Assembly (NCBI GenBank): GCA_037501455.1
Contig: CM074858.1
Location: forward strand, 41,413,001 to 41,477,000
Direction: 5' to 3'
Length of the DNA: 64,000 nt
Origin: Lantana camara
Taxonomy: Eukaryota; Streptophyta; Magnoliopsida; Lamiales; Verbenaceae
Within the stretch, counting starts at the first letter, position 1. Each line of letters opens with the position of its first letter. A program made the translations under genes and the position numbers. Positions 1 through 64,000 of the stretch are shown piece by piece. Below the pieces are notes generated by a model, which made no database searches, was not told where the DNA came from, and saw only the letters and a program-made list of their open reading frames with translations.

Positions 1-697
1 TTACAATTGATGAGTCTTGGTGGAATTTTTGAAATTCTTAAACCCCGAACCGTCTTAGATAGTCTCAGACAATATAAATATTAAATCCAAATGGAAATTG
101 AAGGATAAAATTCAATTTTATAAATTTCCAAGCATTCCATCAATAGAATTATTTGTTTTAGAATTAATCAAATCATTAGGTATTGGCCATGAGGTGTGGG
201 ATACGAGATGACAAGATTAATTGAACTAAAATAATTATTTGCATAAAAGATGCAATTTTTCAAAGTCAAAATTATGGTATTGGCCACGAGGCGTGGGATA
301 TTCATAATGGTGATGGAGAAATCTTAGGGATTGATGGGTCGGATTTAAATACTGACTAGTGTAGATGTCGCACGAGTCATGGGTCTACATGAAACATAAT
401 GCAAAATAATATTAAGAGTTGTATAGAGATACAATTGAGGATAAGATCGTCTACCTTTAGGCTTAAAGTCGGATATCTCACGAGTCGTGGGTTCGATGAT
501 AAGTGCTTGGGGGTCTTAATACCCACTATTTGAGAAATATGGTTTTTCTGAAATTCTAAGGGGGTCAAAGGAGTTTGGTTAAAATAGTGGGAGACAACAT
601 TTGATAAAAGTCCATATCATTTGTAATTGTTATTATTTCATATTAGTCACTAATACTTCGTTTTCTGCTTATATGTAGATTTTCTGCTAAAATCGTG
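1..697 (+). other. Copia element 5' leader (non-coding)
   Basis: This is sequence upstream of the copia Gag start. No primer-binding site or LTR end is visible, and it does not resemble the putative copia 3' LTR ending at 12221, so the 5' LTR must lie left of the window. The region is AT-rich with no convincing reading frame. It contains four degenerate copies of a word resembling CCACGAGGCGTGGG, listed separately. Confidence 0.6.
183..492 (+). repeat. Four degenerate palindromic words in the copia leader
   Basis: Related words occur near 183-202 (CCATGAGGTGTGGG), 278-300 (CCACGAGGCGTGGG), 366-385 (CGCACGAGTCATGGG) and 472-492 (CTCACGAGTCGTGGG). Each is close to self-complementary. The sequence between copies is not repeated, so this is not a simple tandem array. 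Function is unknown. Confidence 0.55.
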
Positions 698-1504
698 ATG
701 TCTAAAAATCCAATTAGTGCTATCCTTGAGGCCAATAAATTGATTGGCTCAAATTATGCTGATTGACTTCGCAATCTCAAGATTGTCTTGGATTCTGAAA
801 GGAGGACCTATGTATTGACACAGTCTCCTCCCGATGTCATACCTGATGACATGGCAGCCGATGAGAGGGAAACAGCTCTCCAGTGGCAAGAAGATGATCT
901 ACATGCGAGATGTCTAATGTTTGCCACTATGTCTCCCGAGTTGCAGAGGCAGCATGCTGAGATGCGCCACTCGGCTGAGATCCATCTTCACTTGGAACAG
1001 ATTTACAAGCCGATCAATAGGATTGATCGATTCGCAGCATGTAATGAGTTATTCTCACTTGAGATGGCTGAGGGATCGAGTGTTCATGAAAACTGTATTA
1101 AGGCTTTAGGCCTTATTGAAAAGCTTGCAAGTCTCGAGGTGATCATGGATAATGAGCTTTACGTAGATTTGATCTTAACCTCTCTGCCACCTTCATTCAA
1201 ACAGTTCATAATAAACTTCAATATGAATGGAGCTAAGGTCTCAGTTGAGGAACTGATGAACATGCTCGTAACTGCCGAGCGAACTATGAAGAAGGATATG
1301 GCTGTTTGCTTAGTGGGTTCATCTTCATCCCAAACTAAGGCTACAAAGCCAAAGAAGGGTAAAGGAAAGGGTTTCCAAAAGAAGAAGAAGACTCTTAAGC
1401 CCACTGGTGGGGTTAAGAAAGCAAACACTAAGAAAAAGACCAATCAAGCTGAGGATCAGTGCTTCCATTGCAAGAAACAAGGGCATTGGAAAAGGAACTG
1501 TTAG
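698..1504 (+). pseudogene. gag: Copia Gag (UBN2-type), with an in-frame stop
   Basis: This is the capsid/nucleocapsid protein of a Ty1/copia retrotransposon, which packages element RNA in cytoplasmic particles. The start at 698 gives an N-terminus beginning MSKNPISAILEANK, typical of the plant UBN2/Gag family. A TGA at 764 replaces an expected Trp codon. The frame then runs open through the conserved RCLMFATMSPELQ helix, a lysine-rich basic tract (about 1340-1450) and a CCHC zinc knuckle, CFHCKKQGHWKRNC, at 1460-1501. A TAG follows immediately at 1502, after which the same frame continues into protease. Gag and Pol were therefore one continuous frame, and the stops are later damage. Confidence 0.88.
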
Positions 1505-4469
1505 GAGTACTTAGCTACCCTTACAAAAGGTATAAATCTCATCGAAATTAACCTTTCATTCATTTCTAATAATTATGTATTAGACGCTGGATGCGCTTCT
1601 CACATCTGTAATACGTTACAGGGGATGAGCAACGTCCTTGAGGTTGATGAAAGAGAACATGTTCTTCGAGTGGGCAATGGAGCAAGAGTTGCAGCAAAGG
1701 CCATAGGACATGTTAGCTTAATGCTAGGAGATGGTTTTATTTTAGTATTGAACAATGTTATATTTGTTCCTGAGTTAGTTAAAAATATTATTTCCATTCC
1801 TGTACTAGACTTGGAAGGTTTTTCCTTCTCTATTTCTAATGCTATGTTTTACATTTTGAAGAATGGTTCTTCACATGCATTAGGGTCTTTACAAAATGGT
1901 TTGTATTTAACTAATACTAATTTAAATCTCCTAAATGTCGAAAGAGAAAACAAACGAAAATCAAATGACCAAATTTCAGTAAAGATTTGGCATGCTAGAC
2001 TTGGACATATCTCCAAGAATAGGCTTCTAAAGATGGGTAACTTAGGATCATTCAGTACGATTGATCTAAACGAGTTAACCACTTGTGAATCCTGTCTAAA
2101 GGGTAAGATGACTAAGTCCCCTTTTAAAGGGCATGTAGAGAGAAGCCAAAATCTCTTGGATTTGATCCATACAGACGTTTGCGGACCACTAAATGTTAGT
2201 ACCCGAAACGGCTGTAATTACTTCATTACATTTACTGATGATTTCAGTAGATATGGGTAGATGTACTTGATGAAGCATAAGTCTGAGGCCTTTAAAAAGT
2301 TCATAGAGTATAAGACGGAGGTTGAGAACCAAACAGATCGAAAAATTAAGGCTCTTCGATCAAATCGAGGTGGCGAGTATTTAACTGATCTTTTTCTTGG
2401 TTATTTGAAAGATAATGGGATTATCTCACAGTGGACTCCACCCGGGACTCCTCAGCTGAATGGGGTGTCCGAGCGATGAAATCGGACTTTATTGGATATG
2501 GTCCGTCCATGATGAGTTTCATAGATTTTCCGATATCTTTTTGGGGTTATGCCCTTGAAACTGCTGCGAAGATAATTAATTTGGTTCCTTCCAAATCTGT
2601 GCCCGAAATGCCATATAAGATGTGGTTTTCAAAACCCCCTACTTATTCATACCTTAGAGTTTGGGGATGTCCTGCATACGTCAAGAGATTAGTGGGAGAC
2701 AAATTGGATTCCAGATCGAGTTTGTGTAAATTTGTAGGATACCACAGAGAGTCTATTGGTTACTATTTTTATTATCCCTCGGAACAAAAGGTGTTTGTTT
2801 CGAGGACTGCCACTTTTCTAGAAAAAGAGTTTCTAGTTGAAAAGTCAGGCAAGATAGCAGAACTTAGTGAAGTTCAAGATGAACCTACAAATGATCAAGC
2901 AATGGAACCTCCCTCTTTCCCACAACAAGAAGTAAACACAAGTCCTCGCAGATCTGCGAGAACAACTAGACCGCCAGACTGACTCAATTTACTAACTAAA
3001 AACGGTCAATCGGATAGCGATCCGAGATCATATGATGATGCAATATCGGATAGAGATTCGATAAAATGGCAGCAAGCCATGAATTCTGAAATGGACTCTA
3101 TGTACTCCAACATGGTATGGACCTTGGTAGATTTTCCTAAAGGCGACAAAGCCATAGGATGTAAATGGATCTATAAGCGAAAGCTTGGAGCTGATGGAGA
3201 AATGGCGACCTACAAGGCTAGGTTGGTTGCTAAGGGATACACTCAAAGGCCATGTTTTGACTTTGAGGAAACGTATTCCCCTGTAGCAATGCCTAAATCC
3301 ATTCGGATATTTCTAGCCATAACTGCGTACTGTGATTACGAAATATGGCAAATAGATGTGGAAACGGCTTTTCTAAATGGAGATTTAGATAACGACATTT
3401 ATATGGAACAATCAGAATGTTTCATATCCAGTGGGAGCGAACAGAAAGTCTGCAAACTCCAGAGATCCATATATGGACTCAAACAGGTGTCTAGAAGTTG
3501 GAACATCGGTTTTGATGAGACAATCAAATCATTTGGCTTTATCAAGAATGAGTATGAACCATGTGTTTACAAGAAAATCAATGGGCGAGCCGTGCAATTT
3601 TTGGTGTTGTATGTAGATGACATCTTACTCATTGGGAATGAGAAAAATGTACTGCAAACAACAAAGACTTGGTTGTCTACTCAGTTTTCCATGAAGGACT
3701 TGGGAGAAGCTTCATTTATTCTTGGTATAAAAATCTATAGAGATAGATCACAGAGATTAATAGGTATGTCTCAAGTTCAGTACATAGGCAAAGTACTGAA
3801 ACGGTTCAGTATGGAGGAATCTAAGAGGGGATTCCTGCCAATGAGACATGGGTTGATCCTATCTAAATCAATGTGTCCTAATACTGAAGAAGAGAAGGAT
3901 AGGATGTCTCGCATACCCTATGCATCTGCAATAGGGAGCATAATGTATGCTACGCTATGTACTAGACCAGAGGTCGCATACACTTTGAGCGTTACAAGTC
4001 GATTTCAATCAAACTTTGGTGAGAGTCACTGGTCTGCCTTGAAATCCATCCTTAAGTACTTGAAAAGGACTAAGGATTTATTTCTTGAATACGGCGGAAA
4101 GAGAGAACTAAGAAGAATACACCGACTAAAGCTTCCAGTCGGATGTAGACGACTTTAAATCCACATCCGGATTCATATTCCGGTTAAATGGTGGTGCATT
4201 AAGTTGGAAAAGTTCCAAACAGGAAACTACTGTCGACTCCACTTGTGAAGCGGAGTATATAGCTGCATCAGAGGCAGCGAAAGAAAGTGTGTGGATGAAA
4301 AACTTCATCCAAGAGTTGGATGTAGTGCCTAGCATTACTGACCCGGTCGTTGTCTTCTATGACAATAACGGAGCGATTGCACAATCAAATGAACCAAGAG
4401 CTCATCAACGGTCAAAGCACACCCTAAGAAGATTTCATCTAATTAGAGAAATCGTAGAAAGAGGCGACG
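1505..4469 (+). pseudogene. pol: Copia Pol: protease, integrase, reverse transcriptase, RNase H (decayed)
   Basis: Domains appear in copia order. Protease retains its Asp in DAGCASH near 1583, where the family usually has DTG or DSG. The integrase zinc-binding region follows (WHARLGHIS near 1990, then CESCLKGK), then the integrase core with HTD, FTDDFSRY and GVSER. Reverse transcriptase has KARLVAKGYTQ, then the catalytic YVDDILL near 3610. RNase H includes TCEAEYIAASEAA near 4240. Damage: TAG at 2258, TGA at 2477, a frameshift near 2500, TGA at 2980 and another frameshift near 4115-4158. The frame is cut at 4469 by LTR X, just after the ERGD codons. The integrase-before-RT order assigns it to copia rather than gypsy. 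Confidence 0.9.
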
Positions 4470-7400
4470 TGTAACATCCCGTTCGTCCGACTTATAAGAT
4501 ACGCCACGTTTCAACATTTTTACGTGTTTAATTATGTGATTTTGTGTTTTACGTGGCCCTATTTTGAACTCTGTTAGAGTTTAGGGGCCTTTTTGTAATT
4601 TTCTCTTTTTAGGGGTTTTTCAATCATTTCTCGTTCGATCGAGTTTTCAACCTTTTCGACCCCTTCAACGCGTTCGGGGCATCGAGACGAGTCCGTAGAC
4701 TCTGAGTTTGCCCTATTCTGACATCGTTTGCCCCTTCTACCATTTGTTTTTCGCGCGAGGACCCGGGATAAAACACCCGGACCCTCGTTTTTCGAGCAAT
4801 TGGATCAGCTGCTCTCTCTCTCCACGACATTCACACACACTCACGGTGTGAAAACATACATAACTCAAACTTGCCCGTTTCTCGACGGAATTCGACGATC
4901 CAATAGTCCATTTCGATTATCTCGACGACGCGGTCACAACCGTACCAAGAACTCACCCAATTGACGAGCGATAGTGGAGATATCGCCATTTTTCAGATGC
5001 GCAGCCCGGGGTGACGGAGCCGCCACTTCGCCGCCCGTTCGCGGTGGCTTCCGGCCGTCTTCCGGCGGCACACGCCCCAGGCCCGGTGAGGGGACTTCTC
5101 GGAGTTTCTTTCTCTACAGGCGGCGCTGCCATCGGGGCGGCGAGGGGGTCGCACGTGCCGGCCAAAGCTGGTGGCGGTGGTGGTGCGTCACGGTAGCGGC
5201 GAGTTTCGCCGCCTTCCGGCGGCTTTTTCGGACCAACGATGGTGTTTCCTACCCTTTTGCGACCCCCTGCGTCCATTTTCGGCATCATTTTGGGTGAATT
5301 TTGGCCGTAGGTGGTGGTTCCGGGGAGGTGTGCGGGCGGCAGAAACTTCGGCGGCCAACTGGGGCCTTTTTCGGTGATCTTTTGGCCTCGGGCCCTTCAC
5401 GAAAGTTGTTTGGAACGGTGAGAACTAGTAAATTTTGATCACACAACTCTTGATTCAACCAATTGGCGGCGGTTCGCGGCGGTGCAGCGGCGGTTCGCGG
5501 TGGCGGAGGTCTCCGAGGATTTTTCCAGCGAGCTACGTTGGGGCTTTCAAAGAGCTCGTCACGGGTAAAACAATACCTTTTGCGGATCGTATTTTAGTTG
5601 ACCGATTTGGAAGTAATTTGAGTTTGAAGATTTTAGGGTTTTCGTGTTCTTGGATTTGAAATTGGAGACAATTGGCTTGGAATTTTCAGAAATTGATCGA
5701 GGAATTGGAATGAGCACGAGGAATCCTTGCACGGGTGAATTTTCGGGATTTTTCCGGCACGTTCCGGTGGCGACCGACCACTGTTCCGGTAGCTCCGGTG
5801 GCGGCGCTCCGGCGACCTTCGGACAGCTTGTCCACTTCGTCGTGGTGAGTCCAACACCACTTTTCGTTCGTTAATCGGACACTCGGTTTAATTTCTACGA
5901 ATTTATTTGTACATTTGTGATTTATTTGACTAATTGTACTAAATGTAATTTAATTGCGATTTGCTTGACTTATCGATTTACATGAACTCCAATGTATACG
6001 AAATTATATATTTAATGAAATGTGATATGTATTGATGCTTTGAATTGCAAATTCAATCCCGTTATATTAAATTTATTCTAATTGATTAGATTAGAGGGGG
6101 TGTTTGTGTAATTTTAGAAACAAGATGAATTTGTTTGATTTGATTAGTTCAACCTTGATAATTGAATCCGTTATGTGATATATGAATTGGGTATGCCATG
6201 AATGAATTATCTGAACTTAGCATGGTTAGAATTTAATATGTAATTTTGTGAGCTTTAAATGAAATTTGAAACATGCTATTATATGATTTGTTTGGCTTTG
6301 TAATACGTATAAATTTATGAAATGTATATGTGAATTTGATTATTTTGCTTTGTAAATGTGCAATATATTGATATGAAAGAATGTGAATTCCATTGCCTTT
6401 CGAGTTCCCTTAATTGCATTAATTGTACACATGAACATGCCTTAATGTTTTGTTTGAATGTAATTAATATGACTTTGAACTCTGCTTATGTGAATGCATT
6501 CCTTGAGTGCTTGAGCGTTGTCGTGCATCTCTGTGTGGTTGTCTGAGTCTAAGTCTGAGCCAGTGTTGTGTTTTGTGTGTCTAGTTGTTCAAGTGCACCG
6601 GAGGTGGTGACAAGTGAGTCGTGCAGGTTCCGGGGTGAACCGGTTGCTTTGTCTGCAGCTTTTTTTGGTACCAGGTGAGGTTAGGATATAGTTATACCCT
6701 ATTGCAATGTGCCCGTTTTCGAATGTGTGCGGTTTATAAGCCTTGTATATACGTAGATATGTGTGAAATAGGTACTTTGATGGTTTTGTGATAAGTTTGA
6801 AAGTAAGAAACGCTATGTACGAGCCTATGTATGCTTAGCTTTGATATGTTATGATTTCGAGGCCAGTCTGCGTAATATGTACTTACGATATGATAAGTAC
6901 GATATGCATGAGATAAGTCTGTCTGTGTGTGTGTGGCGGGTTCAATTTCCGATATATGTCTGTTTATCTGTGTGTTTGGGCCCCGGAGAATGGTATGGTA
7001 ATCTCAGGTCGGCCGTGGGGTCGCCGAGCTCTTCCATCAACATTTTCCTTTTGAGAGTCTCACCTAACCTCGGGAGGTTTGGGGAAGGGTGTTTCTCTTG
7101 AGCCGGCGGAAGCAACCGTCTAAGGTTTCAAGGTCGTAATTAAGCCTTATCTCGTGTGATTTTTGGATAGTTAGGGTCGTCAACCCTTCTATCACCCGGT
7201 GTGAAGGTTGGAGCTTGTTTTGTTTTGCTTTGTTTTGTCCCTTTGTTTCTGGAAGTTTGGAGATGTGATTCGTACCCGCCGAGTGTTCTGTCTGTCCGTC
7301 TATCATAAGTTCGTGAAACGGGGGTAGATTCTTAAATTAAGATAAAAATTGCTATACTTTTATACTAATGAGTTACGTTCCGGTATGTGTGCTAAGTCTG

Positions 7401-7670
7401 CATGAATCTTTGTTGTGCCTCGATTTAAGATTTGTTTGTTATGTTTGATAAGTCTCCCTATATGTATATTATCACGGGAAAATGTTTTGGCGTACAAAAA
7501 CTAACCCCGGGTTCACGAACGTTGCTTCTTCTAAGTGTTGTGCTCTATATATATGTAACGTTTCATAGTCGTTTAATTCTATGTGGCCAATTCATCATAT
7601 CTCATTCAAGTTTATTAATTACATATTATAACTGCTTGTGTATGGATGAAAACTCAAGGTCACATTAAGC
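4470..7670 (+). mobile_element. LTR X: gypsy-type LTR remnant, right end not found
   Basis: Starts TGTAACATCCCG exactly where copia Pol is cut, the same start type as the other gypsy LTRs here. It has a GC- and CpG-rich stretch (about 4985-5545), a donor-like CGTG|GTGAGT at 5844/5845, a second donor-like CCAG|GTGAGG at 6674/6675, and a 3' part with modules shared with La, such as GGGCCCCGGAGAA near 6978. The expected terminal module (CTAGGCGG box and the CCATTTCATATG stretch before the end) is absent, and no copy of the left flank CGACG with a CA end is visible. The right boundary near 7670 is therefore approximate; the LTR appears truncated or rearranged. Short frames in the GC-rich part have no recognisable domain. 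Confidence 0.6.
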
Positions 7671-8087
7671 TACGGGACTTGACCTCGCATAGGGATGGAG
7701 GTTATGAAACAAGTGTCTTTGGCGTGACCTAAATCAACTCCAAGTCGAAGAGTCTAATAAGCACGGGGATGTTAACTTGACTTGTTTGAGACTTGCTCAT
7801 GTGACGTGCCTTTAAGAGAGGTTACTTTGTTTCATAAGTGTTGAATGTAGAGACATTCACACGCGTATGGGGGTGCTTGTTAGGGAACAAGTTCACTGAG
7901 GATCCCGACGGGAACACCTCAATGGGGTAAGGCTTTTATGCCTTAATGATGAGGTTGGTTCCCTAGCTATGGTAGTGTCTAAATGGTCCTTAGACTTGAG
8001 GCTCCATTGATGCTCTATGCATGACAAGGGCAATGTTTGATATGCGCCTAGATGTTCATGGGTTCCACGAATCTCGTTATGGTTGTA
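7671..8087 (+). other. Probable copia 3' non-coding region
   Basis: This lies between the remnant of X and the putative copia 3' LTR. It has no recognisable coding sequence, and no clear polypurine tract precedes 8088. Assignment to copia is by position only. Confidence 0.35.
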
Positions 8088-9857
8088 TGTTGGCTGTAGC
8101 ACCCAGAACGCCGAGATGCCACACCCCCGCACTATAGCTCAGCCCACATACGAAATGAGTAATCCGTACATGAACTAAGACTATAGCGAATGGGTGACAA
8201 GAGAAAAGGAACCACTAGCTAGGCGGGACTAACCCTCAATTAGATACAACCATGTATAAACAATAACATGAGAATAGGATATACATGCATTTCATTATCA
8301 TTCTTCGAATTCAACTTCATCACTTACAAATGCACTTTAAATCTTCCAAAACATAACGTAACATACGTAAGTACCAAAGACCATAACAATCTATATATGG
8401 ATCAATAAGGTACATGTGACGGTGCTAGACCCAACTGAATAAAGGACACAACTCGGACTCCCGCCTAGCACACGACCGTGAGTACCTGAAAATGATGAGG
8501 TGTCAGTCTACCAACGACTGAGTGAGGGGTTTATAAATAATATTAGCGCACATATCATGCAAGTTATAGTCTCGGGTAAGGTTTTATAAAAGGGACAATA
8601 TTAGTTCAATAATAAACTAGATCTCGCCCGAGACTTCAACTATCCAATTTAACAATATCAATCAATCAATTCATTTCAATTCAATCAGTGGCCCGGCGAG
8701 TGAGGGCAATTCTCCAACCTTACACCAATAGTGAACATTACCATGATTAAGTTATAAATGGTTAAGTGATCATGCAGTCAATTATAGTGTACAAGTAGCA
8801 ATTTCACGATCTCCTTCTCCCTCCGGTGATGGTGGGATTGCAAGCCCCACCACCCAATCACGGTGAGCATAGGGTTCATGAATCCCTATGCCCGGGACTC
8901 CTTCCTCCACTAATCTCCTAGTGGGTTCAGGGGGCATCCCAAAGTTGTGAGGATAGTGCAAGAGTTACCCGTCAGCCCTTGCCTCCTCGGTTGGCTCAAT
9001 ACACTACCTTCGGGCCCAAGTGAACATGACATGCTTACTCGCCAAAACACGATCAATCACGATAACACGATATTTCAATTGGTCATGAAATCATTTACAA
9101 TCACGATAGGTTTTGAGAAATATATATAGAGATATATATATACATTTTGGCCTAAAACATCATGTAGGGGTTGTACGGGTTCTATATATCTAGTAATTAA
9201 ACCTCGCCTCTACCAACCAAAAGAAGCAAGGAAGAACCCTACGGAGAGTGTTCCTCATCACCGGGATCGTGATCTGTGTACAAAGACAAGTGTACATAAG
9301 ACTCGACTCATATGAACCATTTAAGACGAACGGTAAGGTCATGTAATGTCAATCATGCCTTTACAATCATTAAATATCATGAATGTGTCTAAATTCCCAA
9401 TAAAGTATCAAATAGGAGCATAATTATCAATAAATCAATTATATAACTCATATAAATCACATACGGGAGCCAAAGAAGTGAAAGGAATGCAATAAGAAGG
9501 GTTTTGATGAAGTTTGGCAAAAAATGACAATTCCCGAAAATGCACATGCTGTGGAAAAATGGTAATATCTAAAGTTCTAGAAATTGGAATGGGTTTTGTC
9601 TGTTGAGAATGAAACTAGACAAGTATACCTTTAAAATGGTATATGGCTCGTTTTCTAGTTCAAAGTGAGGCGAAAATGGCGTAAGCTTAAAGTTAGGTGA
9701 ATGGAATTTGTCGGGAAAGTAGCGACACCTAAAAGAATAGTTTACATCTCACAAATGACAAAAGATAATGAGGTGATTTTAATTGGAAGTTGTTCTAGAC
9801 TTCAAGAGGTTTTGCAACGGTTCAAAAATCAGGTCATTTAGAGTTCTTATGAGGGAG

Positions 9858-10018
9858 AAACGCCCGTTTGAAAATTGGTCTAAAAGCTGTAATAGTGCCA
9901 AACGGGCGTTTGGAAAAACAACTAGGAGACCAAACGGGCGTTTGGGAAGCCTCTGGACGAAATTCTGGGTAGTGAAACGGGCGTTTAGGATTTGAACTAA
10001 GGGGCCAAACGGGCGTTT
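9858..10018 (-). repeat. Palindrome cluster in S1, arms AAAC/GTTT
   Basis: Five copies of a 12-bp palindrome: AAACGCCCGTTT at 9858 and AAACGGGCGTTT at 9900, 9932, 9975 and 10007. The last four form two pairs with 32-bp spacing. Sequences between copies are mostly unrelated. Confidence 0.9.
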
Positions 10019-10363
10019 GGGAAGCCGCTGGATGAAAAATAACAGGGGAAAACAGGGGAGGTCACGGGAATGGCTCCCAAGCATGCTCCAACACCAACCC
10101 AAGACATCAATCACGCCAAAACAATCACATAACATGTATACAAGTCAAATATATCATTTAGGCCACATTAAATCCAAGGAAACATGCTTTAATCCATCAA
10201 AACTCATCATGAAACCCTCAAAATTGGAAGTGATCACCCATGCTCCAAACTTCATGAACTCAAGTTATAATTGCATATATCAACTCATAAACTTCACAAT
10301 TAATTCATATTAAGTCATGGAGTCCAAAGAATCATGAAACCCTAACTTATGTTCAAATTCATC

Positions 10364-10370
<7 letters not shown>

Positions 10371-10412
<42 letters not shown>
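10371..10412. repeat. (TA)n microsatellite
   Basis: A nearly pure TA run inside S1, just downstream of its first donor-like site in sense orientation. Confidence 0.95.
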
Positions 10413-10418
<6 letters not shown>

Positions 10419-12221
10419 GCTTACCTTGAAGAAGATGATGGAAGAGGAAAGGAGAGATGAAGTGTGTGATGATTTTCCTTGGAGATGATGGAAGAATTCA
10501 TTGGCTCTTGGCTTGTTGGATGGATCTATCGAGATGGGAAGGAAGAAAGAATGGAGGGTTCTTGCTTGTCTTTAGAATGAGGAAAAATGAAGAGAAAATG
10601 GATGTATGTGTGTATATGTATATCGTGGAAATGGGAGGGGAAGAGAAGAAAAATTGCAATTTGGTCCTTGATAACTTTAAGTTAGGCAATTTAACTTCTA
10701 AGATTATGAAAATGATCATTTAGCTTCATTCACATTAATGCAATTAAGTTCACATATTCAAGAAATGATCAAGTAAGGACACGTATAAGCATTTAATCAC
10801 TTTATCAATTAATTCATGTAAATTTCATGTTGATGGTAATTCATATAAATTCATAAAGATATATTACATAATATATGAATGAAAAACGGGGCGTTACATT
10901 GGCATTGTTCGAATCATGTATGAGGGCATGTGAGATGCCAACATAGAATCTATCGCTCGTCTAAAAGAACAAGTGAATCACCCATGAATTCAATTGTAGT
11001 GCATTTCACTTAAATCCTTGCGCAAGGTAGTGAGATCTAAACTAGGAAATGAGTTTCCTAGAGTGTTAGATCAAATGGAATTGCTATTGAATTAATTCAT
11101 AGCATTAGGACTAATAAGGTTCTATCATTCCCATGCCCTACGTCCTAATCGGGGATTAGGCGATAGAAGGATCTTATCTCACAGTATCCATGAGACTGAA
11201 AGGTTCACAGCACAATCTTCACCCATTGGATGGGTGGTCATGAGCTTGTCACTAGACATCGATCATGATCTATAGGTACTGATTAATTAAAAGAAGTTTT
11301 AATTAAACAGTTATTAATTGAAAGAGTTTAATTGAATCAATAAGATAAATTGTTATCTGAAATACCACGTTTAAAATGTGGGCCTACTACTATTCATTTG
11401 TGAAACTAAGGGGTGACACAATGACTCGAATTGAACAACAAGATTATCTAAAGATCAATTGAGATTGATTGATAAATTAAAAGAGTTTAATTTATAAGAG
11501 AGTAATTAATTAATAATTGTATTAATTAATTTATGCTTAATTGTTAAATTATTGAGAATAGATGTTAAAGAGTTAACATTAATTTAAATAAGTGTATTTA
11601 AATTAATTGGACTTGAAATTCAATTAGGAGTAATTAATTTTTAAGTCCACAAATATAATTAGATATTGGACTTGTGATTTAATTAATGTAATTAAATTAA
11701 GTCCACTAATTAAAAATGAATATTGGGTTTTTAACTTAATTAAGTTGTAATTAAATATAAGCCCAAGACTGGCCTATAGGGTTTTTGACGCTAAGTATTT
11801 AAGCAAGATAAGGGAGAGAAATCAAACATCGTTGTTTTCTTCTTTTCTGCTTTCTCTCCAAGTCTCTCTTCTCTCTCATCTCTCAATACTGTATTGAGAA
11901 TGCTATTAGATAATCAATATCTAATTAGTGTTCTAGTGTGCTAATTGAATAGTTGTTCAATTACTGGTCGTGGACTACCTTAGAGGAATTCCGCGTGGGA
12001 TTCTTGGAAGAAGATCGGATAGAAGAGAAGCGGGTAGGATTTGGAAAATCTTCTTGTGATCGTCATCAATTGGAAGCGAATGAGGTAAAGATTCTTCTTT
12101 TGTTTAAATCGTAAATCTTGAATCAAAGGTGATCTTGTATGGAATTCCGATAAAATGTTTTTTTTTTTTATAATCCCTAAAATTTTAATTTCGGCTTCGT
12201 TAGGGTTGGCGAATTCCAACA

Positions 12222-12373
12222 GTCGGCACATTTTCTACCAGTTTGGATGTCTTTCAAGATCAGTAAACTAGCCGAGTTGTGCAACTGCGAGATCATTCGG
12301 CTTCATGGTATTCCGGTCAACATAGTGCTGGATAGAGATCCGAGGTTTACTTCGAGGTTGTGGCAAGAGCTAC
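12222..12373 (+). pseudogene. pol: Gypsy element G2 integrase, left fragment
   Basis: This encodes part of the Ty3/gypsy integrase core: SAHFLPVWMSFKISKLAEL, then the EIIRLHGIP region and the second catalytic Asp in LDRDPRFTSRLW. The copia 3' LTR abuts it on the left and G1 on the right. The reading resumes at 35662 beyond G1. This piece establishes that Cop and G1 both inserted into the same older gypsy element. The remainder of G2 upstream lies left of the window. Confidence 0.88.
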
Positions 12374-14434
12374 TGTAACGCCCCCACTTGTACCAGAACA
12401 AGAGGAGAGCGGCGTCTCAACCCCCGCACTGAAGCACCTCTCAAGTAATGGTGTGAACCATCACTCAAAAAATACTTCAGCGAACGACTGTCTATCTCAG
12501 AACTATAATGTATAACGATGTGGCTATGCAGTGGAAAATCAGAGTATTTTAAAACTTTTCAAAACATGTGCGTGATGGCATGTAACAAGCAAGAACATAT
12601 TGATCATGTAAGAGAGACTCGGCATATCAGAACATATAACATATTCACAAATAAGTACCGATATAACAGAGTCCATAATATCGGTAACAGAGTAACAGAA
12701 AGAGTATAACAAAGATACCCAAGTATTCAGAAACATAAAGTGATGCAGCCATAAAACATATGCAGGACACAAAAGAGAAAGTAATACTAAGTCCTGACTG
12801 AAACAAAAATTACAATCTAGAGCTTCAAGATACCTCTAGACTGCGGCTGCAAGACTTGAAACCACGAGGCAAGAAAACGGGAGAGGTATTAGTCAAAAGG
12901 ACTAAGTGAGGGAATACTTAAAAGAAAGTACTGAATGATAAAGAACTTGAAGTAATGTTCAGAACTGTTAAATGCAATGCTTTAAAGAAGAACTTGAAAC
13001 AAGTTCAGTTGATAAAACTCTTTGAATGTGATGCTGTAAAAGAATGCACGTTTTAAAACATTTTCATGAATGCTATCACACGCGCACACATATGCTGTTG
13101 ATGGTTCATAGTTCTTTCATAAAACGGGATAAGGGTAAAGTGAACTTTTCTAGATATGAACCATCCTTTATGAAACAGAATTTTGCCCGCAAGCTAGGCT
13201 CCTCCATCCTTACTCCAGAAAACATGATTTCGTAGAGTATCGGACCGAGGTCAACAATAACTCCACACAGTAGAGTATCAGACCAAGGTCAACAATAACC
13301 CACTAACACATACAAACATACACCATCCTCCACCGGTTGTCACTTCGGGTAGCTAGCCCTAGGCGACCTATAAACATGTAATGGGAACAGATTTGCTGTC
13401 CGTTCCCAGACAGATTGTCCTGACTTAACAAACCTCCTGTTAAAAGTCGGTGTCAATTGTCTAAGTGTGGCGGCCGGTATTGGTGATATCGTTGGCGCAC
13501 ACCTCCTGAACATCACCTCCACACATAACCGCCGGGCCCAAACTGTAAACTGTATGCTTGCATTTAAGATTAGCAGTGACCAGAGTACCACTCCAGTATG
13601 CTAACTATAACATGTGAAACTGTAACTGTAACATATGATGCTGTCTGTAAAACATATGATTCTGCCTGAAAACATATGATGCTGTCTGTAAAACTGTACT
13701 TTGAAAACATATGTAGAACATGTAACTGTCTTTGAACAAGAATGCAGAACTTTGGAAAACATGTGTTGTAGATCAAGGTATACTATTAAAGTATGAATGA
13801 TCCTTTCAAAAGAATGTCCCGATAAAAGGGATAGTTCAAAACGAGGTTTAGCTTTGAATTTCAAAACATATGATACGATAGTATAATCGTGGTTCCAGTT
13901 GGAAAACATTTATAACTTCACCTCACCTATTAGTAACAAAAGGTAGGTAGACAGATTATGCGGTGCCCTGGGGATCCCAGTGCTCAACTTTAACTCCTGT
14001 AGGTGGTGTACTAGAGTGAGCATAAGAACTAAGACCCACTACTAACCAAGATGCATATGAAATGCATGAAACAATGAACAAGGAATTTGTAAAGAACATA
14101 TAACACAAGAGAGCAATACCATTTAAGGTATTCAAGAAAGGTAACACACAAAGGAATACGTTAAAGTGAGTTACTCACAACGTGAGACTATGATCTTACT
14201 ATAACCAAGTAAGCTTTAGTCAAATTATGAATCCTATCGCAAACCTTAGGTTAAGAAACAAGTCCACGAAAGAAAACACATTTTGAAAACTGTAACGCCC
14301 CCGTTTTTCTTATTTTGTACAGCATGACGTATGTGTTTATCAATTGCTCATATAATTAATTATACGTGTTTTACATATTTAATTTACTCCTTAAATGTAT
14401 TAAATGTTAATTATTTTATTTTAATAATATTAAT

Positions 14435-14515
14435 ATTATATATATATATATATCATTTTAATGATACTAATATTAAATATATTTATATATATAATATATA
14501 TATATATATATATGT
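14435..14515. repeat. TA-rich microsatellite
   Basis: Two interrupted TA runs near the 5' end of S2. Confidence 0.85.
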
Positions 14516-15848
14516 ATATACTTAAATATTTGCATGCATGATTTTGATAAAGTATATACGTATTTATTAAGTATTATTTACAATGTTATAAATTTTATTG
14601 TTACATTGCGTGTGAGTGACATTTACGTGCTTCGTTTCTATATGAATTGATACCGAAACTTCGTGCATATTTAATATGTTGAACTTATACGTGTCTTGTA
14701 TATGAATATTTATTCGTTTCGTATTTTCGGATTCAATTGCATGTGTTTCGGATTTAATTTGAATTTTGGAATTCAAGTTGGGGGCTAACGAGCACTTAGC
14801 GCACCCTTGGTTCCGTATTTAATATCTTGAGCTCAGGAACTCGGATTCGAGTTCCGTCAACTTCGCTGAACTCGTAACGAAAATTCAAGTTTAGTAAACT
14901 TAGCCTTATATTTTTCTAACGTCATTTGAACCTCCGAAATTCAACCGAAAAACGAGACGGCGACCAAACTGACCTTGAGGCACTAAAATGACCATAACTT
15001 ATTCAATGGTTGACCAAATTAACCATGGTTTGATGATATGGAACCCTAAATCAACCACCTAACCTGCTATACCATGCCCTAACCGAACCAACCCTCACAC
15101 AAACCACAAACCTCAGCTAAAATCTCTGAAATTCCAGTCTTTCCCGTAACCCTTGTGTCCTTGGAGATTTTGGAGCTCAAATCTCATCCAATCTTCATCC
15201 AATCAACAAGGTAAGCTTGGATATGTTATGTACATTCAATATGAGTCATTTTCATCTATTCATCCCTAAATTTAAGTATGGTTTTATGAGGTTTTGGCAG
15301 AGATGATTATAAATTTGGTTTTATGAAATTTTGTGGATCTCTTTCATCTCTTGAGCTTTTGATTGATACCAAGCATGAAATTGATTGTTTTGACCTCTTC
15401 TTTACATTTATGGTAATGTATTAGCTGGTAGTTGAGAATTGGTTGAGTTACCATTAATGAATTTTGAATGAAAATGGAGTTTTTTCCCCCTTCTTCATTC
15501 GTGTTGCTGTTGCTGCGTTTGATCTTCCTTGGGACTGAAATTGTATGTGGATTTGGAGGCTTTTTGCTACATTTTTGTTGCCTTGCCTTACCTGAACATG
15601 TTGGTTGAAGGATGGAATGTTGTTGCTCTGTTTTTCTCGTAAATTTTGCCCTGTTTTGATCGATTTTCTGCTGCTGTCTTCCTGCTGCGTTTTCTTGTTC
15701 TTTTGCTATTAGTTTTAGTAGCTTGTTAGAGCTATTTTGTTGTTGCTTTTCATGCCATTTGATGCTGCATACCTTGCCTAATTGTTGCTTGAATTGTTGC
15801 TCTGTTTTTCGCCAAGAAACAGAGATTATTTGTTGCTGCTGCGTTCTT

Positions 15849-15971
15849 GACACGGGGGTGTCGATCTTCTCCTTTTCAGCTTGTAACGGGGGTGCTTGGG
15901 GTCTGAAATTTCTGTACCGAGACACGGGGGTGTCTCGGTTTGTTCTATGTGAGTGACACGGGGGTGTCACC
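15849..15971 (+). repeat. Palindrome cluster in S2, arms GACAC/GTGTC
   Basis: Four copies with a GGGGG centre, at about 15849, 15883, 15919 and 15952. The spacing of cores is 34, 38 and 34 bp, that is two pairs. Arm extensions differ between copies but match within a copy: copy 3 is CGAGACAC/GTGTCTCG, copy 4 is GTGACAC/GTGTCAC. Copy 2 is degraded. Confidence 0.85.
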
Positions 15972-16005
15972 TTGTAATTTCCACGCATGATTTGTTGTTG
16001 TGTAC

Positions 16006-16250
16006 TGCTGCTGCTGCTGCTTCAATCTCTTTCTTTTCTTTGCATGCATGTGTTAATAAGCATGCATTTTAAGAATCACGAGAATTTTGTTAAATTGAAT
16101 TGCATGCTTCTTGTGCGTAGGCATGCATATATGTATATATCTACTTAAATATTTGCATGCATTTTAACAAGTAAATTGCATGCATGTATTAGTTTAAATG
16201 CATGAAAATTTCATGCAATATGCATGCATGTGTGTACGTTGCATGCATGT

Positions 16251-16252
<2 letters not shown>
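16006..16252 (+). repeat. CTG run and dense GCATGC words in S2
   Basis: A short (CTG)n run at about 16008-16020 is followed by many TGCATGCA words between 16040 and 16250, ending next to a pure TA tract. Confidence 0.8.

Positions 16253-16256
<4 letters not shown>

Positions 16257-16306
<50 letters not shown>
16257..16306. repeat. (TA)n microsatellite
   Basis: An uninterrupted TA run of about 50 bp in S2. Confidence 0.95.
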
Positions 16307-16307
<1 letters not shown>

Positions 16308-18132
16308 CATATTTATATATGTTATTAAATATTAATTGTTATTTGAATTAATTGAATTTTAGAATTTAATTGTTACCTATTTCATGTTTGATTTAATTTC
16401 CAATTGTAAATTGAATGTGTTTAATTGTTATTTTCTAATTTTAAATGTGATTTAATACGTGTTATGCTCCTATTTGAATTTCTTGAATTGAATTGATTGG
16501 AAACGTGAAATTATGATTTCTAATGAAAGTGAATGAAAGATTGAACGACTTGATTATATAATTTAAATCTCCTGTGACGAGAAATGTGAAGGATATGAAC
16601 TCGTTTGAATACGAATGCTTCATTAAATGAATGAATTGAATGTTTATATGTCTTTAAGACTTTAATAGTGCACATGAACGTGTTAATTACATTATAGCAT
16701 CTCTTATATATTCATTTCATAATCATTTCATTGTCGAGTGTCTTATTTAGTCATATTGAGTCTCACTTCACCTCTCTTGCACAGATTTTGAGTCCGTTGG
16801 AGACGAGGCCGGTCTGTGAGGCTCGTGTGTTCTCCTTGTTGCCGTTTAAGGTGGGTTTCTCTACTATTAGATAAATGACCCTATATACCTCAACGTGTAA
16901 AGATTTCAGCTAAAAACTATTATATGTATATAGAGTCGTTTTCTAGAGTAAATGATTTCAATGTAAAGCCTTTCTTTCATGAACCTACCAAATGTTTTGG
17001 CGAGAATGAATGAATGTTCACAATGAATGGGGCCCAGGGACTTGGTGTGAGTGGGGAACCGAGAAGGCATGGACTGACGGGAAACCCTTACACTAGTCCC
17101 ACTAATGAACGGCGTAACCAGACCTCGTTAGGAGTTAGCGAGGAATGGACGCTGAGTGCCATCTGGGGAGTCATGTTCCCCTTTTGGTCAATGAATGGGT
17201 GGATGGGCCTTGCAAACCCAGCACCAACCCGGAGGAAGAAGGTGGAATGTTATTGAATGCGCACGAAAGATTGAAATGCATGGAAAGAATGAGTGAATGA
17301 ATGTTAATGAATGTTAATGAATTACACGAGGTGTTGGTTGGAGATAATGTACGCCCACTCGCCGGGCCAATAATGACCTAATGTTAATGAATCGTTATAA
17401 TCCCTTTTGATGATTTCTATTCACCCACTTGGGAAATTCTTTAAAACCTCACTTGGGATTATAGCTTGCATGTGATTGTTTAAATATTGTCGTATATTAT
17501 ATTATGCCCTGCTTTTATACCCACTAGTCCCTTTTGGACTGAATCCGTTTGGCTTTCAATTGTGTTGTGCAGGTGTCAAGGGAGCTAGGCGGGATTTCGA
17601 GTCATAGGTCTTGTTTTCGTTTCTAGCCCTTTTGTGTATTGAGCTTACACTTGCATTTTGCACTTGTGATCATTGTATATGAATGTGGATATGGAGCGTA
17701 CTTGTTTTGAGCCGTGACGGCCAGTATTGATGTATATGACTTATTTTTAGAGCGGTGAAGCTTATTGTTCATGTAAATGATGTAGGTTCGTTCATGGCTT
17801 CCGCTTTAATGTTTATTCTGATTTTATGGTTCAAGGGTTAGTCCCGCCTAGCATAGAGTGTGTGTATATCCCCGTTCACCGTGATTTGGCTCGGGTATAG
17901 ATCATCCATTTCATATTCGGGTCGGGCTCGGTGTGGGGGATGTGACACCTTGCGCTCGGGTGTTACAAAAACACATTTTAGACCCTAGATATGGAAACCC
18001 TAGGTGCAAATGTCTATTAAGGAAGTACAACTTTTATTTCACTTTTACTATTCAAAAGCACTATTCAAGATTACTATTTATAGTTACTATTCATAGGTTA
18101 CTATTCACATGTCGGGTCAAACCCTTACTATA

Positions 18133-18199
18133 CACACACACCCACACACACGGTACACACACACACCATGCACGTACACACACACACACACACACACAC
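18133..18199. repeat. (CA)n microsatellite in the G1 3' LTR
   Basis: An interrupted CACA tract. The same tract in the 5' LTR (33675-33758) has a different length and interruptions. Confidence 0.9.
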
Positions 18200-18911
18200 C
18201 CTAATTAAATTATGATCTTGATTATAACCTATAGTTTCAAATTCATGTTAATACAATCAAGTGTGATCTAGGTTAAAGGTATAACCTATGGTTAAGAGAT
18301 CCAGTTAAGGTATAAGATCAATTTATGAAACACTATTCTATCTTAGGTTATAACATGTGACACTATTAAAGTGTATAACATATGATCAAGGCTTTAATCC
18401 ATTAATCCATATCATATCATAAGCTAAATTCATAATTCAAGAATCATATAAGAATGTGACAACATGTCACAACATATATCATATCATATATCATGAACCT
18501 TTAGGCATGTAACATGTAACAATTAAATTCAATACCAACATGTAACAAGTTGTGACATAATTAATTGTAAATCACTATTCCATTAGCTAGCATGCATGAA
18601 CATAATTCAAATTCCATAATCATGCATCAATTCTCATAATATAACAATCATATCACATGATCATAGCATATACTAGAGCAATTCATAACATATTCAAACA
18701 TATACTAAACAATTAAAACATATAAACATACATTCAAACATATCATGAAAACTATATAATAAATGCATAAAATAAAATCCTATATGGCTTAGGGAAGACC
18801 CTAAGACCCAACCTAAACATAATATAAACATACCATAACATAAAAACATAAACTAAACTAAAACATAACATAAACTAAAGCATAAAAATAAAACAACTAA
18901 CCTATGCTCAC

Positions 18912-18948
18912 GGGGGGGGGGGGGGGGGGCGGGGGGGGGAGGGGGGGG
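18912..18948 (+). repeat. Poly-G tract
   Basis: Runs of 18, 9 and 8 G separated by single C and A bases. The 5' LTR copy at the same place has only a 7-G run, so this is an expansion or a sequencing/assembly artefact. Confidence 0.9.
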
Positions 18949-20044
18949 ACGGCAAGAGTGGGAGAGGGAGAGAAGAAAGGGTGTTGTTAACACAACATAT
19001 GAGCAAGGATTCAAATGGCATGAGGGGGGTATTTATAGGTGTTGGGAAGCCCCTCACCTTGGAAATAAAATGTAAGGAAGGGTATGAGAGCAAAATGGAA
19101 TAGCTTCTCTTGGAAGCTTCATCATCTTGAAGCTAAAAATGGGGCTGCTGGGGGTATTTCTGTAATTTTGTTGCCCAAGACTCGAGGATAAGTGGCTGGA
19201 AGTATAACCATTCCGACGGCAAGAAAATTAGCTTCGAAACGCATATTAATACTTCAAAATCGGATTTACCGTTTGAAAGATACATTAGTTTTAGTGAATA
19301 AAAGTTTTGAGCTCGAAACTCAACACGAGTGAAAAACGACTTTCTCGAATGATTTTCAAGTCCGGAACATTTTGAAAAATCATAAAATAAATCGAGAAGC
19401 ATTTTGAATCCAATATCGACTATAAAACGTTTTACCGTTAAAAAGTTGAAAACGTAGAATGAATAGTGAATTCTCACGTACGAACGTACGCTTCAAAATT
19501 TCAAGCTAGGGTTTGAATCAAGAGTTGTAAAACATCTCAAAAATCTTGAAATAGCTCAAGTAATGCAAATCTGAAGAGAAAACATTTTCCGAATGAAAAC
19601 CGTTCGAAAAAGGAATAGTGAACTAGGGTTTTCGAAAACGTTTTCAATAAAACAAAGTTCCAGAATAGATTTCCAAGCCAAGAATGATTTCAAAAGACTC
19701 TTCTCGACTCAAGGATCGATTCGACTGTAAACTTGGGTAGGTAAGGTATCAGAATCAAAAGCTCATTTTTCAGATGAATAGTAACTTTGGTCGGTAAGTT
19801 CCAAAAGTACCCTTATGGTTCAAGAAAGACTCTCTGAGCTCGGGAAACAAGTTCAAACGATAGGGAAACATGTGTGATTAACCTCTAGGGTTCGAGTAAC
19901 AATATGAACAAGGTAGGCTCGACTTATGAATAGTAAACTGTATCAAAGATCAAGAATTCCCCCTTAAAACATGTCAGATCATATATGAGCACAAAGTTCA
20001 TGTAAGAATGCAATGCATGATGATTCAAAAAGTTGGATCACGGT

Positions 20045-20361
20045 CTATAAACGCTTTACCAATGCCCTTAACTTACTGTTTTCGTCCAGCCCCTGTTTTG
20101 GGCTGTTACAATCACCCCTCCTTAAAGAGAATCTGTCCCTAGATTCTTCCGTTGTAACTGCAAACAACTCAGGGTGATGCTTTTTCATTTTCTCTTCTGT
20201 CTCCCAGGTTGCCTCTTCTGTCCCATGTCCCTTCCAAAGGACTTTAACCAAAGGAATTTTCCTATTCCTCAGCTCTTGAAACTTCCTATCTAGAATCTTA
20301 GCGGGCTTCAAAACATAAGTCAGATCCGGTTCTAACGGTATCTCCTCTACCGGCACAACCT
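20045..20361 (-). pseudogene. pol: G1 Pol C-terminus with chromodomain
   Basis: This is the continuation of G1 Pol after solo LTR S3. It contains the linker (LEPDLTYVLKPAKILDRK) and a chromodomain-like segment (IPLVKVLWKGHGTEEATWE, ending HHPELF). In chromoviruses this domain binds modified histone tails and guides integration. The frame reads through the polypurine tract and about 65 bp into the 3' LTR before stopping at 20045. A stop codon also lies at the S3 junction, so the ancestral frame was already broken or has since mutated. Confidence 0.85.
20111..20126 (-). promoter_or_regulatory. G1 polypurine tract
   Basis: On the minus strand the purine run AAGGAGGGGTGAT directly precedes the 3' LTR start TGTAACAGCCC. 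This is the expected plus-strand primer of reverse transcription. Confidence 0.85.
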
Positions 20362-20366
20362 ATGTC

Positions 20367-23300
20367 TGTGACGCCCCGCTTCTCGATCAAGGTAGGGTTT
20401 GGCTCGAGAGTGTACGATTTACCTTTCTATGCATGATTTATGTGGATTTATGCCTTAATTTGATAGACATTTGGTGCTTATGTGAAAAATAGGATTTACA
20501 TGACTTATGTGGCTATTTGATATGATAAGTATGTGCTCGTATTGTGCTTAAAGAGTTTTGATAGCATGTTTTATAGTTTGACGAAACAATGTGCTTATAT
20601 GAATATTAAAGCATAATTTAGGGACTATATGGTAAATTTATTTTCCAAGCCTGAAACTGGTTAGAACTTAATGAAATTGAGTAGGTAATTCGATTACGAG
20701 TTCGTGGGTTCTTGAATCGCTCAATTCGGAGTTCGGACGAAGAAGTTATGGCCATTCTACGAAAAGTCAACCCTTTTAAGCCTAAATGTTGACCTGCGAC
20801 CCAATTTCAATTCTGACCCAATTTGAGATCCAATTTCACTTAAATCCGACCCGTATGACCCGCTCCATGATCCTATTCAGCTGACCCAAATCAGATCCTA
20901 AACACCAAACATAAGTTACGTTATTTTCCAAGAATCATATTCATTCTCTCCTAACACTTTTCAAAGTCTATTCATATTCTCTCAAGAACTTCATGCCATC
21001 TTCAAGAGCCAAGAGTGAAGGTTAAAGCTGGAGATTCAAGACTAAAGAACAAGATTTCTTCTTCGATTTTCAGCTCTCAAGGTAAGCTTATGTGCTCTTT
21101 TCATGGGTTTGTGTTCTTGAAGCTTTTAAGCTTGAATATGAATCTAGGGTTCATGATAGATGGATTAGATCCGAATTTTATGATGGAAATATGTTTATCT
21201 TGATGCTAGGAACGATTTGATATAAGAATTTCGTGTTTTCATGTTCATTTGAAGATTTCACCATTAAAGCACTTTGAAGCTTTTCATAAGAACTTATGCA
21301 TGTTCATGCCCTAGCTTGTTTTAACTTGATTTGATGATAGATTCTTGTTCCTTGAGAAATTCCATGAAGAATGTGATTATTTCCCTTGAGTTTCTTGCAT
21401 GATTGATGATTTCACCATTGTTGTGCTTGAAGCTTTCTTGAAACTTGTAGAAGATGAAGTTCTTGCATGAATTGCTAGATTTCTTGATGTTTAAATGTTC
21501 CTAAGTGCTTTATTATGTAACTTGATGATTAATGATGCTTAATTGTGGTTTTGGAAGCTTAATTTCATGTTTTGGGGTGTTTTGAACTCATTCCCGTCGA
21601 GTTTGAAGTTGCTGTCACGTTTTTTTTAAGTTCTGGGCAGAATCCACTAGGGCGGATTTTTACTGTGTAAAAATCCATGGGGGTGGATTTGAGGCAGTAG
21701 CTTCTGGACAATCCGCGAGGGAGGATTTTTTGTGAAGGAAAATCCATGGGGGTGGATTTTCCCCAGCCTTGTTTTCTTGACTTGTTTCACTTGTTTTGAC
21801 TCTTGTATGTCCTTTTCTTGTTTCTATGATACCTTTAATGAGTTGTGGCCGTATTATATGTGGTGGAACTTCTTGCATATCACTTGTTATGATTTTATTG
21901 CCTTGATCAAGTTTAAGTTGTCACATTTTGCTAAGTTATGCATTTACTTGTATGACTTCCTACGTTATGTGTGACCTTGACATGCTATACATGCTCATGA
22001 TTGATCCTCACATCTCATGCATACCTTATATTATGATCTCTATACCTCAAGCATGCTTAAGTTATTTTAATTGACTAAGTTATGCGTTTAATTAAATTGT
22101 GTTAAGTATGATTCATAGGTCGCTTAATACATATGACTTGAGAACTTGATACATAACTCTCATAAGTGACTTGTTACTTAAGCCGTGCGTCGTTTACTTG
22201 GTTTGGGTCGTGTCTTACCTTTGTTAGTACGTTTGTCTTGTTAGGTGGTGAGTCTCCGGCCGAGTAGTCCGTTGCTCGTGGTCGACCTTTGAGGTTCTTG
22301 GTAAAGGTGAGGAGCTATAATATAAAAATGTTTTCTAAACCTGTGGACACATATGACCTATAATGTTTGATGGTTTTGAACTCCCATTTTCGAAAAGGTA
22401 TATGTAGGCTTAATAAGCCAAGTTTTGTGAGCGTTGCTCATATTACGATGTTTGACTATGGAAAACGGTTTACAAGTAGAACTTGAATTGGTATATGGGA
22501 TAGGTACCCAAAATGCTATTTTGGAACTTTCATTCGAATATTATATATGTATGTGTGAGTTGTGTAGCGAGGTTATGATGTACCTTGCGAGGACGCTTGC
22601 TTGGGGTATTCTTCGAAATTGAGCTCGGGTAAGGAGGTGAGAGATATTCCGGGAAGGCAAGGGCCGACAGATGTCCTTATCCAAAGTTCCCACTGTGGAC
22701 AAGACTACTAAGACACCGAGGAGGTTTCGGGGTTGAAGTTTTCTTGGAGAGAGCTAGGTTACATGGACCGAATTCTCCACTCAAAAGGCAAAAGGGATGC
22801 TCGGGGGGGGGGGGGGGTGCACTCCCTCGACATCAACGGCGTAAAGGTTGGATTGGTTTGATTTCTTGGTTTGGGAAGATCGGATGTAGTGCTCGTTCTC
22901 GCCGAGCCGGTTATGTGTGGTTTATGATCCATATTTTTCTAAAACTTGCATTTACTTTGAAAATAAGTTGGATCATGAACACCTTTGTTTTGAGCATGCA
23001 TTAAACCCTTTTATATCACTTATATTATGTACACTTCTCCTCACCGGTTCCGTTTGAACTGAACTCCTTTACCTTTCGTGTCCACAGGTCGTGCTTTGGA
23101 GTCTTGCTAGGCGGGGTCTTGCTTGAGAGTTGTTGTCGAGTCTAGCTTTACTTGTTGTGTCGTAATATACTTTATGTTTTACGTTCCGCTTTTGGATTTA
23201 TGGATCCGGCTTGTATGGTGAATTATTATGCTAGTTTGGAACGGGTTGGTCGCTAGGTTGATTTTACATTCCGTATTTTGGGCATTTTGTGCTGGACCGT

Positions 23301-23530
23301 GATAGTCACTTAATTGTTGAATGAATTGACTTATGCACGTATTATGTTTTGATCTAAGCTTCCACATACTTGTGTTTTTTATTCTCGATTTGTGAGTCTA
23401 GCACCGCCTAGCTAGGTTGTCCGTTTGTCACCGCTTGCTTCGGCCTTAGCGGGTATATGGATAACAATTCTATATACAAGCTAGGTCCGTAGCGCGGGAT
23501 AGGCGTGGATGCCCTTGTTGGGGCGTTACA
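20367..23530 (+). mobile_element. Solo LTR S3 (gypsy type) inside G1 pol
   Basis: 3164 bp, from TGTGACGCCCCG to TTGGGGCGTTACA, flanked by ATGTC (20362-20366 and 23531-23535). It separates the integrase C-terminus from the chromodomain of G1. Donor-like CAAG|GTAAGC at 21081/21082, palindromes 21641-21760, acceptor TTGTTAG ending 22244, putative 62-nt exon 22245-22306, donor AAAG|GTGAGG, acceptor TCCACAG ending 23087. The terminal part is more diverged than in the other LTRs. A short poly-G run lies near 22803. Confidence 0.93.
21641..21760 (+). repeat. Palindrome cluster in S3, arms AATCC/GGATT
   Basis: Four copies start at 21641, 21672, 21710 and 21741: two pairs, each spaced 31 bp. The clearest copies read AATCCATGGGGGTGGATTT. 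Confidence 0.88.
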
Positions 23531-26477
23531 ATGTCTCATCCGAGAAACACTTGCGAAGCTGAGATACATGAAATACGTTGTGGATTCCTGTTAGACCTAC
23601 AAGCAAATCCAATCTATAAGTAGTCGGTCCGACTCTCTCCAGTATCTCATACGGTCCAACATATCTCGGGTTTAACTTTCCAGCTTTCCCAATTCGGGAA
23701 AACCCTTTCCTTGGCGATGCCTTCAGAAATACCTTTTCGCCCACTGTGAATTCCAAATCCCTTCTTTGTCGATCAGCATAACTCTTCTGCCTGTCTTGGG
23801 CAGCTTTCATTCTCTGGCGAATGATCTGAATCTTCTCCGTCGCTTCTCTTATCCATTTAGCTGAATTCACTCTGATCTGTCCTTCCTCAGTACATCTCGC
23901 TTCATCCAAATCCTAGTATAACGGGGATCTACATTTCATTCCATACAAGGCTTCACATGGAGCAGCTTTAATAGAAGCTTGATAACTATTATTGTATGCA
24001 AACTCCACAAGAGGTAAACACTCTTTCCATCTTTCCTGGAAGTCTAAAGCGCAAGCTCTTAGCATATCTTCAAAGTATTTGATCATCCTTTCGGATTGTC
24101 CATCCGTCTGAGGATGCGCTACAGTACTGAAGTTCAACTTCGTTCCCATCAAAGTCTGAATTTCCTTCCATAATTGCGACGTGAATTTCGGATCTCTATC
24201 CGACACTACACTATTTGGAACTCCATGTAATCTGACAATCTCTTGCTGATACAGCTTTGCCAACGTGCTGACCTTATCCATTTTCTTTACTGGCAAAAAG
24301 TGTGCTGACTTTGTCAATCGATCAATGATCACCCAGATACTATCTTGTCCTCCTCTGACTTTGGGTAATCCAGTGACAAAATCCATCGTGATTTGCTCCC
24401 ATTTCCATGTCGGAATCGGTAATGGTTGCAACTTCCCACTCGGCTTCTGGTGCTCAGCTTTAACTTTCTGACAAGTAAAGATCTCAAACGTAACTCCATA
24501 CAGGTAATGTCTCCACTTTCCAAGAGCAAAAATTATCACTGCTAATTCCAAATCATGTGTCGGGTAGTTGACTTCATGCGTTTTGAGTTTCCTTGATGCA
24601 TAGGCAATCACTTTTCCATTCTGCATCAAAACTCCTCCTAGTCCTTCTTTCGAAGCATCGGCGTAGACAGTGTATCCTTCTTTTCCTTCTAGTAACGCTA
24701 ACACGGGTGCAGTTGTTAGCATCTCCTTCAATCTTTGAAAACTTTGCTCACACTTCTCAGTCCATTCGAATTTCCCTTCTTTCTTTGTCAACTTAGTGAG
24801 AGGTGTAGCTATCTTCGAGAAATCTTTGACAAACCTTCGGTAGTAGCCAGCTAATCCCAGAAAACTCCTCACTTATGAAGGATTCTTCGGTAACTTCCAA
24901 TCTATAATCGTTTCGATCTTCGAGGGATCTACTTCGATTCCAGATCCTGATATGATGTGTCCGAGAAACATAACTCTCTCAAGCCAGAACTCACATTTGC
25001 TGAACTTTGCATATAGCTTGTGATCCAGCAAAGTGCGTAACACGATTCGAAGATGTTCAGCATGTTCCTCCGGTGTCTTCGAAAATACCAAAATATCGTC
25101 GATGAAGATTACTACAAACTTGTCGAGAAACGGCTTGAATATACGGTGCATCATATCCACGAATGCAGCTGGTGCGTTCGTCAAACCAAACGGCATTACT
25201 ACAAACTCAAAATGTCCGTATCGGCTGTTGAAAGCAGTCTTCGGAATATCTGCTTCCCTGATCTTCAATTGATAATATCCTTGTCTTAGATCTAAGTTAG
25301 AGTAGACCTTCGATCCTTGAAGTATATCGAACAACTCTTCAATATGAGGGAGAGGATACTTATTCTTGATCGTCATCCTGTTCAGCTCCCGATAGTCAAT
25401 GCATAAACGCAATGATCCATCCTTCTTCTTAACGAAAAGCACAGGCGCTCCCCACGGCGATGTGCTCCGTCGAACATATCCAGACTCAATCAGTTCATCC
25501 AATTGCTTCCTCAGTTCTTCCAATTCAGCTGGAGCCATTCTAAAAGGTGTCTTGGAGTACGGCTCAGCTCCTGATAACATCTCGATCGTAAACTCCAACT
25601 CTCGGTCAGGAGGTAACGAATCCAAATGCTCAGGAAACACATCTAGGAACTCGTTCACCACTTTCACTTCTTCGATCTTAAGTTGATCTCTCGGTCTATT
25701 CAAAAGATAAGCAACAATTCCAATAGCTCCTTTCTGAATCAACTTCTTAGCTTCTATCGAAGAAATCACTGATAACTTCTCAACTTTCCCCTCTGATGTC
25801 CCACTTTCATCTTCTTCCAAGATGATCTCTTTCTTGTAACAATCCAACTTAGCTCGGTACTTAGACAACCAATCCATACCAAGTATAACATCGTATCTTG
25901 TCATCAACAATTCAATCAGATCCGTCAGGTAACAACGGGTACCAATATATATAGGGCAACGTTTATATACTTGATCCGTAACAAGGCAAGTTCCCAAAGG
26001 AGAACTCACTTTAAATTTATATGGCAAGTATTCAAGTGGAAACTGTAAATGCACACATAATTTAGATGCAACAAATAAATGCGTAGCACCAGGGTCATAC
26101 AAGACCTTAACTGGCGTGTTAAGAATGTGCACAATACCTTCCACAACAGACGAAGGATCAATCTCCTCCTTACCATCCAAAGCATAAGCTCTGCCTTTGA
26201 CCACCGGTTTGTTCGTCGTACCCACCACCCCTTTTCCTTTATCCTGGACCCCAAATCTCCTGATCTTGTGCGGGCAACTATCCATCTGGTGCTCAGGGGA
26301 ACCACACGCGAAACACTGTCCAGCTTTCTTGCGATAGTTCTCCTCAATGTGTCCCGTTCGGCGACAATATCGGCAAACAATTTCCTCTGGCCCTGGCTGA
26401 GGTGCTCTCTGCTGTTGTGGCGCCTTCTGGTACTGTTGTGGCACTTTCTGCTTCTGTGCTTGCTGTTTTGGTGGAGC
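23531..26477 (-). pseudogene. pol: G1 Pol: protease, RT, RNase H (partial), integrase
   Basis: Gypsy-order polyprotein. From the N-terminus: zinc knuckles (first [14 protein letters not shown] lacks its last Cys, second [14 protein letters not shown] is intact), protease DPGATHLF near 26090, RT with IDYRELN and the catalytic FIDDILVFS near 25100, RNase H with YADASKEGLGG near 24670, integrase core with DFVTGLP, SDRDPKFTS and GQSER, and the C-terminal GPYEILERVGP (GPY/F module). In-frame stops lie at 24873 and 23910; the frame is otherwise uninterrupted. At about 24475 RNase H jumps from FEIFT directly to CQKVKAEH, so the end of RNase H and the integrase zinc finger (about 180 codons against the family) are missing in frame. 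S3 cuts the C-terminus at 23531. Confidence 0.9.
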
Positions 26478-27314
26478 GTTCTACTGTTGATGTTGTGGTG
26501 CTACCATTGGCTTCTTCCCGGTTCCTTGGGGAAAAGATCCGGATGGTCGCTTGTTCCCTTGATAAGGCTTAGGGTTAGAAGGTCCTTGACGTGCAGTAGT
26601 TATCTTGATCTCCTTGTGTGCAGCTTCAACCCTTAGCGCTCTATCAACAACCCGGTTGTAGGTCTCAATGTCCAAAGATGCAAGTGCCAACCGAAGTTTG
26701 GGCTTCAGTCCATCAATAAACCTCTTTGTCTTGCGAAGCTCATCAGTCAGAATATGAGGCGCATACTTGATCAGCCTCACAAACCTAGCCTCATACTCCA
26801 TCACATTCATAGTTCCCTTAACCAAACTCATAAACTCAGCCTCTCGTGCATTACTAGTTACTTGAGGCGTATACTTCTGCTGAAACTCTCTGATAAACTC
26901 GTCCCAACTTCCCTCAACGTTGTTCTCAATCCACATGTGCTGAACGTGCTTCCACCAATTATATGCAGCTCCTTCCATAAGAAAAGTAGCATACCGAACT
27001 CTTTCACGATCCTCTGGGCAGATCTCCATAGCCTCAAAAATCTTCTCAAGACTAGTAATCCAATTCTCAGCCTTTAGGTCGTTCGGTTCTCCATAGAACT
27101 TAGGTGGATTCATCCTCAGAAATTTTTCCAGTGACCTTTCATTATGAGGATTATCTCTCGGTGCACAAGCCCTCATAAAATATCATAGCACATCCCTTAA
27201 CTCTGGAGTTCCCTCCCGTTCAGGGGGTGGCATGACATCTCTTTGGGGTGGTGTGACATCTCTTTGGGGTGGCAGTGGTGGTACACAATTCCGGGGTGCT
27301 CTTCTTGGTGGCAT
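26478..27314 (-). pseudogene. gag: G1 Gag
   Basis: Retrotransposon Gag of the gypsy family, start MPPRRAPR at 27314. Conserved elements include NPPKFYGEPNDLKAENWI, the YNWWKHV motif and the segment around WDEFIREFQQKY. A proline-rich N-terminus contains a repeated PPQRDV unit. A TGA at 27183 and a TAG at 26478 interrupt the frame, which otherwise continues into Pol without a shift. It forms the particle shell in the family; here it cannot be made intact. Confidence 0.88.
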
Positions 27315-28124
27315 GTTGTTACTGAATTCATAAGCATTCCGATATATATATTCGATGCATGACATATAATGATTCACACCGTAACCACGTATTCACATTC
27401 CCACGTAGTCACATATAAGTATGAGAACAACACATTCCCATAACAACTCATCAACAAAGATTCAAGATCTTCCAAACATATCATATAATCAGAAACAACT
27501 GTCAGACAACATATAAACAGGAATAGAAGCTCGGGTAACATATCAGAAACATGTATAACATATCCCAAAACATGATCAACATGTAAATGGGAACAGAACG
27601 TGTACTGTCATATCAACAAGAACTGTAACATGTATAGCATGATCAGAAGTATGATCAATCTAACAACAAGAATATCAGCATGCTAACAATAAATGAAATG
27701 GCATGATACTATCAACGGTCCTAATGGTATCTTGAAGCAACTCTAAGACTCATGCAATGACAGTTATGGAAAGCAGTAAACAGATATCCAACATAAAGCC
27801 GAAAGTTTTATAACTGTGCAAGGTTTGGTAAATTTTACTACAGGCCACATGTTAACAGTATTAATTCAAAATGGGGAGGACCCGATACTATCGAGTTGAC
27901 TCCCTTACAGGCCTTACCAATCCGTCCAACCCTGCTGAAAATAACCTAATACGTACCAAGTCATCTGAACCGTCATCCGTGGTGCTAAAAGTCGGGGATC
28001 ATCTACCATAGCTATACATCCCCTCATCCAAAAGTCAGTCCTGAACTGTCCCGGCTATACGCCCGCCATCCATAGATAGATATATATGCATCAGTACTAT
28101 ATACAGAAAACCTCCCGTCAGCAA
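27315..28124 (-). other. G1 spacer between the upstream ORF and gag
   Basis: About 800 bp with no supported coding frame. It is AT-rich and has repeated words such as AACATGTATA and CATGATCAACATG at 27550-27640. Nothing further is recognised. Confidence 0.5.
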
Positions 28125-28805
28125 TCAACCCTGATAACTGTGGTCCAAAGAACCCCTGGTGGTGTCATCAGAAACAGCAACGACCTCACCCTGTCCGTGT
28201 CCTGCTGGCTCATCTCCGCCATCATCATCATCATCAGATCCTCCATCGCCTCCTTCTGACTAATCCTGCATAGGCTCGGGCTCCTGAGAGGCCTGACTGA
28301 CATCCTGACCCTCGACCTCCTCAACTGCCTGCTCATCGGATAAGTGATAGGTATCATACAAGAGAGCTCTCACGCGTGCACGGTAGTGCTGGTGATGCTC
28401 CATAGAAGTGTCGCGATCAATAGTCATCTGCATAAGATCTACCTCCAGCTCAGCAATACGAGCAGCTCTCTGATCAGCAATATGAGTCATCTCTGCAGCA
28501 TGCTCACGAGCGATGTCCCTATCAATCTGGTACTACAGTGATTGATCCTGATGGCGCATAGACTCCAACCTGACCTCACGGGTCCTCTGATACTCCTGAA
28601 AGTAACCATCTCTCTCAGACTCGAGATAGTGCACAACTCTGTTAGGATAGGAATACCCAGGTCTGCCACTGTTCCTAGACCTGCGCCAGGTGTAGAAACG
28701 AGTGCCTCAGCGGGGAGAAACTGCCACAGTACACGGGCCCTCAAACTGCTTAAAGAAAGCCTCATCCATCTGCTGATTAGGATCCTGGTGTGGCTGAACT
28801 GCCAT
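28125..28805 (-). pseudogene. Extra ORF upstream of gag in G1 (unknown function)
   Basis: A 227-codon frame in the element's sense direction, from an ATG at 28805 to a TGA at 28125, with three in-frame stops at 28707, 28533 and 28260. The frame is otherwise coherent: after an aromatic/basic region (FYTWRRSRN, SYPNRVVHYLESERDGY) comes a charged, probably coiled-coil part (REHAAEMTHIADQRAARIAE), then an acidic tail with SDDDDDGGDE. The likely codons lost at the stops are CGA and CAG, consistent with C-to-T decay of a real gene. I do not recognise the family. Plant Tat/Ogre gypsy elements are known to carry an ORF before gag, but I see no specific similarity. Confidence 0.55.
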
Positions 28806-28889
28806 AGCTATACAGAAGATACCACAGATATGAAATCCAGATAATAGAACCATGCAATCCCCAAATATCCTGTCTCGATGCAATGTGAG

Positions 28890-31533
28890 TGTAGCACCCT
28901 AACCCCCTGGGCACCACATCCCCCGCACTATAGCCTCGATCCACGTATGAAATGGAAAATCCATACATAAACCAAAACTATAGCGAACGGGTGACAAATA
29001 AAATGACGAGCTAGGCGGGACACTCTCCCCAACAAAACCAGAGCAAACAGGATAATGAAAGCGGAAGCAATAAGATCATTCATACATATAGGTACCATAT
29101 ATATTGAATCGATACGTATAGATACCAGCTTAACTATCAATACATTATCATCTCTTAATAATATACATATTCGAGTATCCAAAACGTGAGAACATTGTTA
29201 TAACATGAAACTATACAAAAGGGTATGAACCTAGACCCGTGGAAGTGCAAGACTCGAACAACTCCCGCCTAGCACGACCACGCTCTCAAGTACCTGAAAA
29301 GTGAAGTATCAGTCTATCGAAGACTGAGTGAGGGGCAATAAATATATATAACACACATCTCATGCAAGGTGTAGCCTCGGGTGAAGACTTTAGAAATGAA
29401 TGGAATATGTAGTTCAAGAAACTTAATCTTTGCCCGAGATTACAACCCATCACTTTAACATTTTAGCTTAAACATTTCATGAACGTGTGACCCCGGCGAG
29501 TAGGGGCGAATCTCCAACCATAACACCAAACGTGACAATACGTGCTTGCTTTATCAATTCAATACATGATCATGCAATTTCATTTAGTGGTCATATAGAC
29601 AATTTCATGCTTGAAATCATGCGATAACCCGAGGATAACCCGACATGCCGGATTAATCCCCAGTCTCCTTCTTCCTCCGGATGATAGCGAGTTTGCAAGG
29701 CTCGACTATCCACGACATGGTGTGTGTAGAGGACATGACCCTCTAGACACGGAACTCCTTCCACCACTAATCTCCTAGTGGCTTCGGGGGTGATCCCAAC
29801 AATGTGAGGATAATTCAGGAGTTACCCGTCAGCCCTTGCTTTCCCGGTTGGCTCAAGAATTACCCTCGGGCCCACGTGCAATCATGTACTCGCCAAACTT
29901 GCTTGAAATCATGACAATCAATACTTTCTTGCTTGAAATGCTTATAACTTTGAAAACGTTTATAATTATAATAGGTTTTGGCCAAAAATAGCACATAAGG
30001 GTGGTAGGGTTCTATGTACATAACCTAAAACCTCACCTTTCTTGCAAAATACAATAAATGTGGTGTTCTAAGGAGCTTGCTCCCCGTCCACGCCCTCGTG
30101 ACCTGTGCAAATACGACGTATATTCGTGAGACATGACCTAAAATGACCAAAATATGACGAACGGCGGAAATGTATCGAGACGACCATGAAAATGCAATGT
30201 GGTATGATAACATGTCGTTTCACATCATATTAGCACATATTATAGCAATTCGGGGTCAAAGAAGTCGTTGGATCGAGGGGTCATTTTCGTAATTTTATGC
30301 AGTGAATTTTGCACTGCAAGCCAGGTGGGAACGGCCGTTCCGGTCCCCTTTGCAAAATGGGAACGGTCGTTCCCATAAACCCCCAAAAACGTGCCAACGT
30401 TTTCCATTTTTAAAAACGCGCCTTGCTGGGAACGGCCCTTCCGGCTCCAAGGCCAAAATGGGAACGGCCGTTCCCGTGGTCGGCCACCTGTTTTATTTGA
30501 AAAGATGGGAACGCCCGTTCCCACAATACCTTGAGGCTGGGAACGGTCGTTCCCAGTTTCTGAAACTTTGAAGAACAGAGCAGAAACAGGGGATGCTCAC
30601 GGGAATGAGCAACAAAGCAACAAAAATTCCATTCTCAATCCCCAAAATCATGATTTCTGGAAATATACATGCATATATGCTCAAGAAATGATACCATAAC
30701 ACCTAAACACTTAAAGCACAAAATATCCTCAAGAATTCATGATTTCAAGTTCATGATCACACTTGATCATTCATGCCAAATTTTCAATGATTTCATGAAT
30801 AAATCATGCTATAATTCGTGATATAATCAACCAATCATGCTTCCAACTAGAATTAATTCATCTAGCACACCCAAGTAAAACCCTAACTTATACATATATG
30901 ATCAAAGATCATCAACTCATGCCAAACCAACCTTGAAAACTAAGAAATGGATGAAGAAGAAGATGATGATGATGAACTTCCAATTCCTTGAAAGATTTCT
31001 TGAAATCTTGATGATTGATTGAAAAACTTCTTTCCTTTCTTTCCTTGGAGAAACCGAGAGTGAGAGAGAGATGAATATGTTGGAAAATTTTGATAGAATT
31101 GATCAAGGAAGCTTGAAGAAGCTTATACCGTTACATTCCATTCTTGATTTTTGTGAAATATGCTAATTGCCAATTAATCCCTTAATTTGTGAATTTATGC
31201 AATCAAGTATGCTACAATTTGAAATTTGTTCAATTAAGTCCTTGGAAGATGATGCAATCAAGTCCCAAAAGTTTTAAATTGAATATTTAGGGACAATTTG
31301 GTAATTTAAAACACTCTCGGTAATTATTTCATGCAATAAATATTTTTCGTGTCATGAAATAATATTTTCAATGATATGAATTCAAATAATTGATATAAAT
31401 AATATTTCATGAATTTTGTAAAATTATGAGATGCCACGTAAAATAGTATGAAATTAAAGAAAGAAAATAAAATCCTACGCTCAAAACGGACACGTGGCGT
31501 GCTTACCTGTTCATCCGGAACCGGGGCGTTACA
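28890..31533 (-). mobile_element. Solo LTR S4 (gypsy type) in the G1 leader
   Basis: 2644 bp, plus-strand ends TGTAGCACCCTA and GGGGCGTTACA, flanked by GTGAG (28885-28889 and 31534-31538). Sense order: donor-like CAAG|GTTGG at 30932/30931, palindromes 30554-30327, acceptor TTGCACAG ending 30103, putative 66-nt exon 30102-30037, donor AAAG|GTGAGG, hairpin 29311-29325, CCGCCTAG box near 29268. It is very similar over its whole length to Lc, so the two belong to one family. Confidence 0.93.
30327..30554 (-). repeat. Palindrome cluster in S4, arms GGGAAC/GTTCCC
   Basis: Six 16-bp copies around GGGAACGGCCGTTCCC start at 30327, 30359, 30428, 30460, 30507 and 30539. They form three pairs, each exactly 32 bp apart; distances between pairs are 69 and 47 bp. 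The centres vary (GGCCG, GGTCG, GGCCC, GCCCG). Confidence 0.95.
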
Positions 31534-31621
31534 GTGAGAATGATCCTGGATGCAATGCGTGAACAATCCATGATGCAACATGAGAGCAATCTAGGTTAAG
31601 TCTCTTCTTACTTAACCCGAT

Positions 31622-31633
31622 GCTCTGATACCA
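31622..31633 (-). promoter_or_regulatory. G1 primer-binding site (tRNA-iMet)
   Basis: The minus strand reads TGGTATCAGAGC, complementary to the 3' end of plant initiator-Met tRNA, 8 bp inside the 5' LTR end. Confidence 0.9.
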
Positions 31634-31641
31634 CCTCGGGC

Positions 31642-34600
31642 TGTGATGCCCCCACCCGTACCAGAACAAGAGGAGAGCGGCGTCTCAACCCCCGCACTAA
31701 AGCACCTCTCAAGTAATGGTGTGAGCCATCACTCAAGAAATACTCCAGCGAACGGCTATCTATCTCAGAACTATACATGTATAACGATGCGGCTATGCAG
31801 TGGAAAATCAGAGTATTTTAAAACTTTTCAAAACATGTGCGTGATGGCATGTAACAAGCAAGAACATATTGATCGTGTAAGAGAGACTCGGCATATCAGA
31901 ACATATAACATATTCACAAATAAGTACCGATATAACAGAATCCATAATATCGGTAACATAGTAACAGAAAGAGTATAACAAAGATACCCAAGTATTCAAA
32001 AACATAAAGTGATGCAGCCATAAAACATATGCAGGACAATCTAGAGCTTCAAGATACCTCTAGACTGCGGCTGCAAGACCTGAAACCATGAGGCAAGAAA
32101 ACGGGAGAGGTATTAGTCAAAAGGACTAAGTGAGGGAATACTTAAAAGAAAGTACTGAATGATAAAGAACTTGAAGTAATGTTCAGAACTGTTAAATGCA
32201 ATGCTTTAAAGAAGAACTTGAAACAAGTTCGGTTGATAAAACTCTTTGAATGTGATGCTGTAAAAGAATGCACGTTTTAAAACATTTTCATGAATGCTAT
32301 CACACACGCACACATATGTTGTTGATGGTTCATAGTTCTTTCATAAAACGGGATAAGGGTAAAGTGAACTTTTCCAGATATGAACCATCCTTTATGAAAC
32401 AGAATTTTGCCCGCAAGCTAGGCTCCTCCATCCTTACTCCAGAAAATATGATTTCGTAGAGTATCGGACCGAGGTCAACAATAACTCCACACACAGTAGA
32501 GTATCAGACAAAGGTCAACAATACCCCACTAACACATACAAACATGCACCATCCTCCACCGGTTGTCACTTCGGGTAACTAGCCCTAGGCGACCTGTAAA
32601 CATGTAATGGGAACAGATTTGCTGTCCGTTCCCAGGCAGATTGTCCTGACTTAACAAACCTCCTGTTAAAAGTTGGTGTCAATTGTCTAAGTGTGGCGGC
32701 CGGTATTGGTGATATCGTTGGCGCACACCTCCCGAACATCACCTCCACACATAACCGCCGGGCCCAAACTGTAAACTGTACGCTTGCATTTAAGATTAGC
32801 AGTGACCAGAGTACCACTCCAGTATGCTAACTATAACATGTGAAACTGTAACTATAACATATGATGCTGTCTGTAAAATATATGATTCTGTCTTAAAACA
32901 TATGATGTTGTCTGTAAAACTGTACTTTGAAAAAATATGCAGAACATGTAACTGTCTTTGAACAAGAATGCTGAACTTTGGAAAACATGTGCTGTAGATC
33001 AAGGTATACTATTAAAGTATGAATGATCAATTCAAAAGAATGTCCCGATAAAAGGGATAGTTCAAAACGAGGTTTAGCTTTGAATTTCAAAACATATGAT
33101 ACGATAGTATAATCGTGGTTCCAGTTGGAAAACATTTATAACTTCACCTCACCTATTAGTAACAAAAGGTAGGTAGACAGATTATGCGGTGCCCTGGGGA
33201 TCCCAGTGCTCAACTTTAACTCCTGTAGGTGGTGTACTAGAGTGAGCTTAAGAACTAAGACCCACTACTAACCAAGATGCATATGAAATGCATGAAACAA
33301 TGAACAAGGAACATGTAAAGAACATATAACACAAGAGAGCAATACCATTTAAGGTATTCAAGAAAGGTAACACACAAAGGAATACGTTAAATTGAGTTAC
33401 TCACAACGTGAGACTATGATCTTACTATAACCGAGTAAGCTTTAGTCAAATTATGAATCCTATCGCAAACCTTAGGTTAAGAAACAAGTCCACGAAAGAA
33501 AACACATTTTAGACCCTTGATATGGAAACCCTAGGTGCAAATGTCTATTAAGAAAGCACAAGTTTTATTTCACTTTTACTATTCAAAAGCACTATTCAAA
33601 AGTACTATTCAAGATTACTATTCATAGTTACTATTCACAGGTTACTATCACATATCGGGTCAAACCCTTACTATACACACACACCCACACACACGGTACA
33701 CACACACACACCATGCACGTACACACACACACACACGGCATGCACACACACACACACCCCCCATAATTAAATTATGATCTTGATTATAACCTATAGTTTC
33801 AAGTTCATGTTAATACAATCAAGTGTGATCTAGGTTAAAGGTATAACCTATGGTTAAGAGATCCAATTAAGGCATAAGATCAATTTATGAAACACTATTC
33901 TATCTTAGGTTATAACATGTGACACTATTAAAGTGTATAACATATGATCAAGGCTTTAAACCATTAATCCATATCATATCATAAGCTCAATTCATAATTC
34001 AAGAATCATATAACAATGTGACAACATTTCAGAACATATATCATATCATATCATATCATATATCATGAACCTTTAGGCATGTAACATGTAACAATTAAAT
34101 TCAATACCAACATGTAACAAGTTGTGACATAATTAATTGTAAATCACTATTCCATTAGCTAGCATGCATGAACATAATTCAAATTCCATAATCATGCATC
34201 AATTCTCATAATATAACAATCATATCACATGATCATAGCATATACTAGAGCAATTCATAACATATTCAAGCATATACTAAACAATTAAAACATATAAACA
34301 TGCATTCAAACATATCATGAAAACTATATAATAAATGCATAAAATAAAATCCTATATGGCTTAGGGAAGACCCTAAGACCCAACCTAAACATAATATAAA
34401 CATACGATAACATAAAAACATAAACTAAACTAAAACATAACATAAACTAAAGCATAAAAATAAAACAACTAACCTATGCTCACAAGGGGGGGAGACGGCA
34501 AGAGGGGGAGAGGGAGAGAAGAAAGGGTGTTGTTAACACAAAAAATGAGCAAGGATTCAAATGGCATGAGGGGGGTATTTATAGGTGTTGGAAAGCCCCT

Positions 34601-35656
34601 CACCTTGGAAATAAAATGTAAGGAAGGGTATGAGAGCAAAATGGAATCGATTCTCTTGGAAGCTTCATCATCTTGAAGTTAAAAATGGGGCTGCTGGGGG
34701 TATTTCTGTAATTTCGTTGCCCAAGACTCGAGGATAAGTGGCTGGAAGTATAACCATTCCGACGGCAAGAAAATGAGCTTCGAAACACATATTCATATGT
34801 CAAAATCGGATTTACCGTTTGAAAGATACATTAGTTTTAGTGAATAAAAGTTTTGAGCTCGAAACTCAACACGAGTGAAAAATGACTTTCTAGAATGATT
34901 TTCAAGTCCGGAAATTTTTGAAAAATCATAAAATAAATCGAGAAGCGTTTTGAATCCAATATCGACTATAAAACGTTTTACCGTCAAAAAGTTGAAAACG
35001 TAGAATGAGTAGTGAATTCTCACGTACGAACGTACGCTTCAAAATTTCAAGCTAGGGTTTGAATCAAGAGTTGTAAAATATCTCAAAAATCTTGAAATAG
35101 CTCAAGTAATGCAAATCTGAAGAGAAAACATTTTTCGAATGAAAACCGTTCGAAAAAGGAATAGTGAACTAGGGTTTTCGAAAACGTTTACAATAAAACA
35201 AAGCTCCAGAATAGATTTCCAAGCCAAGAATGATTTCAAAAGACTCGTCTCGACTCAAGGATCGATTCGACTGTAAACTTGGGTAGGTAAGGTATCAGAA
35301 TGAAAAGCTCATTTTTCAGATGAATAGTAACTTTCGTCGGTAAGTTCCAAAAGTACCCTTATGGTTCAAGAAAGACTCTCTGAGCTCGGGAAACAAGTTC
35401 AAACGATAGGGAAACATGTGTGATGAACCTCTAGGGTTCGAGTAACAATATGAACAAGGTAGGCTCGGGTTATGAATAGTAAACTGTATCAAAGATCAAG
35501 AATTCCCCCTTAAAACATGTCAGATCATATACGAGCACAAAGTTCATGTAAGAATACAATGCATGATGATTCAAAAAGTTGGATCACGGTCTATAAACGC
35601 TTTACCAATGCCCTTAACTTATTGTTTTCATCCAGGCCCTGTTTTGGGCTGTTACA
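31642..35656 (-). mobile_element. G1 5' LTR
   Basis: 4015 bp, uninterrupted, from TGTGATGCCCCCAC to GGGCTGTTACA on the plus strand. The first base positions carry TGTGATG instead of TGTAACG as in the 3' LTR. Similarity to the 3' LTR is high throughout, which implies a fairly recent insertion of G1. No palindrome cluster or leader architecture like that of S1-S4 was found. Confidence 0.93.
33675..33758. repeat. (CA)n microsatellite in the G1 5' LTR
   Basis: CACA tract matching the one at 18133 but with extra interruptions. Confidence 0.9.
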
Positions 35657-36471
35657 GCTACAAGGTATTTTGGGCACGAAGCTCAAGTTTAGTACCGCGT
35701 CACACCCTGAAACGGATGGCTAATCAGAGAGATTGATCAAGTATCTCGAAGTTTTGTTACGGGCCTGTACCTTGGATTTTGAAACCTCTTGGGACCAGCA
35801 ACTTCCCTTGATTGAGTTTGCCTACAACAACAGTTTTTAAGCCTCGATTGGTATGGCCTCTTATAAGTTACTCTATGGTCAGAAGTGCAGATCTCTGTTG
35901 TTCTTCGATTTAGAGGAGTGAAAATGGACTAAATAAAAGGGCGTTAAGAAGGGTGAGAAGTTGGAGAAACCTTCTAAAGCCATACGGGATATGATTGAGA
36001 AAGTCCAACTGGTACAACAACGAATCAAAGCAGCTCAGGATCAACAAAAGAGCGACGCCGACCTTCATAGAAGAGACCTCAAGTTTGAGGTTGGGGACCT
36101 TGGGTTCTTAAAGGCATCCCTGCGTAAGGGATTTGCTCGGATTAGGAGAGGAGGGAAGCTTAACCGTCGTTACCTAGGTCCATTTTTGATACTTGAGAAA
36201 ATCGAAGAAGTGGCGTATCGTTTGGACCTACCGCCGAGCTTGACCTGGATTCATAATCTCTTCCATGTTTCTCAAGTAAGGAAGTATTATCTTGATGAGT
36301 CCGAGATTCTCCCCGTTGAAGAGGTTGAAGAGGCTAATTTGCAATTGGATCTATCTTTTATCCAAAAGCCGGTGAAGATTCTCGATCACAAGTTTTAAGT
36401 ATTGAGAAACCGACAAATTCCCTTGGTAAAGGTTTTGTGGAAGCCACTTGGGAAACCGAGGACAAAATGAG
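35657..36471 (+). pseudogene. pol: Gypsy element G2 integrase C-terminus and partial chromodomain
   Basis: Resumes the integrase frame interrupted by G1: LGTKLKFSTASHPETDG, a TAA, then the catalytic-Glu region, the LIEFAYNNS segment followed by another stop, and LYGQKC. Next come the linker helix, the GPY/F module (RYLGPFLILEKI) and HNLFHVSQVRKYYLDE, then VKILDHKF with a stop. The chromodomain has lost a short piece between VKVLW and ATWETEDKM, and La interrupts it at 36472. Orientation and order agree with the left fragment at 12222-12373. Confidence 0.88.
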
Positions 36472-37704
36472 TGTAGCACCCAGGAGCGAAGGGCACTACA
36501 TCCCCCGTACCATAGCTCGATAGGTGTAAGGAAATCGAAACTCCACATACGTACTCAGCTACAGCGAACAAGAGATAAACAAAATCTCACGTAGGCTAGG
36601 CGGTCTAGATCCTAATACAGAGTGCGAATTAAAATCAAAATCACACGCGGAAGCAACAGGATCTCAAACATACTATTATACATGCATACATATCAAGAGT
36701 AAATCGAGTCATGTTATACATGCCATGCCTACCACGGGCCAAATAAATCATAAAAATGTTCATAATTCGAATTCGAGAACATAGTCTTATACAGATTTAT
36801 ACATAGTACCAAAACAGGAAGTAAAGATGCAAGAAATGCAAAGGACTCGACTACAAGACTCCAACAACCAAAAGAAAGACCGCCGCCTAGCTTGAACTGA
36901 CACCTGAACCTGCAACTCAAAGAAACAAAGGGAAAAAAGAAAATAACGAGGAGGGGTCAGTCCTAAAGACTGGTGACGGGGCTAACACAGGCACAAATAC
37001 ATATACATAAGGGCATAGCATATTCAAAATTGAAAAGTTCATGAACCGGGGTGTGGTTTTTGCATTCTAAAACATTTTAACCTGTGATAATACATATAAA
37101 GAAAAAGTTTTAAGGCCGAAGGCCAAAATCAACCAATTTTAGAAGTTAGAAGTCCACTCCTGTTTCACAAACCATAAGCACAAGCAAAACCATACTAACT
37201 CGGAGAGTAGGAGAGTAACACCCCGAAGCGAAGGGCGCCACCTCTCCCCGCACCATAGCCCGATGCGAGTAACAAAATAGGATCTCCGCACCCGCACCAA
37301 GATACAGCGAACGGAGACAAACAAAAAGCCACGCTCTAGCTAGGCGGTCTAGACCCTCAAAATAGAGTGCGCAAAGAAACAAAAGCAGATGCAGAAGCAA
37401 CCAGGATCACAAAATACAAACATACATGCCAAAACTTATGCCAATTATACAAGTTATGCCCATCCAAGGCCAATTGAATCATATAACAGAAGCTCAAATT
37501 CCGAATCATAAATCATACGAAGCTTATACATAGTACCAAAACTGAAACTAAAGATGCAAGGATGCAAAGACTCTCCTACATAACCCGAACAACTCAAAGC
37601 AAAAGACACCGCCTAGCACAAACTGAAGACCTGCACTTGCAAACTCAAGAAGCAAAGGGGGAAAAGAAACCATGAAGAGGGGTCAGTCCTAAAGACTGGT
37701 GAGG

Positions 37705-40366
37705 TGTAGCACCCTAACCCCCAGGGCACCACATCCCCCGCACTATAGACTCGATCCACGTATGAAATGGAAAATCCATACATAAACCAAAACTATAGCG
37801 AACGGGTGACAAATAAAAATGACGAGCTAGGCGGGACACTCTCCCCAAAAAACAGAGCCAACAAGATAACGAAAGCGGAAGCAATAAAATCATTCATACA
37901 TATAGGTACCATATTTACCGAATAGATAAGTATAGATACCAGCTTAACTATCAATACATTATCATCTCTTAATAATATATATATTCAAGTATCCAAAACG
38001 TGACAATACTAGTCATAACATGAAACTAGCATAAGACTATACAAAAAAAGGGTATGAAACTAGACCCGTGGAAATGCAAGACTCGAACAACTCCCGCCTA
38101 GCACGACCACGCTCAAAAGGGTACCTGAAAAGTGAAGTATCAGTCTACCGAAGACTGAGTGAGGGGCAATAAATATATATAACACACATCACACGCAAGG
38201 TGTAGCCTCGGGTGAAGACTTTAGAAGTGAAAAGGAATATATAACTCAAGAAACTCAATCTTTGCCCGAGATTACAACCAGTTACTTCAATATTTTAGCT
38301 TTAACATTTCATGAACATGTGACCCCGGCGAGTAGGGGCGAATCTCCAACCATAACACCAAACGTGACAATACGTGATCATGCTTGCTTGCTTGATAAGT
38401 ACGTGTTCATGCAATTCATTTAGTGCTCACATAACAATTTAATGCTTGAAATCATGCAATAACCCGAGGATAACCCGACATGCCGGATTAATCCCCAGTC
38501 TCCTTCTTCCTCCGGATGATAGCGAGTTTGCAAGGCTCGACTATCCACGACATGGTGTGTGTAGAGGACATGACCCTCTAGACACGGAACTCCTTCCACC
38601 ACTAATCTCCTAGTGGCTTCGGGGGTGATCCCAACAATGTGAGGATAATTCAGGAGTTACCCGTCAGCCCTTGCTTTCCCGGTTGGCTCAAGAATTACCC
38701 TCGGGCCCACGTGCAATCATGTACTCGCCAAACTTGCTTGAAATCATGATAATCAATACTTTCTTGCTTGAAATGTTTATAACTTTGAAAACGTTTATAA
38801 TTATAATAGGTTTTGGCCGAAAATAGCACATAAGGGTGGTAGGGTTCTATATACATAACCTAAAACCTCACCTTTTCTTGCAAAATTCAATAATGAAGTG
38901 TTCTAAGGAGCTTGCTCCCCGTCCACGCCCTCGTGACCTGTGCAAACACGATGTACACTCATGAGACATGACCTAAAATGACCAAAATATGACGAACGGC
39001 GGAAATGTGTCGAGACGACCATGAAAATGCAATGTGGTATGATAACATGTCGTTTCACATCATATTAGCACATATTATAGCAATTCGGGGTCAAAGAAAT
39101 CGTTGGATCGAGGGGTCATTTTCGTAAATTTATGCAGTGAATTTTGTTCTGCATTCCAGGTGGGAACGGCCGTTCTGGTCCCCTTTGTAAAATGGGAACG
39201 GTCGTTCCCATAAACCCCCAAAGCGCGCCAACGTTTTTCCCATTTTAAAACGCGCCTAGCTGGGAACGGCCCTTCCGGCTCCAAGGCCAAAATGGGAACG
39301 GCCGTTCCCATGGTCGGCCGCCTATTTTCAGTTTAAAAGAAGGGAACGCCCGTTCCCACTATGCCTTGAGGCTGGGAACGGCCGTTCCCTGTTTCTGCAA
39401 CTTACAGAAACAGAGCAAAAACAGGGGAAGGCTACGGGAAACAACAAAACAAGCACCAAAAATCCATTTTTGATCCCCAAATGCAATAATTTCTGGAAGT
39501 ATGATGCATACAAATTCAAGAAGTAGTAATATCACATTTAAACACTCAAAGCATGAAATATCACCAAGGTTTCCAAGATTTCAAGCTCATGCCCACTTTG
39601 ATCATCCAAGCTCAAATTCTCAACAATATCATGAATAATTCATGCCATAATTCATGAAATGATCACATAATCATGCTTCTAATTCTAATTCATCATTTAA
39701 CATATAATTTCCAAACCCTAAGCATGTCAAACACAATCAAGAATCATCCCTTCCATGCAACCGACCTTGAAGATGAAAGAAATGAAGAAGTTGGATGATG
39801 ATCACTCCCAAATTTCTTGAAAGATTTCTTGAAATCTTGATGATCGATTGAAAAATCACTCTTCCTTTTTCTCTTCTTTGGAACCGAGAGGTAGAGCAAA
39901 TGTGTTTGGGGAAATTTTTGGGTAGAAATGATCAAGGAAGCATAGAGAAGCCATATTACGTGATTCACCATTTTGGAAAAATGTGAAATGCTCAAATTGC
40001 GGTTTAATCCTCTAAGAGTTCAACTTATGCAATCAAGTATATGAGGTTTTAAAATATGATCAATTAAGTCCCTAAAGGATTGGCAATTAAGTCCCTAGAA
40101 TTTTAAAGAATATTCAACTAGGGACAATTTGGTAATTTAAAACACTCTCGATAATTATTTCATGCAATAAATATTTTTTCGTGTCATGAAATAATATTTT
40201 CAATGATATGAATTCAAAGAATTGATACAAATAATGTTTCATGAATTTTATAAAATTATGAATGCCACGTAAGAATATATTATAAAATTAAAGAAATAAA
40301 ATAAAACCTACACTCAAACTCACACGTGGCGTGCTTACCTGTTCATCCGGAAACCGGGGCGTTACA
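37705..40366 (-). mobile_element. Solo LTR Lc (gypsy type), same family as S4
   Basis: 2662 bp, plus-strand ends TGTAGCACCCTA and GGGGCGTTACA, flanked by TGAGG (37700-37704 and 40367-40371). Nearly collinear with S4, including the six palindromes with the same spacings. Donor-like CAAG|GTCGG at 39766/39765, acceptor TTGCACAG ending 38938, putative 65-nt exon 38937-38873, hairpin 38142-38156. Confidence 0.93.
39162..39389 (-). repeat. Palindrome cluster in Lc, arms GGGAAC/GTTCCC
   Basis: Six copies start at 39162, 39194, 39262, 39294, 39342 and 39374: three pairs at 32 bp, as in S4, with inter-pair distances of 68 and 48 bp. Small indels lie between the pairs, not inside them. Confidence 0.95.
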
Positions 40367-41983
40367 TGAGGGGGCTAACACACACACACACGTACATAAA
40401 TATAGAGCAAAGCATAGCATAACATATTCGAATCTTAGAATATTCATGAACCGGGCGTGGTTTTTGCAATCCAAATCATTTTTAACACGTGCTAATATAT
40501 ATATATAGAAAAGGTTTAGGGCCGAAGGCCAAAATCAACCAATTTTAAGGATTAGAAGTCCTCACCCGTTTCATGAATCTTAGACGGAAACAAATCCATA
40601 ACGGAAACAAAGCTTATCCTAGTAACTCGGCGAGAACGAGTTCCAACTAATCTCCTTCAGAATGCAAAACTCAAAGCTTATCACGCGAAGATACAAAACA
40701 AACATAAACACAAACCTCCTTACTCCATGGGATGGAAGGGTGGCCACCCTTCGCATCCACGCTAATACGTCAGGGTCGTGAGTTTCATGACACTCATGCC
40801 CAAGGACTCCGTCCCCCACCTCCCTCCGAGTGGGTTTCGGGTTGATCCTATTAGTGGAGAAGTGTCCCGGGGCTTGCACCGGCCACCCCGCTGGTTGTCC
40901 CGGGTTTCCCGACCACACAACTCCGGGGCCCAAACTTACACTTACACTGATCACAAAAATCTTATCTCGCCAAAACTTATCACAAACACACGCCAACCCT
41001 TTTCAAAACAAAAGAATGAAAATAGCTTACTTATACATAAAAGTGCTTTTCAAACGTTTTATAACAAAAGGGCCAATTCCCACAAATTACATATCGAACA
41101 CGTATCTAAGTATAAATATACGTATAGGTCACATGCGGGCTTGAAATCACATATAGGGTTGTAGGTCATAATAACTAAAAGAAAGAAACCTCACCTCCGA
41201 GAAGCAACGGAAACAAAAGGAGCAAACGGACGTCTAAAGACCACGTCTCCAACCAAGGAACGAACCTAAGAACAAAGAGACAACAAGAGACATACTTAAA
41301 CTCAAAATGAACCAACTAGACGCTCGGCGAATGCATATGTATGCAAGCGATGCAAATGAGATAACAAAAGCTAGCACATTCAAGCATTCAAGTTCAGGCA
41401 CATATTCAAGAATCAAATCATAAAGATGGGGCAAGAATTAAAACATAACATGTCAAATAAACATCATACATAGCGAATTATATCACAACTCGTACATATA
41501 CAAGGTTAGAACGAGCAAGGAATGCAACAAGCTCAAGAAAGTTTCACACGTAGCATCAAAACGTATATGCAAATCCCGGTCACGTTTACACATTGAAAAC
41601 AAGTCCATAAAGTCAAATTAAACATCCTAACATATAATATAACAGGTTAACATTACATACGAGGCATAGACGAAGCGAGAAGAAATAAAAACACGGAATA
41701 AAATCACACACGCAACACAAAAGATCAACACCTGAAAAGGGGTTTTAATTAAATTCAAAGTTAACAATAAAAGACAAACTAATATGGATTATAACATATT
41801 ATAATGTATGTATTAATTTGAACTGCATATATTATTATATAATCTGATCATGCATGGTGTTAATCAATATAAAACAAACAAATTGTTGCATGAAAGAAAA
41901 AGGTACGTAAACATGCAAATATCACCCAACCATGCACGGCTACAACTGCTACGTTTTAAACAAAATTCCAATTTCAAAAGATA

Positions 41984-42115
41984 GGACACGGCCGGGTCCA
42001 TTCTCAGGCATAATGTGACATGGCGGTGTCACATTTTATTAAAAATGGCAGCCTCAACTCGAGAGCTCAACACGGCCGTGTCAACTTTTCAAAGAAATCG
42101 GACACGACCGTGTTG
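41984..42115 (-). repeat. Palindrome cluster in Lb, arms GACAC/GTGTC
   Basis: Four 16-bp copies start at 41984, 42016, 42068 and 42100: two pairs, each 32 bp apart. The best copy is CAACACGGCCGTGTCAA. The outer arm bases vary from copy to copy. Confidence 0.9.
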
Positions 42116-44449
42116 GCCGTTCGTTTTCGAAAATAAAGCAGCAACACCAGCGTTTCGGCATGGAAGGGAGCAGGGGAAGGTCCAGCCATGGCTTATGCAT
42201 GATAAGAATGAACCAAGACAACAAAGAAATCAAGGAAACACAGCAAATCAAGCCATTAATCGAGCAAACAACCGGGAAGACAAGAAATCCCCAAATTAAA
42301 CACAAAGCTTCCAAAACTCAAATATTCAGAAATGGTGGAGCCTCAATCTCGGTTCACACATGAAATACAAGGAAAGGAATAGATCAAGCATACAACAAGG
42401 GACACGTAGCACTTCACGGATCAAGAATCGGATAAAAAACGAGCAAGATATCAAGGAATGAACATAAACCCGCTACTATTCATACACTCATGCAAATCAG
42501 CCATAAAACTCCATGAAAGCAAGCAAAAGAGCACTCAAATGAAATAGGAGGAGATGTACATCAAGAATATGTGCTTACCTCTTCGATTTGATGAAGAATG
42601 AAGGTCGAACGAGCTCAAAATCCGGCTTGGGTGAATAGTGACGGGAATCCTTTCTCTCTTCTTCTTTCCCCTGATCTCTCGGTCCTGGAGCTGCTGAAAA
42701 TGAGGGAAATGAGCAAGTGGGAAGGTAGGTGGGTGTGTTAGGAAGAAATAGGTTCAAGAATCAGGTCAAACGGAGTTAAAACGAATAAATTCCGGGCAAA
42801 ACTGGTAAAGGGTGGTAAATCTGCTCGAGAATCACGTTTCGGGCGAAATTCGGAGGATCAAACGGGCTTAGAAAAATACAAGGCTAGGTTCCTTAGTTCC
42901 CAATCTTCTTTACGAGTCCGGTGTCACTTCCGGAATTCGAATCCGAATTTCCGAGCTCAAGATATAAATTCCGGAACACGAGGCGCGCTAAAACTAGTTA
43001 GGCCCTCATGTCCCCAACAACTAAAATATGGTGCGTTACCATATCAAACAAGTCCGAAAAATTAAAAACGAGCACGCAAATGAATTCATAACACGTATAA
43101 TTCATGCATATCAAATTTTCACGAAATTTCGAAACGAGTTGGAACTTAAACGAATTAAAAACAAGTTTAAAAACTTAAAATATTTAAATATTCAATTTAT
43201 AAATATATAAATTAATTCAAATAAATTCAAATAATCACATAATCGTTAAAATAACACGTATTTGCATAATTAAATTAATTTAAATGCGCATATAAAAAAT
43301 CTCGAAGTGGCGTACCTGTACAGGCGAGCGAGCAGGATGTTACAAGGGGTTTCCAACCAACCTACTCCATTTCATAACTAAAAGCAAAGACAAAACTAAA
43401 TTCAGAAACAATCCCACCTTCTCTATTTTGGGAATAGAGGCGCTACCCCTCAACCCCGACTCTCAGTAAAATATGACTTGGGGGATCCTACCCGCTCCTT
43501 CGACGGTGGTTACCGTCGGCTCAAGAAGACCCGCCTTTCCCTCGACCTCCTGAGGTTGCGCTAAGTCTCCCATTCGTGTAGTTGTGTTGATGGGAGAGCT
43601 CGGTGACTCCACGGCCGACCCGAGTTGCCATACCACTTCTCCGGGGCCCAAGGAAAATTGCAAAATGTGTACACATAATCACAAACTTATCTTTCAAAGT
43701 CAAATCTCGTTAGTGCAAAACACACACCAACCCTATCGAAAGCAAACAAACAAAAACGTACCTTACATATATATATATAAACGTTTTCAAAATATTTTAT
43801 AGCAAACGAGCCAATTCCCACATAATACATATCAAACACGTATCTATATACATATATATATATATATATGTAACACCCCAGACGGAAGGCGCCACATCCC
43901 CCGCAGTCAGACCCGACCCGCATATGAAATGGAAAATCCATATACGTGCCAGATCAGAGCGAACGGGGACTCACTCACTCACTAGGCTAGGTGGGAACTA
44001 AACCATTGAAACCATATAATAATAAAGGGTACAAATGCAGGCCAACAATTCATGTGCGGAAGCATAATATATATATAATTTATTACCAGTACAAGCATCA
44101 ATTTGTGGGTTCATCTATCCCTAGAAGCCTGTCCCGAATCAATAACATAGAATCAATATAAATCATGGTAACTTAATCAATTTACAATATGCAATGGTGT
44201 CATTCAGACTAAACCACAAGACTCGATAGACTCGAACTCCCGCCTAGCGCTCCAAACCTGTAACAAAAATCTGAAAACAAAGTCGGGTTCAGTCTATAGG
44301 AGACTGGTGGGCATAAAACAGCGTTAATATAATAATAATACGAGAATTAAAACGAGCACACACATGCGAGTCATAATCCCATGCGATGTTTTAAAGCGTT
44401 TCCCAAGTGGGTGAAAATAAAGAAAACAACGCCCGGGATTACAACCATT

Positions 44450-44620
44450 AATTTCATTCATTCATTTATTCATGGGGTCATTACGTGAGCCCGGCGAGTG
44501 CGCGAATTCTCCAACCTTCTCCTCGTGTGTACATTATTCATTCATTCATTACGGTCATACAACAATCAATCATTCGTTAATTCATTCGTTCATTTAATCA
44601 TTATCATTCATTATCATGCA
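44450..44620. repeat. Degenerate CATT/ATTC-rich stretch in Ld
   Basis: Repeated TTCATTCATT words in an interrupted tract. Similar words occur at the corresponding place of other LTRs here. Confidence 0.7.
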
Positions 44621-45649
44621 ATCACTTACACCTTCTACCTCCGGTTAGTGGACGGACTCGGCCAAAGACCCGTCCACCCAATCATTGTGGCCAGTAGGTT
44701 CATGACTCCCCAAAGGCCCGGTTCCCATTCCTTGCTAATCTCCTAGCGAGGGCCGGTATCGCCATTGTTTGGTGGAACTAGTGCACGGGATCCCCATCAG
44801 CCCTTACTTCCCCAGTTAGCCACGTGCACCAAGTCCCAGGGCCCCCATTCAGTGCAATCAATCATTACTCGCCAAAACATTAGGTAGGGTATTCAATAAA
44901 CAAAGGGCTTTACGTTTAAAATCATTGACTCTTCAAAGACTCGATATGTACATATATTACTTTGGCTTAAAACATTGCAGATTGGGAATATATCGGGTCA
45001 TTTAACTAATATAGAGGAGAAACCCACCTGTTACACCTTACCGAACCAAAATCAAGAAGAAGGAAAGACATGAAGATAGCTTACGAACCTGACAAGTCTC
45101 CGCCCTGGAGAAAACTGTATAAAAGACAACACGGTGCACAAGTGAGACTCAAGACTTCAAATGAACCACAAATGACGCACGACAATGCAATAACATGATA
45201 AAACATGCATGGGCAATAACAATATGCCAATAAGATGTTCATGTATACAATTAATGTCATTTAGACACGTAATCAAGCTATTCATTCATTACTCGAATAC
45301 ATCGTGTCCGATCGTTACCATTCTTTCATTCAATATCAATCGTTCATTCAATATTCAAACTCTTAACACGTTATAATATATTCTAACAATGCATATGAAG
45401 TAAAATCATGTCATGAAGCCACATAATCAAGTAATTCGTTCAAGTACATTCAATACATGAAGTTATCAAGTTCAATCGTTCACAACTTTCATATCCATAT
45501 CAAATCAAGTCATAAGTTTCATATAGCAATCATAACACATCCAATGCACGTTAACAAAGCTTAGGAATCATAAAAAGGGGTAGGGAAAGATCAAACAAAC
45601 AATGAGACATGAGAAAACAGAAAACAAACCACAAGGGACTGCTGACAGG

Positions 45650-45768
45650 ATCCACGGCCGTGGATTTGAGATCCACCACCGTGGATCTTGCCCCAGAAAA
45701 TTCCCACAAACCGTCCCTAAATCCACACCCTTGGATTGGTTTTCAAAGAGAAATCCACGACCGTGGAT
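45650..45768 (-). repeat. Palindrome cluster in Ld, arms ATCCAC/GTGGAT
   Basis: Four copies start at 45650, 45671, 45721 and 45753. The second pair is 32 bp apart; the first pair is 21 bp apart, the only pair deviating from 31-34. The best copy, ATCCACGGCCGTGGAT, is a perfect 16-bp palindrome. Confidence 0.88.
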
Positions 45769-45808
45769 TTAGTTGCAGAAGCTAAAATAAGGTAAAACTG
45801 GGCATCCT

Positions 45809-48800
45809 TGTAACGCCCCAACTTTTTAGTCATACAGGTATGACTTATGTGATAATTACATGCGCGTTTAATTTATTTTATTTATGTTGTTATTCATTTT
45901 ATTTTACATTAATTGGAATTCTTGAATATTTGAATTAATTGAATTTGAATTTTATGAATTCTTGAACTATATGCGCATGTGTGAATTGTTTGCGTGTCGT
46001 TTCTATATGAAAGGAATTCCGATTTTCGTGGAAATTTAATACGTTGGATTTATACGTGTTATGAATGTGGATATATACTCGTTTCACATTTTTGGATTCA
46101 TTTTCATGAGGTTTGAATTTAATTTGAATCTTGGAACCAAAACGGGGGCTAACGAGCAATTAGCGCACCCTTGGTTCCCTATGTGATATCTTGAGCCCGG
46201 GAACTCGGATTCGAGTTTCGTCAACTTTGTTGGACTCGTATCTAAGATTCGGCTTTAATGACTCTAGCCTCATATTTTTCTACACCTATTTGAACCCCCG
46301 AAATTCAGTCGGAAAGTGAGTCATCCGCCAAAGTGCCACACTTAGCCATTTTCCTTATAACTTTCACCACACTTAACCAAATTAAGCATTGTTAGACTTT
46401 TTGGAAACCTAACTTAACCTAGTACCAGTTCCTAAAACGGCCAAACCGAACCATACTCAGCACAAAGGAGAAAAATCAACCTAAACCCCTGACTTCTAGT
46501 CCCATTCTCGCCACCCCACAAGCTTGGAGATTTTGGAGCTCAAATCTCTCTCAACCATCAACCTATTCAAAAGGTGAGTTTAGGGTTGTGATATACATTC
46601 ATTTGTGATCATTTTGAACCATGCTTCCCTAATTTTGAGCTAGTATTCATGGAGATTTGAAGGCATGAGTGAATAGTTAGGTTTTGGATCCATTTCTTGA
46701 TCTCTTTGAATACTTGAAGCTTTTGATTATTTTATGGCATGAAAGTGATCACCTTACTTCACTTATTTCATTTATGATCATGTATTTGGTGGTAGTTGAG
46801 GATTAAATGTGTTACCATTAATGACATGGAAGGAATTTGTATGAAATGATCACTTGCTTCTCTTTGGTCACGTTTGATGCTTTGATGCATTTTTTAGTGG
46901 TACATTAGAATGGTTTTGTTGCATATTTGTTGCTCCTTTGCACCTGATCTTCTTGGTTGAAATTTGGTATGGTTTCTACCCTATTTTTGCTGCGTCTTGC
47001 TGCTGGTTTGAGCAAGTCACGGCCACGATCGAGCCAAGAGTAAACTTGGTAGCGGCCGTAACTCACTCTTACATTTTGGTCCGAACTTCAGGTTGCGCCC
47101 GCTACCTGAATTAAATGCATTTCATGTCGCGGTCGTGACTCAAATTTGTCCTGCTCTCGTACTCTTGAAAATTGCATTAAAATTCCTGAAAAAAATTAGG
47201 TAGCGGCCGCTACCATTTTGTGAACAAAATGGGTCGCGGCCGCAACCCTCACATATTCTGCATGAAATTCGAATTTCAAACTCAAATTGCTTGGCTTTCT
47301 TGGCTTGTTTTCAGTTCATACACTCTATTAACATGTCATATTATGTGTTAACTTGTATGTTATGAACTTTGGCATGAATTCGTGGACTATTTTCCGAGAT
47401 ATGGTTCATTATATCTTCTTTGCTCCGAGAACGTGCATGCATGCTTCATTGCTTCTAATATGAACCCTAATTGCTTATTTATCTTCTCTTTTATGAATTA
47501 TATGAATTATGTTCATGCTAAGGTACGTGTTATGTTTGCTATGTGAAACCTTTGGATTGATTTGATATGAAACATGAAGGATATGAACTCGAGTGAATAT
47601 GAACGCTTCTTATTATTAATGAATGACTTGTTTACATGCCTTAAATGAATTAATCGTGCGCATGAACATGTTTATGACATAATATCATATATTATGCATT
47701 CATATCATATTCATTACGTTGCCAAGCGTCTTATATGGTCATTTTGAGTCTCACTTCACCCTTCCTTGCACAGATTTGGATCCTATTGGTGACGAGGTCG
47801 GGAAGTGAGGTCCTCGTTCCATTTCTTCTGTCTTACAAGGTGGGTTTCTCTTCTATTAGTTAAACGACCCTATATACTTCCAATGTGAAATGATTTAATC
47901 CAAACTATTATAAGTATATATCGAGTCTTTTAAAGAGTCTATGAATTTTAACGTTAATCCCCTTTTCTTCATTGTTACCCTACCTAATGATTTAGCAAGA
48001 CATGATGATTGCACGGGCCTAGAGACTTGGCACATATGGCTATCCGGGGAGGCAAGGGCCGACGGTGATCCTATGTGCTAGTCTCAACTAAACTACGACG
48101 ATACGGGCCCTCGCTAGGAGGTTTAGCGAGGAATGGGAACCGGGCTTTTGGGGATTCTTGTACCCCACTAGCCACATTGATTGAGGTGGTCGGTCCTTGC
48201 AGACCCGTCCACCGCCCGGAGGAAAAAGGAGTTTTAATTGAATGATTATGAATGATCGAATGATTATGATTGATCGATTGATTGTGTACAAAAGATTGTA
48301 TGTGTGTAAACCTAATGAACACTTAATGATTACACAAGGTGTAGGTTGGAGATTTAGCCTTCTCGCTGGGATCACGTATAACATATTGAATAAATTTGGT
48401 TGTCATAATCCCGTTTGATGATTTCTTATTTTACCCACTTGGGAATTGTTCTAAAACCTCTTATGGGATTATAACTTGTATGAATGTCATTAAATTCCAC
48501 ATTACTTATATATATTGCCCCATTTTTATACCCACCAGTCCCTTTTGGACTGAACCGGTTTGGTTTTCAGTTTGTGCAGGTTTTGGGATTTGCTAGGCGG
48601 GAATCCGAGTCTTTGGGATTTGTATTTGAGTCTAGCATCTCTTTTGTTATATTACACTCATCTCATGTTGATATTATGACTTGATATTGTATATATGGAA
48701 CGTATATGATAGACTAGGCCGCGATGGCACTTTTGTATACTTGCACACTTGTATTATTTATTTTTGGAGCTTGAATGCTCATGGTATATATTATGATCTC

Positions 48801-48993
48801 GTTTAGCTTCCGCTCTTGCATTACTCTGTTTTAATACTTTTGTTATTGATTGGTTTAAGGGTTAGTCCCGCCTAGCATAGCGTGTGTGTAGTGCCCACGT
48901 TCGCCGTGATTTAGCTCCTGTATGAATTATCCATTTCATATGCGGGTCGGGTCTCGGTGCGGGGGATATGGTACCTTGCGCTCAGGCGCTACA
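45809..48993 (+). mobile_element. G3 5' LTR
   Basis: 3185 bp, TGTAACGCCCCAAC to AGGCGCTACA. Module GGGGGCTAACGAGCA at 46145, donor-like AAAAG|GTGAGT at 46573/46574, palindromes 47015-47247, acceptor TTGCACAG ending 47773, putative 66-nt exon 47774-47839, donor CAAG|GTGGGT, acceptor TTGTGCAG ending 48579, hairpin 48537-48551, CTAGGCGGG near 48593, terminal module from about 48895. It is the only LTR here that is joined directly to visible gag-pol and also has the full palindrome/leader layout. Confidence 0.9.
47015..47247 (+). repeat. Palindrome cluster in the G3 LTR, arms GGTNGC/GCNACC
   Basis: Six copies start at 47015, 47048, 47091, 47125, 47199 and 47232: three pairs spaced 33, 34 and 33 bp. 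Copy 5, GGTAGCGGCCGCTACC, is a perfect palindrome; the others vary at the fourth arm base and the outer bases. Confidence 0.9.
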
Positions 48994-49001
48994 TCCCTAA
49001 G

Positions 49002-49013
49002 TGGTATCAGAGC
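49002..49013 (+). promoter_or_regulatory. G3 primer-binding site (tRNA-iMet)
   Basis: TGGTATCAGAGC, 8 bp after the 5' LTR end at 48993. Confidence 0.92.
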
Positions 49014-49208
49014 TTCGGGTTACAAAACACGGGCTCTCATGTCGTGTTGAGTCTGTCTAAGTCGTGCGGCTATAGGAACTAATTGTCAACGTGTTGCATA
49101 TGCATCTCTTAAATGCTTATGTGCTATAATTTTTCCTATTTGATTGAATTACTTGCATTTTCATGTATGAACTAAAAATAACATGCATTTCAGTGTTTTA
49201 TTTACAGG

Positions 49209-50207
49209 ATGGCTCCTCGACGATATAGAGATCAATCTCCTGACCGGTGCCCTCGCCGTAATCGTTCTCCATCTCCTCCACCATAACAACTGCCACCGGC
49301 AGAGGCTTTTGTGAATTCAGTTATTAATATTATTGATCAGAGGCTTCGGGATTATGTTCCACCTGCACCTGCACCGACACTTGTTCAAGAAGGAGGAATA
49401 ACTGCGATATATCAGGAGTTTAGGAACCAGAATTCTCCAAAGTTTTATTCCGGGAATGATATACAAGCCGAGAAATGGCTTAAGGAGATAGAAAGAACTT
49501 GGGAGCTTATACCTTGTAGTTCTCAAGAAAAGGCGAGATGCACTGTCTCTCTATTACAAGGACAGGCTTACTCATGGTGGGAATCTACAAGGATTCGTTT
49601 AGATGCCGCCAAGGAAGATATAAATTGGGATGTCTTGGTTAGGGAATTTCAAGCCAAGTTTATTCCGCCATCTTCAAGAACTCGAAGGTTAAAGGAATTT
49701 ACCGAATTGAAGCAAGGGAATAGGACTGTCTCGGAGTATATTTCAGAATTTGATCGATTGGTTCGTTATACTCCTAATATAGCAAGTGATGATGCTTATA
49801 AGGCTATACATTTTGTTCAAGGACTTCGACCTGATATTCAAACCGCCATTGAGGCCGTTAATAAAAGCATGTCGTTGAAGGCTACTACTAAAGCCTTGAA
49901 AGTGGAAGATGGAGTTGTAAGCTGGAGGACTACATATCGCTCTGGCCAAGGATCCGGTTCGGCATCAGGGTACAATCCCGGGAAAAGGCCTATGAATCAA
50001 GCATTTCAACAAAATAAAAGCCCAAACAAGGAACCCCGTACCACAGGGCCAGCTACAAAGGCACCAACAGCTCCTACAGGATCAAATCAAGATGTGTCGC
50101 CTTGCACCTAGTGTGGAGGACCTACTCACATCTTCCATACTTGTCGAAAAAGGCTAGGTCTTTACCTTATTTGTAGAAAGAGGACTCATATGGCGAACAC
50201 TTGTCCC
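49209..50207 (+). pseudogene. gag: G3 Gag with zinc knuckles
   Basis: Starts at 49209 (MAPRRYRDQSPDR), followed by a proline- and arginine-rich N-terminus. Conserved Gag segments include NSPKFYSGNDIQAEKWLKEI, YSWWES and VLVREFQAKFIPP. Two zinc-knuckle segments follow ([11 protein letters not shown] and [11 protein letters not shown]). In-frame stops are at 49284 (TAA) and 50109 (TAG), both explained by single C-to-T changes of Gln codons. It is otherwise in one frame with Pol. Confidence 0.88.
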
Positions 50208-52429
50208 GATAAGAACCCAGCCTTTCAACCTAGAGCTCACAGGCCTATGATTCCGGCACGTGCATATGCCCTTGAAGGCGAGGAACAGAATGTAAATGCT
50301 GACCCCAATCCGATGGTGGAAGGTACCGTTTGCATACATAACATGAACATACATACACTTTTCGATCAGGGTGCCACGCCTTCCTTTCTTTCTTGTGACC
50401 TAGTTGCTACTTTGTGCTTGTCTGTTATTTGTTTGAATTCTTGTTATTTGGTGAGTTCTTTTCTTGGAGGAAGTTTACAGACAGATCGAGTTGTTCGGGG
50501 TTGTTCAGTGTTGTTAGAAGGGAAAGATTATCCGGCAGATTTCATCGTGATACCTATGAAGAAATATAGGGTAATTCTGGGTATGGATTGGCTATTCGAG
50601 CACCGGGCTACGGCTGATTATTTTGAAAAGAAGATTAAGTTAGGTAAGGATTTGATTATGGGTGTTGGTTTGAAGACGGTACCTCTTTTATCCTTTTTAG
50701 AAGCTCACAAGTTGGTAAGGGATGGAGCCCTGGGATTTATTGCCTATCTTCTTAATAAACCGAAGGATCAAACAAGTTTTGAGGAGACTGCCGTGGTGAA
50801 GGAATATCCCGATGTATTTCCAGAAATTTTGGGTTCTCTACCTCCAGACCGGGTGATTGAGTTTGTAATTGATTTATATCCGGGATCAGAACCTTGTTCT
50901 AAGACTCCTTACAGCATGGCTCCGGTAGAGTTGAAAGAGTTAAAGATTCAACTTGAAGAGATACTTAAAATCAGATATATTCGACCGAGTTCATCTCTTT
51001 GGGGTGCTCCGGTTCTTTTGGTCAAGAAGAAGGACGGGACGTTGAGAATGTGCATAGACTACCGGGAATTGAATCGGATGACTGTAAAGAATAAGTACCC
51101 ACTACCCCACATTGAGGATTTGTTTGACATGTTGCAAGGTTCAGGGGTGTAATCGAAATTAGATTTAAGGCAAGGGTACTATCAATTGAAAATAAGGGAA
51201 GAAGATACTCCCAAGACGGGATTCAACACCCGGTACGAGCATTATGAGTTTATAGTGATGCCTTTCGGTTTAACTAATGCCCCTGCAGCATTTATGGATA
51301 TGATGAATAGAATTTTTCGTCCCTCTCTCGACAAGTTTGTGGTAATTTTCATTGATGACATCCTTGTGTATTCACGGACAGCTAAAGATCATGCCCGACA
51401 TCTCAGATTAGTATTGGATACGTTGAGAGAGCACCGGTTGTATGCGAAGTTTAGTAAGTGTGAATTTTTGATTGACCAGGTTGCTTTTCTAGGCCACATT
51501 GTTTCAAGCAAGGGGTTTGGAAGTGGATCCTTAGAAAATTCAGACGGTCTTACAGTGGCAAACTCCGAAGAATGCCTCAGACATATCGGAGATTCGTACA
51601 AGATTTTTCAAAGATTGTCGCCCCTTTAACTCTATTGACTAAGAAAGAGGCTAAGTTTGAGTGGGATTCAGCGTGTGAGGCGAGCTTGCAGTTATTGAAG
51701 GAGAAGTTAACTACTGCACCTATGTTAGCACTCCCCAAAGGTGACGAAGGATATACGGTTTATACGGACGCCTCTAAGGAAGGCTTGGGTTGTGTATTAA
51801 TGCAGAATGGGAAAGTGAACGCCTACGCCTCTAGAAAATTTAAGGAGCATGAAAAGAATTATCCCACGCATTATCTCGAACTCCCAGCCGTGTTTTTTGC
51901 TTTGGGAAAATGGAGGCATTATCTCTACGGAGTTTCGTTTGAAATCTTTTCTGACCACAAGAGTCTACAATATTTGTTTTCTCAGAAGGAGCTAAATATG
52001 AGACAATGGCATTGGATGGAATTTCTCAAGGGCTACGATTGTACAATTAAATACCATCCCGACAAAGCCAACGTAGTCGCAGATGCGCTTAGTAGGAAGG
52101 CTAGCGTGCCTAATGTGGAAGTGAGTGTTGGAGATGAATTAAAGCTGATTAAGTTAAAGGCTCGAGTCTCTAATATCATGATTCAACCAAATCTCCAGCA
52201 AAGGTTGTTTGAGGCACAAGGAGTTGATCCCGAGGTTCAGAAATTAGCTGAGAAAGCTAGAATTGATCCAGAGTGTTCTTTTGGATTTGATGACACCGGA
52301 CTTCTAAGATTCAAAACTAGAATGGTTGTACCGGAAGAGTTGAAAAAGGTTATACATGAAGAAGCACACCGGTCAGCTTATTCGATACATCCCGAGGAAA
52401 TAAAATGTATAAGGATTTGAAGCAGTATT
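50208..52429 (+). pseudogene. pol: G3 Pol: protease, RT, RNase H, start of integrase
   Basis: Protease motif FDQGATPSF near 50362, where the family usually has D-S/P-GATHSF. RT contains [38 protein letters not shown] and the catalytic FIDDILVYS near 51350. A stop lies at 51150 and a frameshift with a small deletion near 51570, between GHIVS and [10 protein letters not shown]. RNase H has YTDASKEGLG, FEIFSDHKSLQYL and ADALSRK, so it is complete here, unlike in G1. The integrase zinc finger begins with HEEAHRSAYSIHPEE, then G4 interrupts at 52430. Confidence 0.9.
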
Positions 52430-52853
52430 TGTAACTTCCCGGTTTTTCATCCGTACAAATATGTCGTTTGTGTTTATAAATTGCGCAAATTAAATTATTT
52501 AATTATGTGATTAATTGTTTATAAGTGTTTTAAATATTTAATTCTAATATAAATTGTTATTGGTTTATTTTATTTCATTTTATTATTTTATTTTATTATG
52601 TTAATTAAATATATTTTACCTTTATTAATATTAAAATACAATTTAATTTGTACACTTTAAATTTAAACTATAGTATACGTGCCTTTGACTTTAATTAAAT
52701 TAATATGTACAATTTAATATTAAAAGTATATTTTATTTCATGCACTTTATTATTTATTTCAAAGTTGAATTTTATTCTGTTATAATTTATTAAATGGATT
52801 TATTTTTTTTAGTGCATTGCTTATGAGTGCATTCCCTAGACTCTTGCTGCAAA

Positions 52854-52915
52854 CCATGGTTAACCAAATTGAGCAAGGTTTGAACCATGGTTAACCAAAT
52901 TGAGCAAGGTTTGAA
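52854..52915 (+). repeat. Tandem duplication of 31 bp
   Basis: Two adjacent copies of a unit beginning CCATGGTTAACC, at 52854-52884 and 52885-52915, upstream of the first donor-like site of the G4 LTR. Confidence 0.92.
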
Positions 52916-53560
52916 CCCACATGACCCTAGTTAAACCCTCTACCAGATGCTTCCAATCTCATTTCATTCAAGGCAAGGGAAAGAGAGGAAATTGCTGCAA
53001 ACGTGGAGATAAAATTACTATTCCCATCACTATTCATTTTTTGAGATTTTGAGCTCCAATCTCAACCAAACTCAACCAAATTCAAGGGGTAAGTTTATGA
53101 ATGCATTCTCCATCCTTTCCTCTTTCTTTAGACTCTTTATTTTCAGATATCCATGCAGATATGAGCTTGATTTGTGGAACTTGTTGAATAGTTAGGTTCA
53201 ATCTTCATTTCTTGAGTTCATGACCTTATTTTCGAATTCCTTGAGGATTAATGCATGAAATATGACCACTCTAACTTCCTTTACTTGGTCATGGATTTGA
53301 ATTTGAGTTATATGTCGTGTATATGGACCCTCATTGGCTGCAACTTGAATTTTGGAGCTTTAGGGACTGAATTTCTTGTTTTGCTGCTGCTGTTGCACCG
53401 TGTTTGTTGCCTTCTTTCCTTGCTTTAGCTACTGAATTTGCTGCCTTAGAGTGCCTTCTTGTTGTTGCTACTCCCCACACTTCCTTCCCCCTGTTTTGCT
53501 GCTTGAGAAGTTGAGAAACAGGGCTGCTCAGGTTGCTGCTCGTAGTTGCTGTTATGGTCT

Positions 53561-53680
53561 CCCCGGGCGGGGAGATCTTCCTTTGTTTGCGTCCCCGGGC
53601 GGGGACGCTTGAGGCAGTAGCCTCTGCCTTCCTTCTACCCGGCCGGGAAAGTTCGCGTGGGAAGCTTACCCGGGCGGGGA
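53561..53680 (+). repeat. Palindrome cluster in the G4 LTR, arms CCCC/GGGG
   Basis: Four copies start at 53561, 53593, 53637 and 53668: two pairs spaced 32 and 31 bp. Copy 1 extends as TCTCCCC/GGGGAGA and copy 2 as GCGTCCCC/GGGGACGC, so each copy is matched within itself rather than to its neighbour. Confidence 0.9.
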
Positions 53681-53859
53681 GAATACCTTGCTCTGCTGCT
53701 GTGTTACTGTGCTGCGCTGCTTTCTTTCTTGTTGTAATATGCATGTATATATATATACCTGATCTGCTGCTTCTTTCTTCCTGATTCCTCCTGCTGCTTC
53801 TTGATTTGCTGTGTATAGTGTATATACATATATTTAACGTATGAGTGTGTGCATGGTGT

Positions 53860-54060
53860 TTTTATATATATATATATATGTGTGTGTATGTATGTATTTG
53901 TTATGTGTGTGTAATTTATGTTTTGCATGCATGTATAAATATATATATGTATGATATACTGTTGTGTATGCATCAACGTGTGTATATATATATATTATAT
54001 TATATTGTGCATGTATATATATCTATTAGTGCATGTATAGGTACGTACATGTATATATAT
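53860..54060. repeat. TA/TG-rich microsatellite region
   Basis: Alternating TATATA and TGTATG runs in the G4 LTR after the palindromes. Confidence 0.85.
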
Positions 54061-54717
54061 TATGTGTGAATGTGTATGAGTTATAATAATTTTATATATT
54101 ATGTATTGTTTAATTGATTTGATTATAGAATTTAATTGTTATCTATTTCGTATTATTTAATTACCGATCATCACTTGAACGTTTTATTTGCCTAATTTAT
54201 AATTGTAAACTTGAGATATTTGTGTTTTAATTGTTATATGAAATTCTTGACTTAAATTGTTATGGTTTACGAAATGAATGAACGTGAAACCTTCGTTTAT
54301 TGATTGAAATTGATCGATTGGCTCGACTTGGCGTGATTCATGAAAGGATATGAAACAAATGAGTATGATACCTTCATTTCTTGAAAGTACTTGAATGAAT
54401 GACTTGTTTATATGCCTTAAATGCATTAATAGTGCACATGAACATGTTCATGACATAATATCATCTTTTATGCATTCATATCATGTGCATAACAGTTCCG
54501 TCCGTCATATGTGGTTCATATGAAGTCTTGAGTCTTACGTTTGCACTGTGTCAATTCTTTGACAGTTCTTCAGGGCGGAGACGTGCCGGGTTCATAGGTT
54601 ACTTTCAAGCCTTCTTTTCTTCTTGGTATTGTTCGATAAGGTGTAACAGGTGGGTTTCTCTTCTATTAGCTATGATGACCCCGATATATCCTTATGTGAA
54701 GTTTTAAGCCAAAATAT

Positions 54718-54736
54718 TATATATATGTATATATAT

Positions 54737-54772
<36 letters not shown>
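54718..54772. repeat. (TA)n microsatellite
   Basis: TA run in the G4 LTR, just downstream of the second donor-like site. Confidence 0.92.
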
Positions 54773-54775
<3 letters not shown>

Positions 54776-55907
54776 GTCTTTTCAAAAGAGTCTATGATTT
54801 TCAATGTAAAGCCCTTTTTCTTATCATGAATCCCTACCAAATGTTTTGGCGAGATCAGTGAACACATTGTTATGGGGCCCGGGACTACGTGTACGTGGCT
54901 ATCCGGGGAAGCTCGGGCTGACGGTGATCCCCGTGCACTAGTCCCAACAAATATTAACGGTTATACCGGCCCTCGCTAGGAGATTAGCGAGGAATGGGAG
55001 CTGAGTGCCTTTGGGGAACTAATAAACCCCCTATGGTCAATGATTGAGGTGGCCGGGTCTTGCTAACCCGCCCACCACCCGGAGGAAGAAGGTTGGAACT
55101 TATTGAATGAAATGATTATGAATGATATGATTATGAACTTATGCTAATGAACGAATGCATGAACGAATGAATGAATTAGTTAATGCACACACGAGGAGAA
55201 GGTTGGAGAATTCGTCCTCTGGCCGGGCTCACGTAATGATCACATGATTGAATGAATAAATGAAATTGATTGTTGTAATCCCGAGTGTTGTTTTACTTTG
55301 TTTTCGCCAACTTGGGAAATATTTAAACAAACCTCACACGGGATTATAGCTTGCATGTGGGCGTGTTTAAATTCTATAATATTATTTATATTATGCTCTG
55401 TTTTATACCCACCAATCTCTTATAGACTCAACCCGGCTTTGTTTTCAGTTCTTTGCAGGTTTTGGAGTGCTAGGCGGGAAGTCGAGCCTGTTGAGTCTCT
55501 TGATCGAGTTGGAGTCTATTTTTATGCATTTTGTAAGGTGTTAAGTTATAGATTTGCATATGAATTATTTTGATGATATGATATTGTTTCGGGACAGACT
55601 TCTAAGGATAATGAAACCCGTGAATTTGAGATTATGCTTTATGTTTTAATTTTTCGATATTAGGTACTCATGTTAGTGATCTTTTCCGATAAACCTCGTG
55701 ATTGATTATATGTCCTGCTTCCGCACCTGCATTTAATTCTTGAACTCGTTTGTTTGGTTTCGAGGTTCTAGCTCCCGCCTAGCCTAGAGAGTGGGTGAGT
55801 CCCCGTTCGCCGTGATTCGGCTCGTGTATGGACTACCCATTTCATATGCGGGTTGGGTCCTGGTGCGGGGGATGTGGGGCCTTCCGTTAAGGTGCTACAT
55901 TCTTAAG

Positions 55908-55919
55908 TGGTATCAGAGC
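55908..55919 (+). promoter_or_regulatory. G4 primer-binding site (tRNA-iMet)
   Basis: TGGTATCAGAGC, 8 bp after the LTR end at 55899. Confidence 0.9.
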
Positions 55920-56342
55920 CTAAGGTTGCAAAACCCGAGTTCTCGTATCGTGATTGAGTCAGTTTAGGTCGTACGATATAGGAATAACTTGGCAACGTGT
56001 GCATTGCATTGAATTTTCATGGTTAAGCTGTTATTAATTGCTCGAACTTTCTTGATAGATGTGATCTACTTTCAATTTCGTTGCTTTAGGTGTTGCAATT
56101 GCATTTTATGTGTTTTGATTGATCTAAATATGTGCCATAAGCAAATACTAATCCACATGCATCTATATTCGAGTGGAATCTTTTGTTATAGGTTATCGTC
56201 ATGCTAATAAAGCTATGATCAACCTCAACAACGGGTTTCTTCTATCAAACTAATGAAGAGGTTATGGAATTGAGGAAGTAGAAGGTCTGGTGTTGAATCT
56301 TCAAGGCTATCAACGTGAAACTGCATTTCATTACTCAACATC

Positions 56343-56537
56343 ATGGTAGAAGGTGGGGTTACCTACAAGGATCAGGGGATCGTGGTCTTTTCTAAATGGA
56401 ACCAGGTTCGTTGGTGCCCTTACAACGGTACATCCAAGTTTCCTCATCATCCAAAAGCCACATTGGTAGAAAGGTCAAGACCGAAACTATATGAGAGGAT
56501 GTTAGTTCTCAGTAATACCTTGGAGATCAACGATTAA
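56343..56537 (+). CDS. Small ORF in the G4 interior (doubtful)
   Basis: 64 codons starting MVEGGVTYKDQG. The corresponding place in G5 (near 61395) has a related start, MVGVTYK, followed by a stop. No domain is recognisable. Shared sequence could reflect common descent of non-coding interiors rather than coding function. Confidence 0.2.
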   Translation: MVEGGVTYKDQGIVVFSKWNQVRWCPYNGTSKFPHHPKATLVERSRPKLYERMLVLSNTLEIND

Positions 56538-56890
56538 GATGCGAAACCTATGTTTCATTTTTGTGGGGTTCTAAGGGTAGTAGCTTTACTCAGGTTGAAG
56601 GCCGTGTTTTGCCAACTATTAAATTTAATGTCAAGGGAGAAGATCTCTTCGCTAGGAATTGAAGGTAGGATTTGGAATAGAAGACCGATATTAGAGAGGT
56701 TTCTAAGTTTCGGGTTGTTCGTGAAGATTATTAAGATAGTGGATCATTCATTCAAGGGAGAAGTGAAGAAAATTTTGAAAGTATTTTAGGTTCAAGGATT
56801 TTATCAACGAGGAGACGGAGACCCTCAAGAGAACCCAAGTTTGGGTAAGGAAAAAGTCGGATTGGAGGGAGTTAATGAGAATCGATCGAT

Positions 56891-57118
56891 ATGGCATTTT
56901 CAAGCTCATTGAAAGCTAAGGTACCAAAGGTTCTATCCTTGGTCGGATTGAAGTCTGCTTTCCAGACTCAAGCTGAATTATCGGGTTATGAGTTTGAGTT
57001 GGGAGTAATGAAGCAACAAATGGAAACGATAAAGAAAGGCAAAGAGCTGTTGGAGGGAAATTATGTGCCCAAGTGTAAGCAATTGGAAGATGAGTTAATT
57101 CAATCATTGAACTCGTAA
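56891..57118 (+). CDS. Small, possibly coiled-coil ORF in the G4 interior
   Basis: 75 codons; the second half is charged and heptad-like (ELGVMKQQMETIKKGKELLE), consistent with a coiled coil. The related stretch of G5 (61750-61920) is similar in nucleotide sequence but has a stop at codon 7 and a 13-bp tandem duplication, so it is not open there. I do not recognise a family. It may be a remnant of a larger protein of the autonomous ancestor, or chance. Confidence 0.35.
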   Translation: MAFSSSLKAKVPKVLSLVGLKSAFQTQAELSGYEFELGVMKQQMETIKKGKELLEGNYVPKCKQLEDELIQSLNS

Positions 57119-57984
57119 ACAATAGTTAAAGGAACTTCGACCAAAGTACTACCTAAGACGAAGATTCAGATCATCTTCAAAGACTGATACTTGGAAAGAG
57201 TCAAGATGTCGGTTCCATTGGAGTAGAAGAAGTTGGGTTCGAGGGATTTCAATTTCGGATCGCGGGAACACATAAGGGGATACAAGAAAACTTTAAAGAT
57301 CTAGAAATATATGGGTTCAAGAGATCGTGATCTCGGACCATGGAGATTTGAGGACTAGGGGAAGTATCATCAACGATCAGACAATGTTTAACCTTATGAC
57401 TTATGCTCACAACATCGAGATGAAAGGACAAGATGTCGTGCTAAAGACACCACTACGGTGACAGGTTCAATGCATTCATAGCACGTGCATCATGCATCGT
57501 AATTTAGTTATTTAAATTCTTATTACATTCGTTTTAGTACTCTAATTGTTAAATTATTGTTACAGACTTATTTATTGAATTATGTGCCTTGATGTTGCAA
57601 TTCCTTGTTTAAAACATCTGTCACATGCATTTATCATCTTAACCCAGCATGCACCATTTTAGAGTTTACTTGTTAGGATTTTGCTGTTTACTACTTTCAC
57701 TATTACTTCGATCAAAGTCCTATAGAACAAAGTGAAGAAGAAACATTTTGGGTTGATAGAATGGGACAAAGAAGGAAGTGGAAGGCTTCAGGACATATAA
57801 ATTAGATGAGACAAGTTAATGAATTTAATGAACTTAATCAGGAGTTTGGGGAAGCAAAAAGGAAAAAGGGTAGTTGCTCCAATCAAGCACTTTAAAGTGG
57901 ACGCGAACTAAGCCATTGAACACATTGTCTACTTACAGTTGTTCGTCCTAATGAAATAAGTTTAGGGAGATCAGGAATTCTTTT

Positions 57985-58003
57985 TTTTTTTTAAGGGGGA
58001 GAG
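57985..58003 (+). promoter_or_regulatory. Polypurine-tract-like sequence in G4
   Basis: A T-run followed by TTAAGGGGGAGAG, the layout common before 3' LTRs of plant gypsy elements, but no LTR follows directly. A matching sequence lies at 62617 in G5. Confidence 0.4.
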
Positions 58004-58242
58004 CACGACCAAGAGATAAACGTAAGAGTTAAGGTTGTGCTCGAAGAGTATTCTAGTAGGAACAACAACAAATGTAAACCATAGACGATTTGGAAGTGCA
58101 AGTGATGGTGATCGGAAAAGGATGAACGGTCTTAACAATGGAACCATCAAAATGAAAGTTAAATCACTATACTCAACTTGAAGATTGCTAAGGGATATTC
58201 ATAGTACGAGGTTGAAATTTTGAAGATGAGGGAATTATGAGG

Positions 58243-60877
58243 TGTAACGCCCCGGGTTTTCCAATCAATCATTATGGGATATTATATATTACATTATATT
58301 AAATTTCACAACATTGTATGTAATATATTTTTATGCATTTATATGAATTATCATTAATGTGGAATTTACGTGAATTAATTGCTAACGTGCATAATTGTTA
58401 TTATGTGACTTTACTTGATCATTTCATAAATATGTGGATTGAATTGCATTAACATGAATAGATTCAATCGATTAATTTCCATAAGATGAAACTTGATTGC
58501 ATTAATTCAAATAGCTTAGGGACTTATTTGCAAAAAGTGATGAGTCATGCAATGTCTTGGAAGACTCATGTAAATATCCATTTTCTTCCATTATCTTCAT
58601 TTTCATCAACAATTCACACACACACACTAATACACGGTAGAAACACCATAGAAGGAAGGGAAAGGATTTCATCTCAATTTCAAGCTTGATTCAAGGAAGA
58701 TAATTGCATATTTGGAAGCATCATCCTCATCTCATCGTTTCATCCATTCCTTATTCTAGTTCAAGGTAGAATTGAGATTTGGTTGAATTTCTTGAATTCA
58801 TGTTGAGTAGGGTTTATGGAGTAAATGGTGAATTATTGTATGTTTGGAGCTAGAAGCATGCTTAGGATTAAAAAGGGATTGAATTTGCATGGAAACTTTG
58901 GTTTATTTGAAGGTTGGAAGCATGTGTATAAATATGGGGTTTTAATGATGAATTGTGAAGCTTGAATGTGTAATTCTTGGTTGGATGGTTGAATAAGTGA
59001 AGTATAGTGTATATTTGACATACTTTAACATTTGCTTTGGAGTGGTCATGCATTTGTTGGTGTTTTGGAGAGTTTTGGCACGAAAATCCCCTGTTTTTCC
59101 CCTGTTTTGCTGCTGCTGCATAACGGGTCACGACCGCGACTGAAAATAGGCCAAAATTGGTCGCGCCCGCGACCCCATTTTAGCCAAGTTTCGAGTTTTG
59201 AAAAAATTGGAGAAAATTCGGCCAGAAACTGCATTTTGTCCAACTTCAAACCAACGCCATTTTCACCTCGGTTTGAATTAGAAAACGTGTCATATAGCAT
59301 TGCAAAGGTCTTTGTGTCTATTTTCATACCCAATAAACAAAACTCAATTCCCATATCTATAATTAAAGATATTCCAGTTTTCCCTCAACATGTATATTTT
59401 CTAAAATTGTCCGTTTTTGCTAAACTTCACCAAAACCTTTCATATTACATTCTTTTCACTTCTTTGGCTCTCGTATGTGACCTATATGAGTTATAAACTT
59501 GTTTTAGTGATAATTATTCTCATAATTAACATTGCTTGATTATTATTACGTGACATATTGATTAAGACATTGTCGTGCGTCTTAAGTGGTTCATTTGAGC
59601 CATGTCTCACGAACCCTTGTCCTTATTGCACAGATTTCCTTCCCGTTGACGAGGAGCACGCACCATAGTTATATCCTTGTTTTGATCATCACAGCTGAGG
59701 TTTAATTTCTAGATATATAGAACCCTAAAACCCTACTTGATGTTTCAGCCAAAATGTATCTCTATATCTATAGTTTTCCCAAACTTTAATTACTTCAAAA
59801 TTGATCGATTGTAATTGCTATTGTATTGGCCGATTGTTATCGTATTGAGCGAGTAAAGCATGTTCACATTGGGCCCGAGGGTAGTGTACTGAGCCAACCG
59901 AGGAAGCAAGGGCTGACAGGTAACTCTTGCACTATCCTCACAACTTTGGGATGCCCCCTGAATCCACTAGGAGGTTAGTGGAGGAAGGAGTTCCGGGTAT
60001 AGGGAATCATGAACCATATACTCAATGAGCATGGATGGCAGGGCCTTGCAATCCCCCATCAACCGGAGGAAGAAGGAGACTGGGGACGGGTCCGGCACCA
60101 CGGATTGTCCTCGGATTATTGTCATGATTGCACTTATTGATTGTCTTGCTTGAATACAATATGCACGAATGCACAATAATTGAACTGCATGATCACCTAT
60201 TGATTAATAAAGCAAGCACGAATTGTACACAGTCGGAGTAAGGTTGGAGAATTACCCTCACTCGCCGGGCCACTGATTGAAATGAATTGTAATTGATTGT
60301 ATTGTTAAATTGGATAGTTGTAATCTCGGGCGAAGATTATTTCTTTTATTAATGTATATTGTTTCAACTGTAAAAGACTTTACCCGAGATAATAGCTTAC
60401 ATGATACGTGCGCTAATATTTATTTAAACCCCTCACTCAGTCTGTGGTAGACTGACACCTCACAAATTTTCAGGTCGTGCAGATCGAGTGCTAGGCGGGG
60501 TTGAGTCCATTTTACAGCTTTTGAGAGTCTAGCATTGATCTTTCATTGTAATGCATGTCTTGAATGTTTATAAATTTTGCGAGTATGTATTGGTACCTAT
60601 ATGTATATTTTGTACTAGTATACTTGCAACTTGAATCCTTGGTGATGTGCATATTAAATGAGAACATAGAATAAGTAGTGGTATGAATGTATAGTTCTAT
60701 GCTTCCGCTTTTATTTTGAATTGTTGTATTATTTGAGGGTATCCCGCATAGCTAGTGCAGGTTTTTTTTATTGTCACCCGTTCGCCATGAGTCCGGTTCA
60801 TATATGGACTACCCATTTCATGTGTGAGCTAGACTTATGGTGCGGGGGTGTGGCATCTCGGCGTTCCGGGTGCTACA
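58243..60877 (+). mobile_element. G5 5' LTR
   Basis: 2635 bp, TGTAACGCCCCGGG to CCGGGTGCTACA. Donor-like CAAG|GTAGAA at 58765/58766, palindromes 59126-59174, acceptor TTGCACAG ending 59633, putative 66-nt exon 59634-59699, donor GAG|GTTTAA, hairpin 60439-60453, CTAGGCGGGG near 60490, terminal module from about 60776. Confidence 0.88.
59126..59174 (+). repeat. Palindrome pair in the G5 LTR, arms GGTCGC/GCGACC
   Basis: Two copies start at 59126 (GGTCACGACCGCGACT) and 59159 (GGTCGCGCCCGCGACC), 33 bp apart. This is the only cluster with a single pair. Confidence 0.85.
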
Positions 60878-60884
60878 TCTTAGG

Positions 60885-60896
60885 TGGTATCAGAGC
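60885..60896 (+). promoter_or_regulatory. G5 primer-binding site (tRNA-iMet)
   Basis: TGGTATCAGAGC, 7 bp after the LTR end at 60877. Confidence 0.9.
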
Positions 60897-63800
60897 CCGG
60901 TTGCAAAATCGAGGTTCTAGTGTCGTGTCTAGTGAGTCCTGCCTCTTAGTTGGAATTACTTGAACTTATTTGAACTTACTTAAACATCCTTGAGCTGCTT
61001 GATAACTTGTACTTGTAGTGATTCTTGGCTTGAATTGTTGATTGATTGATTTCACGTTGCTTGAATTTTATATATCCAATGTGTTTTAATTTTTACTTTG
61101 TTGAATTATTTATCACATTTTGCATTAAATGTATGCCTCTAGTATTAATTTTATGGCATGAGCATACACTAACCGTATGCATTTAGCCTTGAGATTGAGT
61201 TGTGATTATAGGTTATAAAGATAATATCAACCCACGGCCAATTTCTATGACAACCTTAATCTATCGCAAGTTCTTTTCTCTCTAGCTTTGAAGTTGTAAG
61301 GAATGCACCGGGGAACTTCATAAAAGAATTCAAGAGCCATGGATTTCTCTAATTGGGTTATACTTCAAGTGTTAAGATTCGGAATAGAAGGATCCATGGT
61401 GGGAGTAACTTACAAGACCTAGTGAGGTTAGGGGACAATTGAGAAATGTGGTGTTTACAATTTACAAGATAGACATGAGGATTTACATTACGAAAATAGG
61501 TGGATCAACCGGGATTCAGAAGATTTATTTGGCGTAAGGAAAAGGTGAAGATGATGATGCAAGGTTCGGATTTGTAATTGAATTGAGAATCTTCCGCTTG
61601 TCGGAACTAAAATCAAAGTGTGGGAAGAAAGTAACTCAAATGATTCAGGTCGAGGTCGGAATTTGGAAATTAAGTTTGGGATGAATTGAGACATTTTGGA
61701 TTTCGGGCTAAGAAAAGTCGGGTGAGAAGAGTTAAAGAGTACGACTAAAATGGTGATTTCAAGTTCGTGGTAAATTAAAATACTAAAGATCCTATCTAAA
61801 GATCCTATCTTTGGTCGGAATGAGTTTATTTCCCCGATCCAAACTGAATTGTCGTGTTGCAAGGCTGAATTGGAAGATATGGAGCAACAAATGGAAGCAA
61901 TAAGGAAAGGTTCGGAAACCCTTACACATCGATAATCGGGATAAAATTTAGGTTCAAGAAATCTCAAAATCGAGTCATGGGAAGGTGTGAGTTGAGGCCG
62001 GGAAATTTTGAACATTTAGAGAGCCGTGGGAAAACTGGAGATGATCAACAGATCAAGACAAGCTTGGAATTCAACCAACAAAGAATGAGTGTCGGATCAA
62101 AGTCTATCATTATTACGGTGACAGGTTCAATGCATTCATGAGCACGTGCATCATATATTGTTTAAATTATTTAAATTTCTTTAATTATATATGAATTCTT
62201 AATTGAGCCTAATTACTCCAACGTGTATATTTTATTACTCACAAGTGTGGCGCATGCATTAGCATATTAACCCGACATGCATTGTTAAGTGTCTACTTGA
62301 TAGGAACTCTCCCCACCTCACGTATCAAGTATTACATCAACTGAGACACACCTGAATTATGAGAAGGAAAATAATTGGATTGCAAAGTATGGACCAAAAA
62401 GGGGAAAGAGCTATTGAGAGGCCGGGAAAAGTAACCGTAAGTTGGAATGGAGGAAGTGGGTCGTTATTCCTACCAATCGCTTCAAAGGTAAACATTAGAA
62501 ACTTTTTGGACAAGAGGCATGATTGGAATTATTTATACAAAGGTAGCTAAATTTAAAGAATCAAGAATCTTTAAAGTAAGAGGCGATGTTAGGAGCCGAC
62601 AACTAAGTATAGGCGTTCTTAAGGGGGAGAGTCGACCAGAGGATGACTTCAAATTTATGGATTGACTCAAATGGAATACTTTCAAAATAAGTAACAACGT
62701 TGCAAGAATCACCAACAATGGGATCTCTTGAAGATGGTAAAAAGGGGAAGAATTAGAAGACCTTGGTACTTGATGACTTCAAGATTTGGTTGAGAAGATC
62801 TCGTGAGATTAATTTTAGAAAAGGCTAAGTACTTCAAGAACCAGAGGGGGCATTCAAGCAATGGTGGAGATTTTGTACTCAGATCAATTTCAAACCGAGA
62901 AGGATGAAGCTTCAAGAAAAATTGGAGGAAGTGAGTAAATTAAGAGATGAAGTTATATATATATATATTCAAAGAGTGCTTTGGAATTGACTTAACAAGG
63001 TGGGGCAAAGGATTTGTGAGGGTAACTTTGAGGGCAAAATCAACATCGTTAGTTTTCTTTCGAGATCCATACAAAGTCAATCTTTCAAGGGTGCAAGGAT
63101 CTTGATGTGCAACGTGTATCCAGCCTTAAGGAATTCTAAGAATTGGAGAGGAGAATGTTAGTTGAGGAAAGCATAATATGAATAAGATGGATTACCGGTT
63201 CGTTAAATTTTTCCCGAAGGAACCAGAAAAACTATGCGAGTTAAAAGACTAGACTTTGAGCTATTAAATGAATACCTCGAGCATCCGAGAAGGTTGATTG
63301 TAAAGTGTGATGGAGATGGGGTATGATTATGGAAAAGAACGAGTTAGTTGGGTTCAAATAAAGCATACACTTAAGAATTAAAATTTCCAGATCGTGGTGT
63401 TAGATAAGGTAAAGGACTTGATCACGGGTTGAAGGCCGAGTAATCATGAAAATATTTATATTCACACCGGCCATTTTGGGGCAAGATATTGTGTTTAGAA
63501 GATGGATCGTGGAATAGAGACCGGGTGGTTATTAGAGTGTCGAATACACTGGGAAGTTTTGAGCACAAACTAAAGAATGAAAGCTCAATTGGGAATTTTG
63601 GACCATGGTACCAGTTAGGATAAGAGAAATTGATCATGGAAGCAGGATTGAATTGTCATTTAAGTATTGGATCTTGAGAATTTCAATGTTCGATGCTCTG
63701 GGTAGAGGAATCTCCAACATCAAAACAAGTGTTGAACGGACCACTATCATGGAAAATTCCCTAACAATGATGAACGGTACACTCAATCATGCATATCATA

Positions 63801-64000
63801 TGCATCATGCATTTTATTGTTGTTGTATTTGACTTCTTGTTAATTTCCATTTGGTGGTATATGAGTGTTAGTTATGTGATTAATGTGATGCTACTTGCTC
63901 TATGTGACATTTATGTAAGTGTTTCTACATTTTGTTTTCTTGATTCGTTGTTTTGGTGTGTGTTGAGAGACGGGGTCCTCTCATTTCTTGTTGAGAGACG
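60897..64000 (+). other. G5 interior, no supported gene
   Basis: AT-rich sequence related in blocks to the G4 interior. A purine tract like that of G4 is at 62617-62630. No retrotransposon protein motif is visible in any frame. A 175-codon frame on the minus strand (61488-62015) has no domain and lies antisense to the G4-related block. Confidence 0.6.

Follow-up and report, generated by a model that had tools for sequence, protein, structure and literature searches.

Palindromes with a CGG-CCG core were found as pairs about 32 bp apart in LTRs of chromoviral Gypsy elements of Lantana camara. Palindromes of this kind are known from Copia Sireviruses; the pairing and the type of host element set the present ones apart. 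The window, a stretch of 64,000 nucleotides (contig CM074858.1, positions 41,413,001 to 41,477,000), holds ten LTRs that each show one cluster on scan, with 2 to 6 palindromes per LTR, as the sequence-only reading had proposed (Table 1). That reading called the ten divergent; two of them (D1 and D2) are copies of one family with 87% identity, which leaves nine. Solo LTRs account for five of the ten, the other five belonging to incomplete elements. The cluster lies at 0.32-0.45 of the LTR length, in the upper half, in S1, S2, D1, G, H and I, and past the middle (0.56-0.59) in S3; the LTRs of E and F are incomplete. A chromoviral LTR present twice in the window (J) showed no palindrome cluster in the scan, so the feature is not universal.

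Table 1. LTRs and palindrome clusters in the window (positions in the window; bp, centre-to-centre spacing).
LTR	Range	Strand	Description	Cluster	Centres or spacings	Arm	Core
S1	8095..10898	-	solo LTR, TSD GCCAA	9855-10021	9863.5, 9905.5, 9937.5, 9980.5, 10012.5	CCAA	ACGGGCGT
S2	14291..17967	+	solo LTR, TSD AAAAC	15847-15971	15855.5, 15890.5 (weak, hand-placed), 15927.5, 15961.5	TGAC	ACGGGGGT
S3	20367..23530	-	solo LTR, TSD GACAT	about 21639-21762	21649.5, 21680.5, 21718.5, 21749.5	ATCC	ATGGGGGT
D1	28890..31533	-	solo LTR, TSD CTCAC	30326-30556	three 32-bp pairs, six palindromes	GGGA	ACGGNCGT
D2	37705..40366	-	solo LTR, D family, TSD CCTCA	39161-39390	three 32-bp pairs, six palindromes		
E	40367..43344	-	LTR split by D2; 3' boundary inferred; 40600-43344 used in computations	41984-42116	two 32-bp pairs	TGAC or GGAC (tie)	ACGGCCGT
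E, 3' piece (probable)	37214-37702						
F	43869..45808	-	LTR, 5' side cut off by element G	45649-45770	32, 50, 21 bp	ATCC	ACGGCCGT
G	45809..48993	+	5' LTR; its element has gag-pol and a PBS at 49002	47014-47248	pairs of 33, 34, 33 bp (47022.5, 47132.5 hand-placed)	GGTN	GCGGCCGC
H	52430..55899	+	LTR, then PBS at 55908	53558-53682	pairs of 32 and 31 bp	CTCC/GTCC	CCGGGCGG
I	58243..60877	+	LTR, then PBS at 60885	59125-59174	single pair, 33 bp	GGTC	GCGGGCGC
J	31645..35656	-	4-kb 5' LTR of chromovirus; negative control within the window	none			
J, second copy	12374-20110		interrupted by S2				

A seed scan of the nine families gave 27 adjacent centre-to-centre spacings, 15 of which measured 31-34 bp and nine exactly 32. 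The null mean for such spacings was 2.3, and 15 was reached in none of 20,000 simulations; a 31-34 bp pair was present in 9/9 families, against a null mean of 2.0 families. Hand-placing of three weak sites added two pairs to the 15 automatic ones, and the resulting 17 together with three in D2 give 20 pairs, one fewer than the 21 counted by the sequence-only reading. Its five example pairs (including 30327/30359 and 9900/9932) agree with their description, and the 21-bp pair that it singled out lies at 45678.5/45657.5 in F. The fit to the spacing is poor in this second F pair and in S2 (35-37-34). With a blind palindrome scan (threshold 7.0), six pairs spaced 31-34 bp were recovered from S1, D, G and H, two of them in G, where one includes an unrelated palindrome. 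Neither 30 shuffles nor 30 kb from nine further stretches of the window gave any pair at that spacing in the same scan. The pairing is thus far in excess of simulations, shuffles and other DNA of the window. The gaps between pairs are loose in length, and spacings outside 31-34 bp showed no helical phasing (Rayleigh p 0.72 at 10.5 bp). The S3 seed scan gave four matches, not above shuffles (mean 1.55, maximum 6), although two of the S3 palindromes are the same 20-mer.

The GC-rich centre noted in the sequence-only reading is present and is better written as (A)CGG N CG(T). Among 78 half-sites, position -3 is C in 70, position -2 is G in 66 and position -1 is G in 49. The CGG-CCG signature is weakest in S3, a full CGG often stands in one half only, and 27 of the 39 copies have a mismatch at the central pair. 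The core is the best conserved portion across families. The four outer bases, here called the arm, are 78% identical among copies of one LTR and 32% between LTRs, which upholds the likeness of arms within an LTR; the accompanying claim that arms differ between families fails for some of them. Between the sisters S1 and I, and likewise between G and S2, the arms differ with the CGG core and spacing kept, and the distant families S3/F, G/I and S2/E have the same or nearly the same arms. Arms of H and F are partly similar. In a composition-matched simulation of the nine families, the probability of three pairs with identical outer 4-mers is 0.003 and that of two pairs 0.012, with the 4-mer cut picked after inspection and the third pair holding only if the tie in E is read as TGAC and not GGAC. 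Exchange of whole U3 modules may be a source of shared arms, and S2/E and G/I showed weak U3 similarity. Given this weak similarity and an unrooted tail tree, families with the same arm may have it by descent and not by convergence.

The two D copies differ at 2/96 palindrome sites, at 12/129 spacer sites (Fisher p 0.028 against palindromes) and at 150/942 sites of the 5' LTR (p 3e-5 against palindromes). Against the 3' LTR (66/1430 sites), the palindromes were not significantly more conserved (p 0.31). The GC content of the cluster blocks exceeds that of the rest of the LTR in 10/10 cases, and their CpG observed/expected ratio is higher in 7/10 LTRs and lower in S2, S3 and F. TATA-like words lie at most 420 bp downstream of the cluster in 8/10 LTRs (none in F and G); no conserved TATA box or position was found downstream of the clusters in the ten LTRs, so a promoter-proximal position of the cluster is not supported.

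The element J encodes protease, RT, RNase H and integrase in that order, followed by a chromodomain. This is the gypsy order, unlike that of Ty1/copia Sireviruses, and together with the primer site (PBS) and the chromodomain after integrase it identifies J as a Ty3/gypsy chromovirus. The G pol is 68% identical to that of J over 1.3 kb, and a PBS, gag, protease and RNase H were identified in G, whose integrase end is cut off. H and I were placed in the lineage by PBS and LTR homology alone; S3 and E lack an internal region. The cluster-bearing LTRs thus probably belong to chromoviral Ty3/gypsy elements of the Tekay/Del type; we take Tekay to be the lineage name and initiator-Met to be the tRNA that primes at the PBS. 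Relatives outside the window were absent among viral contigs; four loci among genome contigs showed no cluster. These four loci carry 1, 0, 0 and 2 GC-rich palindromes. Nothing in Rfam matched at the gathering threshold.

On balance, we favour a cis-regulatory reading, in which each cluster is an array in the U3 of a chromoviral LTR that proteins bind as paired sites. Each palindrome would be a nearly two-fold-symmetric binding site made of two half-sites, each half-site combining a family-specific 4-base arm with the shared (A)CGG core. At a distance of 32 +/- 1-2 bp, or roughly three B-DNA turns, two sites would face the same side of the DNA, and one pair could seat two protein dimers or one tetramer. 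One to three such pair modules in tandem, separated by loose gaps, would drive or gate LTR transcription. From the pairing and the half-site design we infer protein binding and cooperative pairing; the U3 assignment, a role in transcription and a factor supplied by the host would follow as further suppositions. Against this reading stand the mismatched central pairs, the unphased gaps, the lack of a conserved TATA box downstream, the poor fit of S2 and of the second F pair, the S3 cluster with its position and hit number, the missing array in J, and the D palindromes being not significantly more conserved than the 3' LTR. For LOB-domain proteins as candidate binders, a literature search gave nothing usable.

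A possible account, though hardly a probable one, is that the pair was inherited from an ancestor of the lineage and that only the arms drifted, which is compatible with protein binding. In favour of it, distant relatedness is seen among the U3 regions of G, S2, E and H, and the G stretch with the first G pair aligns to the I pair (94 bp, 64%, E 1.7e-5). Ancestry explains the origin of the pair, but not why spacing and symmetry last while spacers and arms turn over; for that, selection is still needed.

Rather unlikely, in our judgement, is that the palindromes form hairpins of RNA (or of single-strand DNA) in transcripts of the LTR and serve, for example, as small-RNA hotspots or structural signals, a role proposed for the palindromes of maize Sireviruses. 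The folding z-score is -3.4 to -6.7 in 8/9 blocks and -1.4 in S2, but any palindrome is expected to fold well, so these scores repeat the observation. In maize, an excess of small RNAs over the palindrome clusters of Sirevirus LTRs is described in PMC10760457 and PMC5311732, both citing Bousios 2016. Compensatory changes in the arms, with few informative changes, numbered 5 against 4.99 expected, and the lack of an excess favours DNA half-sites over RNA stems. The arms are alike among the sites of one LTR, although stems require complementarity alone; conservation across families is highest in the core, which would be the hairpin loop; and an RNA reason for the constant 32-bp spacing is not obvious. 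Of the two options left side by side by the sequence-only reading, paired protein binding therefore fits the spacing and half-sites better, and RNA hairpins keep a minor share of probability.

It is improbable that each family reads its own LTR through an element-encoded protein (Gag, integrase or some other product) that binds the sites. The arms are mostly family-specific and differ in the sisters S1/I and G/S2, much as in a self-recognition code, but the domains identified in five reading-frame pieces from these two elements, G and J, were gag, protease, RT, RNase H and integrase, along with a zinc knuckle, and arms common to the distant pairs S3/F, G/I and S2/E fit a small set of host factors better. 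One sub-threshold SANT-linker match was seen among these reading-frame pieces.

An origin of the pairs by duplication of a 32-bp unit was rejected, the 14-bp flanks of paired palindromes being unrelated as the sequence-only reading had described (1/34 comparisons at p<0.05, mean identity 0.407 vs 0.400). Its dismissal of simple tandem duplication thus holds for the 32-bp pairs; in S1, a unit of about 75 bp containing a pair is duplicated (9893-9962 vs 9970-10037, 81% over 70 bp). This S1 duplication is real, and duplication of S3 units is possible. Spacer likeness was also detected between the units of S3 (p 0.005) and of S1 (p 0.04) and between two pairs of D (p 0.03), but in a second spacer measure the D pair alone stayed below 0.05. 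That the clusters are by-products of tandem duplication or slippage, with palindromes retained by drift, is very improbable and largely refuted: the lengths switch between pair and gap instead of recurring, the spacing is the same in nine families, and without S3 and with a single S1 unit 12/21 spacings remain at 31-34 bp (null mean 1.6; 0/20,000 simulations).

The sequence-only reading knew of no described system like this one; Copia Sirevirus LTR palindromes with a CGG-CCG core were reported in 2010 by Bousios et al. (PMC2829016). In the available text of that paper, the RM (repeated motif) boxes of Sireviruses are palindromes that occur in several copies per plant LTR, chiefly in its upper half, with the CGG-CCG signature in 12/13 RMs (PMC2829016). 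They form GC-rich blocks whose sequence is conserved within an element and different between elements; Sireviruses are Ty1/copia, RM-bearing elements have at least eight copies, and variable bases stand between CGG and CCG (PMC2829016). The clusters described here are likewise palindromic, multi-copy, GC-rich, CGG-CCG-bearing and mostly located in the upper LTR half, with no single binding factor named in that text or here. They number 2-6 per LTR, counted in solo LTRs and incomplete elements, and differ in belonging to Ty3/gypsy chromoviruses, in CGG and CCG adjoining at the dyad, and in the 32-bp pairs; no fixed pair spacing is stated for RMs in the available text (PMC2829016). Bousios 2016, as cited in excerpts of PMC10760457 and PMC5311732, found the palindrome clusters of the maize Sirevirus LTR cis-region to be highly variable and proposed a cis-regulatory function. 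The evidence cited there is small-RNA mapping in Copia elements.

The clusters also resemble short symmetric or repeated U3 elements that act as activator boxes in Tnt1. In this tobacco Copia element, box BI is reportedly symmetric and BII a tandem repeat of about 31 bp. Of these features, PMC2829016 mentions that box I is symmetric. The Tnt1 boxes repeat a single sequence in tandem within a single Copia family, whereas here the spacers are unrelated and nine families are involved.

The fixed frame (CGG core, dyad and 32-bp pairing) and the exchangeable arm, which would be replaced in all copies at once and drawn from a limited set, could tentatively be seen as a two-part operator code, a possibility we rate below an even chance by a wide gap. 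To our knowledge, little has been established about what activates plant Gypsy elements with long LTRs or about the host proteins that recognise them. The motif frame in nine families, a 16-bp site in two copies 32 bp apart, offers a specific target for a factor search, and the arm changes offer a test of a recognition contest. If the frame is common to Copia Sireviruses, two superfamilies would have reached a similar control design. Were the operator code true, Copia Sireviruses would have converged on the same frame, and diversified plant DNA-binding proteins, activators or silencers, would be contesting recognition with retrotransposons.

Nested LTR retrotransposons make up the 64-kb window. 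The LTRs start with TGTAAC and mostly end in TACA (TCACA in S3), and inspection of the flanking sequence revealed target-site duplications on both sides of the solo LTRs S1, S2, S3, D1 and D2. Primer sites TGGTATCAGAGC follow the LTRs G, H and I and are also present at J, an element with two LTR copies. Gag, protease and RNase H domains were found in G, and protease, RT, RNase H and integrase plus chromodomain in J; J pol is 68% identical to G pol across 1.3 kb. These domains, the pol identity and the primer sites identify the elements, as judged from sequence, as chromoviral Ty3/gypsy, S3 excepted, and we take the chromoviral elements to be of the Tekay/Del type. Two of four gag matches were cotton proteins. 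The S3 LTR matched no other LTR of the window and sits on a long branch of the LTR-tail tree, so that S3 is at most a putative member of this lineage. J appears to be a single chromoviral element interrupted by S2, S3 and D1; its LTR pieces are 94-95% identical and carry a 21-bp tandem repeat, with palindrome clusters absent. Two adjoining LTR tail fragments, K and the probable E 3' end, are 73% identical. Stretches encoding relatives of the gypsy pol also occur in genome records of four bacteria (Labilibacter, a Microbacteriaceae MAG, Robertmurraya and Mangrovicoccus), an apparent case of eukaryotic contamination.

Scanning the entire window for stem-loops returned 64 GC-rich palindromes, cluster members among them. 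A blind dyad score (threshold 7.0) placed 24 sites in nine LTRs, against a mean of 5.1 and a maximum of 10 in 30 shuffles. Thirteen site pairs lay within 100 bp, six of them at 31-34 bp (two each in D and G, one each in S1 and H; one G pair includes an unrelated AT-rich palindrome), and no 31-34 bp pair arose in the 30 shuffles. Nine other window stretches (30 kb, including both J copies and a Copia-like region) gave 12 sites, 2 close pairs and 0 pairs at 31-34 bp. The S2 and S3 clusters, with four unpaired bases at their centre, escaped this score; those of E, F and I were only partly found. Seeding with each family's strongest palindrome recovered 2 to 6 clustered copies in each of the ten LTRs, as the sequence-only reading had counted; shuffled LTRs gave means of 0.1-0.7 and maxima of 1-3, but S3 shuffles reached a mean of 1.55 and a maximum of 6, and its four matches are not significant by number. 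Isolated matches (S2 one, H two, I one), with 5 mismatches and lying over 600 bp away from the cluster, were left out. Of the ten LTRs, a stricter same-arm clustering test flagged S1, D2 and F alone, and it gave no signal in nine other stretches; the blind score on 30 kb of other window sequence is the better control.

The proposed 31-34 bp pairing proved well above chance. With D2 excluded, 15 of 27 adjacent centre-to-centre spacings within clusters fell at 31-34 bp, and nine of these were 32 bp precisely. When sites were placed at random within these spans (with a 16-bp minimum, and at 16-100 bp in family I, which has two copies), 20,000 runs averaged 2.3 such spacings and never exceeded 10. 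All nine families have such a spacing (2.0 expected; 0/20,000 runs as high). Including three weak hand-placed sites gave 17/30 against 2.7 expected, and omitting S3 and keeping one S1 unit gave 12/21 against 1.6 (0/20,000 runs as high). No helical phase was detected among gaps outside 31-34 bp.

Positions and palindrome spacings of features in the window
Feature	Positions	Spacing order (bp)	Remark
S1		32-43-32-42	
S2		35-37-34	exception
S3		31-38-31	
D (D1; D2)	28890-31533; 37705-40366	32-47-32-69-32	
E		32-52-32	
F		32-50-21	exception
G		33-43-34-74-33	two of the sites placed by hand
H		32-44-31	
I		33	
J	12374-35656		
J 5' LTR	31645-35656		
J 3' LTR	12374-20110		
J 21-bp tandem repeat	13604-13694; 32828-32920		
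K	36472-37210		LTR tail fragment
Probable E 3' end	37214-37702		LTR tail fragment
TTTTCAG-like word and GCTAGGCGGGA block	D1 LTR 2206-2270		example

Tandem copying as the source of the pairs is largely excluded by their unrelated flanks: only one of 34 comparisons of 14-bp flanks (17 pairs) gave p below 0.05, and mean flank identity was 0.407 against 0.400 in shuffles. The earlier dismissal of simple tandem duplication thus holds for the pairs themselves, but not for whole units, since a pair unit is duplicated in S1 (81% identity across 70 bp) and perhaps in S3, so that pairs within one LTR are partly non-independent.

The 39 palindrome copies, three of them placed by hand, supply 78 half-sites, whose core has C at -3 in 70/78, G at -2 in 66/78 and G at -1 in 49/78, with a mismatch at the central pair in 27/39 copies. 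Agreement in the outer four bases is 78% among copies of one LTR and 32% across LTRs, in keeping with the suggestion of family-specific arms, although S3 and F, across tree forks, have identical outer four bases. LTR tails group S1 with I (support 100/100 in one tree, 81/92 in another), H with F (100/100 and 100/99) and G with S2 (97/96 in one tree, unresolved in the other). Arms differ within the sister pairs S1/I and G/S2; those of H and F have TCC in common, with different bases at -8 and -4. Arm agreement across forks reaches 72% for G and I and 65% for S2 and E. As both pairs also show weak U3 similarity, arms common to distant families were possibly inherited.

The view that no such system had been described does not stand. 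Palindromic RM boxes have been described for a set of 13 Sireviruses, and a CGG-CCG signature marks 12 of them; they vary between elements and lie upstream of a TATA box (Bousios et al., 2010; PMC2829016). The accessible part of that paper calls them Sirevirus specific and missing from the classic copia elements compared, gives no spacing rule and does not survey gypsy elements for them. Maize Sirevirus palindromes have been tied to small RNAs, according to the accessible text (PMC10760457, PMC5311732). By title and start of abstract, none of the matches listed from the open-licence literature concerned such motifs in gypsy/chromoviral LTRs; the palindromes of PMC6911290, from the part seen, lie at insertion sites, and PMC11963269 has the word in its references only.

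Two further signals are conserved in the LTRs. A G-rich block, TGCGGGGG (TGTGGGGG in S2), lies ~40-50 bp before the LTR end in S1, S2, D1, D2, F, G, H and I; a polyC-rich 'integrase signal' reported in Sirevirus LTRs offers a comparison. In the LTR tails, a TTTTCAG-like word precedes a GCTAGGCGGGA block at ~370-460 bp from the LTR end and may serve as a splice acceptor or some other cis signal.

D1 and D2 differ at 2/96 palindrome sites, 12/129 spacer sites, 150/942 upstream sites and 66/1430 downstream sites; the palindrome contrast is significant against spacers and upstream sequence, and not against downstream sequence. Both paired protein binding on DNA and an RNA stem had been proposed. 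Cluster blocks fold better than shuffles in 8/9 families (z -3.4 to -6.7; S2 -1.4), as palindromes must, and compensatory double changes show no excess (5 observed, 4.99 expected). Because folding is expected of any palindrome and compensatory changes are at chance, we prefer, with moderate confidence, to read the palindromes as putative DNA half-sites rather than as RNA stems.
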